This document shows positions 1-64,000 of a DNA stretch of 64,000 nucleotides, in pieces (the first letter of the stretch is position 1; every line of letters begins with the position of its first letter). The position numbers and the translations under genes are program-made. The notes below the pieces were generated by a model. The model did not search any database, was not told where the DNA came from, and worked only from the letters and a program-made list of their open reading frames with translations. This DNA comes from Thalassotalea nanhaiensis (lineage in GTDB: Bacteria > Pseudomonadota > Gammaproteobacteria > Enterobacterales > Alteromonadaceae): the NCBI RefSeq assembly GCF_031583575.1, contig NZ_CP134146.1, forward strand, positions 2,356,001 to 2,420,000, read 5' to 3'.

Positions 1-979
1 AGAGTTTTTACGTTATTATTTTGCGGCTAAATTAACCAGTCGTATTGATGACTTAGATTTGAACCTTGAAGATTTTGCTCAACGAGTGAATTCAGACCTA
101 GTTGGTAAAGTTGTAAATATCGCTTCTCGTTGTGCAAGTTTCATTTCGAAAAAGTTTGACGGCATGTTATCGACTACTATTGATAATCAAGAATTAGCTG
201 ATGAAGTAATGGCTGCCGGTGACTCTATTGCTGAGTTATACGAAAAACGTGAGTTTGGTCGTGCAATGCGTGAGATCATGGCGCTGGCTGACAAAGTTAA
301 TGAATACATTGCAATTAAAGAACCATGGCAATTAATTAAAGAAGACGGTAAGCAGCAAGAAGTTCAAGATATTTGTTCGTTGGGTATTAACTTATTCCGT
401 ATCTTGATGATATATCTTAAACCCGTATTACCTGAACTTGCAGCTAAAACAGCCGGTTTCTTAAATGATGAACTGATCTGGGATGGCCATAAAGCGCTGT
501 TAGTCGATCATAAAGTAAATAAGTTTAAAGCGTTATTACAACGTGTAGAAATGGATAAAGTGAACGCTATGGTAGAAGACTCAAAAGACAATTTAGTCGC
601 AACTCAAGAAGCAGCACCTATTACTGGCCCTCTTGCTGATGACCCAATTGCCGATGAAATAGGCTTTGAAGACTTTGCGAAAGTTGATTTACGCGTAGCG
701 AAAATTGTTGTTGCTGAACATGTTGAAAAAGCTGACAAGTTACTACGTATAGAAGTAGATTTAGGTGGTGAAACTCGTCAAATATTTGCTGGTATTAAAT
801 CGGCTTACCAGCCTGAAGATTTAGAGGGCAAACTTACAGTTGTTGTAGCTAATCTTGCTCCTAGAAAAATGCGCTTTGGTATGTCTGAAGGCATGATCAT
901 TGCTGCAGGCCCTGGTGGTAAAGATATCTTCATCTTAAACCCAGATGATGGCGCACAACCCGGTCAACGTGTCATGTAA
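1..979 (+). CDS. metG: Methionyl-tRNA synthetase, C-terminal part (5' truncated by window)
   Basis: MetRS charges tRNA-Met with methionine in the cytoplasm. The frame is already open at base 2, so the Rossmann catalytic half lies upstream; the TTG at 59 is an internal codon, not a start. What is visible (about 325 codons) is the helical anticodon-binding domain, including the family motif [10 protein letters not shown], followed by a linker and a C-terminal EMAPII/Trbp-like OB-fold tRNA-binding domain. That last domain starts near [11 protein letters not shown] and occupies roughly the last 105 residues, as in dimeric bacterial MetRS. A strong terminator follows the stop, so transcription ends here. 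Identity is secure; only the 5' half is unseen. Confidence 0.96.
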
Positions 980-999
980 CTTTCAAATAGGTTACTAGT

Positions 1000-1026
1000 A
1001 AAGGCGAGCATTAAGCTCGCCTTTTT
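1000..1026 (+). terminator. Rho-independent terminator of metG
   Basis: The stem AAGGCGAGC / GCTCGCCTT with a short ATTAA loop is followed by a run of T. It sits 20 bases after the metG stop. Confidence 0.9.
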
Positions 1027-1146
1027 TAATTCAATTTGAGAATAACGGTTGCCAAGTTAAACTTTACGCTTTACTTAAAAATCTACAACAAGGAAGATAT
1101 TCTACACTTATAAAAACAATAAAAGCTAAAAAAATGTGGAGCATTC

Positions 1147-2472
1147 ATGCCAACAAAAATCAATAAACCATCGATAAAACAAGGAATTGGCGAATTATAT
1201 AGTGAAGATCCAATTGCTGCAGATTTAAAGGTGTTTGGCAGGACTTCAAATCCACTTACCAGACGTGGCTTCTTAAAAGGCCTTACCGCAATGAGTACCA
1301 TTTTAGGTGCCGAAATTGTATTTAGTCGCTTTATGCCTTCAGGAATGATACCCGCAGCGTTAGCTCAAACAGCTGAAAACTTTATCATTGAAGGCAAGCA
1401 TCCAGGCTTATTAGTATTAAACGACCGCCCTATTAATGCTGAAACACCACCGCACTTATTAAACGATTCTGTTACACCAGCAAATAAATTATTTGTTCGC
1501 AATAATGGCATTCCTCCTCAAAATGTAGACAGTGAAAACTGGACGCTGACTATTGGCGGTGAATCGGTTAGAGACTCAAAAACGTATACGTTGGCAGAAC
1601 TAAAGAAAAAGTTTAAACATCACACTTATCAATTAACCTTGGAATGTGGCGGCAATGGCCGTTCAGAGTTTAATCCGCCAGCAAAGGGTAACCAATGGAC
1701 AACGGGTGCAGTTGGTTGTCCTAAATGGACGGGGATTCGATTAAAAGACGTATTGCTTGATTGCGGTATTAAAGATGATGCGGTTTACATTGGCTATCAT
1801 GGCGCTGACTCTCATTTAAGTGGCGATCCGAGTAAAGCTGCTATATCTCGTGGGGTTCCTATGAGTAAAGCTTTAGAAGATGAATCATTAATTGCTTGGG
1901 CGATGAATGGCGAAGACCTGCCTGTAATGAATGGTTTTCCACTACGCCTTGTGTTCGGTGGATGGCCGGCTTCTACTGGCGGTAAATGGCTAACAGGTAT
2001 CGATATCCGAAATAAAGTACACGACGGTACGAAAATGACCGGTAGTGCGTACAGAGTACCTTGTAAAACAGTTGCTCCGGGAACCAAAGTTGCAGATGAA
2101 GATATGTGTATCATTCACAATATGCCAGTTAAATCATTGATTACATTTCCAAAGTCAGGGGTGCTGCACTCGTTAAAACAAACGTTATCAGTAAATGGAC
2201 ACGCATGGGCTGGTGACAAAGAAGTGTCAGGGATGCAAGTTTCTATCGATTTTGGTCAAACATGGTATGACATTGCCATCTCTAAACCAGTTAATCGCAA
2301 TGCCTGGCAGCACTGGAATACAGAATTAGAATTTCCAAAGGCCGGTTATTATGAAGTATGGGCAAAAGCGACCGACTCTGATGGTACTGCTCAGCCAATG
2401 ATCTTGCCAGGTTGGAATCCAAAGGGTTATCTAAATAATGCATGCCACAGAATTGCTGTTAAAGTGGTGTAA
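1147..2472 (+). CDS. Tat-exported molybdopterin sulfite dehydrogenase (SorA/SoxC type)
   Basis: Predicted periplasmic molybdenum enzyme of the sulfite oxidase family, oxidising sulfite to sulfate and passing electrons to a c-type cytochrome. The N-terminus has a twin-arginine signal (TRRGFLKG, Arg39-Arg40) followed by a hydrophobic stretch, fitting export of a folded cofactor-loaded protein. Cys167 in the motif LECGGNGR matches the conserved cysteine that ligates Mo. The C-terminal ~130 residues fit the Ig-like dimerisation domain. The length of 441 aa is usual. GGAG lies 7 bases before the ATG. The gene ends 6 bases before a small cytochrome c gene, giving the classical SorA-SorB arrangement. 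SoxC-like use with thiosulfate oxidation proteins is possible, but no sox genes are visible. Confidence 0.88.
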   Translation: MPTKINKPSIKQGIGELYSEDPIAADLKVFGRTSNPLTRRGFLKGLTAMSTILGAEIVFSRFMPSGMIPAALAQTAENFIIEGKHPGLLVLNDRPINAETPPHLLNDSVTPANKLFVRNNGIPPQNVDSENWTLTIGGESVRDSKTYTLAELKKKFKHHTYQLTLECGGNGRSEFNPPAKGNQWTTGAVGCPKWTGIRLKDVLLDCGIKDDAVYIGYHGADSHLSGDPSKAAISRGVPMSKALEDESLIAWAMNGEDLPVMNGFPLRLVFGGWPASTGGKWLTGIDIRNKVHDGTKMTGSAYRVPCKTVAPGTKVADEDMCIIHNMPVKSLITFPKSGVLHSLKQTLSVNGHAWAGDKEVSGMQVSIDFGQTWYDIAISKPVNRNAWQHWNTELEFPKAGYYEVWAKATDSDGTAQPMILPGWNPKGYLNNACHRIAVKVV

Positions 2473-2478
2473 TCTGTG

Positions 2479-2832
2479 ATGATTAATTCTAAAACCTTAT
2501 TGCAATTAACGTTACCTACCCTACTGACATTCAGCGTATTAAGTCATGCAAAACCAGCATTAGATAAAGAAACTGGATTAGTTTTAGATTCCGGCTTTGA
2601 TATTGTTAAAGCAAATTGTACAGCTTGTCATAGCGCCGCACTTGTTACGCAAAATAGGATGTCGAGAGAAACATGGCTGGACACAATCCGCTGGATGCAA
2701 GAGAAACAAGGTCTTTGGCCTTTAATGCAAAATGAAGTTATTATTCTCGATTACCTAGAGAAACACTATAGCCCTACAGAAAGTGGGCGTAGGAAGAATT
2801 TACCTGAGCATTTGCTACCACCAAAACAGTAA
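2479..2832 (+). CDS. Periplasmic monohaem cytochrome c subunit of sulfite dehydrogenase
   Basis: Small secreted cytochrome c of about 117 aa. It has a signal peptide (hydrophobic LTLPTLLTFSVLSHA) and one haem-binding motif CTACH about 47 residues in. It is translationally close-coupled to the preceding molybdoenzyme, so its likely role is electron acceptor for sulfite oxidation, as SorB is for SorA. A GTG three bases earlier could also start translation; the ATG at 2479 was preferred. No strong ribosome-binding site is seen, which fits coupling. The distal haem ligand is probably a Met, but cannot be assigned with certainty. Confidence 0.85.
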   Translation: MINSKTLLQLTLPTLLTFSVLSHAKPALDKETGLVLDSGFDIVKANCTACHSAALVTQNRMSRETWLDTIRWMQEKQGLWPLMQNEVIILDYLEKHYSPTESGRRKNLPEHLLPPKQ

Positions 2833-2834
2833 AC

Positions 2835-2879
2835 TTGCATAGTTAAAAAATAACCCCGCGTTGTTTTTTAACTATGCAA
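2835..2879. terminator. Bidirectional terminator between cytochrome c and L,D-transpeptidase genes
   Basis: A perfect 16-base inverted repeat (TTGCATAGTTAAAAAA and its complement) flanks a 13-base GC-containing loop. It gives a T-run in both directions and lies between two convergent genes. Confidence 0.75.
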
Positions 2880-2884
2880 TTGCT

Positions 2885-3376
2885 TTACCACTGAATATTT
2901 ATTCTAGTACCACTATCAACCAAGGCTAGAAACTCATCCATTTCTGTATTTGTTAAAGCGATACATCCGTTAGTCCAATTAAAACGTTGTGTTATTTTCG
3001 GGTTTTTAGTATCACCATTTTTTTGACCATGGATCATAATAAATCCGCCAGGATTAATACCTTTTTGCTTAGCCTTTTCAATATCCGATTCGTTGGGGTA
3101 ACTTATGTGCATCGCTCGATAAAATTGTGAGTCTTCTTTTTTATAATCTAAGTTGTAACTGCCTTCCGGTGTTTTATTATCCCCCTCCTGCTCTTTATGG
3201 CCTTTAGGGCTTTCTCCAAGTGCAATGTGATATTCCTTTACAATAGTATCACCAGCATAGAGAAACATAGTTCGAGTAGATTTATCGACTGTTACCAAGT
3301 CAACTTTAAAATGAGGTGTGTTTGCCAAGGATAGGCAAGAAAAAATGGATAAACAGAAAATTAAAACGCGCATCAT
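2885..3376 (-). CDS. L,D-transpeptidase family protein (YkuD fold), secreted
   Basis: Predicted periplasmic YkuD-fold enzyme acting on peptidoglycan peptide stems (crosslinking or anchoring). The catalytic signature is HGQKNG followed about 20 residues later by NGCIAL; the His and Cys form the active site. The usual Arg after the Cys-Ile pair is Ala here, as in YafK-like members, so the exact reaction is uncertain. A signal peptide (MRVLIFCLSIFSCLSLA) begins at the ATG pair at 3376/3373. The frame extends 9 codons further to a GTG at 3403, which would disrupt the signal. The gene is monocistronic and convergent with the sulfite dehydrogenase pair. Confidence 0.82.
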   Translation of the reverse strand: MMRVLIFCLSIFSCLSLANTPHFKVDLVTVDKSTRTMFLYAGDTIVKEYHIALGESPKGHKEQEGDNKTPEGSYNLDYKKEDSQFYRAMHISYPNESDIEKAKQKGINPGGFIMIHGQKNGDTKNPKITQRFNWTNGCIALTNTEMDEFLALVDSGTRINIQW

Positions 3377-3490
3377 AACAATCAAGATAAAAATATATAT
3401 CACTAGTTTAATAAAGATACATCAATTATAGCAATTATTATTTTAAGGTAAGTTAACCAGAGTATTACCTGCGATGGCTGAGGCTTTGTT

Positions 3491-3661
3491 ATAGGGTTAA
3501 TTGAATTAGATGAAAACTTAAAAGATTTCTATTTACCTTTAGGTGTACAAGGGCAAGCTGTAGTGATCAATCATAAGCATGACATTTTACATGTTTCTCT
3601 TGTTAGAAGAATTCTGCTAAGAATGATGGCTTGGTTAAAATACGTTTATCCGATTAAATAA
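3491..3661 (+). pseudogene. Remnant of a HlyD-family secretion protein C-terminus
   Basis: This stretch reads, without a start codon, as about 56 residues containing DFYLPLGVQGQAVV and ending in LRRMMAWLKYVYPIK-like sequence. That resembles the C-terminal end of HlyD/EmrA-type membrane fusion proteins of the YibH/AaeA group. An in-frame stop lies just upstream (TGA before position 3483) and there is no matching N-terminus, so it looks like a leftover of a deleted gene. A perfect terminator hairpin still follows it. The family call is tentative. Confidence 0.45.
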
Positions 3662-3691
3662 CTTTACCGTTATACCAAGGCCTTTAATCAC

Positions 3692-3724
3692 AAAAGCCAA
3701 TATCAAAGGATATTGGCTTTTTAA
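3692..3724 (+). terminator. Strong terminator after the HlyD-like remnant
   Basis: A 13-bp perfect stem AAAAGCCAATATC / GATATTGGCTTTT closes on an AAAG loop and is followed by TT. It survives behind a broken gene. Confidence 0.85.
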
Positions 3725-3752
3725 TTCATGGAAGAATTAACTTAGAATTGCT

Positions 3753-3812
3753 ATGGACCGTTCCTACGCATCCATGCGCTCTCGGCATATACAACGTCCA
3801 TGTTGAAAACGG
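3753..3812. repeat. 60-nt dispersed structured repeat, copy 1
   Basis: Sixty bases from ATGGACCGTTCC to TTGAAAACGG match the reverse complement of 15512-15571 at 55 of 60 positions by eye. The unit has nested symmetry: ends ATGGAC / GTCCAT and an inner small hairpin ACGCA-TCCA-TGCGC. It lies between a pseudogene terminator and the 3' end of lysC. It resembles an intergenic REP/MITE-like element; no coding potential is seen. Confidence 0.75.
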
Positions 3813-3875
3813 CTTAAATTCTGTAAATTATTCGTTATTAAGCAGTAATTAGAGAAACGATCTTCGCCCCCTAGT

Positions 3876-5228
3876 TTAAACAAATAACTTATCGTGCAGA
3901 GTTTCAACAACACTGTTACCGTCAACTTCATTTACCAAGAAGCACAGATTATTAGAGCTGGCACCATGACAAATCATACGGATATTAGTATCTTCAATAT
4001 TGTTAAATATACTGCTACCTAACCCTGTTGATGCATCTAAGCCATTACCAACAATGGCAACTAAACATAGGCCATGTTCAACAGTCACTTCACAAAGTTG
4101 CTCTAATTCTTCCACAACAGCTTTATTAATAAGCGCTTGAGTTGAGCCTGTTGGATTATCAAAGGTAAGTGCTACTGAAATTTCAGAAGTAGTGATTAAA
4201 TCAACACTTAGTTCATGCTTAGCAAGTATAGTAAAAACCTGCGCAAGGAAACCGCTGGCATGTAACATCGCAGGGCTTTTAACCGTTACCAATGTTTGCT
4301 CTCGACGCAATGCTATTGAGCGATAAGTTGGCTTAGAAGCGACTTCTTGCATAATTTGTGTTCCACCGGCTTCAGGCTCACGACTTGAACCAACAAATAC
4401 CGGTATCGAGCTGCGCATTGCCGGAATTAAGGTTGCTGGATGCAATATCTTAGCCCCAAACGTAGCCATTTCAGCCGCTTCACCAAAACTAATTTCAGGA
4501 ATAGCGCGGGCAGAACTTGCGATGCGCGGATCAGTGGTAAATATACCGACAACATCAGTCCAAATAGCTAAACCAGTTGCGTTAATCGCTTCAGCAATTA
4601 ATGCCGCAGAGTAATCTGAGCCACCACGTCCTAACGTGGTGGTATTACCTAAACCATCTCTACCGATAAAGCCTTGAGTAACAATAACTTGCTCAGATAA
4701 TAAAGGAGTTAGGCTTTGTGCACAGTTAGACGCAAGTGCTTCAATATCAACAACCGCTTTGCCGTATAAACTATTGGTTTGCATTACTTCACGAACATCA
4801 AAAGCAGAGCTGTCTACATCAAGACTACGAAGCACCTCTGCAAAAATTATCGAGCTCATCCGCTCGCCACAGGCTAAAATCGCATCAGCTGTTTTTGCGG
4901 TTTGAAGTGTGCCTTGTTGCTCCGCTAATTCCATTAATGAAATAAGAACAGCATCAATTTGGCTGTTTAATTCTGTTTCGGCAGATAAGTGCTGAGTGAT
5001 GTTATATTGAATGACTCGAATTGCAGCAATTATTTCATTGCGCTCCTCGCTGGTTAATACCTTTTGCGACAATGTTACTAAATGATTAGTAACACCTGCA
5101 CTAGCCGACACAACCACAACACGTGTATGTGGCTGAGATTTAATAATTTGAGCGCAGCGAAGCATAGCTTCATGATCGGCAACACTTGTTCCACCGAACT
5201 TAGCTACATTTAATGCGATATTTGACAT
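3876..5228 (-). CDS. lysC: Aspartate kinase, lysine-regulated type (LysC)
   Basis: Phosphorylates L-aspartate to 4-phospho-L-aspartate, the first step of the lysine/threonine/methionine family. The N-terminus KFGGTSVAD (residues 9-17) is the kinase signature. RGGSDYSA, in the middle, belongs to the catalytic core. The C-terminal ~150 residues carry tandem ACT domains for feedback control. At 450 aa with no homoserine dehydrogenase domain it is monofunctional, matching E. coli LysC. GGGAGAAG precedes the ATG. The gene stands alone behind a lysine riboswitch, which supports the LysC assignment over ThrA or MetL types. Confidence 0.96.
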   Translation of the reverse strand: MSNIALNVAKFGGTSVADHEAMLRCAQIIKSQPHTRVVVVSASAGVTNHLVTLSQKVLTSEERNEIIAAIRVIQYNITQHLSAETELNSQIDAVLISLMELAEQQGTLQTAKTADAILACGERMSSIIFAEVLRSLDVDSSAFDVREVMQTNSLYGKAVVDIEALASNCAQSLTPLLSEQVIVTQGFIGRDGLGNTTTLGRGGSDYSAALIAEAINATGLAIWTDVVGIFTTDPRIASSARAIPEISFGEAAEMATFGAKILHPATLIPAMRSSIPVFVGSSREPEAGGTQIMQEVASKPTYRSIALRREQTLVTVKSPAMLHASGFLAQVFTILAKHELSVDLITTSEISVALTFDNPTGSTQALINKAVVEELEQLCEVTVEHGLCLVAIVGNGLDASTGLGSSIFNNIEDTNIRMICHGASSNNLCFLVNEVDGNSVVETLHDKLFV

Positions 5229-5329
5229 TGGATCTTCTCCCTAACTTGCAGTAGCTAACTTAGCACTACAACTACTTATAAGGAAGAGCATGACTGATAG
5301 GTAAAAGATATGAAATCTAGACGTTTTCA

Positions 5330-5500
5330 GCCAGAAGCTCTCCACCACTTTGGTGACAGTCACTAGGATTCAACCTATATGACCGAATGTTATTTACCAC
5401 TAAAATAATCATCCTCGGCATTAGTCCCCCTCAATAATTGTCTTTGGGGTGTGGCCCCTAAAATTATTTACCTGGCTAATGCAACCTCTTCTGGTGTTGG
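5330..5500 (-). promoter_or_regulatory. Lysine riboswitch (L box) upstream of lysC
   Basis: Read on the minus strand, the leader contains the L-box landmarks in order. These are CCAGAAGAGG near the 5' side, GGGGG...GCCGAGG, GGTTGAATCCTA, and then TGTCACC...GGTGGAGAGCTTCTGG, which closes the P1 helix. The same blocks occur in the E. coli lysC leader. The aptamer ends about 100 bases before the lysC ATG. No T-run terminator is obvious there, so translational control is more likely than attenuation. Lysine binding would lower aspartate kinase synthesis. Confidence 0.95.
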
Positions 5501-5530
5501 TTAAAGTCTTGTTTGAGCAATAACTCTAAA

Positions 5531-5750
5531 TCAACGCCGCTATTAGACAGTAATTAAAAATCAAAATCAACCACTAAAGCATATAATTATTTAGTAATTA
5601 ATAGTTTTCACAGGAATAAACAATTTAAAAGCACCCTATTGGCTTTAATAGGTTGCTTTCCTCATGCACATGAATTGCAGAAGAGTCAATTTTACGGAGG
5701 AGAAACGTTGGGCCTAATTTAGCTATGGTTAAAAAATTAATACCTAAGGG
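5531..5750. other. Intergenic, no gene recognised
   Basis: This AT-rich stretch between the lysC leader and the terminator of the yceI gene must contain the lysC promoter, but no clear -35/-10 pair stands out. A 15-codon plus-strand frame near 5665-5712 has no support as a gene. Confidence 0.5.
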
Positions 5751-5752
5751 AG

Positions 5753-5788
5753 AAAGCCCTTACGACTATTGTAAGTAATAAGGGCTTT
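5753..5788. terminator. Terminator downstream of the yceI gene
   Basis: The inverted repeat AAAGCCCTTA / TAAGGGCTTT spans a 16-base loop and ends in T-rich sequence on the plus strand and A-rich on the other. It lies just past the yceI stop. Confidence 0.65.
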
Positions 5789-5801
5789 GGTTTTACTTAT
5801 T

Positions 5802-6362
5802 TTACTGGCGTACGCCTTCAATGTGCAGATCAAATAAGATCTCACCAAAATCCATCTTATAGCCAAAATCACTCATTTTAATAGCAGTTGTGCCGCTAAA
5901 TCCTACTCGGTAGCCGCCCCAAGGATCGTCACCTTCACCGATTTTAACCGCGTCAATTACAAGCTCTTTGGTAATACCTTGCAGCGTAAAGTTACCAGTA
6001 ATCGCCAGTTTTCCATTACCTTGGTCTTCAACTTTCGTACTAACGAATGTAGCGGTTGAGAATTTAGTTACATCTAGGAAATCATCTGTTTTTAAGTGTT
6101 TATCACGCTCAGCATGATTAGAGTCAACCGATGCTGTTTCAATAGTAATGCTTATTTTCGACGCGGCAACATTGCTGTCATCATAGCTGAATTTACCATC
6201 AAACTCGTTAAACCGGCCTGTTAACCAACTATATCCTAAATGTTTTACTTTAAAGTTTACCGAAGCATGCGCTCCCTTGTAATCAATAATGTAATCTGCA
6301 GCTTTTGCTGGCATAACAGCAGCTAAACCAAGGAACGCTGTCGAAATTAATAATTTTTTCAT
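5802..6362 (-). CDS. yceI: YceI-family periplasmic lipid-binding protein
   Basis: A secreted ~186-aa YceI/TT1927b-like lipocalin-fold protein, a family that binds polyisoprenoid (quinone-like) lipids in the periplasm. It has a signal peptide MKKLLISTAFLGLAAVMPAKA. Family features include YIIDYKGAHASVNFKVKHLGYSWLTG, FDGKFSYD, the SVDSNHAERDKHLK segment, and TLQGITKEL near the middle. It follows a cytochrome b561 gene by 24 bases, the same arrangement as E. coli yceJ-yceI, so the two are probably co-transcribed. The family is often linked to isoprenoid quinone handling, but the precise role is unresolved. Confidence 0.92.
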   Translation of the reverse strand: MKKLLISTAFLGLAAVMPAKAADYIIDYKGAHASVNFKVKHLGYSWLTGRFNEFDGKFSYDDSNVAASKISITIETASVDSNHAERDKHLKTDDFLDVTKFSTATFVSTKVEDQGNGKLAITGNFTLQGITKELVIDAVKIGEGDDPWGGYRVGFSGTTAIKMSDFGYKMDFGEILFDLHIEGVRQ

Positions 6363-6386
6363 CTGTTGTCTCTTTTAATGTGATAG

Positions 6387-6929
6387 TTATTTTGTAGTCA
6401 TTCTTTTTAAAGTGTCATCTTTATCGATAACATGATGTTTAATTGCAGCACCTGCATGTACAGCTGCTAAAGCAATTAAGCTGTATGCTAAATATTTGTG
6501 CACAATGCCAGCAATATCCTCTTGGTTAGTAAATAGCTCACCTAAACTGGCTACTGAAAACCAATTAAATACCTCTATCGCCCTACCATCGGCTGTAGAG
6601 ATTAAATATCCGCTGATCATTAGCACTATCATCATTAGATATAACATAGCATGGGTAAGCTTCGATGCTTTTTTAACCAATTTAGAATGGCTAGCTACTG
6701 GCGACACTTTAGGCTGCTTAAACTTATATATTAGCCTAGCCACGGTGGCGAACAATAATAAAATACCGATACTTTTATGCCAATGCGGCGCTGTTTTATA
6801 CCAGCTACTGTAATAAGTAAGGTCAACCATCCAATAGCCTAAGGCAAATAAACCTATAATGGTTATTGCACTTATCCAATGGGTAAGTTTGCTGAGCAAT
6901 GGGTAAGAATTTATCGCTTGTTTAGTCAT
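6387..6929 (-). CDS. Cytochrome b561-family membrane protein
   Basis: Integral membrane dihaem cytochrome of the CybB/YceJ type, thought to move electrons between the quinone pool and the periplasm. Four hydrophobic helices are visible. Conserved histidines, the presumed haem ligands, fall in LLSKLTHWISA, PHWHKSIG, KLTHAMLYL and the late IVHKYLAYSLIALAAVHAG. The frame is open to an ATG at 6974, but homologues begin shortly before the first helix, so the ATG at 6929 (MTKQAINS) was chosen; neither has a good ribosome-binding site. It is the first gene of an operon with yceI. Confidence 0.88.
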   Translation of the reverse strand: MTKQAINSYPLLSKLTHWISAITIIGLFALGYWMVDLTYYSSWYKTAPHWHKSIGILLLFATVARLIYKFKQPKVSPVASHSKLVKKASKLTHAMLYLMMIVLMISGYLISTADGRAIEVFNWFSVASLGELFTNQEDIAGIVHKYLAYSLIALAAVHAGAAIKHHVIDKDDTLKRMTTK

Positions 6930-7090
6930 ATGTTGCTGTGTCTCAAGTACCAATACCGCTATTGTACGGTTCATTGGATAAAAGAAAAGCGTAAAAAATT
7001 ATAATAAGCATTCTAATTTTTAGAACGGTTTTTTTTACCTGGTATAAACTAAATAGATCACAAATTTTAAATTTATCGTTTTAATATACG

Positions 7091-7128
7091 CTAAACCATA
7101 TATAATGGATTTCATATATTGAGATTGA
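7091..7128 (+). promoter_or_regulatory. Candidate arsR promoter and ArsR operator
   Basis: A good -10 hexamer TATAAT lies at 7101-7106 within CCATATATAATGG, an imperfect palindrome, followed by a second CATATAT block at 7113. ATATAT-rich dyads overlapping the -10 are typical ArsR binding sites, so autoregulation is likely. The -35 box is weak. The ArsR assignment of the site is an inference. Confidence 0.45.
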
Positions 7129-7137
7129 GTAATAGCC

Positions 7138-7485
7138 ATGACACCTACAGAGTTTTTTAAAAACCTCGCCGATGATACTCGCACTAAAAGCCTGATGCTG
7201 ATTCATTTGCAGGAAGAGCTTTGTGTATGCGAACTCATGGTTGCATTAGAAGATAGCCAGCCGAAGATTTCACGTCATTTAGCGCAACTTAAAAAATCGG
7301 GGGTTTTGGTTGATAGAAAGCAAAGCCAATGGGTTTATTATCGAATTAACCCTGACTTAGCAGAATGGGCAAAAAATATCATTGCTGATACAGCATCAAC
7401 AAATACCGAATTTATTCAGAGCAGTTTGACTAATCTTATGGCAATGGGTGACCGCCCTCAGCGCATAAAACACTGTTGTGAGTAA
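7138..7485 (+). CDS. arsR: ArsR-family arsenite-responsive repressor
   Basis: Small winged-helix repressor of 115 aa. The metal-sensing motif ELCVCEL puts Cys29 and Cys31 in the DNA-recognition region, and a CC pair sits at the C-terminus (residues 113-114). This is the classical three-thiol As(III) arrangement, in which metalloid binding releases DNA. The HTH follows as DSQPKISRHLAQLKKSGVL. It is the first gene of arsR-gapdh-arsJ, which fixes the inducer as arsenical. The chosen ATG starts the family-typical MTPTEFFKNLADDTR. Confidence 0.94.
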   Translation: MTPTEFFKNLADDTRTKSLMLIHLQEELCVCELMVALEDSQPKISRHLAQLKKSGVLVDRKQSQWVYYRINPDLAEWAKNIIADTASTNTEFIQSSLTNLMAMGDRPQRIKHCCE

Positions 7486-7495
7486 CAAGCAACAA

Positions 7496-7525
7496 TACCA
7501 ATACTATTCGTTAATCGAATTGGTA
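7496..7525. repeat. Inverted repeat between arsR and gapdh
   Basis: TACCAAT and ATTGGTA flank an inner ATTCG-TTAAT-CGAAT hairpin in the 59-base gap before the GAPDH gene. It could be a second regulator site or an mRNA hairpin. It has no T-run, so a terminator is unlikely. Confidence 0.5.
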
Positions 7526-7544
7526 AAAACATATAGGAATTAAC

Positions 7545-8555
7545 ATGACAATTAAAATAGGTATTAATGGCTTTGGCCGAATGGGCCGTTTATCAATGCG
7601 AGCAGCATATGATATGAAAGATGTAGAAATTGTTCATATAAACGATCCTGCAGGAGATGCTAAAACTCTTGCGCATTTAATGACATTCGACTCTGTGCAC
7701 GGTCGCTGGCACCATGAAGCAACCCATCAAGATAATAATATGGTGATCAATGGAAAAGCCATTACCTGTAGTCAAAATACGGCAATAAATGACACTGACT
7801 GGTCCAATTGTGATGTTGTCATTGAAGCTTCTGGTAAAATTAAAACAAAAGCCTTATTACAACCTTATTTAGAGCAAGGGGTAAAACGCGTTGTTGTTAC
7901 TGCGCCAGTAAAAGAAGATGGCGTTCTTAATATTGTACTAGGTGTAAACGAACACCTTTATGATAAAAATGAGCACCCTATCGTTACTGCGGCATCGTGT
8001 ACAACAAATTGTTTGGCTCCAGTTGTAAAAGTAATACATGAAAAAATTGGTATTAAACATGGCTCTATGACCACCATTCATGACATTACCAATACCCAAA
8101 CAATTTTAGATGCTCCGCACAAAGATTTACGTAGAGCTCGTGCTTGTGGCATGAGTTTAATACCTACCACTACAGGCTCAGCGACTGCTATTACCCATAT
8201 TTTTCCTGAATTGGCTGGAAAGCTCAATGGTCATGCTATTCGAGTACCTCTTGCCAATGCGTCTATCACCGATTGTGTATTTGAAGTAGAGCGGAGTATA
8301 AGCGTAGAAGAAGTAAATGAATTACTAAAAGATGCTGCTAATAATGAACTTAACGGCATTATGGGTTTTGAAGAGCGACCTTTAGTCTCAATTGATTACA
8401 AGACAGATCCCCGCTCCAGTATCATTGATGCCCTTTCAACCATGGTTGTAAACGACACTCAAGTAAAACTTTACGTGTGGTATGACAATGAGTGGGGTTA
8501 TGCAAACCGTACTGCTGAGTTAGCTCGCATGGTTGGTAGTAAAGACCAGGAATAA
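7545..8555 (+). CDS. Type I glyceraldehyde-3-phosphate dehydrogenase, ars-operon paralogue
   Basis: An NAD-dependent GAPDH of 336 aa. The Rossmann signature [10 protein letters not shown] starts at residue 7 and the catalytic Cys152 lies in [10 protein letters not shown]. In arsR-gapdh-arsJ operons this enzyme uses arsenate with G3P to form the unstable 1-arseno-3-phosphoglycerate, which the neighbouring ArsJ exports. The location between arsR and an ArsJ-type permease argues for that detoxification role over glycolysis. AGGAATTAAC precedes the ATG. It is intact, with no missing active-site residue seen. Confidence 0.93.
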
Positions 8556-8560
8556 TTAAA

Positions 8561-9778
8561 TTGCGCTATTTTTCACAGCTTTTCGCGTCACTTTCGCCGC
8601 AAATAAAGCAATACTTAGTCATTACTGGCAATTACTGGGCTTTTACCTTAACTGATGGCGCATTGCGCATGTTAGTGGTGTTGTACTTTCACCAATTAGG
8701 TTACAGCCCGCTTAATATCGCCATATTGTTTTTGTTTTATGAAATATTCGGTGTGATCACCAACTTAGTTGGTGGTTGGTTGGGTGCACGGCTTGGTTTA
8801 AATAAAACCATGAACATTGGTTTAGGCATTCAAATAGTTGCACTAGCCATGCTCACTGTACCTGCAGAGCAGTTGACTATAATCTATGTCATGATGGCGC
8901 AAGCGTTATCAGGAATAGCAAAAGATTTAAACAAAATGAGCGCTAAAAGCTCGATTAAGCTTTTGGTTTCAGATGATGCGCAAAGCAAGTTATATCAATG
9001 GGTTGCAATATTAACAGGGTCAAAAAATGCACTTAAAGGCGTTGGTTTCTTTTTAGGTGGTTTGTTACTGACCCTGTTTGATTTTCGCGGTGCAATAATC
9101 ATCATGTTAGTGTTGTTATCACTGGTTTGGTTGTACAGTATTTATGCGCTAAAACAAGGTTTAGGCAAAGCAAAAAATAAACCTAAATTTAAAGATTTAG
9201 TTTCAAAGAGTCCGGCAATAAATATCCTTTCTGCAGCGCGATTATTTTTATTTGGCGCCCGCGATGTCTGGTTTGTGGTCGCTTTACCAGTTTTCTTAGC
9301 TGTAACCTTTAATTGGGATCATTGGTGGGTTGGCGGTTTTATGGCTTGTTGGGTAATTTGCTACGGCATTGTGCAGTCTGTTGCCCCCCATTTTACTGGA
9401 AAAAAACAAGGTAGAACGCCTACTGGTAAAACAGCCCTAATTTGGGCTAGCTTCCTTGCCATTATCCCTGCTGTAATCGCTTTAGCACTGCATTTTGATT
9501 ACCAGATCAAGTTCGCTATTATTGCCGGTTTATTTATTTTTGGAGCTATTTTTGCCATTAATTCATCTCTACACAGCTATTTAATTGTAAGCTTTGCCGA
9601 TAGTGATGGTGTATCTTTAGATGTTGGATTTTACTATATGGCTAATGCCATGGGACGTTTACTAGGTACGGTGCTTTCAGGCTGGGTATATCAGCATTAT
9701 GGGTTAGAAATGTGTTTATGGATTTCAACGCTATTTATAATAACAGCTGCAATGCTTTCAACTAAGTTACCTAAGTAG
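8561..9778 (+). CDS. arsJ: ArsJ organoarsenical (1-arseno-3-phosphoglycerate) efflux permease, MFS
   Basis: A major-facilitator permease of about 405 aa with roughly a dozen hydrophobic segments. The early segment NYWAFTLTDGALRMLVVLYFHQLGY is characteristic of ArsJ. It starts with TTG five bases after the gapdh stop, preceded by AGGA, so the two are coupled. With its partner GAPDH it should confer arsenate resistance by exporting the arsenylated sugar acid. A hairpin terminator follows immediately. The family assignment relies on both sequence character and operon context. Confidence 0.9.
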   Translation: MRYFSQLFASLSPQIKQYLVITGNYWAFTLTDGALRMLVVLYFHQLGYSPLNIAILFLFYEIFGVITNLVGGWLGARLGLNKTMNIGLGIQIVALAMLTVPAEQLTIIYVMMAQALSGIAKDLNKMSAKSSIKLLVSDDAQSKLYQWVAILTGSKNALKGVGFFLGGLLLTLFDFRGAIIIMLVLLSLVWLYSIYALKQGLGKAKNKPKFKDLVSKSPAINILSAARLFLFGARDVWFVVALPVFLAVTFNWDHWWVGGFMACWVICYGIVQSVAPHFTGKKQGRTPTGKTALIWASFLAIIPAVIALALHFDYQIKFAIIAGLFIFGAIFAINSSLHSYLIVSFADSDGVSLDVGFYYMANAMGRLLGTVLSGWVYQHYGLEMCLWISTLFIITAAMLSTKLPK

Positions 9779-9781
9779 AGC

Positions 9782-9808
9782 CTTAAGGGCAATTAACGAG
9801 CCCTTAAG
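9782..9808. terminator. Bidirectional hairpin between arsJ and the NIF3 gene
   Basis: A perfect 9-bp stem CTTAAGGGC / GCCCTTAAG with a 9-base loop lies between convergent genes. The T-tract is poor, so termination strength is uncertain. Confidence 0.55.
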
Positions 9809-9823
9809 AGTTTCAGTAGAGCG

Positions 9824-10582
9824 CTATACTGGATTATCTATATCAATAAACTCGACTTCCAACCCTTCAGTGCTTGCTAGGTATTGGGCTAACGCCTTCG
9901 CACCATAACGCTCTGTCGCATGGTGCCCTGCAGCAAAAAAATGAATATCCATTTCTTTGGCAATATGTGTTGTTTGCTCAGACACTTCGCCAGTAATAAA
10001 TGCATCAATCCCCTGCTCTGCAGCGAGCTCAATATAACCTTGCCCTCCGCCTGTACACCAAGCGATGGTCTTTATAGGTTTATTAGATCCTGCAGAAATA
10101 TGTAAAGACTGACGATTTAATTTTTCTGAAATCAAAGTATTTAACGCTTCACCGGTCATTTCATCATCAAGTTCACCTTGAATACTCACTGAAACAGGGT
10201 TACCTAACTCTAATGGACCGGTAATGTTTATATTCAATAATTTAGCCAATTGAACGTTATTACCCAATTCCTCATGAATATCTAACGGCAAATGATAAGC
10301 GAATAAATTGATGTCATTATCAAGTAAGGTTTTAATACGATTGTATTTCATACCAGTGATGCAATAAGGCTCGTTTTTCCAAAAGTAGCCATGGTGCACA
10401 ATAATAGTATCTGCACCCTTGGCAACAGCCGCATCTAATAAAGCCTGAGAAGCGGTTACACCAGTAATAATTTTTGATACTTGATTATTACCTTGTACTT
10501 GCAAGCCATTAGGACAGTAATCTTTGATCCGCTCAGGTTGTAAAAGCTCGTTCAGTAGATGTTGAAATTGAAGTCTTTGCAT
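9824..10582 (-). CDS. NIF3/YbgI-family dinuclear metal protein
   Basis: Conserved cytoplasmic protein of 252 aa from the NIF3 family (often annotated GTP cyclohydrolase 1 type 2 homologue). Metal-ligand motifs are visible: HHGYFWK (residues about 63-69), HLPLDIHEELGNN, and a C-terminal FFAAGHHATERYGAKAL. CPNGLQVQG near residue 22 is another family hallmark. The biochemical role in gammaproteobacteria is not settled. It is the last gene of a three-gene operon after a methyltransferase and an FGGY kinase, with only 10 bases to the kinase gene. Confidence 0.93.
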   Translation of the reverse strand: MQRLQFQHLLNELLQPERIKDYCPNGLQVQGNNQVSKIITGVTASQALLDAAVAKGADTIIVHHGYFWKNEPYCITGMKYNRIKTLLDNDINLFAYHLPLDIHEELGNNVQLAKLLNINITGPLELGNPVSVSIQGELDDEMTGEALNTLISEKLNRQSLHISAGSNKPIKTIAWCTGGGQGYIELAAEQGIDAFITGEVSEQTTHIAKEMDIHFFAAGHHATERYGAKALAQYLASTEGLEVEFIDIDNPV

Positions 10583-10592
10583 AATTGTTCTT

Positions 10593-12062
10593 TTATTTGA
10601 TATTTATAGGTTTAATGGTTATTGCTGGTTTGAGCATAGTATTAACAGCTTGCTGATGATTATCATATATTCCTTGTTCCACTGCCAGTTCTATCGCAAC
10701 ACCTAACGTGCCAGCTTCTTTTGCACCAGCTTTCAAAACCGTGCATTGAGATTTATTTGCTATGGCTTGTAATATACGAGTTGAATTGGCACCACCACCA
10801 GATACAATAATATTACTCACCGGTTGCTTTAACCGTTTCGTTAATCGAATAATCGCCTGGTTAATCCCACAAACAATCGCATTTATAATAGCAACATATT
10901 GTTGAAAAACAGAGTGCTCTTTCAAGCCGACAAACCCTTTGGATAACTGAGTAATATTTGTAACACGCTCCAAATCAAACTCAAGGCCATCACTGCTGAT
11001 ACTATTCGCTTGCACATATATTTCAATTAATTGCTCCATTGATCGATGCTTAAGTTTATTTAAACTTAAAAAGTCCAATTGGGATTTATTTTTACTAATG
11101 AATTCAGTGAGTAACGCCAAACCAAATGGCAGCATAATTTCTGTAATATACAGATCTTCAATTAATGACGGGTATGCAGGATAAAAGGGTTTTGGCCCTT
11201 TATATTTATGACTCAGCATTGTAACGCTTACGGCAGTGCCAAGACTAATATGCAACTGGCCAGACTTATAACAGCCTGACCCCAACATTTCACAAGCTTT
11301 GTCTGCTGCCATAGCAATTAGTGGTACTGGTTTAGGTAAATTAAAATCGTGCTGGCAAACTGGCGTTAATTGGCCAATATTTGTTCCTGGTGTAACAAGT
11401 TTTGGTAACCAATTCGATTTAACCGCCAATGCCTTAAACTGCCACGAACTAAGCTTGCGCCATTGTCCTCGCTTAAAATCAAACGGCAAATGACTGATGA
11501 TATTGGCGTTACTATCGACAACGTTGTCTGTAAACCGATAATGCAAATAACCTGACAATAGCAGTAAGTGCTTGGTTTTTTGCCACACATCAGGCTCATG
11601 CTCGGCAATGAAATTTATAAATGCACTTTGCTGAAGCTCTTTTATGGTTTTGTTCACTGGTTTTACAATGCTGGCTATAGAAAAAACTATACGCCAGTAC
11701 CACGGCAATTTAGGAATAACGCAAGCTTTGCGTTTATCACTCCACACTATTGCGTTACGGATTGGTTTTGAGTCATTATCTAGGTTAATCAGGGTATTGC
11801 GCATAGTCGTTATACCAATAGCGCGAACTTGCGTTAAATCGATATGTTTGGTTTTAGCCTTAGCAGTTAGATTCTGACAACATATAACACACTGTTGATA
11901 AAACCATTGCGGCGCTTGCTCTACTTGCCCTTGATGTTTCTTAAGATAATTCAGGTTGGCTAATTGTTCAGCGAGCACAACACTGCCCATTTCATCAATA
12001 AGTGCAGCTCTTACTGATTGACTACCAAAATCAAGACAAAGAAATAATGATTGTTGTTTCAT
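10593..12062 (-). CDS. FGGY-family carbohydrate kinase
   Basis: An ATP-dependent sugar or polyol kinase of 489 aa. The actin-fold phosphate loops are visible: LCLDFGSQSVRAALID at the N-terminus, LHISLGTAVSVTM in the middle and IIVSGGGANSTRILQAIA near residue 420. FGGY members phosphorylate gluconate, xylulose, glycerol or related compounds, and the sequence does not point to one of these. It lies 4 bases after a SAM-methyltransferase gene and 10 before a NIF3 gene, an unusual grouping with no sugar transporter, so the substrate remains open. Confidence 0.85.
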   Translation of the reverse strand: MKQQSLFLCLDFGSQSVRAALIDEMGSVVLAEQLANLNYLKKHQGQVEQAPQWFYQQCVICCQNLTAKAKTKHIDLTQVRAIGITTMRNTLINLDNDSKPIRNAIVWSDKRKACVIPKLPWYWRIVFSIASIVKPVNKTIKELQQSAFINFIAEHEPDVWQKTKHLLLLSGYLHYRFTDNVVDSNANIISHLPFDFKRGQWRKLSSWQFKALAVKSNWLPKLVTPGTNIGQLTPVCQHDFNLPKPVPLIAMAADKACEMLGSGCYKSGQLHISLGTAVSVTMLSHKYKGPKPFYPAYPSLIEDLYITEIMLPFGLALLTEFISKNKSQLDFLSLNKLKHRSMEQLIEIYVQANSISSDGLEFDLERVTNITQLSKGFVGLKEHSVFQQYVAIINAIVCGINQAIIRLTKRLKQPVSNIIVSGGGANSTRILQAIANKSQCTVLKAGAKEAGTLGVAIELAVEQGIYDNHQQAVNTMLKPAITIKPINIK

Positions 12063-12066
12063 TAAG

Positions 12067-12852
12067 TTATTTACTACTTGTACTATTACTTGAATTAAAG
12101 TTGTCGGGCTTAAAATTGCTTGGTCCGAATGTGGTGACTTTCACAGGGTTAAATTTAGGCCTAATTTGCCACTTAGGGCGTATTGGCGTTAATGGATGAA
12201 CCCGTTTTTTAGCAATAATCAAATAAACCGAACCAAATGCTGATAAATAGTTACTAGCAAACCTTTGCCATAACTTATGCCACCAGTTTTTAGGGTTTAT
12301 TGTTGAATTTAACGATGAAAAAAGAAATCGTTTATCTTCGATAATTTCATAACCAAGTAGGTGTAACCAATCTTTTACTCGCATTGGGGTGAAAAATCGG
12401 CCTCGCCAGGGCAACTCTTGACGACGAAATGGAATAAGCTGATTTAATCCTGCCAAGCTTATCGGGTTAAACCCAGAAATAATCAGATGTCCATTTGGGA
12501 TCAATACTCTATCTGCTTCCCTTAGTATATGGTGCGGATCAACAGCAAACTCCAAGCCATGGGTTAATAAGCATGCATCAACGCTGTGTTCTAAAAACGG
12601 CAGGTCGTCTATTTCTGCAACAACTTGTGCATTTGCATTTGTTTCGCCGACAATAACTTGATGCTTAATCATCGACTCTTCGGAGTTGATCGCACCACTT
12701 AAAATACCAAGTTTTAATAAATGGTAACCAAAAAAGCGTGGCCACCAAGGCAATAAACACTGCTCAATACTTTGTGCTATTAACTCACCATTAGGCATAT
12801 CACGCCATTGTTTTGGTTTTTTCGGACTGTCGAATGCTAACGCAGGTTTCAT
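12067..12852 (-). CDS. Class I SAM-dependent methyltransferase (Methyltransf_11 type)
   Basis: A cytoplasmic methyltransferase of 261 aa. The SAM-binding core is recognised by the VVAEIDDLPFLEHSVDACLLTHGLEF block and a following LREADRVLIPNGHLIISGFNP strand-loop-strand. This is the family commonly found divergent from gloB in gammaproteobacteria, as here; its substrate is unknown. The C-terminal ~30 residues are low in complexity (Asn/Ser/Lys-rich) and overlap no other gene. It heads the operon with the FGGY kinase and the NIF3 protein. Confidence 0.85.
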   Translation of the reverse strand: MKPALAFDSPKKPKQWRDMPNGELIAQSIEQCLLPWWPRFFGYHLLKLGILSGAINSEESMIKHQVIVGETNANAQVVAEIDDLPFLEHSVDACLLTHGLEFAVDPHHILREADRVLIPNGHLIISGFNPISLAGLNQLIPFRRQELPWRGRFFTPMRVKDWLHLLGYEIIEDKRFLFSSLNSTINPKNWWHKLWQRFASNYLSAFGSVYLIIAKKRVHPLTPIRPKWQIRPKFNPVKVTTFGPSNFKPDNFNSSNSTSSK

Positions 12853-12897
12853 TAAAATAAATGTCCTTTTACCAATCTCATTTAAACTGGAATTACA

Positions 12898-12920
12898 GCC
12901 TAGAAAAACACAAGCTAGGC
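12898..12920. promoter_or_regulatory. Hairpin in the methyltransferase/gloB divergent gap
   Basis: GCCTAG and CTAGGC flank an 11-base spacer between two divergent genes. A TATACT -10-like hexamer for gloB follows at about 12946. Function is unknown; it could be an operator. Confidence 0.35.
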
Positions 12921-12977
12921 AATTTAAATATCACTAAACACAAGGTATACTGAGTTAAAGATCAAAACGGAATGATT

Positions 12978-13763
12978 ATGACTCAAGTTACTGCAATTAA
13001 TGCCTTTTCAGATAACTATATATGGTGTATCACTAACCACGCAAGTACAAACTGTAGTTTAGTAGATCCTGGCGATGCTAGCGTATGTATTGAATTTATA
13101 AAGGAAAATAATTTAACCTTACGCTCAATACTGATCACTCATCATCATCATGACCATGTTGGTGGCTTACCTACTTTAATTGATTTTGCCAAGCAACAAG
13201 GATGGCCGTTAACGATTTATGGTCCAGCATCAGAGAACATTAAATACTTAGACGTTCAGCTAGTTGAAGGTGATCGGGTGTCATTATTTGATAATAACCT
13301 TAACTTCTCGATTATTGATCTGCCGGGACACACATCTGGGCACATAGCCTACTACGGTGAAGATATGCTGTTTTGTGGAGATACGTTATTTTCAGGTGGA
13401 TGTGGACGTTTATTTGAAGGCACTGCAAAGCAGATGCATAACTCTTTGACTAAATTGGTTAACTTACCTGATACGACTAAGGCATACTGTGCACATGAAT
13501 ACACATTAGCGAATTTAAATTTTGCTCGAACTATTGAGCCAAATAATGGTCAACTTGAAAGCTACTTTAACAAAGTAGTCACACTTAGAGAGCAAGAAAT
13601 CGCGACTATTCCCACAACTATTGGCTTGGAGAAACAAATAAACCCTTTTTTACGTAGCGAACAACAAGAAGTAATAAATACTGCACAACAAAAAAGTGAG
13701 CAAAAGTTACAATCTAATGTCGATGTTTTTGCTATGATCAGAACATTGAAAGATAACTTTTAA
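12978..13763 (+). CDS. gloB: Hydroxyacylglutathione hydrolase (glyoxalase II)
   Basis: Hydrolyses S-D-lactoylglutathione to D-lactate and glutathione, finishing methylglyoxal detoxification. The metallo-beta-lactamase metal motif THHHHDH is at residues 54-60, with GHTSGH, FCGDTLFSGGCGRLFEG and the CAHEYTLANLNFA block downstream. The C-terminal NPFLRSE is the glutathione-side signature. Two in-frame ATGs occur at 12972 and 12978; the second has GGA at proper spacing and matches family N-termini, so it was chosen. It is divergent from the methyltransferase operon and followed by mltD. Confidence 0.95.
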   Translation: MTQVTAINAFSDNYIWCITNHASTNCSLVDPGDASVCIEFIKENNLTLRSILITHHHHDHVGGLPTLIDFAKQQGWPLTIYGPASENIKYLDVQLVEGDRVSLFDNNLNFSIIDLPGHTSGHIAYYGEDMLFCGDTLFSGGCGRLFEGTAKQMHNSLTKLVNLPDTTKAYCAHEYTLANLNFARTIEPNNGQLESYFNKVVTLREQEIATIPTTIGLEKQINPFLRSEQQEVINTAQQKSEQKLQSNVDVFAMIRTLKDNF

Positions 13764-13859
13764 GCAAAATAAAATTAAAAAATAACGCTGCATTCAAACA
13801 TAATAATTATACGATTTGGTATTAAACTCGCGTTATAAATGGAAATTTAAAGAGCATTC

Positions 13860-15476
13860 ATGAAGAAAATTATATTACCTATTTCACTAACCATGATGGT
13901 TGGCTGTCAAAATTTAAACCAACAGGCTGTGACTAGTGTTGAGTTACCAACTAATACTGCAGATACAACCGAAATCTACGAAGCATTACTTGCTGACGAG
14001 ACAGCACAAGTAATTCATCCAAAAGATGATGTTGAAATAAGCCTTACTGATAAAGACAAACTTACCATTTCAGATAACATATGGCATAGAATTCAAGGCC
14101 AGCTTAACTTTGACATCCCTCAAAACAAAAAAGTAATTGCACAGCGAAACTGGTATGCCAAACATCAAAGCTATCTAGATCGAGTGGCAAAACGCTCTGA
14201 GCCATTTATTTATCATATTGTTGAGGAGCTAGAAAAGCACAATATGCCAATGGAGTTAGTATTATTACCCATAGTAGAAAGTGCTTACGATCCATTTGCC
14301 TACTCTCATGGTAGTGCCTCTGGTATGTGGCAGTTTTTATCTGGTACGGGTAAACAATTTGGTTTAAAGCAAGACTGGTGGTATGACGGGCGTCGTGATG
14401 TTGCAGCGTCAACTCAAGCTGCAATTAAGTTTTTACGCTACTTGCACAGACGCTTCGATGGTGACTGGTTATTGGCGTTAGCTGCGTATAATTCAGGTGA
14501 AGGTCGAGTTGCCAGAGCAGTAAAAGATAATGCTCGTAAGGGTAAGCCAACAGATTTTTGGAATTTAAAACTGCCAAAAGAAACACGTGACTACGTTCCT
14601 AAGCTTTTAGCATTAGCCGACTTGGTGAAACGCCCTGACGACTTTGGCGTTACATTATATGCTATTGATAATCAGCCGGTAATAAGCTCAATTGATATAG
14701 GCTCTCAATTAGATCTTGCATTAGCAGCAGATTTAGCTGATTTAACCATTGATGAATTGCATGCACTTAATCCAGGCTTTAACCGCTGGGCAACGGCTCC
14801 TAATGGTCCACATCAATTGTTAATTCCAAATAATAAAGTTGATAATTTTAAACTTGGCCTAAGTAAGCTTAATGATGATGACCGATTGTCTTGGCAACGA
14901 TATAAAATTCGTGAAGGCGATAGTTTAAGTGTTATTGCTAACCGTTTTAATACCACTATTACCGTTGTAAAAGAAGCGAACAGCCTGAAAAACAACCGAA
15001 TTAGAGCGGGTAAATATTTATTGATCCCAACAGCAACTCAGTCATTAGATCGTTATAAGTCTTATGAAGAAATTAGAGTTTCTAAACTGACCAAAAAAGG
15101 TACCGGTAATAAGATCACACATACGGTTAAAAAAGGCGATACGCTTTGGGATATTGGCCGAAAATACAAGGTATCTGAAAAGAGCATTGCTAAATGGAAT
15201 GCTATGGCGCCAAGAGATATGTTACGTTTAGGGCAAAAATTAACTATTTGGACAGGTAAAGCTTCCACAGGTAAAACAACACAAACCGCAGCAACAAGCA
15301 GTAATATTATGCGTAATATTAACTATAAGGTTCGCTCTGGTGACTCGTTAGCACGAATTGCAAACAAGTTTAAAGTTAAGATTGCTGATATTGAAAAGTG
15401 GAATAACTTAAAACGCAGTAAATACCTACAACCTGGGCAATTACTTAAGTTGTCAGTGAACATTACTAGCATTTAA
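13860..15476 (+). CDS. mltD: Membrane-bound lytic murein transglycosylase D with three LysM domains
   Basis: A peptidoglycan lytic transglycosylase on the outer membrane's inner face. A lipoprotein signal ends in MVGC (lipidated Cys16). The SLT domain follows, with catalytic Glu140 in LLPIVESAYDP and the family stretch GMWQFLSGTGKQFGL. Three LysM repeats bind glycan strands at about residues 347-390 (REGDSLSVIANRF), 418-462 (KKGDTLWDIGRKY) and 490-535 (RSGDSLARIANKF). The 538-aa length is usual for MltD. It follows gloB, the E. coli neighbour order in reverse. Confidence 0.95.
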   Translation: MKKIILPISLTMMVGCQNLNQQAVTSVELPTNTADTTEIYEALLADETAQVIHPKDDVEISLTDKDKLTISDNIWHRIQGQLNFDIPQNKKVIAQRNWYAKHQSYLDRVAKRSEPFIYHIVEELEKHNMPMELVLLPIVESAYDPFAYSHGSASGMWQFLSGTGKQFGLKQDWWYDGRRDVAASTQAAIKFLRYLHRRFDGDWLLALAAYNSGEGRVARAVKDNARKGKPTDFWNLKLPKETRDYVPKLLALADLVKRPDDFGVTLYAIDNQPVISSIDIGSQLDLALAADLADLTIDELHALNPGFNRWATAPNGPHQLLIPNNKVDNFKLGLSKLNDDDRLSWQRYKIREGDSLSVIANRFNTTITVVKEANSLKNNRIRAGKYLLIPTATQSLDRYKSYEEIRVSKLTKKGTGNKITHTVKKGDTLWDIGRKYKVSEKSIAKWNAMAPRDMLRLGQKLTIWTGKASTGKTTQTAATSSNIMRNINYKVRSGDSLARIANKFKVKIADIEKWNNLKRSKYLQPGQLLKLSVNITSI

Positions 15477-15511
15477 TATCTGCTGAAATGAGCTATCTTA
15501 CAAATCTATTA

Positions 15512-15571
15512 CCGTTTTCAACATGGAAGTTGTATATGCCGAGGACGCAAGGATGCGTAAGAACGGTCCAT
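15512..15571. repeat. 60-nt dispersed structured repeat, copy 2 (opposite orientation)
   Basis: The inverted copy of 3753-3812, with 55 of 60 bases identical by eye. The inner hairpin ACGCA-AGGA-TGCGT and the near-symmetrical ends (CATGG / CCATG) are kept. It lies between mltD and the purC terminator, again next to the 3' ends of genes. Confidence 0.75.
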
Positions 15572-15600
15572 GGTGATTTGCATTCCATCATCCCTGAAGT

Positions 15601-15630
15601 AAAAAAAGAGAGCATAAGCTCTCTTTTTTA
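15601..15630. terminator. Bidirectional terminator between mltD and purC
   Basis: The stem AAAAAGAGAGC / GCTCTCTTTTTT with an ATAA loop has A/T-runs on both sides and serves two convergent genes. Confidence 0.88.
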
Positions 15631-15674
15631 ATACCTGAAATCAACATGATGACAAGTAATTAACTGATAATGGA

Positions 15675-16778
15675 TTAATCAATTAAGTTATATTCGTTAC
15701 GTAAAATTTCAATAACTTCAGCTTTAGGATCATCAGAAATTACAATCTTTTCACCAGTGATCTTTTCAGCAATACCAGTGTAAGTATCAGATACAGCCAT
15801 TAATACAGATTCAGGCAAGGCGTTATCACGTGCTAACGCTTCACGCTCTTCCATACGATCTTTGTTTAAAAGAATATCTGAATCAGGGAAATGGTTAAGC
15901 AGTAATTGACGGAAGCCTTCTTTAGAATTCTCAACAACTTTACCGTTGCGGTATTCTTCACCATCCCAAATACGTGATGAGTCAGGAGTACCTACTTCAT
16001 CCATGTAAATTAGCTTGTCGTTACCTGCAGTATCTTTTACGTAACCAAATTCAAATTTAGTATCAACAAAAATTTGGTCAATTTTAGCTAACTCACCACT
16101 AATTAAATCAAAACCTTCCTGTAATAGCTTCTCATAAAGAGCAATATCGTCCGTTGATTTAAAATTAAATGCAGCAAAGTTATCTTTAATGTTCTTGCGA
16201 GTGATATTCACATCATCTTGAGCTGGAACGCCCGGTATGCCTTCTAAAATACCTTTAGTTGAAGGTGTTTGTAGAAGCTCAGCTAATTTGCTGTCTTTTT
16301 GCAAGTCTTCAGGTAATTGGATACCACAAAATTCGCGTTCACCTTTTACGTATGAACGCCACATTGAACCGGTGATGTATTGACGACAGATAGCTTCAAT
16401 CATTACTGGCTTTGCTTTTTGAACTATCCATACAAACGGGTGAGGAATATCAAGAATATGGCTATCAGCTAAGCCATTATCTTTAAATAACTTAAACCAG
16501 TGATTTGAGATTGCATTTAACGCAGCGCCTTTACCAGGAACACCTTTCATGCCACCTTCACCGTGCCAAATGCAATCAAATGCAGAGATACGGTCGCTTA
16601 TCACCATTATGGCTAACGGAGTGTCTGCTGCAACGTTATAGCCCTTTTCTTTAATAAGACGACGTGAGTCATCAGCAGTTAACCAATATACGCTTCTAAC
16701 CTTACCACTATGCACTGGTGCATCAGTTCTAATTGGCAGGTCGTTGTTTACAGCTAAAACTGTATTAGCAATTGTCAT
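15675..16778 (-). CDS. purC: Phosphoribosylaminoimidazole-succinocarboxamide synthase
   Basis: SAICAR synthetase of purine biosynthesis: CAIR plus aspartate plus ATP gives SAICAR. At 367 aa it is the long form seen in Vibrio and Alteromonas, not the ~237-aa E. coli form. Visible motifs are [11 protein letters not shown] near the N-terminus, [16 protein letters not shown] (residues about 68-83), [16 protein letters not shown] and [14 protein letters not shown]. The C-terminal extension is also typical. It is monocistronic; an upstream hairpin lies at 16813. Confidence 0.95.
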
Positions 16779-17066
16779 GTTAATTTTACCGAGATGTTTT
16801 ATCAGTTATATACCTAATCGATTAAGTGATTAGGAGTCTGTTTCAAAAAACGTTTAATAGCTAAGTTCATAAGTAGACCTTAGTTATTAAGGAGATTGAG
16901 TAAATAAACTTTCAATTGGATCCTGTATCAAAAATGAGATGACAAAATCGGTTTCTAGTTTCTAGTTTCTAGTTTTTATTTTCTAGAAATTATAAATTTA
17001 CTTACGCAATCTGTATGTTTATGACTGAACTACGTTTATATAATAATTTTTATTTTTAAGAAAGAG
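16779..17066. other. purC upstream region with hairpin and short tandem repeat
   Basis: Contains a perfect 7-bp hairpin (CCTAATC / GATTAGG) at 16813-16834 and a heptamer-like tandem repeat of GTTTCTA at 16951-16972 that recurs once more, imperfectly, at 16979. No gene or clear PurR box is seen; only a weak ACGTTT half-site lies near 16848. The purC promoter must be here. Confidence 0.5.
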
Positions 17067-17090
17067 AAAAGGACGCCGAGGCGTCCTTTT
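17067..17090 (-). terminator. Terminator of the thrS-infC-rpmI-rplT operon
   Basis: Read on the minus strand, GGACGCC / GGCGTCC with a two-base apex is followed by TTTTC and a T-rich stretch. It sits 20 bases after the rplT stop. Confidence 0.9.
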
Positions 17091-17110
17091 CAAAAGTTTT
17101 TTCTGTAAAA

Positions 17111-17464
17111 TTACAAAGTAGCTTGCGCTTTTTGTACTAGAACAGAGAAAGCCGCTTTATCGTATACTGCGATGTCAGCTAGGATCTTACGATCGATTTC
17201 AATTGAAGCGTTTTTAAGACCACAAATGAAACGGCTGTAAGATAAACCATTTTGACGAGCTGCCGCGTTTATACGAGCAATCCAAAGCTGGCGGAATTGA
17301 CGTTTACGTTGACGACGGTCGCGGTAAGCGTATTGACCTGCTTTAGTTACAGCTTGGAAAGCAACACGATAAACACGTGAACGTGCACCGTAATAACCTT
17401 TCGCTTGCTTAAGAACTTTTTTGTGACGTGCGCGTGCTTGAACACCGCGTTTTACTCTAGCCAT
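17111..17464 (-). CDS. rplT: 50S ribosomal protein L20
   Basis: Assembly protein of the large ribosomal subunit and known translational repressor of its own operon in E. coli. It has 117 aa and is strongly basic, with [30 protein letters not shown] at the N-terminus and the globular C-terminal [20 protein letters not shown] block. It lies 18 bases after rpmI, and GGAG precedes the ATG. Last gene of the cluster. Confidence 0.98.
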
Positions 17465-17482
17465 TGTCTATATCTCCTATGA

Positions 17483-17680
17483 TTAAGCGTAAGGTAACAT
17501 TGCTACTACTGATTTAATATCAGACTTAGCAACCATACTTTTTGCACGTAAATGACGCTTAACTTTGGTACGTCTCTTAGTTAAGATGTGACGTAGACCG
17601 GCTTGTTTACATTTAAAACCACCAGAAGCGGTTTTCTTAAAGCGCTTTGCAGCACCTTTGTTTGACTTCATTTTAGGCAT
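17483..17680 (-). CDS. rpmI: 50S ribosomal protein L35
   Basis: A 65-aa basic ribosomal protein. The real start is the ATG at 17680 ([17 protein letters not shown]), preceded by GGAGTTTTCCC. The open frame runs 8 codons further upstream, but those residues do not match the family. Internal motifs [17 protein letters not shown] are diagnostic. It sits between infC and rplT as in most bacteria. The infC-rpmI gap contains structures that may serve L20 autoregulation. Confidence 0.98.
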
Positions 17681-17704
17681 GGGAAAACTCCACGTTAATG
17701 CCAA

Positions 17705-17860
17705 ATATTAAGTAACTAGGGGCGGATTTCTAAGAAACCACTTGTTGAGCCTCAGCTACCGGTTAGTTTATCAAACCGCAAAAGTTTGATAAAAAAGATA
17801 ACGATGGTGAAAAAAGCCTTATGTTTTCACAAAAGGCCTAATTACTTTAAAGACCAAAAA
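17705..17860 (-). promoter_or_regulatory. infC-rpmI intergenic mRNA structures, candidate L20 operator
   Basis: Two hairpins are visible on the minus strand. A 7-bp perfect stem ATCAAAC / GTTTGAT occupies 17770-17790. An AGGCCTT / AAGGCTT hairpin with a T-run at about 17815-17842 resembles a weak internal terminator. In E. coli, L20 represses rpmI-rplT through structure in this same gap, so a similar role is likely but not shown. Confidence 0.45.
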
Positions 17861-18403
17861 TTATCTTTTGATTGGGGCAAGCACCATTATCATTTGTCTG
17901 CCTTCCACTCTACGAGGGAAAGACTCACAAACAGCTAGGTCCTCTAAATCTTTTTTAACACGATTTAAAAGGTCTATACCTAACTCTTGATGGGCCATTT
18001 CACGACCACGGAAACGTAATGTAACCTTAGCCTTGTCGCCACCTTCTAAAAAGCGTCTCAGGTTACGTAATTTCACCTGATAATCGCCTTCATCAGTGCC
18101 AGGACGGAATTTAATTTCCTTAACCTGGATCTGTTTTTGCTTCTTACGTTGTTCTTTAAGTTCTTTCGATTTCTCGTACAAGAACTTACCGTAATCCATT
18201 ACGCGACAAACTGGTGGTTTGGCCGTAGGGCTGATCTCTACAAGATCAACACCTGCTGTATCAGCAGCATTTAATGCTTCATTTAATGAAACAATGCCTA
18301 ATGGCTCGCCTTCCAGACCAACTAAACGAATTTCTTCAGCTGTGATTAATTCATTCAGTTTATGTTGCGGTTCTTTTTGACCGCCTCTTTGACCACCTTT
18401 AAT
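17861..18403 (-). CDS. infC: Translation initiation factor IF-3, AUU start
   Basis: IF-3 binds the 30S subunit and monitors start codons. Homologous coding sequence continues past the internal ATG at 18199, through [13 protein letters not shown] and [20 protein letters not shown], up to an ATT at 18403. That ATT has TAGGAGG at the right distance. Starting there gives 180 aa, exactly the E. coli length. The AUU start is the conserved basis of IF-3 autoregulation, since the factor discriminates against it. Domain order is N-domain, lysine-rich linker ([14 protein letters not shown]) and C-domain. It lies 26 bases after thrS. Confidence 0.97.
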
Positions 18404-18429
18404 AGCCTGTTCCTCCTAGAGAACTAATA

Positions 18430-20340
18430 TTACGCCCGTGTTTTCACTTCTTCGCTAAGTTTAGCGATGAAATCATCCACAGACAATTTTCCTAAATCTT
18501 CACCTGAACGTGTACGGACAGCAATTTCACCTGCTTCCATTTCCTGATCGCCCACTACGAGTAAATAAGGAACACGTTTCAAAGTATGCTCGCGGATTTT
18601 AAAGCCTATCTTCTCATTACGCAAGTCCGCTTTTGCTCTAAAGCCATTTTCTTTCAATTTTTTTACAACTTGGCTACAATATTCGCCATGTTTATCAGTA
18701 ATATTCATGACTGAAACCTGAATTGGCGATAACCACGTTGGGAACTTACCGGTAAATTCTTCAATCAAAATACCAATAAAACGCTCTAATGAACCTAAAA
18801 TAGCTCGGTGAATCATCACTGGCGTGTAACGTTCGTTGTCTTCACCAACATAAGTTGCGCCTAAACGCTCTGGTAAAGCAAAATCTAATTGTACAGTACC
18901 ACATTGCCAAGCTCTACCTAAACAGTCCATTAATGTGAATTCAATTTTAGGACCGTAGAAAGCGCCCTCGCCCGGTAAATATTCAAATTCAATATTAGCA
19001 TCAGATAATGCTTTAGCCAGACCTTCTTCCGCTTTGTCCCAAACTTCATCAGAGCCAATGCGGTTTTCAGGACGAGTAGATAATTTAACAACGATATCTT
19101 CAAAACCAAATGATCCATATACGTCATAAACCATATCGATACATTTAGTCACTTCCGCTTGTACCTGATCTTCTGTACAGAAAATATGGGCATCATCTTG
19201 AGTAAATCCACGCACACGCATTAAGCCGTGTAATGAACCCGATGGTTCGTTACGGTGACAACAACCAAACTCAGCAATACGTAATGGTAGGTCGCGGTAC
19301 GATTTTAACCCTTGGTTAAATATTTGTACGTGACCTGGACAGTTCATTGGTTTAATCGCATATTCACGCTTTTCAGATTCAGTGGTAAACATCGCTTCTG
19401 CGTATTTATCCCAGTGACCTGATTTTTCCCAAAGACTTCTATCCATCATCATTGGCGCTTTTACTTCGTCATAATCATATTCATGAAGTTTTTCACGAAC
19501 AAATTTTTCTAACTCAGTGTAAATAGTCCAACCATCATTATGCCAAAACACCATTCCTGGCGCTTCTTCTTGCCAATGGAATAAATCTAAAGTTTTACCA
19601 ATTTTACGGTGGTCGCGTTTTTCAGCTTCAGCTAAACGCTGAATGTATGCTTTAAGCTGCTTTTTATCAGCCCATGCAGTACCGTATATGCGTTGCAACA
19701 TTTTGTTGTCAGAGTTACCGCGCCAGTATGCACCAGCAACGTTCATCAATTTAAAGTGATGACAATGACGCATACTAGGAACGTGTGGACCACGACACAT
19801 ATCAATGTATTCTTGGTGATGATATAACGCTGGTGTATCAGATTTGTCGATGTTTTCATCAAGAATTTCTAATTTATATGTTTCACCGCGCTCAGTAAAT
19901 GCGTCGTAAGCATCTTGCCAAGAACCAGTTTTCTTAACAACTTCATAGCCAGTACGGGCAAGTTCAGTCATTCGCTTCGAAATTTTTTCTAAGTCATCGT
20001 CGTTTAATTTTTCTTCGAGATCGATGTCATAGTAAAAGCCGTTTTCAATTGTCGGTCCAATGGCCATTTTTACATTAGGGTATAATTGCTTAATTGCATG
20101 ACCTAATAAATGTGCACAAGAATGACGAATAATTTCTAAACCTTCGGCATCTTTACTGGTGATTAACTGCAATGAAGCATCTTCTTCAATTAACTCACAA
20201 GCATCAACTAAGTTGCCATTGATTCGACCGGCGATGGTCGCTTTTGCAAGACCTGGACCTATATCCAAAGCGACTTGCATAACTGAAACTGATTCTTCGA
20301 AGCTGCGCTGACTGCCGTCAGGGAGAGTAATTACTGGCAC
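18430..20340 (-). CDS. thrS: Threonyl-tRNA synthetase
   Basis: A class II synthetase of 636 aa. The order is an N-terminal TGS domain ([20 protein letters not shown]), an editing domain with [10 protein letters not shown], a catalytic core with [10 protein letters not shown] and [23 protein letters not shown], and a C-terminal anticodon domain ([18 protein letters not shown]). Translation starts at GTG with AGGA 9 bases upstream. The leader has a hairpin with an anticodon-like CGU loop that matches the E. coli thrS operator, so ThrRS probably represses its own translation. It heads the thrS-infC-rpmI-rplT cluster. Confidence 0.98.
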
Positions 20341-20358
20341 AATATTTCCTCAACAGTG

Positions 20359-20379
20359 GTGACACCTACGTAATGTCAC
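20359..20379 (-). promoter_or_regulatory. thrS translational operator hairpin (tRNA-Thr anticodon mimic)
   Basis: On the minus strand GTGACA and TGTCAC enclose the loop TTACGTAGG, then CACTG and AGGAAATATT lead into the GTG start. The E. coli thrS operator domain 2 has a near-identical plan: GUGA stem, CGU-containing loop, GUCACCACUG, ribosome-binding site. In E. coli the loop imitates the tRNA-Thr anticodon and ThrRS binding blocks ribosomes. It ends about 19 bases before the start codon. Confidence 0.8.
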
Positions 20380-20548
20380 TTGTAATAAATTTAAAAATTC
20401 ACCTTGTACGCATTGATTTTTACAACTGGTACAATGTGTTGAAAGTATGTAAGAATATAAACATTCTTTGAAAGGCGCAATATAGGTGAAAATGCCCTGT
20501 TTTGCAATCATTGTTCTACTTCTTAACACGTTAATTTGGAGTGCTTAA

Positions 20549-21160
20549 TTGAATTTAACAGGCAAACATTGTTTTTTCTTAATTTTTGTTTTGTTATTTA
20601 GCCAACAATGTCAGGCTAAATGGCAGACCTATTTAAATGACAATGATTTTTTAATTGAATATCAAAAGCTTGAAAACTCTAAGTTCACCGAAATAAATGC
20701 TTCAATTAAAATTGGCGGCAGCATTGATGAATTCTTTACCATACTCACTGATCCAAAACTGGCCCCTATCTGGCTTGATAAAGTAATTTCAAGCGAATTA
20801 CTGACCACCTTAGATGATGATTCAGCCGTGGTACTTACGCTATTTGAAAGTTTCGGCCCGGTACAATCTAGAGAAATGCTGGTTAAATCCAAAGTCATAG
20901 AGAAAACAGCTGACTCATTGATAATAAAGATCACTGGCTATAATGAATATTTACCTAAAAACAAAAATAAAATTAGAGTTAAAAAAGTTAACGTTCTTTG
21001 GCAGGCACAACGATTAGATGACAACAACATCAAAGTCAGTTATCGAGGCAGCTTTGACCCAGCAGGCAGCCTTCCTGCATGGTTAAGTAACGAATTTGCT
21101 TTACACTCATTAGAAAACAGCTTCAAGAAGTTAAGAAAACTCAAGCCCATTAATAAATAA
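20549..21160 (+). CDS. Secreted START/SRPBCC-fold lipid-binding-like protein
   Basis: A 203-aa protein with a signal peptide (CFFLIFVLLFSQQCQA) and a START-like domain. NASIKIGGSIDEFFTILTDPKLAPIWLDKV starts the fold, VQSREMLVKSKV is central, and a long C-terminal helix (LPAWLSNEFALHSLENSFKKLRKL) closes it. Such domains bind hydrophobic ligands; the ligand here is unknown. Translation begins at TTG with GGAG at good spacing. It is divergent from thrS and stands alone. Confidence 0.75.
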   Translation: MNLTGKHCFFLIFVLLFSQQCQAKWQTYLNDNDFLIEYQKLENSKFTEINASIKIGGSIDEFFTILTDPKLAPIWLDKVISSELLTTLDDDSAVVLTLFESFGPVQSREMLVKSKVIEKTADSLIIKITGYNEYLPKNKNKIRVKKVNVLWQAQRLDDNNIKVSYRGSFDPAGSLPAWLSNEFALHSLENSFKKLRKLKPINK

Positions 21161-21332
21161 TGAAACTTCAAAAAGCCTTTATTCAGCAAATACAATTGCT
21201 TAGCTACAGGGTTACAAAATAGTTGCTAAAAAGCCTCAATTCGAGCCTTAAAAACAACGCAAAATATTCAATGTCAGCCATAATAAAAACAGGAACTAAC
21301 AGAAATAACAGAGAGATTATTAGGAGGCTGTC

Positions 21333-21539
21333 ATGCCCCAAGAAGTAAGTCGTAAAACCATTGAGTGCCCACACTGTGCGCACCACTTACATATTACAAT
21401 AGATACCACGCAAGGCGACCAAAATTACTATGAATCATGCCCTGCATGTTGTAATGATATCCATATGAATATGCATATTGATGACTACAATCAAAAAATT
21501 CAGTTAATGGTCGATGCCGATGATGAGTTAGTTTATTAA
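21333..21539 (+). CDS. Small CPXCG-type cysteine-rich zinc-ribbon protein
   Basis: A 68-aa cytoplasmic protein with paired motifs ECPHC (residues about 12-16) and SCPACC (residues about 36-41), fitting a zinc ribbon of the Cys_rich_CPXG family, whose function is unknown. The acidic C-terminus VDADDELVY is also typical. AGGAGGC precedes the ATG. It stands alone, downstream of the START-domain gene. Confidence 0.85.
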   Translation: MPQEVSRKTIECPHCAHHLHITIDTTQGDQNYYESCPACCNDIHMNMHIDDYNQKIQLMVDADDELVY

Positions 21540-22049
21540 CGCCAATTTGAGTAAACACTGCATTAACTTGGCCTTAAAGTAGGTATAAGTTAGAAAATAA
21601 ACGTTCATAGAAAGTATTTAAACAAATCTAACCAGCTCTTCTAATAGTTTACTGCCCATTACTGCATCTACCATAGTGGAACATTCTAGTTACAATATTA
21701 TTCCACCCCTGCTTTGTATTTATCTAAACCTCTAACCTCCGTCATCAGTAATACTCAAATTTAACATTCTAAGTCTAAGAATCAATCACCATTTTTATAA
21801 TCGTAAGTGTAAGTTCCACATAGTGAAAGCTAGATAATCTATATTTTTTTAGCTCACAATATTCAAGTAAAATGGGCTCTACAAAGGAACATTCATTTCA
21901 CTATACGGGATGGTTACATCAGGTTACAGGTCAAAACAATTTAACACAGTATTAACGTTCGCACAGGTTATAATTTGACCAACTTATTTAAGGTTTCCGG
22001 TTAATACAAAGCCGAAAAATCAAAACTTTAATTTAAAATTCTAGGATTA
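21540..22049. other. 510-base intergenic stretch, no gene seen
   Basis: All frames are broken and no tRNA-like or strong hairpin structure was noticed. The 3' part is the likely promoter region of the small ORF at 22050. Confidence 0.5.
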
Positions 22050-22238
22050 ATGAACATGACTGCATTAGAAATGAAACATAAAGACGAAAGTAATTATACC
22101 CCGTTACAAGACTTCCCATTATCACAGCAGTATTGTAAAGAGCCTCAAACTAATAGTGGCCTTGCTAGTAACAAACTAGGAAAATTAGCTGTGGCAACCA
22201 TATTGGCACTAACATTAGTTATCGCAATATACGGTTAA
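22050..22238 (+). CDS. Hypothetical 62-aa protein with one C-terminal membrane helix
   Basis: Not a recognised family. The first 40 residues are polar with one Cys. The last 20 (LGKLAVATILALTLVIAIYG) form a clear transmembrane helix, giving a tail-anchored small protein. AGGATTA lies just before the start, and a second ATG follows two codons later. It could be a real small membrane protein or a chance frame; codon composition matches its neighbours. Confidence 0.5.
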   Translation: MNMTALEMKHKDESNYTPLQDFPLSQQYCKEPQTNSGLASNKLGKLAVATILALTLVIAIYG

Positions 22239-22278
22239 GTAAATTAGTAATTAACCTGATAAATGCATGCCAGTGCAA

Positions 22279-22941
22279 CTAAACGTTGAGCGAACCTTCT
22301 GTCAAGAGTCGTTCGCTCATGATACGTTCAATGGAATCAACGATTGTCATGGTTTGCTGATCAATCTCAATATTCACATTATCACCCAGCGTTAGCACAG
22401 ATAAATTAGTACGCTCTAGGGTTTCTGGAATTAAGTGTAATAAGAACTCGCAATCACCATTATCTAAAGTTTCTACTTCTCCTAATGTTAAACTCGCCCC
22501 ATTAACGGCAATAAAGCCTTTAGCAAAAATATACTTTTTCCATTCACTTTTTATTGCAAATTTAAGCTGACAATTATCCGTAGAATCTATGCGTTCAACT
22601 AAAGATGCCATAGTATGAATATGACCCGACACGATATGACCGCCGATTTCATCCCCTGCCTTCATCGAACGTTCAACGTTAATTAAACTATTTTCTTTAA
22701 TTGCATCTAGATTCGTAAGGCGCAGCGTTTCATCAATAACATCAAAACCGATAACGGCAGTGTTAGCGTCAAACTTTGCGAAGTTAACTGCGGTTAAACA
22801 AACACCATTATTAGCGACACTGGCACCAGTTTCTAAATTATTTATGAACTGAATTGGTACCAATATTTCAATGTGCTTGAAATTATCACCAATTTTAATT
22901 GAATTAACTTGTCCAGTAGATTGCACAATTCCGGTAAACAT
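22279..22941 (-). CDS. ribE: Riboflavin synthase alpha chain
   Basis: Dismutates two 6,7-dimethyl-8-ribityllumazine to riboflavin. The family N-terminus MFTGIVQSTGQV is present, followed by two tandem lumazine-binding barrels. The first contains ASVANNGVCLTAV and the second KGFIAVNGASLTLG; GHIVSGHIHTMA lies between. At 220 aa it has the usual length. It is divergent from a MATE exporter, as in several gammaproteobacteria, with only about 50 bases between the two start codons. Confidence 0.96.
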   Translation of the reverse strand: MFTGIVQSTGQVNSIKIGDNFKHIEILVPIQFINNLETGASVANNGVCLTAVNFAKFDANTAVIGFDVIDETLRLTNLDAIKENSLINVERSMKAGDEIGGHIVSGHIHTMASLVERIDSTDNCQLKFAIKSEWKKYIFAKGFIAVNGASLTLGEVETLDNGDCEFLLHLIPETLERTNLSVLTLGDNVNIEIDQQTMTIVDSIERIMSERLLTEGSLNV

Positions 22942-22993
22942 ATATCATCTCTTACTTGTTTCTTATTATTTTCATTATCCGATCTTTGCAGCC

Positions 22994-24385
22994 ATGACTC
23001 TAGATAAATTTTTTACCGATACAAAAGATCTGCTTAAGTTAGCTTATCCAATATTAATCGCACAACTCATACAAACTTTAATGAGTTTTGCAGATACCGT
23101 TATGGCGGGTCGTGTGAGTGCCACAGATTTAGCAGCAGTGGCAGTAGCAAGCTCAGTATGGCTTCCAATAATTTTAACCATAGCAGGGGTGGTAATGGCG
23201 CTAAGTGCCATTGTTTCGCAGTTTGCTGGCTCAAAACAATCCCAGAGAATAGGTCATTCAACCATACAAACAGCTTGGATAGCTCTGGTATTATCGATAT
23301 TGGTGATCATTGGCTTTTATGCTGTACAACCATTGATCGTTGAACATGTAGACCTAGAGCCCGAGTTAAAACGATTAATGCTGGATTACTTAAGCTACAT
23401 TGTTTGGGGAGGCCCCGGCTTTTGTTTATATGTGGTATTAAGAAACTTCGCTGAAGGGTTAAGTATCACCAAGCCAACGATGGTGATTTCTATCATCGGC
23501 TTAATCATTAATATTCCGGCAAACTATATTTTCATATATGGTGCTTTTGGTGCGCCAGAATTAGGCGGCGCTGGTTGTGGTATAGCCACTGCGATTGTCT
23601 ACTGGACAATGTTTGTTGGCATGTTGATTTACGTTTATTTGTCAAAAAAACTTGCCCATATAAACTTACTTAAAAGCATGTCATTCCCTGATATAAAAGA
23701 AATAAAGACTATTTTAGCCTTGGGTGTTCCAATCGCCCTTTCATTACTTTTTGAAGTATCTCTATTTTCAGTGGTGGCGATTATTCTCGCCCCGTTTGGC
23801 TCACAAATTGTGGCGAGTCATCAAATTGCATTAAACTTTTCAGGGTTGGTGTTTATGGTGCCGTTATCTATAGCATTAGCGGTAACGATTAAAGTAGGCA
23901 CCTCGGTTGGCGAAAACCAACTTCAACAAGCAAAAGACATGTGTACAAATTCGATGTTCTTAGGGTTTTTAATCGCAATAGTTACTGCAACCATCACTAT
24001 TGTCTTTAGAGAACAAATAGCGCTGATATATACCAATGACAAAGAAGTAATCGCTCTTGCGGTACAATTAATGTTTTTAGCCGCCCTATTCCAGTTCTCT
24101 GACTTTATACAAGTTATTTCAGCAGGAGCACTTAGGGGCTACAAAGACACAAAATCCATCTTGTATATCACCTTTGTCTCTTATTGGATGGTTGGCCTTA
24201 CCATAGGGTTAATATTAGGCTTAACCGACTGGTTCGTACCTAGAATGGGCCCTGCCGGTTTCTGGATTGGATTTATAACAGGATTAACAACCGCGGCAGT
24301 ATTTTTGTGGTGGCGTTTAAAAGTGATTCAAAATAGAGCTGATCAAGGTATTCTTCCCAAAGGAAGTGAAACCATAAATATATAA
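22994..24385 (+). CDS. MATE-family multidrug/Na+ efflux transporter (NorM-like)
   Basis: An inner-membrane antiporter of 463 aa with twelve hydrophobic segments in two repeats. Family motifs include LAYPILIAQLIQTLMSFADTVMAGR at the N-terminus and GPAGFWIGFITGLTTAA near the C-terminus. It probably exports cationic compounds in exchange for Na+ or H+. The open frame extends 41 codons upstream over the riboflavin synthase gene, but the homologous part begins at the ATG at 22994. It is divergent from ribE, a frequent NorM location. Confidence 0.92.
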   Translation: MTLDKFFTDTKDLLKLAYPILIAQLIQTLMSFADTVMAGRVSATDLAAVAVASSVWLPIILTIAGVVMALSAIVSQFAGSKQSQRIGHSTIQTAWIALVLSILVIIGFYAVQPLIVEHVDLEPELKRLMLDYLSYIVWGGPGFCLYVVLRNFAEGLSITKPTMVISIIGLIINIPANYIFIYGAFGAPELGGAGCGIATAIVYWTMFVGMLIYVYLSKKLAHINLLKSMSFPDIKEIKTILALGVPIALSLLFEVSLFSVVAIILAPFGSQIVASHQIALNFSGLVFMVPLSIALAVTIKVGTSVGENQLQQAKDMCTNSMFLGFLIAIVTATITIVFREQIALIYTNDKEVIALAVQLMFLAALFQFSDFIQVISAGALRGYKDTKSILYITFVSYWMVGLTIGLILGLTDWFVPRMGPAGFWIGFITGLTTAAVFLWWRLKVIQNRADQGILPKGSETINI

Positions 24386-24518
24386 TCAATCGATGGTTGC
24401 CTACCTTTTAAGCAGTTAAACCAATAAATACAATTAACTGCTTAAAAGCACTTGCAACAAATTAAACATCTGGATAACATAGCGACGTTGAATCATTCAA
24501 CGCGCAATTCAAAGATAC

Positions 24519-24595
24519 GCTCGCTTAGCTCAGTTGGTTAGAGTACTTGCATGACATGCAAGGTGTCGCAGGTTCGAGTCCCGCAGCGAGCACCA
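24519..24595 (+). tRNA. tRNA-Val (anticodon GAC)
   Basis: A full cloverleaf of 77 nt with encoded CCA. The acceptor is GCTCGCT / AGCGAGC, the D stem GCTC / GAGT, and the anticodon stem CTTGC / GCAAG with loop ATGACAT (anticodon at 24553-24555). The T loop is TTCGAGT. The T stem GCAGG / CCCGC has one internal A-C mismatch (24570/24582), a small oddity compared with E. coli. GAC reads GUC/GUU valine codons. Confidence 0.95.
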
Positions 24596-24621
24596 TCTAC
24601 TTCTATTTTTTACGATTTAAT

Positions 24622-25164
24622 TTAAATACTTAATAATTTTCTAACTTGATCCGCTTGTTTTTCAGCGTTCTTCTCTGCTTTTATACGCGCTTCTTCTTTA
24701 GCTGAATCTACGGTATGTCTGCGGCTATCATTTATGTATTGTAAAGTGACACGGTTTATTAACGCTGGTTGTTCTTCTTTTGCCGATGCGAGAATTGCCT
24801 TCAAATCAGAAATTTGTGAATTAAGATCGGCAATAATGACCTTACTTTTTAATAACTCTTCTTCAATTAGTTTGGAGTCAGTATCATTTGGCTCAGGCTC
24901 TAAGTGCCAATTATTAAATTCCGTAGCGACTTTTTTAAAGCCCCAGACAATAGACAAACTACAGTTATTAAACAGCTGTGCAGCATCTTGTAAAGAAACC
25001 CTATTGGTAATGATCCACATACCATTAAGCAAGGCTTCTTGATTTGAATAGTTCGAGGTAGGTTTAGAATTATTGCTCTTTTCAGCAGGACGCACGATAA
25101 CATCGCCATTGCTAACCGCTTCGCTAAATAAGGATTCTATTTTTTTTATTGTTCTAGAAGCCAT
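24622..25164 (-). CDS. Hypothetical coiled-coil protein
   Basis: Function not recognised. The 180-aa product begins MASRTIKKIESLFSEAV. It has a central segment around NGMWIITNRVSLQDAAQLFNN and a C-terminal half rich in Glu/Lys/Ala heptads (KLIEEELLKSKVIIADLNSQISDLKAIL, then EEARIKAEKNAEKQADQVRKLL) predicted to form a coiled coil. The ATG at 25164 has GAGATGG upstream and was preferred to one five codons earlier. It lies immediately downstream of tRNA-Val on the opposite strand. Some plasmid KfrA-like DNA-binding proteins have similar tails, but this is only a resemblance. Confidence 0.65.
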   Translation of the reverse strand: MASRTIKKIESLFSEAVSNGDVIVRPAEKSNNSKPTSNYSNQEALLNGMWIITNRVSLQDAAQLFNNCSLSIVWGFKKVATEFNNWHLEPEPNDTDSKLIEEELLKSKVIIADLNSQISDLKAILASAKEEQPALINRVTLQYINDSRRHTVDSAKEEARIKAEKNAEKQADQVRKLLSI

Positions 25165-25315
25165 GATAATCCATCTCATTTAAACACCTACTTAAGATAA
25201 AACAAACAAATGTTAAAAACAAGTTAATTAGCTTTGTAGCAGGCCTATGAAAACTTAAAACTTATTGTTTTTAAAGATTTTATTGAGGTGGTTACAGCCC
25301 TTTAGATAGCAGAAA

Positions 25316-25726
25316 TTATTTACTAAGAAAGTCGACAGTTTGGCTGCAAAATTCGCCATTATTAAACGTATCTAGTGCCTGTTTAAAAATATCTTCTTCA
25401 GTGGTTTTATAAAATAAAGTCATGCTCGATATAAATTTAAGGTCATCAGGTTTTCCCATGATCTCATCGAGTCGTTTATCCTGATGTTTTAAAACACATT
25501 GAGTTGCCGATATTAATCTAAGCCTTAATTTAGGGTTGCTGAAGTAATCTTTTGCTTGTTCAGCCGTTTCTATTCCGTAATGCTCTGCATTTTCTGAATG
25601 CCCAAGCCCAGAGATTTGCGGAAACACATACCAAATCCAATGGCTTTGTTTTTTACCAGCAGACAGTTCATTACATACCCGATGCCAGCATTTGTCTTGA
25701 GCTCTGATAAATTTTAACAATGGCAT
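25316..25726 (-). CDS. DUF1810 family protein
   Basis: A conserved cytoplasmic family of ~140 aa without an assigned function. Signature stretches are visible: LLKFIRAQDKCW at the start, GKKQSHWIWYVFPQISGLGHS in the first third, YGIETAEQAKDYFSNPKLRLRL, and a C-terminal MTLFYKTTEEDIFKQALDTF. The ATG at 25726 was chosen because the family begins there. A TTG 14 codons earlier is the limit of the open frame. Monocistronic. Confidence 0.88.
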   Translation of the reverse strand: MPLLKFIRAQDKCWHRVCNELSAGKKQSHWIWYVFPQISGLGHSENAEHYGIETAEQAKDYFSNPKLRLRLISATQCVLKHQDKRLDEIMGKPDDLKFISSMTLFYKTTEEDIFKQALDTFNNGEFCSQTVDFLSK

Positions 25727-25768
25727 ATTACTAACTGTTTTAGGGTTCAAAGTGAATTTGTAAAACAA

Positions 25769-26130
25769 GTATAGTCAAAGTCGTGGTTATGACTAATGAT
25801 GTTTTAAAATAAGGAAACAACAACCGCTAAGTTAAAAACAAACCGTAAAATTTCGCGCTACTTTTAACGTTTTTCACCTATTTATTTGCTAAACCTTTAC
25901 TACAATAGAAATAAAAACAATCATTTAGCACCCCTTCAAGTTACATTATTAACTCTTCACGTAAAAAATGACTGACGAATAGGAAATATTGACAAGTAAT
26001 GAAAATTACATTTTGCCATTATCGGGTTACACAAAATAACAATATTGGTCTTAAGCCAAAGGTTTTGCCATTGAAGGCACGAATAAAGTTCTAAGGAAGT
26101 TTGTGTTTACCCCAACGAGAAGATAAAGCT
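25769..26130 (+). promoter_or_regulatory. Leader of TonB receptor 1, duplicated at receptor 2
   Basis: The last ~105 bases before the ATG at 26131 closely match the 103 bases before the second receptor at 29990. The shared blocks are GTTACACAAAATAACAATAT, TTTTGCCATTGA, TTTGTGTTTACCC and the ribosome-binding region. A possible promoter is TTGCCA at 26013 with ATAACA 17 bases on. The rest of the gap shows no gene. Confidence 0.5.
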
Positions 26131-28524
26131 ATGAAACTAAATAAAATTACAACAGCGCTAAGCGTTGCTCTACTAGGCACTGCAATCGCAGCTCCGAGTT
26201 ATGCAGCAGAAGATAAGAAATTAGGTGGCCTTGAGGTTATTGAAGTAACCGCTTCTAAACGTGTTACAACTGAAAAAGAAATCCCAATGGCAATTGAAGC
26301 TATATCGGGTGAAAATTTAGAAAAGAATAACATCAGCAATTTAGAACAAATGACTGATCGTATTCCAAATATACTCATTAATGAAGGTGCACAAACCACT
26401 TCGGTAAATGTACGTGGTATGGGCTCTGGTGCAGACCGATCATTTGAACAATCTGTTGCTATGTTTATTGACGATGTTTATATGCCTCGTTCACGCTCTT
26501 ACCGTGCACCATTTTTTGACATGGAACGTGTTGAAGTACTTCGTGGTCCACAATCAGTTCTGTTTGGTTTAAATGCTACAGCAGGCTCTATTGCAATTCA
26601 TTCCGCTTCAACTCAACCGGGTGATGATACTTTTGTTAAAGTTGCCGGTGGTTATGAAACAGAATATTCAGGAATGCGCACAGATGTTATTGCAGGTACA
26701 AGTACCGATAACGTAGGTATGCGTTTAGCCGTTCGTTATAACGATACAGGCGATGGCTATGTTGAGAACCTGTATACAGGTGAAGATGAAAACACCACCG
26801 AGGAAACGCTTGTTCGAGCAACAGTTGTGTGGGATGCAAGTGATGATTTAACAATCACGACTAAAGTAAACTATGCTGACGCTGTTGAAGAAGGTGAATA
26901 CGGCGAAAACATATACCCAAGCGCAGAATTTGCTGCCGCAATGGGATTAAACTCAGATACTGAATACGACTGGAAACGCTATACAGATACTGACGCCACT
27001 AAACTTTTGTCAGATATGACTCCTGGTTTAGAACATGAATTATTCGCAGTTTCAGTTAATGCTGACTATCAAATGGGTGATCATACTCTTACTGCAAACC
27101 TTTCCAACTCTAGTAGCGACTATGTGCAATTATATAATGTTGCAGCCTTATCTTTTGATCCAGAAGCAGAGCTAATTTTAGGTGCGGTACCTGGAATTTT
27201 AGGAAACTATGCAGGTGATGTGCTGGGAAGTGAAATTGACGAAAGCTATGAACAATCAGCGTTTGAATTACGTGTTGCATCTCCTACAGACCAAACGTTC
27301 TCATATGTTGTTGGTGCTTATGTTGATCAAGGTGAATTAGTAAATGTTACTGGTGCTGCTGCTAACTTTTTACTAGGTGCTGATTTTGGTACCAGTATAG
27401 TTTCACATCCTGCTCAAATGCAAGACACAGATACTATGTCTGTTTTTGCCAGCGTTACTTATAACTTGTCTGATGATTTTCGTTTTATCTTTGGTGGACG
27501 TTATACGTCACAAGACAAAGATTATGCACGTGAAAATGGCAGCTGTGAGTTATTTGGCTACAACATGCTAGTAAATCCAACCGCTGAAGACTTAAATGGC
27601 TACACTAAATTAGCAGACCTTCCTGAAAACGCTATGGATGGCACAATAGGCGCCGTTCCTCTGTGTGGTACATTCAACGGTTATAAAGACAGCAGAACAT
27701 CTGAAAACTTTATGCCTGAAGTCGTTGTACAATGGGATATCTCAGATGACGCGGTTATCTATGCAAAAGTGGGCGAAAGTGTAAAAGCTGGTGGCTTTAA
27801 CTTCTCTGGCTCACTATCTCGATTAAAAGATGTTGAATATGGGGATGAAACTGCTTTAGGTTACGAGCTAGGCTACAAGTCTTCTTTGTTAAATGGTGAT
27901 GCAGAGTTAAATGTTACTATTTTCCATACTGAGTTTGACGATTTACAGTTGCAATCTTGGATCACAGAACCAGGCCAGGCACCAGTTGGTGTCATTGGAA
28001 ATGCTGGTGAATCTGAATCAGACGGTATCGAAATAGAATTTAACTGGGCTGCAACAGACTGGTTAACATTAGGTACTTCCGTAGCAACACTAACTTCTGA
28101 ATATTCAAGCTTTAAAGCTGGTCCTTGTTATTCTGGGCAAACAGAAAACGTAAATGAACCAGATATTGGCGGCTGTGATAAAACAGGTGAAACAACACCA
28201 ATGGCGCCAGAATATTCTGGATCAGTTTACGCAGACATCTTCGCACCAATTTCTGATAACTTATTCTTCACTGCTGGTGTTGATGTAAACTTCTCTGACT
28301 CTTACTTTACTGAAGGTTCATTAAACCCTGCAGGTGAGCAAGAAAGTTTTGAAAAAGTAAATGCTCGAATTGGTATTACTAACGATGATAACTGGAGTTT
28401 ATCAGTTGTTGCTAAGAATATTACTGAAGAGAAAACGATTGGTTCATCTTTACCATTCTTAGGTATGATCGGTTATACCCAAGCACCACGAACAGTAACA
28501 ATTCAAGGTACTTACACTTTTTAA
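26131..28524 (+). CDS. TonB-dependent outer-membrane receptor 1
   Basis: A gated outer-membrane transporter of 797 aa powered by TonB. It has a signal peptide (MKLNKITTALSVALLGTAIAAPSYA), then a TonB-box-like LEVIEVTASKR. The plug domain carries SVNVRGMGSGADRSFEQSVAMFIDDVYMPR and VEVLRGPQSVLFGLNATAGSI, and a beta-barrel ends in aromatic Phe. It belongs to the iron-complex-receptor-like group used for many substrates. A very similar receptor lies 1.5 kb downstream with an AraC regulator between them. The substrate is probably linked to the peptidase-rich genes nearby. The start was set at the ATG beginning the signal peptide. Confidence 0.95.
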   Translation: MKLNKITTALSVALLGTAIAAPSYAAEDKKLGGLEVIEVTASKRVTTEKEIPMAIEAISGENLEKNNISNLEQMTDRIPNILINEGAQTTSVNVRGMGSGADRSFEQSVAMFIDDVYMPRSRSYRAPFFDMERVEVLRGPQSVLFGLNATAGSIAIHSASTQPGDDTFVKVAGGYETEYSGMRTDVIAGTSTDNVGMRLAVRYNDTGDGYVENLYTGEDENTTEETLVRATVVWDASDDLTITTKVNYADAVEEGEYGENIYPSAEFAAAMGLNSDTEYDWKRYTDTDATKLLSDMTPGLEHELFAVSVNADYQMGDHTLTANLSNSSSDYVQLYNVAALSFDPEAELILGAVPGILGNYAGDVLGSEIDESYEQSAFELRVASPTDQTFSYVVGAYVDQGELVNVTGAAANFLLGADFGTSIVSHPAQMQDTDTMSVFASVTYNLSDDFRFIFGGRYTSQDKDYARENGSCELFGYNMLVNPTAEDLNGYTKLADLPENAMDGTIGAVPLCGTFNGYKDSRTSENFMPEVVVQWDISDDAVIYAKVGESVKAGGFNFSGSLSRLKDVEYGDETALGYELGYKSSLLNGDAELNVTIFHTEFDDLQLQSWITEPGQAPVGVIGNAGESESDGIEIEFNWAATDWLTLGTSVATLTSEYSSFKAGPCYSGQTENVNEPDIGGCDKTGETTPMAPEYSGSVYADIFAPISDNLFFTAGVDVNFSDSYFTEGSLNPAGEQESFEKVNARIGITNDDNWSLSVVAKNITEEKTIGSSLPFLGMIGYTQAPRTVTIQGTYTF

Positions 28525-28546
28525 TTATTACTAAATAACGTCTTGA

Positions 28547-28574
28547 AAAGCCTGCGATTATCGCGGGCTTTTTT
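28547..28574 (+). terminator. Terminator of TonB receptor 1
   Basis: The stem AAAGCCTGCGA / TCGCGGGCTTT with a short TTA loop is followed by a T-run, 23 bases after the stop. Confidence 0.9.
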
Positions 28575-28708
28575 ATGAAACATTCAAAATTCAACAACGC
28601 CTTTTCAGTAAAAAATTTATCTTTTTTTGCCAACTTAATAAAAAACCTTTACCATTTATTCAATTCTATCTTCTAAAAACAATTCAATTGTATGGACGCT
28701 TGGTTACC

Positions 28709-29725
28709 ATGACAGCTACTTACTCAGAGTTTTCAACCTCTTTTAATAATATAAAAAGTGTTTTAAAAGTATTGAATACCGCAAATATCAATATCGATCA
28801 GGACTTAGTTGAACTTGGCATTGATTTATCAAAATACAAAGATGGTTACCAAAGAGTATCGTATGACATAGCCGACCAAATTTATTCAATCGCGGTAACA
28901 AAATTAAAAGACCCGCTGTTTGCCTTTAAAATGGTAGAAGAAATTAACCCTGCAAGTTTTCAAGCGGTAGGCATTGCCTTAATGTGTAGTGATACCTTAC
29001 AAGACTTTTGTTTACGCCTTGAAAAATTTTATAGTGTTATCACTACTTTCGATAAACTTTCATTCGTTCAGGAAGGAAATAACTTTAGTTTGGCATTACA
29101 TCCACTCGTTACCTATAGAGAAAACACCAACGTTTGGCACCATACCTGTTTTACCGCCGTTATTCTGAAACTAGTTAGAATGGTATATCGCCCTGATTTT
29201 CAATTTGAAGCAATATATTTACCTTTCAGCCTAGAAGACTCGATTAAAGTAAAATACGAAAATTATTTTCAATGTCCGATCTTCTATAATAGCGCTGAGT
29301 CAAAAGTAGTGTTTAGTAATAGAGACATGAATGTACCTTTAGCGTGCGCTAATGAAATAATCGCATCACAAAACGACCTTCTCTCTACTGATTTATTGAA
29401 CAAGTTAAAAACAGGTGATTTACCGAATCAAGTTAAGGCACTGCTAATTAAATTATTACCAACGGGCCAATGTAGTCGTGAAAAAATTGCCTCTATGTTA
29501 TTTATGAGCCCAAGAGCATTTCATCGAAAATTAGAAAAACTCGATCTTAACTATCAAGACTTGCTCGACGAAACTCGCCAAGAGCTGGCAATTCAGTATT
29601 TAAACTTAGGCTTTGCAACCAGTGACATTGCCTACAGATTAGGCTACACAGATAGTAGTAATTTTACCCGATCATTTAAAAGATGGTTTGGAAAGTCCCC
29701 TCGTTCGTATAAAAACCAAGCATAA
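28709..29725 (+). CDS. AraC-family regulator with Arabinose_bd-type N-domain
   Basis: A 338-aa transcription regulator. The N-terminal ~200 residues resemble the Arabinose_bd sensor domain of OruR-like proteins. The C-terminal AraC HTH pair includes REKIASMLFMSPRAFHRKLEKLDLNYQDLLDETR and IAYRLGYTDSSNFTRSFKRWFGKSPRSYK. It lies between two paralogous TonB receptors on the same strand, so it probably controls one or both. The ATG at 28709 is preferred over a TTG seven codons earlier; the ribosome-binding site is weak for both. Confidence 0.9.
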   Translation: MTATYSEFSTSFNNIKSVLKVLNTANINIDQDLVELGIDLSKYKDGYQRVSYDIADQIYSIAVTKLKDPLFAFKMVEEINPASFQAVGIALMCSDTLQDFCLRLEKFYSVITTFDKLSFVQEGNNFSLALHPLVTYRENTNVWHHTCFTAVILKLVRMVYRPDFQFEAIYLPFSLEDSIKVKYENYFQCPIFYNSAESKVVFSNRDMNVPLACANEIIASQNDLLSTDLLNKLKTGDLPNQVKALLIKLLPTGQCSREKIASMLFMSPRAFHRKLEKLDLNYQDLLDETRQELAIQYLNLGFATSDIAYRLGYTDSSNFTRSFKRWFGKSPRSYKNQA

Positions 29726-29873
29726 TCATCCTAATTTCTACTTGGCCAAACATTTGATTTTTAGCATGTTTGGTCATTTAGATAATACTTCTAGTCATTT
29801 ATTTCAATCTCTCATTTACCGTCCGATTTTGACACCCCTCTGGCAATTATTGACAGGCGCAGCTGTTAACTTT

Positions 29874-29902
29874 TTGACAGTATCGAGTTACACAAAATAA
29901 CA
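29874..29902 (+). promoter_or_regulatory. Candidate promoter of TonB receptor 2
   Basis: A consensus -35 TTGACA at 29874 is followed 17 bases later by ATAACA. The matching place before receptor 1 has TTGCCA with the same spacing. An earlier TTGACA at 29850 is an alternative. A ~90-base untranslated leader would result. Confidence 0.4.
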
Positions 29903-29989
29903 ATATTGGTCTGAAACCAAAGTTTTGCCATTGACGGCGTTCGTAAATAACTATGGATATTTGTGTTTACCCATTAGAGAAGAAAAGCT

Positions 29990-32314
29990 ATGAAACTGAA
30001 TAAAATTACAACTGCGCTAAGCGTTGCATTATTAGGAAGCACTATTGCAGTTCCTACTTTTGCAGCAGAAGACGAACAATTAAAAGGTCTTGAAGTAATT
30101 CAAGTTACTGCGACAAAACGTATCACTACAGCTCAAGAGACACCGCTTTCTTTAGAAGCAATTAATGGTGATGACATTGCTAAAAAAGGCTTAGCAAACC
30201 TAGAAGATTTAACTACATCTATGCCAAATATCAACATTGGCTCTGGTTTAGGTGTACAAACTGTTTCCATGCGAGGTATGGGTTCAGGTAACGAACGTTC
30301 ATTCGAACAATCAGTTGGTATGTTCATTGATGGTGTATATATGCCGCGTTCTCGTCAATATCGAGCACCATTTTTTGACGCTGAGCGTGTAGAAATTATT
30401 CGTGGTCCACAGGCTGTTCTCTACGGTTTAAATGCAACTGCGGGTACTATTACAGTCAACTCTGCAAGCACACAACCAGGTGATGAAGGGTTCTTAAACC
30501 TTTCTGCAGGTTATGAAGTAGAATACGCGGGTTACAACGTTGGCGCGGTAACCGGTGGCAGCTTAGGTGACGATGTTGGTGCTCGTTTAGCAGTTCGTTA
30601 CACTGATAATGGTGACGGTTTCTATTACAACGAATATGAAAACGCATTAACAGGCCAAGAAGCCCAAGATGAAGGCGACGGTGATGAAACTATCGTACGT
30701 GGAACTCTTGTTTGGGACGCATCTGATAACTTAAAAATTACCACTAAAGTAGATTATGCTGACGCAGAAACTTTAGGTGAAACAGGCGAAACTATTAATC
30801 ATCCTCTTATGCCATTAGGTATTGATGGTGAAATGGACTGGACCCGTAATGCATCTAGTACACTTTCTAGTTGGTGGAACGATAAAGGCCCAGGTATGTA
30901 CCATGAGCTGTTAAATGCATCGATAAAAGCTGATTATTCTATGGGTGATCATCTAGTGACTGCTACTTTTGGTCATTCTACCAGTGATTTTGACTTAATT
31001 ACCAATACGGCCACTTTACCTGGAGACTTTTTATCGGTTTCAATCTATGAAGAGTTTACTCAAAACAGTGCAGAGTTTCGTCTGACTTCACCAGAAACAG
31101 GTAATTTTTCCTATATTGCTGGTTTATATGTTGCCGCGAGTGAGTTAGAGAACGTTACAGTTAGTGCGTTAGGTCCTGCAATTTTAGGTGATGGTCCAAC
31201 AGGTACAGGTTTATCTATCGGTGGTTCTTTCTTAAACACTTTAGACACAACAACTATCTCTCCTTTTGTAAGTGGAACTTACAACATTAGCGACGACTTT
31301 AGAATTACTGCAGGTGTTCGTTATTCTAGCGAAGAAAAAGAAGTTGGCCGTGAAAACTTAGAATGTTTCATGAAAGCCAGTGACGGTGCCGGCGGTTTTA
31401 TGGAGTTAACACCTAACTTAACAGATGTTTATGAATCAATGGGTTTGGCTGCTATTTGCGGTACGCTTGCTGGTCTAGAAGATGATAAAACATCTACAAA
31501 CCTGATGCCTGAAGTCATCGCCCAATATGACATTAGCAATGATACAAATTCTTATGCAAAATTAAGTGTCAGTAAGAAATCTGGTGGTTATGGTTTCTCA
31601 ACATCAATTGGCAGTGCAGAAGCCCTAGATTTTGATGATGAAACTGCAAAATCAATTGAACTTGGTATCAAAACTCGTTTTATGGATGGTCGTGGTCAAG
31701 CTAATTTAGCCATTTACCATACAATTTATGAAGATCTACAACAAAACTCGTTCACCTTTAACGATGATGGCACAGTAGATACGGCGATTGTAAATGCTGG
31801 TGAGTCTTTATCACAAGGTTTCGAAGCTGATGTTAAATTCTTATTAACTGAAAACCTAACAATCGGTGCATCAGTTGCTTACCTTTCTTCAGAATACGAA
31901 GAATTTGAACTTGGTACTTGTTATGTTGGCCAAACACCAACAATACCTGATACAGCTATTTGTGATAAAACAGGTGAGAACACACCATTTGCACCAGAGT
32001 TTTCAGGTAATATTTTTGCTGATTTATACCAGCCAATTACTGATGAGTTAGTGTTAACTGCAGGTGTTAATGTGTCGTTCAGCGATGAATACTACACTGA
32101 AAGTACACTAGACCCTATGGGTGTTCAAGAAAGCTATGAGCGTGTAGATGCTCGTATCGGCCTAATGAATTCTGATGAAACCTGGTCTATCTCAGTTGTA
32201 GGTAAAAACTTAACTGACGAAGCAATCAACAACTTCACCCAACCTATCGTGGGTTATGTGGTAGTTCCTGGTGCTCCTCGTACAGTAACGGTACAAGGTA
32301 CTTACAATTTCTAA
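29990..32314 (+). CDS. TonB-dependent outer-membrane receptor 2
   Basis: A 774-aa paralogue of the receptor at 26131, with a near-identical signal peptide (MKLNKITTALSVALLGSTIA), TonB-box-like LEVIQVTATKR, plug motifs SMRGMGSGNERSFEQSVGMFIDGVYMPR and VEIIRGPQAVLYGLNATAGTI, and a barrel ending in YNF. Divergence is mainly in the extracellular-loop regions, suggesting related but distinct ligands. The promoter leader is duplicated along with the gene. A terminator follows at 32341. It lies next to the divergent AraC / M19-1 unit. Confidence 0.95.
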   Translation: MKLNKITTALSVALLGSTIAVPTFAAEDEQLKGLEVIQVTATKRITTAQETPLSLEAINGDDIAKKGLANLEDLTTSMPNINIGSGLGVQTVSMRGMGSGNERSFEQSVGMFIDGVYMPRSRQYRAPFFDAERVEIIRGPQAVLYGLNATAGTITVNSASTQPGDEGFLNLSAGYEVEYAGYNVGAVTGGSLGDDVGARLAVRYTDNGDGFYYNEYENALTGQEAQDEGDGDETIVRGTLVWDASDNLKITTKVDYADAETLGETGETINHPLMPLGIDGEMDWTRNASSTLSSWWNDKGPGMYHELLNASIKADYSMGDHLVTATFGHSTSDFDLITNTATLPGDFLSVSIYEEFTQNSAEFRLTSPETGNFSYIAGLYVAASELENVTVSALGPAILGDGPTGTGLSIGGSFLNTLDTTTISPFVSGTYNISDDFRITAGVRYSSEEKEVGRENLECFMKASDGAGGFMELTPNLTDVYESMGLAAICGTLAGLEDDKTSTNLMPEVIAQYDISNDTNSYAKLSVSKKSGGYGFSTSIGSAEALDFDDETAKSIELGIKTRFMDGRGQANLAIYHTIYEDLQQNSFTFNDDGTVDTAIVNAGESLSQGFEADVKFLLTENLTIGASVAYLSSEYEEFELGTCYVGQTPTIPDTAICDKTGENTPFAPEFSGNIFADLYQPITDELVLTAGVNVSFSDEYYTESTLDPMGVQESYERVDARIGLMNSDETWSISVVGKNLTDEAINNFTQPIVGYVVVPGAPRTVTVQGTYNF

Positions 32315-32340
32315 TTAAAATGTTATTAATTAGTTCTACA

Positions 32341-32368
32341 AAGACGGCTATAAGCCGTCTTTTTTATT
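32341..32368. terminator. Bidirectional terminator overlapping the AraC stop codon
   Basis: AAGACGGCT-ATA-AGCCGTCTT followed by a T-run ends the TonB receptor 2 transcript. Its loop region overlaps the stop codon of the convergent AraC gene (32348-32350). Confidence 0.88.
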
Positions 32369-33343
32369 GCCTTTAAATTCACGATATGCAATTGGAGTAA
32401 CACCTGTCCACTTTTGAAACGCACGGCTGAAATGGCTATGCACGGTATACCCAAGCGCTTCAGCGATTTGGTGAATTTTTAAATCGCTATGCTCAAGATA
32501 GTGAACGGCTGAATCAAAGCGTACTTGCTGTAGTACTTGTTTATAACTTGAGCCTTCTTTTGCTAAACGGCGTTGAATTTGACGCCTAGATAAGCCAAGT
32601 AAGCTTACCGATTGTTCTAATGAGGGAAACCCTTCTGCATTGAATGACTTTAACGCGTGATATAACTTGTCTCTAAAATGGTCATCAGCTAAAACATGAT
32701 GTTCGAAATTGATCTCTAATTCAGGATTTGCTTCGCCAAGTTGCTCGTTACTTATAAATAAGCCTACTTTGTGCTGATGTTGAGTAATAAGTGCATTAGA
32801 GAAACGTTGATGTACCGCTTTACCTTGATCTTGCCTATGTAATGTTATTGCCTCTGGCGACCATGAATCACCAATATACTTTCGAATGTAACGGACCCAA
32901 AGCGCTAAAGTAAATTGCTCCATTTGAACCAACCCATCAACTTCAATTTCACCATGACCACCAAATAGCCATACACCTTTATTTTGATACGATAGCCATA
33001 GCTTTGCATGAGTTGATATCTCCTTTACTCGTTCGATTAACAAACGCAAGGCATCATGCAGGCTTAACGCGTCAGCTTTTATACTCGAATAAAGCGGCTC
33101 AACAACGCTATCACCTTCTGCTTCGTCGACCAAAAACCCAAGATCAGTTACTTGTAGATAATCGCTCGCCAGATCAAAGAGCTTCCATAATGGGTAGGTA
33201 GCAACATATTCCTGATTATTTTCTAATAATGCTATCGGTAAATTCGCCTGACTTAATAACAACTCTACCGGTGCTTTCTTCATTTGCAAAAAGCGGATCA
33301 GTGGAAATGCATTACTGCGATCGATTAAATGTAAATTTTTCAT
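32348..33343 (-). CDS. AraC-family regulator, partner of M19 protein 1
   Basis: A 331-aa regulator with an Arabinose_bd-type sensor domain (begins MKNLHLIDRSNAFPLIRFLQ) and C-terminal AraC HTHs (LSRRQIQRRLAKEGSSYKQVLQQVR, then IAEALGYTVHSHFSRAFQKWTGVTPIAYR). The ATG at 33343 was chosen because three paralogues in this window start the same way; the frame is open 13 codons further. It is divergent from the M19 gene at 33492 with 148 bases between, so it most likely controls that gene. One of four such pairs. Confidence 0.92.
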   Translation of the reverse strand: MKNLHLIDRSNAFPLIRFLQMKKAPVELLLSQANLPIALLENNQEYVATYPLWKLFDLASDYLQVTDLGFLVDEAEGDSVVEPLYSSIKADALSLHDALRLLIERVKEISTHAKLWLSYQNKGVWLFGGHGEIEVDGLVQMEQFTLALWVRYIRKYIGDSWSPEAITLHRQDQGKAVHQRFSNALITQHQHKVGLFISNEQLGEANPELEINFEHHVLADDHFRDKLYHALKSFNAEGFPSLEQSVSLLGLSRRQIQRRLAKEGSSYKQVLQQVRFDSAVHYLEHSDLKIHQIAEALGYTVHSHFSRAFQKWTGVTPIAYREFKGNKKDGL

Positions 33344-33491
33344 AATGTTAATTGGTTGTAATAAAGTGTGTAAGCATTTCAACCGGTACCAAATGGTTAG
33401 GTGTACATAATTTTAATGTACTAAACTACATCCATCAAATAAATCTTTTACAAAACTTTAACGTTTATCGGTACTCAATTAGGAGAGTTAC

Positions 33492-34748
33492 ATGAAAAAA
33501 TCTTTATTAACTTTAAGCATCGCAACAGCGTTTATTGCCAACATGTCAGTTGCAGCAGAGATTCATCAAGGTTACAGCAAAACCGCTAAACAATACCAAG
33601 TAAACGGAAATGTGGTAAGCAATGTCGATACGTCAGCAAATTTATGGAATCCTCGCGGTAAATCACCAGAGCAACTAGATGCTCGTGCTCAGTTCCTGAC
33701 AGATGCCGCAGATACACGTACTGCTGAGCAGAAAAAGGCCGATGCCGCTTACATGGAAAAATATAAAGGTGCGATAGTAATTAACTCATTAATGCCAACC
33801 TCTGTAGGTGTTATCGGTAACACTGTTGAATCGTTTAATCGAGCCATTGAACGCAACCGCGATGCAGGTGTTACACATTTCTCATCTTCAATTGGTGCGT
33901 TCCATCCAAAAGATGTGATGTTCACTTACATTAATGATTCAGATCCTGTTTTAAAAGACTTACAGGTAACAAAAGCCAAGACCTCACAAGACATCCGTGA
34001 TGCAAAAGCAAAAGGTCAAATGACCATGATGTATAACTCGCAAGGCTTTGACTATAACCTAGATAACCTGGATTACGTAGATGAATTGCATGACAGTGGC
34101 GTGAATATTATGAACTTTGTTTATAATTCAAAAAACCACTTTGCTACCGGCATTGAATACAATGCAGACCCTTTAAACCAGGAAGGATTAACCAAGCTTG
34201 GAGAAGAGTTTATTAAGCTTGCGAACAAGCGAGGCATTATTGTTGATACGTCGCATTCATCAGATGCAACGGCAATTCAAGCAGCAAAAATTTCAACCAA
34301 ACCTATTATGGCATCACACAATAATTCATCAGCAGTTTATCCAATGACTCGTAACATGAGTGATGAAGCTATAAAGGCAGTAGGTTCAACTGGTGGTGTA
34401 GTTTGTACTAATGGTATCGGTGTTTTCCTAAGTAAAGATGGTAATGCTCAGGCAGAAACGATGGCTGCTCATGTTGTTCACACAGCAAGCCTTATTGGTA
34501 AAGAAGGCACCTGTTATGCGTCAGATTATACTCATAACCTGTTTGATGCGATGAAAATTCAAGTACCTATGGTTGACAAGTACCCACCAGAGAAGGGCTT
34601 TGCCTCACCGTCACAAATGGCTGGTATCGAAGATGTTTGGGCAATTGTTTCAGTACTTGAAAACAAATACGATTGGAGCGAACAAGAAATCCGTGGTTTC
34701 TTAGGTGAAAACGTAATGCGCGTTTATAAGGCTAACTGGGATAAGTAA
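33492..34748 (+). CDS. Secreted M19 (renal dipeptidase-like) protein 1, altered metal site
   Basis: A 418-aa exported protein (signal peptide MKKSLLTLSIATAFIANMSVAA) with the membrane-dipeptidase fold. A helical preamble (LWNPRGKSPEQLDARAQFL) precedes the barrel. Kept family residues are His255 (VDTSHSS), His276 (MASHNNS), Asp345 (ASDYTH) and the late FLGENVMRVY. The usual DGHND metal motif reads INSLMP (98-102) and the bridging Glu is Gln184 (NSQG), so a normal di-zinc site cannot form. It may bind one metal or act differently. AGGAG precedes the ATG. A divergent AraC gene lies next to it, and a GYD-domain gene follows. Confidence 0.88.
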   Translation: MKKSLLTLSIATAFIANMSVAAEIHQGYSKTAKQYQVNGNVVSNVDTSANLWNPRGKSPEQLDARAQFLTDAADTRTAEQKKADAAYMEKYKGAIVINSLMPTSVGVIGNTVESFNRAIERNRDAGVTHFSSSIGAFHPKDVMFTYINDSDPVLKDLQVTKAKTSQDIRDAKAKGQMTMMYNSQGFDYNLDNLDYVDELHDSGVNIMNFVYNSKNHFATGIEYNADPLNQEGLTKLGEEFIKLANKRGIIVDTSHSSDATAIQAAKISTKPIMASHNNSSAVYPMTRNMSDEAIKAVGSTGGVVCTNGIGVFLSKDGNAQAETMAAHVVHTASLIGKEGTCYASDYTHNLFDAMKIQVPMVDKYPPEKGFASPSQMAGIEDVWAIVSVLENKYDWSEQEIRGFLGENVMRVYKANWDK

Positions 34749-34775
34749 TCTCCCGTAAGTCTATATAAAGTAAAC

Positions 34776-34799
34776 AAGGCGATGTTTCATCGCCTTTTA
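34776..34799 (+). terminator. Terminator of M19 protein 1 gene
   Basis: AAGGCGATG-TTT-CATCGCCTT followed by TTAT, 27 bases after the stop. Confidence 0.85.
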
Positions 34800-34827
34800 T
34801 TTAGGAAGAAATTCATAGGATTTTATC

Positions 34828-35253
34828 ATGTCTCAATATATTAAATTTTTTCTACTCATCAGCCTTTCATTATTTTCCATTCAAAGCATCGCTTCTGACG
34901 CGGAAACAGAAGAAAAGCCTAACCTTCGAACATTTCTAGTTATAGGTGAGCCAAACGCAAAAGGTTGGGCAAATGCAGTTAATAACCCAAGCGATCGACA
35001 AGCAGTAATGGCCGATGTATTTAAAAACCTGGGCGGTGAATTAATTGGTTATTACTTTGGTTTAGGTAACGGCAAAAATTATGTCATTGTCTCAATGCCC
35101 GATGACGAAGTACTTATTCAGGCGATGTATTTAGTCCGCTTGCCTAATGACTGGTTACACAACTACACCATGATAGAACTAATGGATAGCTCAACCATGG
35201 CTCAAGCATTATCTTTGACGCAACAAATGCGTGCAGCAAATACTGCCCAGTAG
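34828..35253 (+). CDS. Secreted GYD-domain-like protein
   Basis: A 141-aa protein with a signal peptide (FFLLISLSLFSIQSIAS) and a ferredoxin-like GYD-type domain: FLVIGEPNAKGWANAV, then KNLGGELIGYYFGLGNGKNYVIVSMPDDE and a helical tail. GYD proteins are usually cytoplasmic and of unknown function, so secretion is unusual. AGGA precedes the ATG. It follows the M19-1 terminator, so it is probably expressed separately. Similar small alpha/beta-barrel proteins recur in this region. Confidence 0.75.
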   Translation: MSQYIKFFLLISLSLFSIQSIASDAETEEKPNLRTFLVIGEPNAKGWANAVNNPSDRQAVMADVFKNLGGELIGYYFGLGNGKNYVIVSMPDDEVLIQAMYLVRLPNDWLHNYTMIELMDSSTMAQALSLTQQMRAANTAQ

Positions 35254-35273
35254 CAATATTTGCTGCTGGGTTT
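35246..35273 (+). terminator. Hairpin at the end of the GYD gene
   Basis: CCCAGTAGCAA / TTGCTGCTGGG with a TAT loop and a short T-run. It overlaps the last codons and the stop. Confidence 0.55.
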
Positions 35274-35401
35274 ACCATTAGCAAAAAATTTAAACTACCG
35301 TTAGAAATTGACCTGATAAACGCCATTATTGAATAAATCTCACTTCTTTTTAACGGTAAAATAAATTCAAATTTTAATTAAAAAATTAAGGACATGCTTC
35401 T

Positions 35402-36286
35402 ATGTCGATTAAATCAATAGCGATAGTTGGTGGCGGTGAAATGGGCTGTGAAATTGCCATTCAATGCGCCTATTCTGGTTTTGCTGTATTTGTTTACGAT
35501 ATTGCAGAAGATGCACACACCGCAATAAAGCAACGGTTTGAGCGAATGATTTCGGTTAATACCAGTAATGGTACATGGTCAACAAAAGAGGCTGAGCGTA
35601 CGCATGCTAATTTAACCATTACCACTGAGCTTATAGATATTGCGAATGTCGATTTAGTTAATGAGTCGGTATTTGAAAGCTTAAAAGTAAAACATGATAT
35701 ATGGTCAAAGCTCGCAACAGTCTGTAGTGAGCACACTATTTTCACCACAAATTCATCATCTCTTCGCCCATCTGACTTTGCTGACAGCACTGGCAGGCCA
35801 GAGCGTTTTGCAGCCCTGCACTTTCATTTAAAAGCATCACGCATTGTTGATGTTATGAATCATGGCGGTACATCAATAGAAGTTATGGAAACACTGGAAG
35901 AGTTGGTACCAAAACTTGGCTTAATTCCACTTAGAATTGATAAAGAAAATCCAGAATATGTCTTAAACTCTATGGTTATAGGTTTGTATTATTCTGCTGG
36001 AAAATTATTGGTTAATAATATTTCACATGTTGAAGATATTGATCGCTGTTGGATGGACCTAATGAAAACTAAATATGGGCCATGTGGCATGATGGATGCT
36101 GTCGGACTCGATACAGTGACCAAAGTCATGTTAGCAAAAACTGATGATGAAATAGCACAAAAGTTTGCGTTGTATTTAAAAACTAACTACTTGGATAAAG
36201 GTTTGTATGGATTAAAAACAGGAAAAGGGTTTTATACATACCCAACGCCAACTTACAGTCAAACAGGTTTTATCGAGGGCAAATAA
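35402..36286 (+). CDS. 3-hydroxyacyl-CoA dehydrogenase family protein
   Basis: An NAD-dependent short 3HCDH of 294 aa, without an enoyl-CoA hydratase domain. The Rossmann motif is IAIVGGGEMGCEIAIQCAYSGF (residues about 6-27). FTTNSSSLRPSDFA and FAALHFH correspond to the usual NTSSL and GMHF blocks. The C-terminal half has GLYGLKTGKGFYTYP. It oxidises a 3-hydroxyacyl-CoA or a related hydroxy acid (carnitine/L-gulonate types share this length). Its active-site His lies in LHFH. It is monocistronic, between the GYD gene and a convergent GlxA-type regulator. Confidence 0.85.
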   Translation: MSIKSIAIVGGGEMGCEIAIQCAYSGFAVFVYDIAEDAHTAIKQRFERMISVNTSNGTWSTKEAERTHANLTITTELIDIANVDLVNESVFESLKVKHDIWSKLATVCSEHTIFTTNSSSLRPSDFADSTGRPERFAALHFHLKASRIVDVMNHGGTSIEVMETLEELVPKLGLIPLRIDKENPEYVLNSMVIGLYYSAGKLLVNNISHVEDIDRCWMDLMKTKYGPCGMMDAVGLDTVTKVMLAKTDDEIAQKFALYLKTNYLDKGLYGLKTGKGFYTYPTPTYSQTGFIEGK

Positions 36287-36312
36287 GTAAATTTAGCAGG
36301 TTTATTACGCTA

Positions 36313-37308
36313 TTAAGCCTGCTTAAACCGATTACGATACATCACCGGCGTTAACCCTAAACGCTTTTTAAATAATCGTGAAAATGAACTCACATCACTA
36401 TAACCAACTTGCTCAACAATATGGGTTAACGATAACGAACTGCTTTCAAGCAATGTTTTAGCTGACTCTAATCTTACATTCTGTAAGTACTCTAATGGCG
36501 CGCTGTCTAATTCAGCTTTAAATCGCCTTATCAAGGTTCTATGACTCACTCCATATTTACTCGCTAATTGGTGTAAGTCGATATTTTGTTGAAAATTAGT
36601 TTGCAATTCATATAGCACTTTACTCACTAATTCATCTTTTACTTCCGGGATAGCAAATAAGGTTTGATAAGGCTCTTGTGAGGCTTGACCAACATCAACC
36701 AGCATCATTTTGGCGCACAAATTAGCAATTTTAGGATCTGAATATTGTTCAATAAACTTAATCGCCAAATTAAAATAAGACGATAATGCTCCGGCACAAA
36801 TTATCCGTTCATCATAGGTAATCATGTCTTTTATATTCAGTTTAACTAATGGAAATCTGTGCTTAAAATCTTTCTCTAGCCACCATGTAGTCGTTGCTGT
36901 TTTCCTGTTGAGTAAACCAGTTTCTGCCAATAACAACGTGCCAGTGCAATTAGCAGCAAGAGTAACCCCATCATGGTATTGGCTCGCTATCCACTGACAA
37001 ACAAATTGTTGTTTATCTAGCCAGTCAAAAAACACTTTGCCTTTAGTGTAATATCCTGAATAGAAACACGCAGGAACATAAAGAATGTCTATTGCAGGCG
37101 CATCATATAACGTGTGATCTGCTTGAATGTTTAAACCGGAATGAGTTGCAACAGGTTTGGAACTCTCAGATAACGTAAGCCATGAAATTTTACTTGTTCC
37201 GGGAGCCACCTTGTCAATAATGGCATTAGCAATTTGAAAAGAGTCAATCAAGCCGGTGAAACTAGACGCGTAGCAACCGTCATAGAGTAATATTCCTACA
37301 GTACACAT
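36313..37308 (-). CDS. GlxA-family transcriptional regulator (DJ-1/PfpI domain plus AraC HTH)
   Basis: A 331-aa regulator with an N-terminal DJ-1/PfpI-like domain (MCTVGILLYDGCYASSFTGL; nucleophile-elbow-like AANCTGTLLLAE at about residue 120) and a C-terminal AraC DNA-binding domain (LASKYGVSHRTLIRRFKAEL, IVEQVGYSDVSSFSRLFKKRLGLTPVMYR). The same architecture as GlxA/FtrA-type activators. It lies 77 bases downstream of an oxidoreductase gene on the same strand and is a candidate regulator of it. Confidence 0.92.
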   Translation of the reverse strand: MCTVGILLYDGCYASSFTGLIDSFQIANAIIDKVAPGTSKISWLTLSESSKPVATHSGLNIQADHTLYDAPAIDILYVPACFYSGYYTKGKVFFDWLDKQQFVCQWIASQYHDGVTLAANCTGTLLLAETGLLNRKTATTTWWLEKDFKHRFPLVKLNIKDMITYDERIICAGALSSYFNLAIKFIEQYSDPKIANLCAKMMLVDVGQASQEPYQTLFAIPEVKDELVSKVLYELQTNFQQNIDLHQLASKYGVSHRTLIRRFKAELDSAPLEYLQNVRLESAKTLLESSSLSLTHIVEQVGYSDVSSFSRLFKKRLGLTPVMYRNRFKQA

Positions 37309-37385
37309 AATGTAAATTTCAACCTAAACACTGCCATAATTAACAAGTATAGTGTTATATGGCAGTGACTGTTATAGATAGTTGA

Positions 37386-38291
37386 TTATAAAGAATCAGG
37401 GTCAAAGGCTGGCATAATAACTACATTACCACCATGTGTCAGTTCTTCACGGCGGATCTTTTTAAATGGTGCGTATGCTTCACTATCCCAAAAATCATCA
37501 AAGTCATCTTGGCTTGGAAACTTAAATAACACATCCCAGGTATTTGGCCATTCGCCTTCTTTTATTTGGGTATCAGCGGTCGCAGATAAAATCTCTACCC
37601 CACGCTCCATTAACTGACCAACAACAGGCATACCGTACTGGCTCATGTATGGTTCAAACTCTTTAACATCAACTTGACCAAGAAAGTAAACAGGTGCTTT
37701 TTTCGCTTCAAACTCTTTTTGTATAACGTCACCAGACATTCTAGCCTTTAACTCTGTAATGAGTTTGTCGGCATGTTTATATGCTATTGCCTGTGTGGTT
37801 TGACGAGGGTAATCAATGCCTGGAATGTTGATCATGCCATGGCTGTAAATAAAATCATCATTAAATAACATTTCAGTTAAATTGGCCGTTTGCTTAAATG
37901 GCAAGATGAAATCTTCTACCAGAAAGGTATTGTAGCCGTCAGGTTTATATGAATCTGCGGCGCCGCCAATAGTGACTGATAATAACAACTCCTTACCACG
38001 TAACTCTTTACCGGTTGAACCATAGGCAAAACCATATAAAAGCACATCATCCATCCACTTTTTCAGTAATGCAGGACAACTGTACCAAAAGAATGGGAAT
38101 TGGAATACTACAACATCAGCTTCTCGTAATGCCGCTTGCTCGGCTTCAACATCAATATTGAAATCTGGGTATAGTTTATAAAGCTCACGAACCTTAATGT
38201 CTTTATTTTTATTGAGTTCGTCTAGAATAATTTTGTTGCCAATTGAGCCGTTTTCAACATCTGGGTGGGCAAATATAACTAATGTGTTCAT
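37386..38291 (-). CDS. Flavodoxin-fold NAD(P)H oxidoreductase fused to a DUF1330-like domain
   Basis: The N-terminal ~195 residues are a KefF/MdaB-type NAD(P)H quinone reductase: LVIFAHPDVENGSIGNKI at the start, FQFPFFWYSCPALLKKWMDDVLLYGFAY in the middle. The C-terminal ~95 residues (from PVYFLGQVDVKEFEPYMSQY to EELTHGGNVVIMPAFDP) look like a DUF1330 dimeric alpha/beta-barrel domain, including the NTWDVLFKFPSQDDFDDFWDSEAY core. This fusion is uncommon. The reductase half should use FMN and NAD(P)H. It is transcribed toward the GlxA-type regulator. Confidence 0.85.
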   Translation of the reverse strand: MNTLVIFAHPDVENGSIGNKIILDELNKNKDIKVRELYKLYPDFNIDVEAEQAALREADVVVFQFPFFWYSCPALLKKWMDDVLLYGFAYGSTGKELRGKELLLSVTIGGAADSYKPDGYNTFLVEDFILPFKQTANLTEMLFNDDFIYSHGMINIPGIDYPRQTTQAIAYKHADKLITELKARMSGDVIQKEFEAKKAPVYFLGQVDVKEFEPYMSQYGMPVVGQLMERGVEILSATADTQIKEGEWPNTWDVLFKFPSQDDFDDFWDSEAYAPFKKIRREELTHGGNVVIMPAFDPDSL

Positions 38292-38394
38292 TTAGTATTT
38301 CTCTCTTTACGTAATTGTATTGAGCATACACTTAGCTAAGTAAAGTCGAATATAGTCAATTTCGACTATTTTAATGCCACATTCGTCATTAGAT

Positions 38395-39114
38395 TTAATT
38401 AAAGCCTGCTTTTAATAGCCAAGCAGAGGCAACATCAAAATGGTTTGCCATGGCTTCAATGGCAGCTTGTGGATCTTTTCCAACTATCGCTTTGGCAACA
38501 TTCTCATGTAATTCGACTACTTCAACTTGTTGCGGTTTAGATTGACGCACTTTCCATAAAATAGGGTTCGTATCTCTTATAGCGGCAGCAAGAGAGGCAA
38601 TTAACACCGGAAATATCGGATTATTCGTTGCCTCTGCTATTAGCTTGTGAAATTTAATATCGTACTCGGTCATTTCATTCAAGCTAGTGTAACTTTCCCT
38701 CATTTTAACAGCTAGATTAGCGATTTTATCGCTTTGTTCCTGGCTACGATGAATGGCTGCCAGTTCAACCGTTCGCAGTTCAATAGCACGTCTGGCATCC
38801 CAAATTTGCTGTACATTGATTTGCTCGGTTCTAAGCGCATGCGACAAAGTAATCCCAATAACGGAGTCGTCAAACGTACCTACCTGTGCTTTTTTACCTG
38901 CACTCATGGCAATTATCGACATAGCATCTAACGATTTAAATGCCTCACGCACAACCGTACGGCTTACCATCAATTGCTCAATAAAATACGATTCACTTGG
39001 CAGTTTATCTCCCACTCTCAGTTGATTCAGTTTAATAAAGTCGATGATCTGACTCATTGCATTATCTACTAAGTTATCTTTACGCTTGTTAGTGTCACTC
39101 GCCGCTTGTTTCAC
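38395..39114 (-). CDS. GntR-family regulator, FadR/FCD subfamily
   Basis: A 239-aa regulator with an N-terminal winged helix (LRVGDKLPSESYFIEQLMVSRTVVREAFKSL, residues about 36-66) and an all-helical FCD ligand domain (TEYDIKFHKLIAEATNNPIFPVLI). FCD proteins sense small organic acids. It starts at GTG with GAGG five bases upstream. It is divergent from a BASS transporter and FAD-linked dehydrogenase operon, which it probably represses until the hydroxy acid appears. Confidence 0.93.
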   Translation of the reverse strand: MKQAASDTNKRKDNLVDNAMSQIIDFIKLNQLRVGDKLPSESYFIEQLMVSRTVVREAFKSLDAMSIIAMSAGKKAQVGTFDDSVIGITLSHALRTEQINVQQIWDARRAIELRTVELAAIHRSQEQSDKIANLAVKMRESYTSLNEMTEYDIKFHKLIAEATNNPIFPVLIASLAAAIRDTNPILWKVRQSKPQQVEVVELHENVAKAIVGKDPQAAIEAMANHFDVASAWLLKAGFN

Positions 39115-39325
39115 ACAGACCTCAATTATTATTGTTCACTAATTTTAACCTAAGTTTGATGATTAACACCCTGCCAGATTTTAAACAATATGACAAAATT
39201 ATGGCACTTAAGCACCAAACATATATTATAGGTTTGTTATCATATGTAATATATTAGCAGTTATCTGTCACCAACTGTCGAATAAAATTAATAATAAAGA
39301 CGGTTTTTACACGAGAGTTAAATTT

Positions 39326-40264
39326 ATGTTTATAAAACTATTTCCATTATGGGCGATACTTGCCGCGGGCTCAGGCTTTGCCTTTCCAGCAGAGTTATCT
39401 GGCTTTAAATCGTTTATCGTTCCTTTACTTACCCTTGTTATGCTTTGTATGGGTTTGACACTAAGGGCCCAAGACTTCATTGACATCCCCAAATACAAAA
39501 CCGCAATGCTAGCGGGTATGCTTTTACAATTTACCGTAATGCCTTTATCAGCCCTGTTAATTTCCATTGCGTTTAATTTTAGTACTGAGTTAACTGTGGG
39601 TATGGTGTTGGTTGGTAGCGTTGCCGGAGGCTTGTCATCAAACGTGATGACTTTTATTGCTGGTGGTAATGTCGCTATGTCGGTATCAATGACCGCAATG
39701 TCTACATTACTTAGTGTCTTTATGACGCCATTTTTATTAACACTACTAGTAGGATCCTCTGTAGAAGTACCTGCAACGTCAATGCTGTTAAGCCTACTTA
39801 AAATAATCCTGGTACCCGTTGCTATTGGTGTTGTAATAAACACCTATGCGCACAAATACGTTGAAAAAATATCGCCGGCATTAGCGCCATTTACAGTGTT
39901 TACTATCATAATGATCATTGCCATTGTGGTTGCCCTGAACTCAGACAACCTAGCTACCGTTGGTGTAGTTGCCGTTATTGGTACACTTTGTCATAACGTA
40001 TTAGGCATGAGCCTTGGTTATGGGGTTTCACACTTATTAGGCTTTGATAAGAAAGTATCTCGTACCATAGCCCTTGAAGTGGGAATGCAAAATTCAGCTT
40101 TAGCCACCGCTTTAGCACTTAAATTTTTCGCACCTATTGCAGCCCTTCCAGGTGCAATTTTTAGTGTGTGGTTGAACATTACCGGCTCAATATTTGCTTC
40201 CCTGTGTTTGCGTTTAGATAAAGAAAATAAAACCGCATTAAACACAACAAAGCAACATTCATAG
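39326..40264 (+). CDS. BASS-family (bile acid:sodium symporter-like) transporter
   Basis: An inner-membrane transporter of 312 aa with about nine or ten hydrophobic helices. LTLVMLCMGLTLRAQDF and GSVAGGLSSNVMTFIAGGNVAMSVSMTAMSTL are the family's conserved core; ALEVGMQNSALATALAL is the second crossover motif. Bacterial members carry organic acids such as pyruvate, 2-keto acids or pantoate. It is in an operon with the FAD-linked hydroxyacid dehydrogenase 58 bases downstream and divergent from an FCD regulator, pointing to a 2-hydroxy- or 2-oxo-acid substrate. Confidence 0.92.
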   Translation: MFIKLFPLWAILAAGSGFAFPAELSGFKSFIVPLLTLVMLCMGLTLRAQDFIDIPKYKTAMLAGMLLQFTVMPLSALLISIAFNFSTELTVGMVLVGSVAGGLSSNVMTFIAGGNVAMSVSMTAMSTLLSVFMTPFLLTLLVGSSVEVPATSMLLSLLKIILVPVAIGVVINTYAHKYVEKISPALAPFTVFTIIMIIAIVVALNSDNLATVGVVAVIGTLCHNVLGMSLGYGVSHLLGFDKKVSRTIALEVGMQNSALATALALKFFAPIAALPGAIFSVWLNITGSIFASLCLRLDKENKTALNTTKQHS

Positions 40265-40322
40265 AAATTTAATAACCATGCTTTACAGAGCATTTCATCC
40301 GCAAGGTTATAAGAGATAAGTT

Positions 40323-41714
40323 ATGTCACAAATTTTAGAATTATTAACAAACGCAGTTGGTATCGACATTGTTATTAGTGGTACAGATATGGACCGCGCT
40401 ACAAGTTACTGGGACACAACACCTGCGCAAGCAATTGCTCTGGCTCGCCCTCGTACAACCGAGCAAGTTAGTCAAATACTAGCGATTTGTAATCAGCACG
40501 GTCATCCGGTGATCACTCAAGGTGGTTTAACTAACTGTGTTCACTCTGCAGAAGCTCAAAAAGAAGAAGTAATATTATCTTTGGAGCGTATGAATGAAAT
40601 AGAATCAATTGATATTACTGGTGGTACTGCAACCGTTGGTGCAGGAGTTATTTTACAAACCCTACAAGAAGCCTGTCTTGAACAAGATATGTTATTCCCT
40701 TTAGATTTGGGCGCACGTGGTAGTTGTACAGTAGGTGGCAATGTTGCAACTAACGCTGGCGGTATTAACGTACTTAGATATGGTATGGCACGCCAATTGG
40801 TACTGGGCCTAGAAGCAGTTATGGCTGATGGAACAGTACTATCATCAATGAACCAAATGCTTAAAAACAACTCGGCTTATGATCTTAAACAACTATTTAT
40901 TGGTACTGAAGGTACATTAGGGGTTATTACTCGCATCAATGTCAGAATATTTCCTAAACCAACAACCACCAATGCCGCAATGGTAGCTTTGCAAGACTTT
41001 GAATCTGTCACTAAGTTATTAAACCGTGCGCAACGCGATTTGGCTGGCAACCTTTCTGCCTTTGAAGTGATGTGGGGCGATCATTACCGCGCAGTAACGG
41101 TTGAAGGCGCCAACCGCTCACCAATGAGCCGTGATTACAAGTACTACATTATGATGGAAGCCGAAGGTGGCGATACAGCTAATGATGAAGCTGGATTTAT
41201 GAGTTTATTAGAAAGTTGCTTTGAAGAAGAAATTATTATTGATGCAGTAATTCCAAAATCCGAATCAGAACGAGTAGAGCTATGGGATATTCGCGAAAAT
41301 TTTGAAGCAATCTTAGAGCCAAAACCAATTTTCTTATATGACGTAAGCTTACCAATTGTTGAAATGGACAATTATATCAATGCAGTTGAGCAGCAACTGA
41401 AAGACAAATGGGATGACTGTGAATTTTATGTGTTAGGCCATATAGCCGATGGTAACCTGCACTTCTTCATTCGTCCTAATGACAAAGCCGATAAAACTGC
41501 AGAACAATTGCACATTGACAGTGATGAAATAGTTTATGGTCAACTACAAAGAGTGAACGGTGCGGTTTCTGCAGAACATGGCATTGGTATGGAAAAACGA
41601 GCCTGGTTAAAATATAGCCGTAGTGAAGAAGAAATAAAGTTAATGAAGCTGTTAAAACGTACCCTAGATGCGAATAACATTCTTAACCGCGGTCGTGTTT
41701 TAGGCGACGTGTAA
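40323..41714 (+). CDS. FAD-linked D-2-hydroxyacid dehydrogenase (GlcD/D-LDH type)
   Basis: A VAO-type flavoprotein of 463 aa. FAD-binding motifs are PVITQGGLTNCVHS and PLDLGARGSCTVGGNVATNAGG (residues about 125-145). The C-terminal half has HIADGNLHFFIRP (metal/substrate site) and GAVSAEHGIGMEKRAWL. The family oxidises D-lactate, glycolate or D-2-hydroxyglutarate to the 2-oxo acid and feeds electrons to quinone or ETF. The exact acid is not deducible. Its operon with a BASS carrier and adjacent FCD regulator is consistent with D-hydroxyacid use. Confidence 0.93.
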   Translation: MSQILELLTNAVGIDIVISGTDMDRATSYWDTTPAQAIALARPRTTEQVSQILAICNQHGHPVITQGGLTNCVHSAEAQKEEVILSLERMNEIESIDITGGTATVGAGVILQTLQEACLEQDMLFPLDLGARGSCTVGGNVATNAGGINVLRYGMARQLVLGLEAVMADGTVLSSMNQMLKNNSAYDLKQLFIGTEGTLGVITRINVRIFPKPTTTNAAMVALQDFESVTKLLNRAQRDLAGNLSAFEVMWGDHYRAVTVEGANRSPMSRDYKYYIMMEAEGGDTANDEAGFMSLLESCFEEEIIIDAVIPKSESERVELWDIRENFEAILEPKPIFLYDVSLPIVEMDNYINAVEQQLKDKWDDCEFYVLGHIADGNLHFFIRPNDKADKTAEQLHIDSDEIVYGQLQRVNGAVSAEHGIGMEKRAWLKYSRSEEEIKLMKLLKRTLDANNILNRGRVLGDV

Positions 41715-41767
41715 ATCTTGGATTTGGTTTGATAAAGTATTGCTCTACTACCTCGGAGGTTAGTTTA

Positions 41768-42478
41768 CTAACTTTTGACAAGTTCATCATCAATACTTTT
41801 CAGTGTCTTGTTTATCACAGATAACACTTGCTCAAACTCTCCTTTTTTTTCATTCGCAATTCTAATTGCTGCAAAAAATCTATTCTTGAATACAGGGGTA
41901 TAAACCAATTCAGGGTTAATTAACGTTGCAGACTTTAAATCAAGCACCTCAACAACCACAGGTGCAGTATGAAGCATCACCAAACGACCTTGTGTATGTT
42001 CGAGTCGCTCGGTAATTTCATAACTTCGCTCTATTTCTTGCAAGTTGGCGACAATAGATAAATTTTTAATATTCTTTATTTCACCACTAGAAATTAGGGT
42101 TTGGTAGACACTACTTTTTCGCCTAAAATCTCCATAATCGAGCAATTGACTAATTTTTGTGCCCAACTCTCCAGACTTCATAGGATCATTTTCTTCAATT
42201 AAACGTATGCCAATTAAGTAGGTTTTTATGCGTTTATCAATATTGGATAATTCAATTTCAATTAAGTTTTTATCTTCCATCAGTTGCAGTTTCATCGAAC
42301 TATAATACTGAATTTCTACTTCTTTAAGTTGACGATGAACATTAAAATTGTTCACTTGTAATGCAATAAGAATACCCGTTACCACGAGTAACAACTCACC
42401 AATAGCGTAAAGCAAATACTTTCCAAATTTACCATCTCTAATAAGGAAGTTTCGGATAGCTTTTAGTTGTATTAACAT
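41768..42478 (-). CDS. DUF6090-family membrane protein
   Basis: A 236-aa protein with a single N-terminal transmembrane helix (YLLYAIGELLLVVTGILIALQVNNF, residues about 20-45), the signature of DUF6090 proteins, followed by a helical soluble part. The function is unknown. The family is most familiar from Bacteroidetes but also appears in marine proteobacteria. The ATG at 42478 with AAGG upstream was preferred over a TTG six codons earlier. It lies convergent with the FAD dehydrogenase gene and downstream of an Lrp-type regulator. Confidence 0.8.
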   Translation of the reverse strand: MLIQLKAIRNFLIRDGKFGKYLLYAIGELLLVVTGILIALQVNNFNVHRQLKEVEIQYYSSMKLQLMEDKNLIEIELSNIDKRIKTYLIGIRLIEENDPMKSGELGTKISQLLDYGDFRRKSSVYQTLISSGEIKNIKNLSIVANLQEIERSYEITERLEHTQGRLVMLHTAPVVVEVLDLKSATLINPELVYTPVFKNRFFAAIRIANEKKGEFEQVLSVINKTLKSIDDELVKS

Positions 42479-42552
42479 TACAGATACCTTAACCAAGGAG
42501 GTGAATTCACTACTTACTACAAGCCTAGCAGCTCTATCATAAAGATGATTTT

Positions 42553-43014
42553 TTATTTGATCGGCAGCTCAGTAGTATCTTTTACTCGTTCAACAACAAC
42601 ACTTGAATTTACTTCTTGTACGCCAGGGATTTGCGATAATCGTCTAAAAAACAATTCATGATAAGACTCTACACTTGCCACATTCATTTTAACCAAAACA
42701 TCGATACCACCCAATAAAATGTAACATTCCATCACCTCTTCATAAGAGGTGATTTTTTCTCTAAATGTTTCAACATTTTCTTTACCATGGGCCGACAGTT
42801 TTATGGTGGCAAAAACAGTTACTCCTAGCCCTAGCTTTTTAGCATTTAATAAATTCACGCATTTATCAATATAGCCATTATCTTGTAATTTCTTAATTCT
42901 GCGCCAACACGGGGGCGGGGTTAAACCTACTTGTTCTGCAATTTCTGCCGAAGATAAAGAACCATCCTGCTGCAAAAGTTGTAATATTTGTTTATCAACT
43001 CTATCAAGAGACAT
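42553..43014 (-). CDS. Lrp/AsnC-family transcriptional regulator
   Basis: A 153-aa feast/famine regulator. The N-terminal HTH (LDRVDKQILQLLQQDGSLSSAEIAEQVGLTPPPCWRRIKKLQ) is followed by an AsnC ligand-binding RAM domain with EVMECYILLGGIDVLVKM. Such proteins respond to amino acids, which suits the peptide- and amino-acid-related surroundings. It is divergent from the small SnoaL-like gene at 43159 and probably controls it. Confidence 0.94.
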   Translation of the reverse strand: MSLDRVDKQILQLLQQDGSLSSAEIAEQVGLTPPPCWRRIKKLQDNGYIDKCVNLLNAKKLGLGVTVFATIKLSAHGKENVETFREKITSYEEVMECYILLGGIDVLVKMNVASVESYHELFFRRLSQIPGVQEVNSSVVVERVKDTTELPIK

Positions 43015-43158
43015 TATATTTCACCAATTACTAAATTTAAGTAATTATATATCAACATTTAACATTTTCATCATAATAATGAATAAATAAATACCGAAAA
43101 AATAAGTAACAATTTCCTCTCATCATTTGTTAAAACAATTAATTAAAGGAGTTGAAAA

Positions 43159-43521
43159 ATGACGATAGAACAAGTTGTTATCGATTATTATCCAAAGGTA
43201 GATGCAAGCGACATTGACTGGGTGTTAAATATTTTCGCCGATGAAAGTTGTTATGTTCGCGCCGATGCAATCTATGCAACAAAACAAGAAATTACTGACT
43301 TTTATAATAACGATCGTAAAATATCAGGCAAACACAGTATTAAAAACTTAACCTTAAATAGTGAAAATGTTATTGCCGTTAACGGTGTGTTTAAAGGTGT
43401 TGGTGCTGATGGAGCTGCCAAAGACATCGGGTTTTCAGATTTTTGGACCTTTGACAAAAACGGAAAAGTAACACTACGAGAAACATACCTTGCCGCAGGT
43501 GCCAACTACGTAAAAGACTAA
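43159..43521 (+). CDS. SnoaL-like / NTF2-fold small protein
   Basis: A 120-aa cytoplasmic protein of the nuclear-transport-factor-2 superfamily. The pattern VIDYYPKVDASDIDWVLNIFADESCYVRA, a central ITDFYNNDRKISGKH, and a C-terminal FWTFDKNGKVTLRETYLAAGANYV are typical. These proteins are isomerases, cyclases or ligand binders; no catalytic residue could be assigned. AAAGGAG gives a very good ribosome-binding site. It is divergent from an Lrp-type gene, 144 bases apart. Confidence 0.82.
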   Translation: MTIEQVVIDYYPKVDASDIDWVLNIFADESCYVRADAIYATKQEITDFYNNDRKISGKHSIKNLTLNSENVIAVNGVFKGVGADGAAKDIGFSDFWTFDKNGKVTLRETYLAAGANYVKD

Positions 43522-43564
43522 ATTTTAATGGGGTCAGTACCGTTGTTCTTCTGATCCCTTATTA

Positions 43565-44554
43565 CTATTTTTTATTTAACTTTCTATACTTTTTCGGTGT
43601 TAATCCTGTCCATATCTTAAATGCTCGAGCAAAATTGCTCGGGTTTTTATAGCCAAGTAATGTAGCAATATCAATAATAGAATCATTAGAATTCAATAAT
43701 AAATCTTTAGCAATATCAAAACGCATTTGCTGGATAACCTCTTTAAAACTGGTGCCCTCTTTGGCTAAGCTTCGTTGAATTTTACGAAGTGATAAACCTA
43801 CCCTTTCTGGTACATCTTTTAACTGTGGCAACTTCTCTTTTCCATAAGGTTTCAATGCCTGACAAAGGGTTAACTTAAACGTGGGAGGAATAATACTTTG
43901 TTGACTATTTTCTTCGATAAAGTGTTTAACCCTTTCGCTTAACTCACCTAATTTTTCTTTAGTAATAAAAAAACCGAGCGCTTTATTTTTATCGGCAATA
44001 GCAGCGTTGGGAAAATACTTATTAAACACTTTCTTTTTATCATCATGTTGTATGCTTATTAACGTCGGTTGCCATGCTTTCCCTAAAAACAACTGCACAA
44101 ACTTCAGCATATCGGCAAATACCGTTTGTTGCATTGGTACTAGTCCAACATTTAAATAATCTTTGGTATACGCTAAGAACCAACTTCCTTTTTGTTGGTG
44201 AGATAATTTGAAAACGCCATGTGAAGACATGCTATCTAAATAATGTATCAACAGACAAATACCATCATGCGGATTATTGGCAATAGGCAGTATATCCTCG
44301 ATAAAATTTTTCAGACTTGATAAACCCTTTAGATCAGAGATATGAAAACCCAACGCTTCATCTTCGCTGTAATCATAAGCAAGCTGCATCAATTTCCACC
44401 ATGGATAGGTGGCTATAACCCTATGCTTTCCTTCGAGCATTTCTACCGGAAGCCCTGCTTGGTGTAATAAGTCATACACAGGCGCATTAATACTTTGTAA
44501 GTATCTAACAATAGGCATTGCCACTTGCGTATCAACTAAATGAATATATTTCAT
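43565..44554 (-). CDS. AraC-family regulator, partner of M19 protein 2
   Basis: A 329-aa paralogue of the other Arabinose_bd-AraC regulators here. It begins MKYIHLVDTQVAMPIVRYLQ and ends with HTH motifs LSLRKIQRRLAKEGTSFKEVIQQMR and IATLLGYKNPSNFARAFKIWTGLTPKKYR. The open frame continues 23 codons upstream with Tyr/Phe-rich sequence unlike the paralogues, so the ATG at 44554 is taken as the start. It is divergent from the M19 gene at 44736 (181 bases between). Confidence 0.92.
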   Translation of the reverse strand: MKYIHLVDTQVAMPIVRYLQSINAPVYDLLHQAGLPVEMLEGKHRVIATYPWWKLMQLAYDYSEDEALGFHISDLKGLSSLKNFIEDILPIANNPHDGICLLIHYLDSMSSHGVFKLSHQQKGSWFLAYTKDYLNVGLVPMQQTVFADMLKFVQLFLGKAWQPTLISIQHDDKKKVFNKYFPNAAIADKNKALGFFITKEKLGELSERVKHFIEENSQQSIIPPTFKLTLCQALKPYGKEKLPQLKDVPERVGLSLRKIQRSLAKEGTSFKEVIQQMRFDIAKDLLLNSNDSIIDIATLLGYKNPSNFARAFKIWTGLTPKKYRKLNKK

Positions 44555-44735
44555 AATAAAATCAAAAAAGTAACTTATGTCGTCTACAATGTAAAAAAAA
44601 GTGTAATAACTTTTATTTGGCATCTAATGATGCTTTTTAAGCATAAATTAATTCTAGAATGGCTTCATTGAAATCGCTAGCAACAATATTTAATTTTTAC
44701 ACATTTAATATGTGCACAATCAAAAAGGTATTTTT

Positions 44736-45983
44736 ATGAAACTTAAAGCAATCGTACTGGCAACATCTGCTATTTTATCTGGTGCTGTTATGGCCCATGA
44801 TATCGGTCACGAACATGAGCACGTTAAAAATGGTTGGAACGCCGAAGCTGGTTTTGTCTCTGATGTTGATGTAGAAGCGAAGCTTTGGAGCCCTCGCGGT
44901 AAATCTCAAGCCGAAATCGATGAGCGTGCAGCGTATGTTGAAAAGTTTTTCGATGCAAGTCGCACTGAAGCTGAGCGAGCTGAAGATAAAGCCATCAAAG
45001 CCCGTTTTAAAGATGCTATCGTAATTAACTCACTAATGCCTTCAGGTATTGGCATTCAAGGCATCAAAGAAGATAAATTTGAAGAAGCGGTAAATAAAAA
45101 CCGTGATAATCAAATTTCATTGATCTCAACATCAGTATGGGCCTTTGAAGGGGTTAACGATGTTTCTTTTCAAGATACCCTTACCCGTACTGATGCGGCA
45201 ATAAAAGCGCTTGATATAGTAAAAGTTGATAATACTGAAGATATTCGCCAGGCGAAAGCCGATGGTAAAATGGCAATTATGTATAACTCTCAAGGCGCTG
45301 ACTTTGTTATTGAAGATTTAGACAAAGTAAAATGGGCTAAAGATAGTGGCATCCGAGTAATGAACTTTACTTATAATAATGACAACGCACTAGCTGGTGG
45401 TGGTCAAAACACGGCTGATAATGGTGTTACCGAACTTGGTATCGAATTTATAAAACGGATGAATAAAGAAGGCGTGATTCTCGATTGTTCGCATTCATCT
45501 TCACAAACCTGTATTGATATGGCCAAACATTCATCTAAACCGGTTTTAGCAACACACTCTAATGCAAAAGCGCTATATGATACCGGCCGAAATATTACCG
45601 ATGAGGCAATGAAAGCTATTGCCGCAACCGATGGCGCGGTATGTACTGTAGGGGTAGGGTTATTCCTCAACCCTGAAGGGACTGCCGAAGTTGAAGCTAT
45701 TGCTGAGCATGTACAATATACAGCAGAGTTAATTGGTCGTGATCGTACTTGTTATGCATCTGATTACTCACATATGTATGCAGATTTCTTAAAAGCCTTT
45801 ATCGGTGTTGTTGACAAGTACCCACCAGAGAAAGGTTTTGGCGCACCAATTCAAAATGCATCTGGTGGTGATATCTGGGGTGTAGCTCGAGTTCTAGAAG
45901 ACAAATACAACTGGAAAGAAGACGATATTCGTGGATTCTTAGGTGAAAATCTAATGCGTGTATACAAAGCTAACTGGAAATAA
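44736..45983 (+). CDS. Secreted M19 (renal dipeptidase-like) protein 2, His-rich N-terminus
   Basis: A 415-aa paralogue of M19-1. The signal peptide (MKLKAIVLATSAILSGAVMA) is followed directly by a histidine-rich segment HDIGHEHEHVKNGW, a possible metal-loading arm absent from the other three. The preamble LWSPRGKSQAEIDERAAYV matches M19-1. Kept: LDCSHSS, LATHSN (a TH in place of SH) and ASDYSH. Lost: DGHND reads INSLMP, and the bridging Glu is Gln (NSQG). The C-terminus FLGENLMRVYKANWK is conserved. The frame runs 8 codons upstream; AAGGT favours the ATG at 44736. Confidence 0.88.
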   Translation: MKLKAIVLATSAILSGAVMAHDIGHEHEHVKNGWNAEAGFVSDVDVEAKLWSPRGKSQAEIDERAAYVEKFFDASRTEAERAEDKAIKARFKDAIVINSLMPSGIGIQGIKEDKFEEAVNKNRDNQISLISTSVWAFEGVNDVSFQDTLTRTDAAIKALDIVKVDNTEDIRQAKADGKMAIMYNSQGADFVIEDLDKVKWAKDSGIRVMNFTYNNDNALAGGGQNTADNGVTELGIEFIKRMNKEGVILDCSHSSSQTCIDMAKHSSKPVLATHSNAKALYDTGRNITDEAMKAIAATDGAVCTVGVGLFLNPEGTAEVEAIAEHVQYTAELIGRDRTCYASDYSHMYADFLKAFIGVVDKYPPEKGFGAPIQNASGGDIWGVARVLEDKYNWKEDDIRGFLGENLMRVYKANWK

Positions 45984-45997
45984 ACTAGCTAACAATC

Positions 45998-46023
45998 AAG
46001 GGTGCCTTTCGGCGCCCTTTTAT
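45998..46023. terminator. Terminator after M19 protein 2 gene
   Basis: AAGGGTGCC-TTTC-GGCGCCCTTTT. It lies between the M19-2 gene and a convergent AraC gene. Confidence 0.85.
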
Positions 46024-46032
46024 CATTTTAAA

Positions 46033-47016
46033 TTAATGAATCTCTCTATATTGCTTAGGTGACATGTTTGCCATTTTTTTGAACGCTCTGGAAAAATGCG
46101 AAGCATCTGTATAATCTAGTTGTTGTGATATATCGATGATCTTTGTATTAGATTGAGACAACTGTTTACGAGCAATATCAAATTTAACCTGATTTAAAAT
46201 TTCTCGATAACTTACCTCTTCTTTTACTAAGCGACGCTGAATTTGTCGAAGCGATAAGCCAATTAACTCTGACAGTTTATTAATCGTTGGAAAGCCTAAA
46301 CCAGCATATTGTGACAATACCTGATAAAGTTTTTTACTAAAGTTCACATTCAAATCACTATCTGCGAGCATGCTCGCTAAATTAAATCGTGCGTTGATAC
46401 TACCTACGTGTGCTGTATTAATGAATATCCCTGTTTTGGCCTGTAATTCTGTCACCAAGGCTTGTGGAAAATACTTTCTAGTTTCACCACTGCTGTCTTG
46501 GTGTTGGATGGTTATTGCTTCAGGTTGCCAAGTATCACCCAAATAATAACGTACAAACCCGATCATATTCGCTAAAGACATTTGCTCTAAAGGTTTTAGT
46601 GCATCACTTTCTATCTCTACCCCTGTGCCATAAAACCATACGCCAGATTTTTGATAGGCCAAGTCATAAGTGGCATGAGTAGATAGGTGAGACATGAAAC
46701 GTATTAACATGATCAAACCATCGTGCAAGGTCAAGCTTTTATCGCACACTGTTTTAAAAATAGGTTTCATTGATGCTAGTTTTATATCTTTAGCCATTCG
46801 ATAGCCAAAATCGGGCCAATTTAACTGCTTTTGGCACAAATGAATAAACTGCCAATATTGATAATTGGCCACAGCTTTTATCGAACAGTCGGCATCAGCC
46901 AAATCAAATGGCAACCCAGACTCTCTCAACAATGCTGTTACATCTAGCTTTTGTAGCTTTACGTAACTAATTATTGGCAGTAGTGACTCAGCATTAATTA
47001 AATGTAACGTCTTCAT
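46033..47016 (-). CDS. AraC-family regulator, partner of M19 protein 3
   Basis: A 327-aa regulator with the same plan as its neighbours: N-terminus MKTLHLINAESLLPIISYVK, Arabinose_bd-like sensor domain, and C-terminal HTHs (LSLRQIQRRLVKEEVSYREILNQVK, then ISQQLDYTDASHFSRAFKKMANMSPKQYREIH). It is divergent from the M19 gene at 47167, with 150 bases between. The intergenic gap contains a perfect TACTCA-A-TGAGTA palindrome that may be its operator. Confidence 0.93.
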   Translation of the reverse strand: MKTLHLINAESLLPIISYVKLQKLDVTALLRESGLPFDLADADCSIKAVANYQYWQFIHLCQKQLNWPDFGYRMAKDIKLASMKPIFKTVCDKSLTLHDGLIMLIRFMSHLSTHATYDLAYQKSGVWFYGTGVEIESDALKPLEQMSLANMIGFVRYYLGDTWQPEAITIQHQDSSGETRKYFPQALVTELQAKTGIFINTAHVGSINARFNLASMLADSDLNVNFSKKLYQVLSQYAGLGFPTINKLSELIGLSLRQIQRRLVKEEVSYREILNQVKFDIARKQLSQSNTKIIDISQQLDYTDASHFSRAFKKMANMSPKQYREIH

Positions 47017-47104
47017 TAAGTTGTAATTTCCATTAACAGTTTTTCAACAAAGCGGAATAAAATGGCCAGAAATAGAGATTTCATTACCCTAGACTAGTCG
47101 CAAA

Positions 47105-47117
47105 TACTCAATGAGTA
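47105..47117. promoter_or_regulatory. Palindrome in the AraC / M19-3 divergent gap
   Basis: TACTCA-A-TGAGTA is perfectly symmetrical around one base, 50 bases before the M19-3 start. It could be a regulator site. I did not see the same sequence in the other three divergent gaps. Confidence 0.35.
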
Positions 47118-47166
47118 AATATTTATCAGGCAATCAAACTGCCCAATGAACTTATAGGATGTATCC

Positions 47167-48402
47167 ATGAAACTTAAATCTATTGCACTAGCAACTCTTA
47201 TCGCAACAACAGCCTCTGTATCAGCGGTTGAAATCTCAGACGACATCACTGCCCGTTACTGGAATGTTGAAGGTAAAACTAAAGCACAAATCAACGAGCG
47301 CGTTGCTTTTTTAATGAAAGCCGCTTTCCCACGTACTTCTCAAGAAAGAATGAGTGATTTAGCAGTACGTGCTAAATATAAAGACGCAATCGTTATGGAT
47401 ACCCTGACAACAGGTGCCGTTAACTTCCCTACCGGTTTAACAGCACCTCGTTATAATGAAATGATGAACTTCTCGTATGATTACGGTTACACCTATTTAT
47501 CAACAACCCTTTCAAACGGCACCGATAAAGACTTCAATCAAACCATCGAACGTTTAAAAGAAACAGATGCAGCAAACCAGGCTGAGCGTCGTATTTTAGT
47601 TAAATCAGTAGATGACATTTACCAAGCAAAAGTTGAAGGCCGTGGCGCATATGATTATCACTTACAGGGCGCTGCACAGGTTGAAACAATGGAACAACTT
47701 GAGCAATTAAATGAACTTGGTTTAAACCGAGTAAACTTTGCTTACAACACTCGTAACCAGTACGCTGACGGCATTTCAACGAACATGACTGATGACGATC
47801 AAGGATTGTCAGATAAAGGTATTGCACTCGTTAAAAAAATGAATGAACTAGGTATTATCGTTGATTGTTCTCACTCTTCAGATCAAACATGTATTGATGC
47901 AGCGAAGGTATCAACTAAACCAGTAATTTTGTCACACACAAACCCTCGCGCATTAATGAATATCAGACGTAATGCCTCTGATGAAGCCATTGAAGCAGTT
48001 GCCGCATCTGGTGGCTTAGCCTGTAACAATATGGTTGGTGGTTTCTTAAATGATGATTTTGACGCATCACCTAAACGTGTAGCTGAATCAGTGCAATATG
48101 TGGCTGAATTGGTTGGTAAAGAACACACTTGTATGGGCGTAGATTACGTGCATAACATGGAAGATGCCTTGCATTGGATTGTACGTACACCTGAGAAATT
48201 CCCAGTAGAAGAAGGTTATGGCTCTATCTCGAGTGTTGGTGTACCTGCGGACATCTGGGCTGTTGTAGCAATTCTAGAAGAAAGATACGACTGGACTGAA
48301 ACTGAAATCCGCGGATTTTTAGGCCTTAACTACATTCGTGTAATGAGTGAAGTAATGAATGAAAAAGGTGAAGTGTTCGTTAAAGCAAATCACAATCACT
48401 AA
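47167..48402 (+). CDS. Secreted M19 (renal dipeptidase-like) protein 3
   Basis: A 411-aa exported paralogue (signal peptide MKLKSIALATLIATTASVSA). The preamble YWNVEGKTKAQINERVAFL resembles the others. The zinc motif position reads MDTLTT and the bridging Glu is Gln (HLQGAAQ). VDCSHSS, LSHTNP and GVDYVHN retain the late ligands and Asp. It differs from M19-1/2 in the substrate-facing loops (ALMNIRRNASDEA, NNMVGGFL) and has an extra His-containing C-terminus (KANHNH). AGGATG precedes the ATG; a terminator follows the gene. Confidence 0.87.
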   Translation: MKLKSIALATLIATTASVSAVEISDDITARYWNVEGKTKAQINERVAFLMKAAFPRTSQERMSDLAVRAKYKDAIVMDTLTTGAVNFPTGLTAPRYNEMMNFSYDYGYTYLSTTLSNGTDKDFNQTIERLKETDAANQAERRILVKSVDDIYQAKVEGRGAYDYHLQGAAQVETMEQLEQLNELGLNRVNFAYNTRNQYADGISTNMTDDDQGLSDKGIALVKKMNELGIIVDCSHSSDQTCIDAAKVSTKPVILSHTNPRALMNIRRNASDEAIEAVAASGGLACNNMVGGFLNDDFDASPKRVAESVQYVAELVGKEHTCMGVDYVHNMEDALHWIVRTPEKFPVEEGYGSISSVGVPADIWAVVAILEERYDWTETEIRGFLGLNYIRVMSEVMNEKGEVFVKANHNH

Positions 48403-48429
48403 TCTACCACAGTAAATTAAACTAAAACG

Positions 48430-48453
48430 GGAGCCTCAGGGCTCCTTTTTTTT
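48430..48453 (+). terminator. Terminator of M19 protein 3 gene
   Basis: GGAGCC-TCAG-GGCTCC followed by eight T. Confidence 0.9.
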
Positions 48454-48579
48454 ATCTCAACATGGCTTCAATTAGAAAAATAAAATTTCGAGACTAAATG
48501 TCTAGTTTATTTACCACACTAGGCTACCTTTAACTTATAAGAAAATTTCTATTGTTCAATAACTTACAAGGTTGAGAAA

Positions 48580-50205
48580 ATGACTATAGCCCCTAAATTT
48601 CAATTAACTTCTTTTGTTAAAGTATCTGTACTTGCCCTGCTTTCACTTGCTATTGCGGCTTGTAGCTCTACTGATGGAGGTAATGCTCCTGAAAGTTATG
48701 ACATTGTCATTAATAATGGCCGGGTCATAGACCCTGAAACCAAATTTGACGGTATTCGTAATGTTGGAGTGAAGGATGGCCGTATAGTAACCATCACAGA
48801 AGATGCGATTACAGGCAATGATACAATAGATGCTACTGGCTTTGTCGTATCCCCAGGTTTTATCGATACTCATACCCACTCAAGTGTTAAATATAATATT
48901 AAAATGGCGATGATGGATGGCGTAACAACTGCTATGGATTATGAACTTGGTGGTATGAATATTGGCGCTTGGTATGATCAGGAAATGGGTCAATGGCCAA
49001 TTAATTACGGTACTTGTGTATCACATGAACAAGCACGAATGATGGTTTTAGATAAACTGAATTTAACTGAACCAATCGATGCCAAAGATGCATTTACTTT
49101 ACGCGCTAAATCTAAAGAAGACGGTATGGAATCATGGTCTGTTCAGGTCAGTACTAAAGCCGAGTTAGAAAACATCACTAAAATTTTGGATGAAAACCTA
49201 CGCCAAGGCGCGCTATGTATAGGAACAACCGTAGGATACGCGGCAGTAGGAATTAGTAGTTATGAACTATTCGAAGTACAAAGAACTGCTGCTCGTTATG
49301 GTCGCCCTATCGGCTCTCATACTCGCTATCATGGCACAAACAAACCACCGCAAGAAGCAACTCTGGGTGCCGACGAGGTCATTTTAAATGCCATGATCCT
49401 TGATGCCCCTTTAGTGTATTCGCACAATAATGATTGGGGTTGGTGGGAAATAGAAGAAAAACTATCAATCGCTCGGGAGAAAGGCTACAACATGTGGGCG
49501 GAATATTACCCTTATGAAGCTGTATCGACAGCCATTGGCGCAGCACCTTTAGCACCAGAGATATTCATTAATGTATTGGGTTATAGCTACGAAGATGCGA
49601 TGTATGATCCAACCCAAAGTAAGTTTTTATCGCAAGCTGAGTACGAGGACGTTTTGGCAAAAGACCCTGGCCGAACTGTTATCGTTTATAACCGTATGCG
49701 GACAGAATGGATGCCTGATTGGTTAACATTAGAGAACGTAACAATAGGCTCAGATGCAATGTGGTCAAATAATCCAGAAGATAATTGGGATACCGACCCA
49801 GCTAAATATGCTGGCCACCCAAGAACTTCAGGCTCACATACTACGATATTGCGCTTAGGCCGAGAACATAAGGTGTCATTAACGCAATCTATTTCACAAC
49901 TGAGCTACTGGCCAGCTAAATTTCTTGGTAAAACAGGTCTGACATTTTTTGATGAACGTGGGCGCATACAAGAAGGCATGGTCGCTGATATCGTAATATT
50001 CGACCCTAAGACTGTTAAAGAAGGCTCAAGTTATGATGTAGGCCAAAATGGTTTACCGCCAATTGGTCTGCCGCACGTAATTGTAAATGGTAAGTTTGTA
50101 AAACGTGACAACCAGGCAATAAAAGAGATGGCCGGTTTACCGGTGCGCTACCCTGTAGAGGAAACAGGTCGATGGCAGCCAGTAAAAGCAAAACAAATTA
50201 AGTAA
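48580..50205 (+). CDS. Lipoprotein N-acyl-D-amino-acid deacylase (D-aminoacylase-like amidohydrolase)
   Basis: An amidohydrolase-superfamily enzyme of 541 aa, probably attached to a membrane: the signal peptide ends in the lipobox IAAC with Cys28. Then comes the metal motif GFIDTHTHS (His98, His100), IGSHTRYHG, YSHNNDWGWW and IGSDAMWSN with the family's late Asp. The C-terminus has HVIVNGKFVKRD, usual for these amidohydrolases. D-aminoacylases release D-amino acids from N-acyl forms; lipidation is unusual, since family members are often soluble. It is monocistronic between M19-3 and sthA. The substrate remains an inference. Confidence 0.87.
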   Translation: MTIAPKFQLTSFVKVSVLALLSLAIAACSSTDGGNAPESYDIVINNGRVIDPETKFDGIRNVGVKDGRIVTITEDAITGNDTIDATGFVVSPGFIDTHTHSSVKYNIKMAMMDGVTTAMDYELGGMNIGAWYDQEMGQWPINYGTCVSHEQARMMVLDKLNLTEPIDAKDAFTLRAKSKEDGMESWSVQVSTKAELENITKILDENLRQGALCIGTTVGYAAVGISSYELFEVQRTAARYGRPIGSHTRYHGTNKPPQEATLGADEVILNAMILDAPLVYSHNNDWGWWEIEEKLSIAREKGYNMWAEYYPYEAVSTAIGAAPLAPEIFINVLGYSYEDAMYDPTQSKFLSQAEYEDVLAKDPGRTVIVYNRMRTEWMPDWLTLENVTIGSDAMWSNNPEDNWDTDPAKYAGHPRTSGSHTTILRLGREHKVSLTQSISQLSYWPAKFLGKTGLTFFDERGRIQEGMVADIVIFDPKTVKEGSSYDVGQNGLPPIGLPHVIVNGKFVKRDNQAIKEMAGLPVRYPVEETGRWQPVKAKQIK

Positions 50206-50223
50206 TATTAAAACCTACATTAC

Positions 50224-50249
50224 AAGGTCTGCATATGTAGGCCTTTTTG
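50224..50249 (+). terminator. Terminator of the D-aminoacylase-like gene
   Basis: AAGGTCTGCA / TGTAGGCCTT with a two-base apex and TTT following, 19 bases after the stop. Confidence 0.8.
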
Positions 50250-50516
50250 TTGATTTACTAAAAGGTAATTTACCCATGAACACTTATATTGATCTTACTC
50301 AACAACTGTTTAACCGTTAATTGTCATCATATATTTATTGTTATAAAAATGTGACATAAATCGTTAATTAACTCATATACATCAACTTATGACCTATTTA
50401 CTGGGCTAAGTTTAATAAAAAAGACCATTTTTTTTATATTAATTTTTTTAATTTGCGTTAGTTATTATATAATCCCGTTAATTATTCTCCAGCCCTAAGG
50501 GTTAAAGGCATTTACA
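50250..50516 (+). promoter_or_regulatory. sthA upstream region with TATAAT box
   Basis: A very AT-rich stretch. A perfect TATAAT lies at 50468-50473, 44 bases before the start codon, with a poor -35. A 14-codon frame at 50276-50320 (MNTYIDLTQQ...) has no support as a gene. Nothing else is recognised. Confidence 0.4.
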
Positions 50517-51944
50517 TTGGCTAAACAACAGAGTTCAAATAAAAATAAAACGTCCTACGATTTTGATGCAATCATCATAGGTACCGGCCCTGGTGGTGAA
50601 GGCGCAGCAATGAAGCTCGCAAAACGAGATCAAACTGTTGCCGTTATTGAGCGTTATAAAAAAGTTGGTGGAGGCTGTACGCATTGGGGAACTATTCCTT
50701 CAAAAGCGCTACGTCAATCGGTTAGTCAACTGATCCAATTTAACTCAAACCCTTTATTTGCCAATAACGAAAAACCAAAGCATTTAACTTTTCCTGATAT
50801 TTTAGGGCATGCTTCGTCGGTAATTGATAAGCAGGTTAATTTACGCTCTGGTTTTTATAACCGTAATCGAGTAACTAATTTTCACGGCCAAGCCGAATTT
50901 GTTGATGCAAACCATGTAAAGGTTACGTTAGAAGATGGCTCAACGGAAACCATCAGTGCTAGCAACATAATTATTGCTACAGGATCTCGTCCGTACCACC
51001 CTGACAACGTTGATTTTAGTCACCCAAGGGTATATGACTCTGACAGTATCCTTTCACTAAAGCATGATCCAAGACAGATCATTATCTATGGTGCAGGTGT
51101 CATTGGCAGCGAGTATGCCTCTATCTTTAGAGGGCTTGATGTTAAGGTCGATTTAATAAACACCCGCGATCGTTTATTGTCATTCCTTGATGATGAAATG
51201 TCAGATTCATTAAGTTATCACCTTTGGAATAATGGTGTAGTTATTCGTCATGGTGAACAAATTGAAAAAGTAGAAACAACCGATCATGCTGTAATTGTGC
51301 ATTTAGAATCGGGTAAAAAAGTTAAAGCTGATTGTTTACTGTTTGCTAATGGTCGTACCGGTAATACTGCAGAACTAAATTTAGCCGCAGCAGGACTAAC
51401 GGCAGATGGCCGTGGTCAAATTAAAGTCAATGGTGCGTATCAAACGGAAGTAGATAACGTTTACGCTGTAGGTGATGTTATTGGCTATCCTAGTTTAGCG
51501 AGTGCCGCCTACGATCAAGGCAGAATTGCTGCCAGTGCAATTATTCATAACGGCACTGCAAATAAATTAATTGCTGATATACCAACTGGAATTTATACCA
51601 TCCCTGAGATCAGCTCTGTTGGTAAAACAGAATTAGAACTTACTGAAGCAAAAGTCCCTTATGAAGTAGGACGTGCGCAGTTTAAACACTTAGCTAGAGC
51701 ACAAATTTCGAATAGTTTAGTTGGCTCTTTAAAAATATTGTTTCATCGTGAAACCAAAGAAATTCTGGGCATCCATTGTTTTGGTGAAAATGCCGCTGAA
51801 ATCATTCACATTGGCCAAGCGATCATGCAGCAAAAAAATGGTGGCAATACCATTGATTACTTCATTGAAACAACATTCAACTACCCTACTATGGCTGAAG
51901 CATTCCGTGTTGCCGCGTTAAATGGCTTGAATCGCTTGTTTTAA
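50517..51944 (+). CDS. sthA: Soluble pyridine nucleotide transhydrogenase
   Basis: A FAD-dependent cytoplasmic enzyme that exchanges reducing equivalents between NADPH and NAD+. The FAD-binding GTGPGGEG is at residues 22-29 and the NAD(P) motif [16 protein letters not shown] lies near 195. [15 protein letters not shown] shows Cys54 but lacks the second redox Cys of lipoamide dehydrogenases, exactly as in SthA. At 475 aa it has the usual length. Translation starts at TTG with AAGG upstream. It is a housekeeping gene inside the accessory region. A very strong terminator follows. Confidence 0.96.
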
Positions 51945-51963
51945 AGCTTTCAAATAAACAGCA

Positions 51964-52000
51964 AAAAGCCCGAATATCGTTACGATATTCGGGCTTTTTT
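51964..52000. terminator. Strong bidirectional terminator between sthA and M19 protein 4
   Basis: A 16-bp perfect stem AAAAGCCCGAATATCG / CGATATTCGGGCTTTT closes on TTA and has A/T runs on both sides. Confidence 0.95.
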
Positions 52001-52022
52001 TAATGGTGCAACTGACTTTAAA

Positions 52023-53210
52023 TTAACGCCAATTTGCTTTGTAAACTCTCATTAAGTTTTCGCCTAAGAACCCTATTATTTCCTGCTCAGTCCAACCGTA
52101 TTTATCTTCTAATACAGGAACTACGCCCCAAACATCAGCAGGTTCAGCAATTTCTGTAGGGCTTCCGTAACCTAGCTCTGGTGGGAATGACTCGGGGTTA
52201 CGTAAAACAAAGTCTAGCGCATTAACATAAACAATCGGGTCAACATAATCTGAGCCCCAACACGTATGCTTTGCTCCTACTAATTCTTTAACATAATTGA
52301 TAGTTTTTGCTAAATCTTCAGGGCCAGCAAAACCTTGTTTGTTGTGGAAACCACCTAAGCCATTAGCACAAATTGCCCCACCTGTTTTTGCAACCGCTTT
52401 AATCACATCATCAGGTGAGTTTCGTGGTAAAGCATATGTACCATAAGCATTTGAGTGTGACAAAATAATAGGTTTTGTTGATGCAGCTGCTGCATCTAAA
52501 CAGGTGCGGTTACTCGAATGAGTACAATCAACAATCATACCTACTCGGTTCATTTCAGCAACAAGGCGAATACCCGCTTTTGATAAACCGCCGTCTCTAT
52601 CTGATGCAACACCACCACCATCTGACATATGATTACGCACGTTATAAGCAAAGTTCATCGAGCGCACCCCAAGTTTATAATAGGTTTCAACCATATTTAG
52701 GTTACCACCTAACGCGTTAGAGCCTTGAAAGTTAATATTAACCATAAACTTGCCACTTTTATGCGCTGCACGAATATCATCAACGGTTTCAACCACTTGA
52801 TATTTATCAGAATTTTTATCCCAAAAGATACGGGCTTGCGCTATCCAGTCCATAATAATTAGTGGATCAAAGGTGTCATCAATCGCTGCGGTGTAAGAGA
52901 CAAAATCAATGTTATTATCGCGAGATTTTCCAGCCATTGCCTCCCAATCTGCTGTTGATTGACCAACATAACCACCAGGAGTACCAGGAACTAGCTGATC
53001 AATTACGATTGCATCTTTATAACGCTCATGCACCGCTTTATCGGCAGCACGTTCGTCTCCAGGTCTCGCTTCAGTCATTTTCTGTAAATAAGCCTTTTTC
53101 TCTGCAACTTCAGCATCAGTAATAGCAATAGCACTTGTCGGGGCAAACGCTATAGTTGCTATAGCAGTTGATAGCGCAATTGCAATTATGTTTTTCTGCA
53201 AGTTCTTCAT
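52023..53210 (-). CDS. Secreted M19 (renal dipeptidase-like) protein 4
   Basis: A 395-aa exported paralogue: signal peptide MKNLQKNIIAIALSTAIATIAFAPTSAIA, then a shorter preamble (EVAEKKAYLQKM). The metal-motif position reads VIDQLVPG and the bridging Glu is Gln (NFQGSNA). Kept: VDCTHSS (one TH), LSHSNA, GSDYVD and FLGENLMRVYKANWR. The loop YALPRNSPDDVIKAVAKTGG is closest to the classical family. The open frame extends 23 codons upstream; AAGGTG favours the ATG at 53210. It is divergent from the AraC gene at 53345. Confidence 0.88.
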   Translation of the reverse strand: MKNLQKNIIAIALSTAIATIAFAPTSAIAITDAEVAEKKAYLQKMTEARPGDERAADKAVHERYKDAIVIDQLVPGTPGGYVGQSTADWEAMAGKSRDNNIDFVSYTAAIDDTFDPLIIMDWIAQARIFWDKNSDKYQVVETVDDIRAAHKSGKFMVNINFQGSNALGGNLNMVETYYKLGVRSMNFAYNVRNHMSDGGGVASDRDGGLSKAGIRLVAEMNRVGMIVDCTHSSNRTCLDAAAASTKPIILSHSNAYGTYALPRNSPDDVIKAVAKTGGAICANGLGGFHNKQGFAGPEDLAKTINYVKELVGAKHTCWGSDYVDPIVYVNALDFVLRNPESFPPELGYGSPTEIAEPADVWGVVPVLEDKYGWTEQEIIGFLGENLMRVYKANWR

Positions 53211-53344
53211 ATAAACACCTTTGGAAATTAAAAATTCGTTAGTTAGTTGATGAGGTAAATTATATGAGAAGAAGCACACAATTTAATTGCCATATTACGC
53301 CAAGCTACTAAACTGAATGTATTATCAAAAACAAAGCCACGCAG

Positions 53345-54349
53345 ATGAAGATAATACCTCTCATTCCTACCCACTTTTATTTGCCTTATTTTTTAGCCTT
53401 AAAAGACTTTGATATTAAGCACTTACATTTTCAAGACTATATAGACATGGTGATGGATAATGATCCTGAACTAGTCGATTTTAAAATATCCGCGGTGGTA
53501 TTTAGGCACCTTTTCGAAATCATTGAGCGTAACCGTATTAAAGATTTTGGCATATATTCTGCGCAGAAGTATTCATTAAAGGCTTTTTCAAGTCAGCTCA
53601 AAGAACTTGAACAAAATAATAATGTTCTATTATCCAATTTATTTAAGTTCTGCTGTGAGTTTAATAAACAGGGTTACTTACCATCAGCATCATTAGAAAA
53701 AGCAAATAGTGGCGACATTTACTTTTGTCATAAACGGATGACTAAGTTTTCCATTGGCGAAAATATTGTTCAACAGCACAGCATCATATCTTTTATTTCT
53801 GTGATCCAATTTTTAATCGGCGATGAACAATGGCAACCAAAGGAGGTTCACTTACAAGGGCTGCAAGATGATGATGAGTTACAACATGCTCTACCGAATA
53901 CTCAAATATATCGAGGCCGAGAGTGCAATCGAGTCGTAATAGAACGCAGCATGTTAGCAGAGTCACTCTCTGATAAATACTTTATAAAAAGGCGCCAATA
54001 TAGTTACTCTCCCCCTGAAAATTTCTGTGACCAATTGATACAGCTACTGACGCCTTTTATTGGCCAAAAAATACCGAAAATTAACTATATAGCTAAAATA
54101 TCGGGAATTTCAGCAAGAACGATCCAACGTATATTGCTTTTGGAAGGTAAAAGCTATCGGAAATTATTAACGTTGATGATGATGGATAAAGCTAAGGTAG
54201 AGCTTTGTAATTCTGATAAGAAAATACAGGAAATTAGTGCCCTGCTTGGTTATACCGATAAAGCCCATTTTACACGCGCTTTTAAAACTTCTTTTGGTAT
54301 TACACCTAAAAGTTACCGACAACTAAATACTAAAAAAGCCTCAAAATAA
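53345..54349 (+). CDS. AraC-family regulator, partner of M19 protein 4
   Basis: A 334-aa regulator, the most divergent of the four in its sensor half (MKIIPLIPTHFYLPYFLALKDF at the start). The DNA-binding end is clear: ISGISARTIQRILLLEGKSYRKLLTLMM and ISALLGYTDKAHFTRAFKTSFGITPKSYRQ. It is divergent from the M19-4 gene, 134 bases apart, so it is likely to regulate it. The stop codon lies inside a terminator hairpin shared with the SDR gene. Confidence 0.92.
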   Translation: MKIIPLIPTHFYLPYFLALKDFDIKHLHFQDYIDMVMDNDPELVDFKISAVVFRHLFEIIERNRIKDFGIYSAQKYSLKAFSSQLKELEQNNNVLLSNLFKFCCEFNKQGYLPSASLEKANSGDIYFCHKRMTKFSIGENIVQQHSIISFISVIQFLIGDEQWQPKEVHLQGLQDDDELQHALPNTQIYRGRECNRVVIERSMLAESLSDKYFIKRRQYSYSPPENFCDQLIQLLTPFIGQKIPKINYIAKISGISARTIQRILLLEGKSYRKLLTLMMMDKAKVELCNSDKKIQEISALLGYTDKAHFTRAFKTSFGITPKSYRQLNTKKASK

Positions 54350-54367
54350 GCAATACTTTGAGGCTTT
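54335..54367. terminator. Bidirectional terminator overlapping the AraC stop
   Basis: AAAGCCTCAAA / TTTGAGGCTTT with an 11-base loop. The left arm encodes the last residues of the AraC gene. Confidence 0.82.
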
Positions 54368-54385
54368 AATTAAAGATAAATGTTT

Positions 54386-55267
54386 TTAATTATTTATCAT
54401 CATCTGCTGAATCTTTTCAACGCCATAACTCTCTATTTGATCATCACGAAGACCTGCGCTTTCACCTTTTATGATTGGGCTCATGCGATGGTTTAATATC
54501 TCTTGAGAAAAATCATGGGTAAATAGGTAAAAGTTTTCATCTTCAATGGTTTTAATAATTTGTAGTGCGACTTCACTTCCGTCTAAACCACGGCCATCAA
54601 AACCTGCGGTAAAGTTTTCTTTAATCGTTGCCAGTGGATCACCATCGGCAACTTCAAAACCTTTTTGTGTGCCTAATAAACCTGTTTTTACAAAGCCCGG
54701 ACAAGCAACTGAAATCTTAATATCAGTATTACCTAACATTTCCAGTTCAAGTTTAATTGATTCACTTATCGCTACCACGCCAAACTTACTGGCATGATAT
54801 GGCCCAAAACAAGGCTCAACTACATGCCCTGCCAGTGACGCAGTATTCACAATGTGAGCTTTATTGCCCTGCTCCAAAATACGTGGCATAAACGCACGAA
54901 CACCGTTAATTACACCTTTTAGGTTTATGTCGAGGTGAAAATCCCATTCGTTTTCATCACATTCCCAGGTAAATTTTGGCGCTGTAAATACACCGGCATT
55001 GTTAATAAGCACATCCACTTGTCCAAACTCACTAAACGCCGCATTGGCAACGGCATTTACTTGTTCAAACTTGCGCACATCAGCGGGTACGGCAATTACC
55101 TTGGTATTATTGCTTTCAAGTTCGTTTTTCACTTTGTCCAGCGCTTCTTGGTTAAGGTCTGTTATTACCAAATTAGCCCCGCGAGCGGCGAAACTATTTG
55201 CTAAACAAAGGCCAATGCCAGATGCAGCACCAGTGATCACGACAACTTTCTGTTTAAAATCTTTCAT
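54386..55267 (-). CDS. Short-chain dehydrogenase/reductase
   Basis: A 293-aa NAD(P)-dependent oxidoreductase. Cofactor motif TGAASGIG is at about residues 12-19, with an acidic ITDLN after the second strand, favouring NAD. VLINNAGV, the catalytic Ser in NTASLAG and YHASKFG (Tyr-x3-Lys) are present. A long C-terminal part (PLATIKENFTAGFDGRG, FLFTHDFSQEILNH-like) is longer than classical SDRs. It lies 26 bases after an Asp/Glu racemase-family gene, so both probably act on one substrate; the substrate is unknown. Confidence 0.9.
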   Translation of the reverse strand: MKDFKQKVVVITGAASGIGLCLANSFAARGANLVITDLNQEALDKVKNELESNNTKVIAVPADVRKFEQVNAVANAAFSEFGQVDVLINNAGVFTAPKFTWECDENEWDFHLDINLKGVINGVRAFMPRILEQGNKAHIVNTASLAGHVVEPCFGPYHASKFGVVAISESIKLELEMLGNTDIKISVACPGFVKTGLLGTQKGFEVADGDPLATIKENFTAGFDGRGLDGSEVALQIIKTIEDENFYLFTHDFSQEILNHRMSPIIKGESAGLRDDQIESYGVEKIQQMMINN

Positions 55268-55293
55268 CTTATTTCTCTGTCCAGTGCAACAAA

Positions 55294-56118
55294 CTAATTT
55301 TTACAAACGGTACGCTGTACCATGTTAACCATATCAAGAGCATCGAACACAGGTAAGCCAGTGGCTTGTCTAATAGCTTCTGAATACACTGGCATTTCAG
55401 TACATTCTAATAAGAACATTCCTAAATCTGGATATTCGTTTTTTAGGTTTACGGCGGTATTAACGATGGCCTGTTCAACGGCATTTTTATCATATGCATC
55501 GGTAGTCATTGTTAACCATACCTTGGTATCTTCAGGTTCTGCTTCATTCATCCCCCTAACCACAATAGGCATATCATCAGTTACGCCACATTCTTTTAGT
55601 AAAATGTTATCGCGTACTCTAAGCTGCTCCTCACTTACGGTTAGAATGCCTATTCGCTTTCCTTTAGCCATACTTTTATGTAAAAGCGGAGCAAACAGTA
55701 CAGTGGAAGAATAAAATGGAATATCGAGTTCTGCGGCGATCAAGGATTGGATCGCACCAGTTAATCCACAGCCACCAACAATAGCTTTAACCCCATCTTC
55801 CTGTAATTGTTTCGCTGCATGAATCCAATTAGGTAAATTCCAACCACGCCATTCATCTCGACCATCGATGAATCCTTTTGGATCAACAGGATCATCAACG
55901 AAAGCAATTCTTACTGGGAAGTCATAACTTTTTGCGTAGGCAAAATGTTTTGGATAAGAGATACAGTTATACCAAGGGCGAAATACTAATAAACCAATAT
56001 CTTCACCGAAGTCATAATTGCGCTTATCACTACCGGTCATTTCTGTAATAACAGGCTCTTTCTTCACCCTGTCTAAGGAAAGACGGCTACGTTTTTTAAT
56101 ATTATCAACAGGCATCAT
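55294..56118 (-). CDS. Aspartate/glutamate racemase-superfamily protein
   Basis: A 274-aa enzyme of the Asp/Glu/hydantoin racemase fold. Both catalytic cysteine positions are filled: GGCGLTGAIQSL (about residue 123) and LLECTEMPVYSEA (about residue 240), each in the usual setting. Members racemise amino acids or hydantoins, isomerise maleate or decarboxylate arylmalonates; the long N-terminus (~25 residues) is unusual. It is in an operon with an SDR. Near the D-aminoacylase and dipeptidase homologues, amino-acid racemisation is an attractive but unproven role. Confidence 0.85.
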   Translation of the reverse strand: MMPVDNIKKRSRLSLDRVKKEPVITEMTGSDKRNYDFGEDIGLLVFRPWYNCISYPKHFAYAKSYDFPVRIAFVDDPVDPKGFIDGRDEWRGWNLPNWIHAAKQLQEDGVKAIVGGCGLTGAIQSLIAAELDIPFYSSTVLFAPLLHKSMAKGKRIGILTVSEEQLRVRDNILLKECGVTDDMPIVVRGMNEAEPEDTKVWLTMTTDAYDKNAVEQAIVNTAVNLKNEYPDLGMFLLECTEMPVYSEAIRQATGLPVFDALDMVNMVQRTVCKN

Positions 56119-56309
56119 ATCTACTTCTAATTAGAGTTTAATAAAGGATATACCCTTGATATATAAAAAGGTAGCTACTGAGTAAAACAGTACTAGTTTT
56201 GACATTTATTGTGCAATTAAAGACTAGAAATAGCATATTAAGTCATAAGAGAATTGAAGTTCTTCTTGTACTGTTAGTGGGGAATGAAACAGATGATAAA
56301 CTTTAAGGC

Positions 56310-56738
56310 TCAATCAAGCTTATCGGAATTAGTTAACTTAGCTCCCTCTTTAGCCACAAACACCACTAGAATTTTTGCACTTTCTGAGTGACTCATATTC
56401 TTAGTTAAAGAGTGATTATCGCCAGGTAATTCCATCCAGGTATCACCAGCCTTATATTCAATAAGATCTTCTCCATTGAGTTGCGATCCAACAATACCTT
56501 CAAGCACATAAACAAAGACAAAGGCATCGTGCTGATGTTCACCTACTTCAATTCCTGGTTTTAACTCAACGGTAAGTGTGGTTAATTTATGCTCGGCTAC
56601 ATTAGGTAAAGCCGTCGACAATAACATTTGCCTTATTACAGTATGTTGATTGTCATCATCATTACCATGAGTCAATGCTGATAATGATATTAACAACATT
56701 ACTGTCCAGAGGAAGTTCTTTAGTTTTAATAATTGCAT
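56310..56738 (-). CDS. Secreted cupin-domain protein
   Basis: A ~142-aa periplasmic protein with a signal peptide (LKNFLWTVMLLISLSALTHG) and a single cupin barrel. Metal-type residues are in VGEHQHDAFVFVYVLEG and PGDNHSLTKN. Activity unknown; single cupins in catabolic clusters are often dioxygenases, isomerases or sensors. Two adjacent ATGs (56741, 56738) follow AAGGAGTGG; the second has better spacing. It lies alone between the racemase and an AhpD-like gene on the same strand. Confidence 0.85.
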   Translation of the reverse strand: MQLLKLKNFLWTVMLLISLSALTHGNDDDNQHTVIRQMLLSTALPNVAEHKLTTLTVELKPGIEVGEHQHDAFVFVYVLEGIVGSQLNGEDLIEYKAGDTWMELPGDNHSLTKNMSHSESAKILVVFVAKEGAKLTNSDKLD

Positions 56739-56817
56739 CATCCACTCCTTTCTTAATAAGTAAATTCAAAGCGCTCAATTATTGACTGAGCGCTTTAACA
56801 TGAACAATAAATGGTTA

Positions 56818-57243
56818 TTAGCTTGCCATAGATACGCCGATACGGTTCCAAGCATTAATTATTGCAGCTAACATAATGAGCTGGGCAATTTCTTCTTCAC
56901 TAAAAAACATACCAAGATTTGTGTAAGTTTCCTTGCTTAAACCTTCAACAGAAATATTTGTGATTTCATCAGTTGCGGCTAATACAGCTTGTTCTTTCTC
57001 ATTAAATAGATCGGATGTTTTCCAGTTATCTAACGCGGCTATGCGCTCATTCGACTCACCCAATTTTGTAGCAGCGTCTTTGTGCATGCCAATACAAAAT
57101 TGACAACCATTTATAATTGATGCACGAATGCGAACCATTTCTTGTAAATTTGCTTCGATGGTTGATTTTGCTATATAGCCTTCTAAACCAAACATTGCTT
57201 GATACGCTTGAGGTTGTACTTGTTGAATATTAACTCTGTTCAT
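56818..57243 (-). CDS. AhpD-like / carboxymuconolactone decarboxylase-family protein
   Basis: A 141-aa helical protein with the redox motif GCQFCIGMH (Cys47, Cys50, His54), as in AhpD-type peroxidase reductants. The C-terminal IAQLIMLAAIINAWNRIGVSM is typical of the family. It probably acts on peroxides or as a thiol reductant in the cytoplasm. It is divergent from the LysR-type gene at 57382, which is the likely regulator. Confidence 0.92.
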   Translation of the reverse strand: MNRVNIQQVQPQAYQAMFGLEGYIAKSTIEANLQEMVRIRASIINGCQFCIGMHKDAATKLGESNERIAALDNWKTSDLFNEKEQAVLAATDEITNISVEGLSKETYTNLGMFFSEEEIAQLIMLAAIINAWNRIGVSMAS

Positions 57244-57381
57244 TATCGTTACCTTATCTCTTGTTGATATGAGGCTTAAAGCCTTTGCGATTTGATGGTG
57301 TAATTATATTTATTTTTAATTAATGAATAAACAGCTATAATCTCAAAACACTTTTGTAAAAACAGCATCAATGAGTAAGTA

Positions 57382-58275
57382 TTGTTAAAAACACATGTTA
57401 TAGATTTAGAAATATTTATTGCTGTAGTCGATTCAGCAAGCTTTACAAAAGCGGCTGACCATCTCGATATTGCTCCGTCTGTAGTAAGTCGCAGTATAAA
57501 AAAGCTTGAGCAACAATACAGTACAACCTTGCTGCATCGCACTACACGAAAAATTAGCATTACCCAAGAAGGCGAATGGCTATTCTCCAAAGCCAATGAA
57601 ATTATTAAACAGATTAAAGATACTGAAGCATATTTACTGGCAGAAAAGACGACTCCCAAAGGCATCTTAAGAATTGATGCCGCTACCCCATTTGCAATCC
57701 ATGCCCTAGCCCCGTTGATTGGCCAGTTTAATCAGTTATATCCTCAAGTGAACGTTGTTTTAGAAGCACATGAATCTAACATTAACCTGATTGAGCGAAA
57801 AGTTGATGTGGCAATACGAATTGGTGATTTAGAGGATTCCTCGTTGAAAGCCAAAAAACTTGGTAATACTTATCGAAAAATTTATGCGGCGCCAAGTTAT
57901 ATAAAGCAGTTAGGTCAGCCAAGTTGCGCAGAAGATTTAACAAATCATAAATGTTTAGGCTTTAGCAAACCCAATAAGTTAAACACCTGGCCAATAAAAG
58001 ATAACAACAATGACCTAGTTGTTATTGAGCCGAGCATTTTTGCAGACAATGGCGAAACGTTAAAGCAGCTGGCAGTAAAAGGCGCCGGTATTGCCTGTAT
58101 TTCAGCCTTTACAGCGGCGGATGATGTAAAAGAAGGCAAGTTAATTGCTCTACTAGAGCAACAACAAGAAACAGTAAACATTCCTGTTTATGCGGTTTAT
58201 TATGCCGATAAAGCAATGAATAGTCGTGTAAGAGTATTTATCGATTATATAGCCGAGCATATCAATTTAGGCTAA
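57382..58275 (+). CDS. LysR-family transcriptional regulator
   Basis: A 297-aa regulator with an N-terminal HTH (DLEIFIAVVDSASFTKAADHLDIAPSVVSRSIKKLEQQYSTTLLHRTTRK) and a LysR substrate-binding domain. It starts at TTG; the nearby ATG at 57371 is in another frame and ends at once. It is divergent from the AhpD-like gene, 138 bases apart, the classical LysR arrangement, so it probably controls that gene and perhaps the cupin gene beyond. Confidence 0.93.
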   Translation: MLKTHVIDLEIFIAVVDSASFTKAADHLDIAPSVVSRSIKKLEQQYSTTLLHRTTRKISITQEGEWLFSKANEIIKQIKDTEAYLLAEKTTPKGILRIDAATPFAIHALAPLIGQFNQLYPQVNVVLEAHESNINLIERKVDVAIRIGDLEDSSLKAKKLGNTYRKIYAAPSYIKQLGQPSCAEDLTNHKCLGFSKPNKLNTWPIKDNNNDLVVIEPSIFADNGETLKQLAVKGAGIACISAFTAADDVKEGKLIALLEQQQETVNIPVYAVYYADKAMNSRVRVFIDYIAEHINLG

Positions 58276-58325
58276 ACCAATCATTTCTCTATCTGTTTGC
58301 CTAAGCTTTTATAAAGAAAAGCTCT

Positions 58326-58364
58326 AATACTGATCTTCTAGCATTAATTTCAAAGATCAGTATT
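58326..58364. terminator. Bidirectional inverted repeat between LysR and porin genes
   Basis: A perfect 12-base inverted repeat AATACTGATCTT / AAGATCAGTATT with a 15-base loop lies between convergent genes. No strong T-run. Confidence 0.6.
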
Positions 58365-58394
58365 AAAGCGTTTTAAACATTTCAAGCGTTACAT

Positions 58395-59582
58395 TTAAAA
58401 CACGTAACGGGCACCTATCGCTAATACATCATTGTTAACGCCATTGGCATCTTCAAAAGATTGACCGTCAGCATACGTTGTATCATCGAACTTATACTCA
58501 GCGAAGACTTTGAAATTATCTGACCAGTAATAACCAACACCTGCAACATAATAAGCCATTTCGTAATCATTGCCCTGCTCATCTGCAGTAAGTTGGTTAA
58601 CAGCAGCGAGTAATTCAATGTTGTTATCAAAACGGTATGTAACAACAGCCTCTAGGCCATTAGCATCGATTATTTCACCAGTATTGTCCATTTCATGGTT
58701 TTCAGTTTCTGAGGCAACAACCGCAGCATATAAACCATAATTACCAATGCTACCGTATGTTATATGAGCCGCGATCATAGTATCTTCTACGTCATCGACT
58801 AATGCAGGGTTTTCATTGGAAGTAACTTCGATATTTGCAACGTTATAACCAAGACCAATCTTTATATCCATTGGTAAACTATAAATGGCAGAAACTGCAT
58901 AGCTATTATCATAGGTAATGCTAATGTCTTTTGGCACAAATGGAGTACCAGGAATACCAGCCTCAGGTAAAGAATTTAAAAACTCTTCTGATATATCAAC
59001 TTCATTTTGTGTTGCTTGCATTTGCGCTGACACAAATAAGTTACCGAATGAGTTATTGTATTGCATCGCCTGCTCAGCACGACCAACACCTGTGTAACCA
59101 CCATCGGTTCCACGGTTAAAACTACCCGCAGCTTCAGCACCAAAGGCATTTAACATATCGGTTGGTGCGGTAATATGATAAATAGTACCCCATTGTTTAC
59201 CAAACGAGAATGAACCATAGGTATCGTGTTTAAAGCCAACATAACCTAAACGCGTTGAGATAGTGTCATCTGCCGCGCCCGGTGCCAATCTACCATCACC
59301 GCTGATTGTTAAGTTAGAATTGCTATTCACAGTATTTACAGCCCACTCAGCCTTTGCAAATGCACTCCAACCATCGTTAAGTTGGCGAGTAAATTCAAAG
59401 TTTACTCTAGAAGCACCATCTGACATTTCATCGAAACCATCACCAGAAACATACAAAATGTTAAAGAATCCACTAACATTAAGTGTGTTTTCTTTGTCTT
59501 TATAAATTTCTAATGCCGATGATGTGAAAGATGTTAAACCTAACGCTATGGCTGTAACGGCTACCGCTGTTGTATTTTGCAT
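58395..59582 (-). CDS. Gram-negative porin (general trimeric type)
   Basis: A 395-aa outer-membrane beta-barrel protein. It has a signal peptide (MQNTTAVAVTAIALGLTSFTSSA), alternating amphipathic strands, GYVGFKHDTYGSFSFGKQWG (the family signature near residue 115), and a C-terminal Phe in AIGARYVF as needed for BamA insertion. It probably admits small polar or anionic solutes. GAGG precedes the ATG. It is divergent from an EthD-domain gene with a 341-base promoter gap. Confidence 0.93.
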   Translation of the reverse strand: MQNTTAVAVTAIALGLTSFTSSALEIYKDKENTLNVSGFFNILYVSGDGFDEMSDGASRVNFEFTRQLNDGWSAFAKAEWAVNTVNSNSNLTISGDGRLAPGAADDTISTRLGYVGFKHDTYGSFSFGKQWGTIYHITAPTDMLNAFGAEAAGSFNRGTDGGYTGVGRAEQAMQYNNSFGNLFVSAQMQATQNEVDISEEFLNSLPEAGIPGTPFVPKDISITYDNSYAVSAIYSLPMDIKIGLGYNVANIEVTSNENPALVDDVEDTMIAAHITYGSIGNYGLYAAVVASETENHEMDNTGEIIDANGLEAVVTYRFDNNIELLAAVNQLTADEQGNDYEMAYYVAGVGYYWSDNFKVFAEYKFDDTTYADGQSFEDANGVNNDVLAIGARYVF

Positions 59583-59923
59583 AAATGCCTCAATATATGG
59601 ATTTAAGTATGTAACTCAAAAATTAATTGGCGCATTTATAGCAATACTAAGCTACTGAAAAAAGAGTAAAAAACAACTAAAAACAAGGTAATACAAAACA
59701 AAACACTTATTATTTTCTTTGACAAATTAACTGTGAAATTTGATAACTTTTTTAAAACTAATCCAAATTATTCTATGCTTAATCAGCCGTTAAAGCTGGA
59801 TGTAAAAAGTATTCATTTGGCAATTTTCGCCTATATAAAGACAGATTTTCCCATTTATAAGACCAGTAATTAACGAGTTATTTTGTAAATATTAACGGTA
59901 ATAAAAGAAGACATGGAAAAAAG
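59583..59923. promoter_or_regulatory. Divergent promoter region of porin and EthD genes
   Basis: A TTGACA at 59719 with GATAAC 17 bases later (59742-59747) is a good plus-strand promoter for the EthD gene, giving a long leader of about 170 bases. No gene or other structure is recognised. Confidence 0.45.
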
Positions 59924-60757
59924 ATGTTCAAGATCACTTACTATATAAAGAAAAAAGCAAACATCAGCAGCGAAGAGTTTAAAAACTATTGGTTGGGGGA
60001 ACATGCAGCCTTGCAAAAAGCTTACTTGGAGAAAATTGGCGTACGTCGTTATCAAAAATGTGAAATTTTACCTGAGCACCCTGTGGGGCTTGCCAGTGTT
60101 GAAGCATACCAAACAGGTCCGATTCATTATGACTTTGTTGATCACTTACACTTTAACGATATTGAAACCTTAAAATCAGGTAGCGAACTTGCTGACGTTA
60201 AAGAAGCGATGCAAGCATTATTTGAATCAGAAAACCAGTACGTTGATGTTGCTCAGTCAAATGTAAGTATGACTCACGACATTGCTCAATTTTATACCCA
60301 CGATGCCGAAGAAGTTCACGCAAAACCTGGCTCTGAATACGTGCATATTCATTATGTTGTTCGTAAATATTCGCACCTTTCACGCCAAGGTGCACAGTTG
60401 CATTGGAATGCTTGTCACGGCGCAGTATCAAGACAAGATATTAAATATTCAGTGCAAAAGAAATACGTACAAGCACACGTTATCGACTCTACCTTTGTTG
60501 ACTACATTAGTAACCTTAGAGGTTATGAAGTATGTGACGACTTAATTGGTCACGCTGAAGGTTGGATATCAACACAGCAAGCAGCCCCCGATTTCCCAGA
60601 GGATGAATGTGCCGAAGTTGTATCTATGTCTATGGATGATATTGATTTATTTGCAGACAAAAAACGTGGCCGCTTATTCGTAACCCAAGATCACTACATT
60701 ATCGATAAACAAATTATCGTTCGCCCAATGCCAGCATTCTTTGGCGCAGTTTATTAA
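59924..60757 (+). CDS. Protein with two EthD-like domains
   Basis: A 277-aa cytoplasmic protein made of two ferredoxin-like EthD repeats. The first starts MFKITYYIKKKANISSEEFKNYWLGEHA (residues 1-110) and the second is around HIHYVVRKYSHLSRQGAQLHWNACHG (from about 145). Each has the family's W-x-x-x-H pattern. EthD-type proteins occur in catabolic clusters, for example ether-fuel or polyketide degradation, as isomerase-like or accessory proteins; the role here is unknown. GGA precedes the ATG. It lies upstream of the FadR-LldD-GntP module. Confidence 0.85.
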   Translation: MFKITYYIKKKANISSEEFKNYWLGEHAALQKAYLEKIGVRRYQKCEILPEHPVGLASVEAYQTGPIHYDFVDHLHFNDIETLKSGSELADVKEAMQALFESENQYVDVAQSNVSMTHDIAQFYTHDAEEVHAKPGSEYVHIHYVVRKYSHLSRQGAQLHWNACHGAVSRQDIKYSVQKKYVQAHVIDSTFVDYISNLRGYEVCDDLIGHAEGWISTQQAAPDFPEDECAEVVSMSMDDIDLFADKKRGRLFVTQDHYIIDKQIIVRPMPAFFGAVY

Positions 60758-60793
60758 GTTTTGACTTTAACCTTATTCCACTATTAAGACATG

Positions 60794-60818
60794 GCCTCGC
60801 ATTAGCGAGGCTTTTTTT
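60794..60818 (+). terminator. Terminator of the EthD gene
   Basis: GCCTCGC-ATTA-GCGAGGC followed by seven T. Confidence 0.93.
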
Positions 60819-60851
60819 ATTTTTCTGTAAAACCATACTAACTACCACTAC

Positions 60852-60868
60852 AATTGGTACTACCAATT
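60852..60868. promoter_or_regulatory. LldR-like FCD-regulator operator
   Basis: AATTGGTA-C-TACCAATT is a perfect 17-base palindrome 107 bases before the GntR start. Its TTGGT-n3-ACCAA core fits operators of FadR-subfamily regulators, and the AATTGG...CCAATT frame is that of E. coli LldR. Autoregulation and control of the downstream hydroxyacid oxidase are likely. Confidence 0.65.
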
Positions 60869-60975
60869 TAATTTATAGTTTACACTACACTGAAAACTCA
60901 TATATAAACAACAACTTGCAAACTCGACAGCTGTAATCAACTGTAAGTTCTTAAAGAATTTAGTTAAGGTCAATC

Positions 60976-61686
60976 ATGGCAAATAAATCAATAAAACCTC
61001 AACTGGCGAAATCTGCAATTATTGCTAAAAAGATTGAAACCATGATCATTGACGGATCTTTATCTGAAGGACAAAAATTACCTTCCGAGCGGGCTCTAAG
61101 CACAACTTTGAAAGTATCACGCAACTGTTTACGTGAAGCGATTAAAGAGTTAAATGCTCGTGGCGTTTTAGAAACTAAACGTGGCAGTGGCACCCATGTA
61201 GCTTTGTTTAAAGATATACAGCCCAGTCGTTCGCTGATTGATTTATTAAATAACGATAAAAAGACGTTGACGGATATGTTTTATGTTCGACGCTTATTGG
61301 AAAGTGAAGCAACCAAGTTGGCAACAATAAATGCGACTGAACAAGATAAAGACAAAATTAGCGAAGCTTTTCAGCAACTTGTTAATGTGGAGCATTCAGA
61401 CGATGGCGCAGCTGTTGCCGAAAAAGATATTGCCTTTCATCGCAGTATTTATTTGGCAGCAAATAACCAGGTGTTACTGCTCGCACTCAACAGTATTCGC
61501 GATTTGATGATGAATTTCATGTATATGCTAGGCGATAAAGTTTATCCATTTGCACAAAATCATCGCGACTTAATCGCCCAGCATCAACGTATTTATGACG
61601 CCATAATCAAAGGTGATGCACAAAAGGCACAAGATGCGGCCATCGCTCATATTGATGCGGTAAAACAATATATAAAATTAAAATAA
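60976..61686 (+). CDS. GntR-family regulator, FadR/FCD subfamily (LldR-like)
   Basis: A 236-aa regulator. The winged helix includes LSEGQKLPSERALSTTLKVSRNCLREAIKELNARGVLETKRGSGTHV (residues about 33-78), and the FCD domain contains AEKDIAFHRSIYLAANNQVLLLAL with the usual metal/ligand histidines. It precedes an FMN-dependent hydroxyacid oxidase by 47 bases, and an LldR-like palindrome lies upstream, so it probably responds to L-lactate or a related hydroxy acid. Confidence 0.93.
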   Translation: MANKSIKPQLAKSAIIAKKIETMIIDGSLSEGQKLPSERALSTTLKVSRNCLREAIKELNARGVLETKRGSGTHVALFKDIQPSRSLIDLLNNDKKTLTDMFYVRRLLESEATKLATINATEQDKDKISEAFQQLVNVEHSDDGAAVAEKDIAFHRSIYLAANNQVLLLALNSIRDLMMNFMYMLGDKVYPFAQNHRDLIAQHQRIYDAIIKGDAQKAQDAAIAHIDAVKQYIKLK

Positions 61687-61733
61687 CAACTACCCTGCTT
61701 TTAGGGAATATAAAACACTTTGGGGAAATAATC

Positions 61734-62897
61734 ATGAGCTCATTGAACCGTTGCTTCAATATTGGTGATTTAAAGAAAAAGGCGAAAAAAAGATTACCAG
61801 CAACCATGTATCACTATATGGCCGGTGGAGCCGATGACGAATGGAGTTTAAGGCGTAACAGTAGTGCCTTTGATGATTATCAACTGATGCCTAATCAGTT
61901 AAATGATGTATCTAAAGTAGACATTTCAACGAAGGTACTCGGTTGTGATTTAAGCATGCCATTTTTCTTATCGCCCACCGGTATGAGCCGTTTGTTCCAT
62001 CACGAAAAAGAATTTGCTGTGGCAAAAGCAGCTGAAAAAATGGGCACACTTTATAGCCTATCAACTATGGCGACTACCAGTATAGAAGATATTGGCGCGA
62101 CAATTGATTCAGATAAAATGTTTCAAATCTACATTTTTAAAAACCGAGAACTAACTAAAGAATACGTAAAACGCGCGAAAGCTTCAGGTTATAAAGCGCT
62201 TTGTTTGACTGTAGATACTGCGATTGCAGGCAATCGTGAACGTGATCATTATTACGGCATGGGGATACCACCGAAATTAACCCTGAAAAGTATGCTTAGT
62301 TATATGACTCACTGGCAGTGGGCGTTTAACTTATTACGTAATAGTGACTTTAAACTTGCCAATGTATCTCATTGGGATACCAGTTTATCAAAAGGCACCA
62401 TGGGGTTAATTCAATACGTAAACTCCCAATTTGATGCATCCGTTACTTGGGACGACGTTGCTTGGTTAGTCGAACAATGGGATGGACCTTTTGTCCTTAA
62501 AGGCTCACAATCAGTACTGGATGCAAAAAAAGCTGTAGAGGCAGGTTGTAGTGCTATGATGGTGTCAAACCATGGTGGGCGTCAACTCGACTTTGCTCCT
62601 GCGCCAATTGATTGTATCGCACCAATACGCGATGCGATTGGCGATTCACTTGAGTTGATTGTGGATGGCGGTGTCCGTAGGGGCTCAGATATTGTTAAAG
62701 CACTCGCGCTTGGCGCTAATGCTTGCTCAATTGGCAGGCCATACCTTTACGGTTTGGCAGCTGGTGGTCAACAAGGCGTAGAAAAGGTCATCAGCATACT
62801 TAGCAATGAAGTTAAACGCACTACAGCTTTGCTTGGCTGTAAATCAATAAGTGAAATTAATAAAGATCATTTAATTATTAATAATCAAATTAAATAA
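61734..62897 (+). CDS. FMN-dependent L-2-hydroxyacid oxidase/dehydrogenase (LldD-like)
   Basis: A TIM-barrel flavoprotein of 387 aa oxidising an (S)-2-hydroxy acid to the 2-oxo acid. Motifs are MYHYMAGGADDEWSLRRN (residues 25-42), the catalytic base His280 and substrate-binding Arg283 in VSNHGGRQLDF, and the phosphate-binding VDGGVRRGSDIVKAL. Lactate, glycolate or mandelate are possible substrates; the sequence does not decide. GGGGAAATAATC precedes the ATG. It lies after an FCD regulator and before a GntP-like carrier. Confidence 0.93.
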   Translation: MSSLNRCFNIGDLKKKAKKRLPATMYHYMAGGADDEWSLRRNSSAFDDYQLMPNQLNDVSKVDISTKVLGCDLSMPFFLSPTGMSRLFHHEKEFAVAKAAEKMGTLYSLSTMATTSIEDIGATIDSDKMFQIYIFKNRELTKEYVKRAKASGYKALCLTVDTAIAGNRERDHYYGMGIPPKLTLKSMLSYMTHWQWAFNLLRNSDFKLANVSHWDTSLSKGTMGLIQYVNSQFDASVTWDDVAWLVEQWDGPFVLKGSQSVLDAKKAVEAGCSAMMVSNHGGRQLDFAPAPIDCIAPIRDAIGDSLELIVDGGVRRGSDIVKALALGANACSIGRPYLYGLAAGGQQGVEKVISILSNEVKRTTALLGCKSISEINKDHLIINNQIK

Positions 62898-62933
62898 CAG
62901 TATTTATAACTAATAACAAAAAAGAGAAGTATT

Positions 62934-64000
62934 GTGGAAATCCTAGTGTTAATTCTTTCCTTGGCCTTATTAATATGGCTAACCATGCGTGGTGCTAACT
63001 TAATCGTCGTTGCACCATTTTGTGCGCTTATATTGGCTCATTTTAGTGGCTTTGATATTGGCACGGTCGAAGAGCATGGCTTTACCTTTATCTACATGAA
63101 AGGCTTTACCAGCTTTTTCGCTTCCTGGTTTTTAGTGTTTTTGCTTGGCAGCATTTTTGGCAAGTTAATGGAAGACTGTGGCGCGGCTGAGAAAGTATCA
63201 CACTACATTATGACCCATGTTGGTAGTGAGCGTGCTGCCGTTGCTGTTGTACTTGCCTGTGCGGTGTTAACCTATGGTGGAGTCAGTGTCTTTGTCGTGG
63301 CATTCACGTCCTACCCTATTGCGTTGAGTTTATTTAGAGAAGCAAATTTACCACGCCGATTTATTCCTGGTTGTTTAGCCTTTGGCTCAGCCACCTTTAC
63401 CATGACTTCAGCAGGTTCACCTGAGATCCAAAATTGGATCCCAATCAAGTATTTGCATACCTCGCCTTGGGCGGGTTGGGAAGTGAGTATTCCCGTTGCC
63501 ATTTTTATGGCATTTGCCGGTTTTATTTGGCTAAACAAAATGATCAGTACTGCCGTTGCTAATGGTGAAGTATTTGAACATCGAGATAATGATCCTCACC
63601 CAGATGAGCGAAATTTACCGTCGCTATTGCCTTCTTTATTACCACTGTTCTCTATTGTATTGATAAGCTTTCTTGCTCATGATGTTCTACGTCAAAATGC
63701 ACTAGTGTTAGCACTGTTAATTGGTTGTATATTGACCTACCTGTTAAATATGAGCCACTTTCAAAATACCGAAAAAGCGTTGCATGAAGGTGCATATAGC
63801 GCATTAATCGCTACCGGTAATACCTGTGCCGTTGTTGGTTTTGGCGCCGTGGCAAAAATGACTCCTGGCTTTGATATAGCCATGGACTTTGTGATGAATT
63901 TACCAGGCAGTGGTTTAGTCAGTGCTTCGGTAGCCATCATTATCATCGCGGGTATTACTGGCTCGGCATCAGGAGGCCAATCTATTGCATTACCAGAGCT
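62934..64000 (+). CDS. GntP-family permease (3' end beyond window)
   Basis: An inner-membrane carrier, open to the end of the window for 355 codons without a stop, hence truncated. It begins at GTG with AGAG upstream. Hydrophobic helices and the family motif VLTYGGVSVFVVAFTSYPIAL, then FGSATFTMTSAGSPEIQNWIP and ITGSASGGQSIALPEL, identify the gluconate:H+ / citrate-like GntP group. It lies 36 bases after the hydroxyacid oxidase, so it probably imports that enzyme's acid. Confidence 0.9.
   Translation, partial: MEILVLILSLALLIWLTMRGANLIVVAPFCALILAHFSGFDIGTVEEHGFTFIYMKGFTSFFASWFLVFLLGSIFGKLMEDCGAAEKVSHYIMTHVGSERAAVAVVLACAVLTYGGVSVFVVAFTSYPIALSLFREANLPRRFIPGCLAFGSATFTMTSAGSPEIQNWIPIKYLHTSPWAGWEVSIPVAIFMAFAGFIWLNKMISTAVANGEVFEHRDNDPHPDERNLPSLLPSLLPLFSIVLISFLAHDVLRQNALVLALLIGCILTYLLNMSHFQNTEKALHEGAYSALIATGNTCAVVGFGAVAKMTPGFDIAMDFVMNLPGSGLVSASVAIIIIAGITGSASGGQSIALPE

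Follow-up and report, generated by a model that had tools for sequence, protein, structure and literature searches.

The window analyzed here (the whole stretch of 64,000 nucleotides of Thalassotalea nanhaiensis) contains four AraC-type regulators, each facing a divergently transcribed gene of the M19 family. The ORFs of all four pairs were found where a previous sequence-only reading had placed them, and the distances that it gave between start codons (134-181 bp) were confirmed from the ATG pairs 33343/33492, 44554/44736, 47016/47167 and 53210/53345 (148, 181, 150 and 134 bp for pairs 1 to 4). Two more divergent AraC-M19 pairs lie just past the window, at genome positions 2437876-2440340 and 2448097-2450515, which gives an array of six pairs within 62 kb. 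The features of the window are as follows (export signals were recognized by eye).

26101..28524, plus strand: TonB-dependent receptor (Pfam)
28688..29725, plus strand: AraC-type regulator of a different clade, between both TonB receptors (PF12625 71.9 bits; outgroup in the AraC tree)
29990..32314, plus strand: TonB-dependent receptor (Pfam)
32348..33343, minus strand: pair 1 AraC-type regulator (annotated ORF to 33382, ATG at 33343; HTH_18 70.8 bits; PF12625 25.1 bits, cut-off 27.6)
33380..33403, plus strand: pair 1 operator-like 24-bp site (score 20.8, training site)
33492..34748, plus strand: pair 1 M19-fold protein, HxD-less, putatively exported (PF01244 186.2 bits)
34828..35253, plus strand: small GYD-domain protein downstream of pair 1, putatively exported (PF08734 35.1 bits, cut-off 31.4; own operator match poor, 2.8)
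43565..44554, minus strand: pair 2 AraC-type regulator (annotated ORF to 44623; HTH_18 above cut-off, PF12625 just below)
44614..44637, plus strand: pair 2 operator-like site (score 20.6, training site)
44736..45983, plus strand: pair 2 M19-fold protein, HxD-less, putatively exported (annotated ORF from 44712; PF01244 194.6 bits)
46033..47016, minus strand: pair 3 AraC-type regulator (PF12625 43.3 bits, HTH_18 63.5 bits)
47049..47072, plus strand: pair 3 operator-like site (score 18.2, training site)
47167..48402, plus strand: pair 3 M19-fold protein, HxD-less, putatively exported
48580..50205, plus strand: D-aminoacylase-like amidohydrolase, putatively exported with a lipoprotein-type signal (PF07969 53.9 bits; PRK09061 337.6 bits)
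52023..53210, minus strand: pair 4 M19-fold protein, HxD-less, putatively exported (annotated ORF to 53279; PF01244 218.4 bits)
53283..53306, minus strand: pair 4 operator-like site (score 18.3, training site)
53345..54349, plus strand: pair 4 AraC-type regulator (HTH_18 63.1 bits; PF12625 without match at E 0.001)

The M19 assignment holds, since the four enzymes of the window scored 186-218 bits against PF01244 (cut-off 26); all six array genes exceed the curated cut-off and their predicted barrel fold is clearly of the M19 type. Pfam also confirmed both TonB receptors that had been described. The proposed D-aminoacylase homologue matches PRK09061, albeit just under the cut-off of 340 bits. 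A sarcosine oxidase, acyl-CoA ligases and a thiolase are found near the cluster, and NCBIfam and Pfam pointed to no specific pathway beyond these. Pirin-like and glutathionyl-hydroquinone-reductase-like genes were also seen by eye in the extended cluster. The excerpt available of a work on Colwellia (PMC3691474) deals with sarcosine oxidase and contains no dipeptidase. The idea of a horizontally acquired island was dropped, as the GC content of 10-kb blocks (0.374-0.411) shows no step at the cluster. The flanking gene 22871 was found in 14 of 15 genomes of the genus.

The AraC regulators and their pairing with M19 genes

The six array regulators all passed the HTH_18 profile. The arabinose-binding-type sensor (PF12625) attributed to the regulators of the window was recovered above cut-off in 46033, just below it in 32348 and 43565, and not at all at E 0.001 in 53345; both regulators of the out-of-window pairs pass, making three above, two just below and one without match. 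The best-matching NCBIfam models for the four window regulators were QhpR, GliR and CypR, but at 46-109 bits versus cut-offs of 250-570 they are not members, and no equivalog cut-off was reached (best 108.6 bits against 250, QhpR). The array AraC paralogues are only 22-49% identical to each other and have divergent sensor domains. In AraC proteins the DNA-binding domain is usually better conserved than the sensor domain, so that a conserved HTH next to divergent sensors is by itself a weak contrast.

M19 genes of the array clade are present in five of the 15 genomes of the genus. Four of these (G000, G882, G052 and G880) have divergent AraC-M19 pairs, and the fifth (G885) carries two clade M19s with no AraC beside either. 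The sister genome, G882, has nine such M19 genes, seven of them divergent to an AraC. Since three further genus genomes also have divergent pairs of these families, the pairing is more than chance, and the notion of a recurrent unit of regulator plus putatively exported enzyme is borne out. Within the genus, 29 of the 31 AraC relatives (six of the 31 being the profile's own seeds) adjoin a gene of the amidohydrolase superfamily, 25 of them divergently. One AraC relative (L076) faces a PF00144 serine-hydrolase gene. The co-occurrence expected in other genomes is thus found within the genus, but outside it the pairing is mostly absent: among seven loci with clade M19s beyond the genus genomes (L008, L009, L011-L015), the M19 is directly divergent to an AraC at L013 alone. 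These searches scored the best 4-5 candidates per genome at class and phylum level and the GTDB contig scan relied on two short peptide patterns, so relatives may be missed. Of the eight records from a plasmid search, a single one (Photobacterium, 38% identity) spanned 80% or more of the query.

The sequence-only reading had also proposed that whole units were duplicated, in which case the trees of regulators and enzymes should co-branch. In this genome the paralogue distances of both families do correlate (r 0.73; 9 of 720 permutations as high), but the sister genome shows just a weak correlation (r 0.38; 528 of 5040 permutations), and orthologues inflate the value obtained when all 15 pairs are taken together (r 0.85; 0 of 20,000). 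Moreover, the trees show exchanged partners in at least three of the 15 pairs compared (G882_p5, G882_p7 and G880). Strict co-duplication was therefore rejected.

An M19 branch without the full dipeptidase metal site

We have used membrane (renal) dipeptidase (MEROPS M19, PF01244; DPEP1 1itq and 9h0b, Sco3058 3id7, GliJ 5lwz) as a reference for the active site. The HxD metal motif is absent in all 26 clade members, the six array enzymes included, and in the same 26 the bridging Glu is replaced by Gln and the catalytic His, which we take to be H152 in the human numbering, by Tyr. What is left of the binuclear zinc site are two His (H198, H219) and D288, which together with R230 are kept in 26 of 26. 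These losses leave the label of "L,D-dipeptidase" unsupported, and on metal-ligand loss we rejected the canonical dipeptidase reading; judging from their residues, the array enzymes are probably not the dipeptidases of their family name.

The same pattern (no HxD, Gln for Glu, Tyr for the catalytic His, with His, His, Arg and Asp kept) appears in the solved structure 2i5g, a Pseudomonas aeruginosa "amidohydrolase" presumably encoded by PA5396, although this chain matches the profile from residue 5 and has no exported-type extension, unlike the array M19s. In the M19 tree the array clade groups with L016-L018 (support 87), and the 2i5g-type relative (L023) forms a long branch elsewhere; of 13 loci the tree leaves out L010 (same genome as G885), L013 (M19 split over two frames) and the partial L019 and L020, and includes a second M19 of L011 added from its ORFs. 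Excerpts of one report place a predicted dipeptidase gene, pepD, upstream of dgcAB in V. natriegens and P. aeruginosa (PMC12093977), and we infer that this is the gene of 2i5g. PA5396 itself is not mentioned among the literature matches listed. The searches found nothing joining membrane dipeptidase, AraC and TonB-dependent receptor, nothing joining Thalassotalea, dipeptidase and AraC, and nothing joining the GYD domain and amidohydrolase.

Loss of the metal ligands could alternatively mean loss of catalysis. The array M19s would then be periplasmic proteins that bind or scavenge ligands and pass them to an uptake route or to the D-aminoacylase-like enzyme, whose gene adjoins pair 3 and retains HxH (by eye). 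The missing HxD, Glu and catalytic His and the amplification with divergence (35-50% pairwise identity among the six paralogues) fit such pseudoenzymes. Yet H198, H219, R230 and D288 have been kept in every clade member despite a mean identity of 40% among the six, and the replacement Gln and Tyr are held constant, which is unexpected under plain decay, and we regard this explanation as rather unlikely.

The putatively exported Amidohydro_1 (which we take to be cog1228-like) and D-aminoacylase-type enzymes encoded next to regulators of this AraC clade, in some cases with sites that are alike but weaker, differ from the array M19s in having kept HxH in the four copies inspected by eye (48580; 2075971, 2100018, 2111980). 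Partial texts describe, in Caenibius, TonB receptors and D-aminoacylases that are inducible by cholate (PMC12882949) and, in Bilophila, an Amidohydro_3 enzyme that cleaves bile salts conjugated with taurine (PMC13081902). Deconjugation of the bile-salt type was considered from the likeness to Caenibius; nothing here singles out that substrate.

A common operator-like motif

Upstream of each of the six M19 genes is a 24-bp operator-like motif that starts ~96-127 bp before the ATG and has the orientation of the coding strand. It was first spotted by eye, as a gapped pattern, in the very promoters used for training; in leave-one-out scans the training sites ranked 1 to 69 among ~280,000 positions, and four of 200 permuted matrices reached a best score of at least 18. 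Held out of training, the motif also appeared upstream of a GYD-domain gene, its orthologue in the sister genome and the D-aminoacylase-like gene of the latter (21.5, against 5.9 for the window copy). Other expected targets scored low as well: 2.8 for the GYD gene at 34828, 0.8 and 5.1 for the TonB receptors and 5.2 for the M19 of G882_p7. The census with the matrix excluded ORFs below 100 aa and upstream regions cut by region ends, and G882_p4, whose annotated start overlaps the regulator, fell below its threshold although the site scores 18.5. Enumeration of ungapped 9-mers gave no clear excess (nine of ten promoters versus 7-8 of ten in five shuffles). The exact pattern alone is weak: it has 13 matches genome-wide, against seven for the reversed-pattern control, and of the 13 four are in the cluster and nine outside it (eight inside mechanically called ORFs, one just upstream of a transporter-like ORF). 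Tentatively, TGTCY..AA.TGGT is the form of the best match, a low-scoring one, in the promoters opposite two G882 regulators whose helix is changed (2116001 and 2113481).

The presence of one motif in the six M19 promoters and in held-out genes suggests many sensors feeding one regulon rather than insulated pairs, and speaks against the earlier proposal that each pair senses and processes a compound of its own. Modules of that insulated kind, with an ordinary exported L,D-dipeptidase in each that is induced by a peptide-like substrate of its own, would agree with Pfam scores far over the cut-off, with one AraC per array M19, with the divergent sensors and with the correlated distances in this genome, but the partner exchange and the absence of the dipeptidase residues from all six enzymes add to the common motif in making them improbable. 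We also think it quite improbable that the motif is a leftover of the duplication of whole intergenic regions. Several promoters do belong to mutual paralogues or orthologues and the motif was discovered in these same sequences; however, the promoters are otherwise dissimilar (by eye), strand and distance are maintained among paralogues with AraC identities of 22-49%, the motif recurs upstream of unrelated genes (GYD, D-aminoacylase-like) and, tentatively, changed-helix regulators go with an altered match.

A putative battery of retooled amidohydrolases

Very improbable is a detoxification battery, hydrolyzing for example beta-lactam-like or peptide antibiotics: renal dipeptidase hydrolyzes carbapenems, and the PF00144 gene and the pirin-like and glutathionyl-hydroquinone-reductase-like genes would fit, but the array M19s lack the metal ligands for carbapenem-type chemistry, PF00144 includes many enzymes unconnected with resistance, and the neighboring genes for TonB receptors, acyl-CoA ligases, a thiolase and sarcosine oxidase suggest catabolism.

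The explanation that we favor, with somewhat better than even confidence, sees the cluster as an inducible battery of exported, retooled enzymes of the amidohydrolase superfamily, acting on amide-linked nutrients under AraC regulators that share one operator. A genus-level AraC clade would control these enzymes, and it appears to have been amplified together with the retooled M19 branch (six pairs here; seven, plus two extra M19 genes, in the sister species). The regulators would probably bind small cytoplasmic ligands that are related but not the same from one regulator to the next, as their divergent sensors suggest. All would recognize nearly the same predicted operator, which, given its position and strand, probably activates the M19 genes, with the GYD-domain and D-aminoacylase-like genes activated alongside. 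Amide-linked nutrients, such as N-acyl amino acids or conjugates resembling dipeptides, would be brought in by the neighboring TonB receptors, and the M19-fold proteins, exported by their putative signal peptides, would most likely cleave or process them. For this they would rely on a metal site reduced to two His, Asp, Arg and Gln/Tyr, in place of the binuclear site of renal dipeptidase. More tentative is the lineage-specific version of "many sensors, one operator", in which six AraC paralogues with divergent ligand domains (the sister cluster has nine) might converge largely on a single operator to switch on M19 enzymes whose new, metal-poor site (His, His, Asp, Arg, Gln, Tyr) would serve non-dipeptide chemistry, the shared operator code making regulators and enzyme families (M19, Amidohydro_1, D-aminoacylase-like) exchangeable.

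"Membrane dipeptidase" is commonly annotated from the fold alone. The array branch and 2i5g lack the ligands that define this enzyme and yet the branch has been amplified and is apparently regulated, so that its function is very likely a different one. The motif and the AraC clade offer a way to predict which exported amidohydrolases are co-induced, and knowing what induces the regulators could show which class of substrates the branch acts on. If true, this would be a compact case of duplicated regulators whose inputs have diverged around a single, retained output site.

Array layout

Both the M19 fold and the AraC regulators are already known families. A whole-genome M19 search of Thalassotalea nanhaiensis (4.31 Mb) gave eight M19 genes and one fragment below the cut-off. 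Six of these genes lie at genome 2389492-2450515, and since all six are divergent to an AraC gene, the array consists of six pairs, two of them outside the window (genome 2356001-2420000). The four divergent pairs that the sequence-only reading had described are located where it placed them, with ATG-to-ATG spacings of 134-181 bp, and their M19 and HTH assignments were borne out by Pfam. The Arabinose_bd-type sensor that it had assigned to the four regulators scored above the Pfam cut-off in one, but not in the other three. Export was judged by eye, from signal-peptide-like N-termini. The fragment (2447770-2448030, plus strand; L002 7770-8030) adjoins pair 6 and looks like the deletion remnant of an M19 gene, because it is 92% identical to residues 343-429 (C-terminal) of the intact M19 2061644 of the sister genome G882.

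The array enzymes have a predicted M19 fold without the HxD metal motif, bridging Glu and catalytic His (HxD-less), as does the 2i5g structure. In the literature searched we found no function for 2i5g, nor any description of the array, of the AraC-amidohydrolase association or of the shared motif described below. Some alphaproteobacterial M19s (L016-L018) have an intermediate site, in which the HxD His and the Glu are kept and the catalytic His is replaced by Tyr.

Association of the regulators with amidohydrolases

A profile of the six array regulators recovered 31 relatives (E<=1e-35, six seeds counted in) in 15 genus genomes, and we have inspected the neighborhood of every one. An HxD-less M19 is the divergent partner of sixteen, an Amidohydro_1 protein that of eight (four called by Pfam, four by 42-44% BLAST identity to a Pfam-confirmed one) and a D-aminoacylase-like protein that of one; a further four lie 3' of an HxD-bearing M19 in the same orientation. 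The two exceptions are both in G052, at 3724710 and at 2980116, the latter facing a PF00144 protein. An amidohydrolase-superfamily gene thus adjoins 29/31 relatives and is divergent in 25/31 (23/25 and 19/25 with the seeds excluded), counts that are non-independent as they include orthologues. In a small control set, none of three sister-clade AraC genes from the same region (28688, 72278, 119809) adjoins such a gene. The expected co-occurrence elsewhere was found within the genus, but the neighbor rule is weak beyond it: among seven loci of the M19 clade outside the genus genomes (L008, L009, L011-L015) three have an AraC relative, directly divergent only in L013.

The six array regulators are less alike in the sensor (mean identity 0.26) than in the DNA-binding domain (0.45; higher in 15/15 comparisons), a common contrast in AraC proteins. 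At L004 8809-13162, L069, L070 and L071 an HxD-bearing M19 is followed by an AraC of the array clade and outer-membrane-like genes. DUF3299 proteins (PF11736; L081 3534-4259, L068 8752-9441) accompany amidohydrolase or M19 genes belonging to this system.

Pairing history

Co-branching of the M19 and AraC trees, as had been proposed for a duplicated module, was seen only in part. Pairwise distances correlated among the six array paralogues (r 0.73; 9/720 permutations as high), moderately over nine groups (r 0.54; 615/50,000) and weakly over the seven G882 pairs (r 0.38; 528/5040). Pair 2 and the G052 pair (72% and 67%) look jointly inherited. On the other hand, partner exchange is visible in three cases. 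The AraC of G882_p5 is the orthologue of that of pair 5 (73%), with its M19 placed among copies from Vibrio, Shimia and Halieaceae (support 99). G882_p7 combines a pair-2-like M19 (60%) with an AraC that shares no more than 31% identity with any row of the tree. In G880 the AraC branches as the sister of pair 6 (98), and the M19 beside G885_a (support 99) within a six-member set (100). These trees are quick searches with SH-aLRT support only, and some branches are long.

Distribution of the M19 branch

With a profile of the six array enzymes (E<=1e-60), matches appeared in 5/15 genus genomes: six in T. nanhaiensis, nine in G882, two in G885 and one each in G052 and G880. In a 147-genome family sample 19 match at 1e-30, strongly only T. 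nanhaiensis and G052 (next best 1.1e-46). At 1e-80 the class (369 genomes) and phylum (398) samples, with few candidates scored per genome, gave only the window's own genome. Scanning GTDB contigs with two peptide patterns retrieved 13 relatives, among them Vibrio comitans, Shimia and Thalassotalea litorea. Taken together, these counts indicate that the branch is rare and patchy.

The same cluster is inverted in G882, with insertions and losses and many genes >90% identical; integrase-like and phage-like genes (by eye) adjoin it at 2155621-2174950 (L063-L064). The single G052 pair adjoins the orthologue of window gene 22871, which is located at the array edge in T. nanhaiensis. In G885 (L067 10988-17500) no AraC accompanies the HxD-less M19 genes, of which there are two in tandem, along with a GYD-like gene and two more amidohydrolase-like genes. 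At the Shimia locus (L013 5848-7100) an M19 broken across two reading frames faces an AraC and is followed by a D-aminoacylase-like gene.

A shared operator-like motif

Ungapped word counting of the promoters gave no clear motif. A gapped pattern, GG-N5-(A/T)ATG-(G/A), spotted by eye and then tested against shuffles, is present on the M19 strand of 9/10 non-redundant promoters; 2000 mononucleotide shuffles averaged 0.45/10 (maximum 3). From nine sites we have built a 24-column matrix (consensus.aa.tGGCacctAATGGTaattt.) and scanned it over the clusters. Among 111 T. nanhaiensis genes the top seven upstream scores belong to the six M19s (18.2-30.0, training sites) and to a held-out GYD-domain gene 3' of pair 6 (18.3); the eighth is 11.7. 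The sites start at -112, -122, -118, -96, -109 and -127 relative to the six M19 ATGs. Among 103 G882 genes, held-out sites are located upstream of a D-aminoacylase-like gene (21.5) and of the GYD orthologue (20.0). Of 212 full-length upstreams, 14 reach a score of 14 or more: seven are training sites, four belong to M19 orthologues of these and three to held-out genes. The 200 column-permuted matrices gave a mean of 0.28 and at most three, and four of them reached a best score of at least 18.

Weaker intergenic matches lie upstream of several Amidohydro_1 genes (L080 15.0, L081 14.6, L078 12.3) and of outer-membrane-like genes (L069 16.5; L004 14.2 and 13.1; L071 13.9; L075 13.2, where the AraC has no M19 beside it). 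In the background 8/221,724 positions score at least 12.5, two of them training sites, and many matches of 11-19 at these loci are also intragenic. Operator-like sites (12.6-15.7) occur beside AraC genes in Vibrio comitans (L011 2738-2792, 8967-10308), one set lying 5' of an SDH_alpha gene, which two M19 genes follow.

No good site was found upstream of the window D-aminoacylase-like gene (5.9), GYD gene 34828 (2.8), the TonB receptors (0.8, 5.1) or G882_p7 (5.2). Tentatively, the G882_p7 regulator and its tree sister 2113481 have a differing helix (aligned by eye), and a variant site with a low score is common to the promoters that they target.

Proposed role

The extended cluster contains TonB receptors, acyl-CoA ligases, a thiolase, sarcosine oxidase subunits and, as judged by eye, a PurU-like gene. 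These genes would fit a putative breakdown in which an amide yields an acyl part plus an (N-methyl) amino acid. Sarcosine oxidase gamma, alpha and beta and the PurU-like gene lie between array pairs (L001 9392-15750; genome 2429392-2435750), tail to tail with an AraC of another clade. A second locus (L005 8695-17943) has an HxD-less M19 (IDFYAS), a DadA-like oxidase, two TonB receptors, an AraC and a D-aminoacylase-like gene whose HxH is seemingly altered (by eye).

We infer binding and activation at the site, export and catalytic activity of the proteins, and the targets that they would have. The best-supported picture is that of an inducible battery of exported amidohydrolases, in which one operator code would serve several input sensors.
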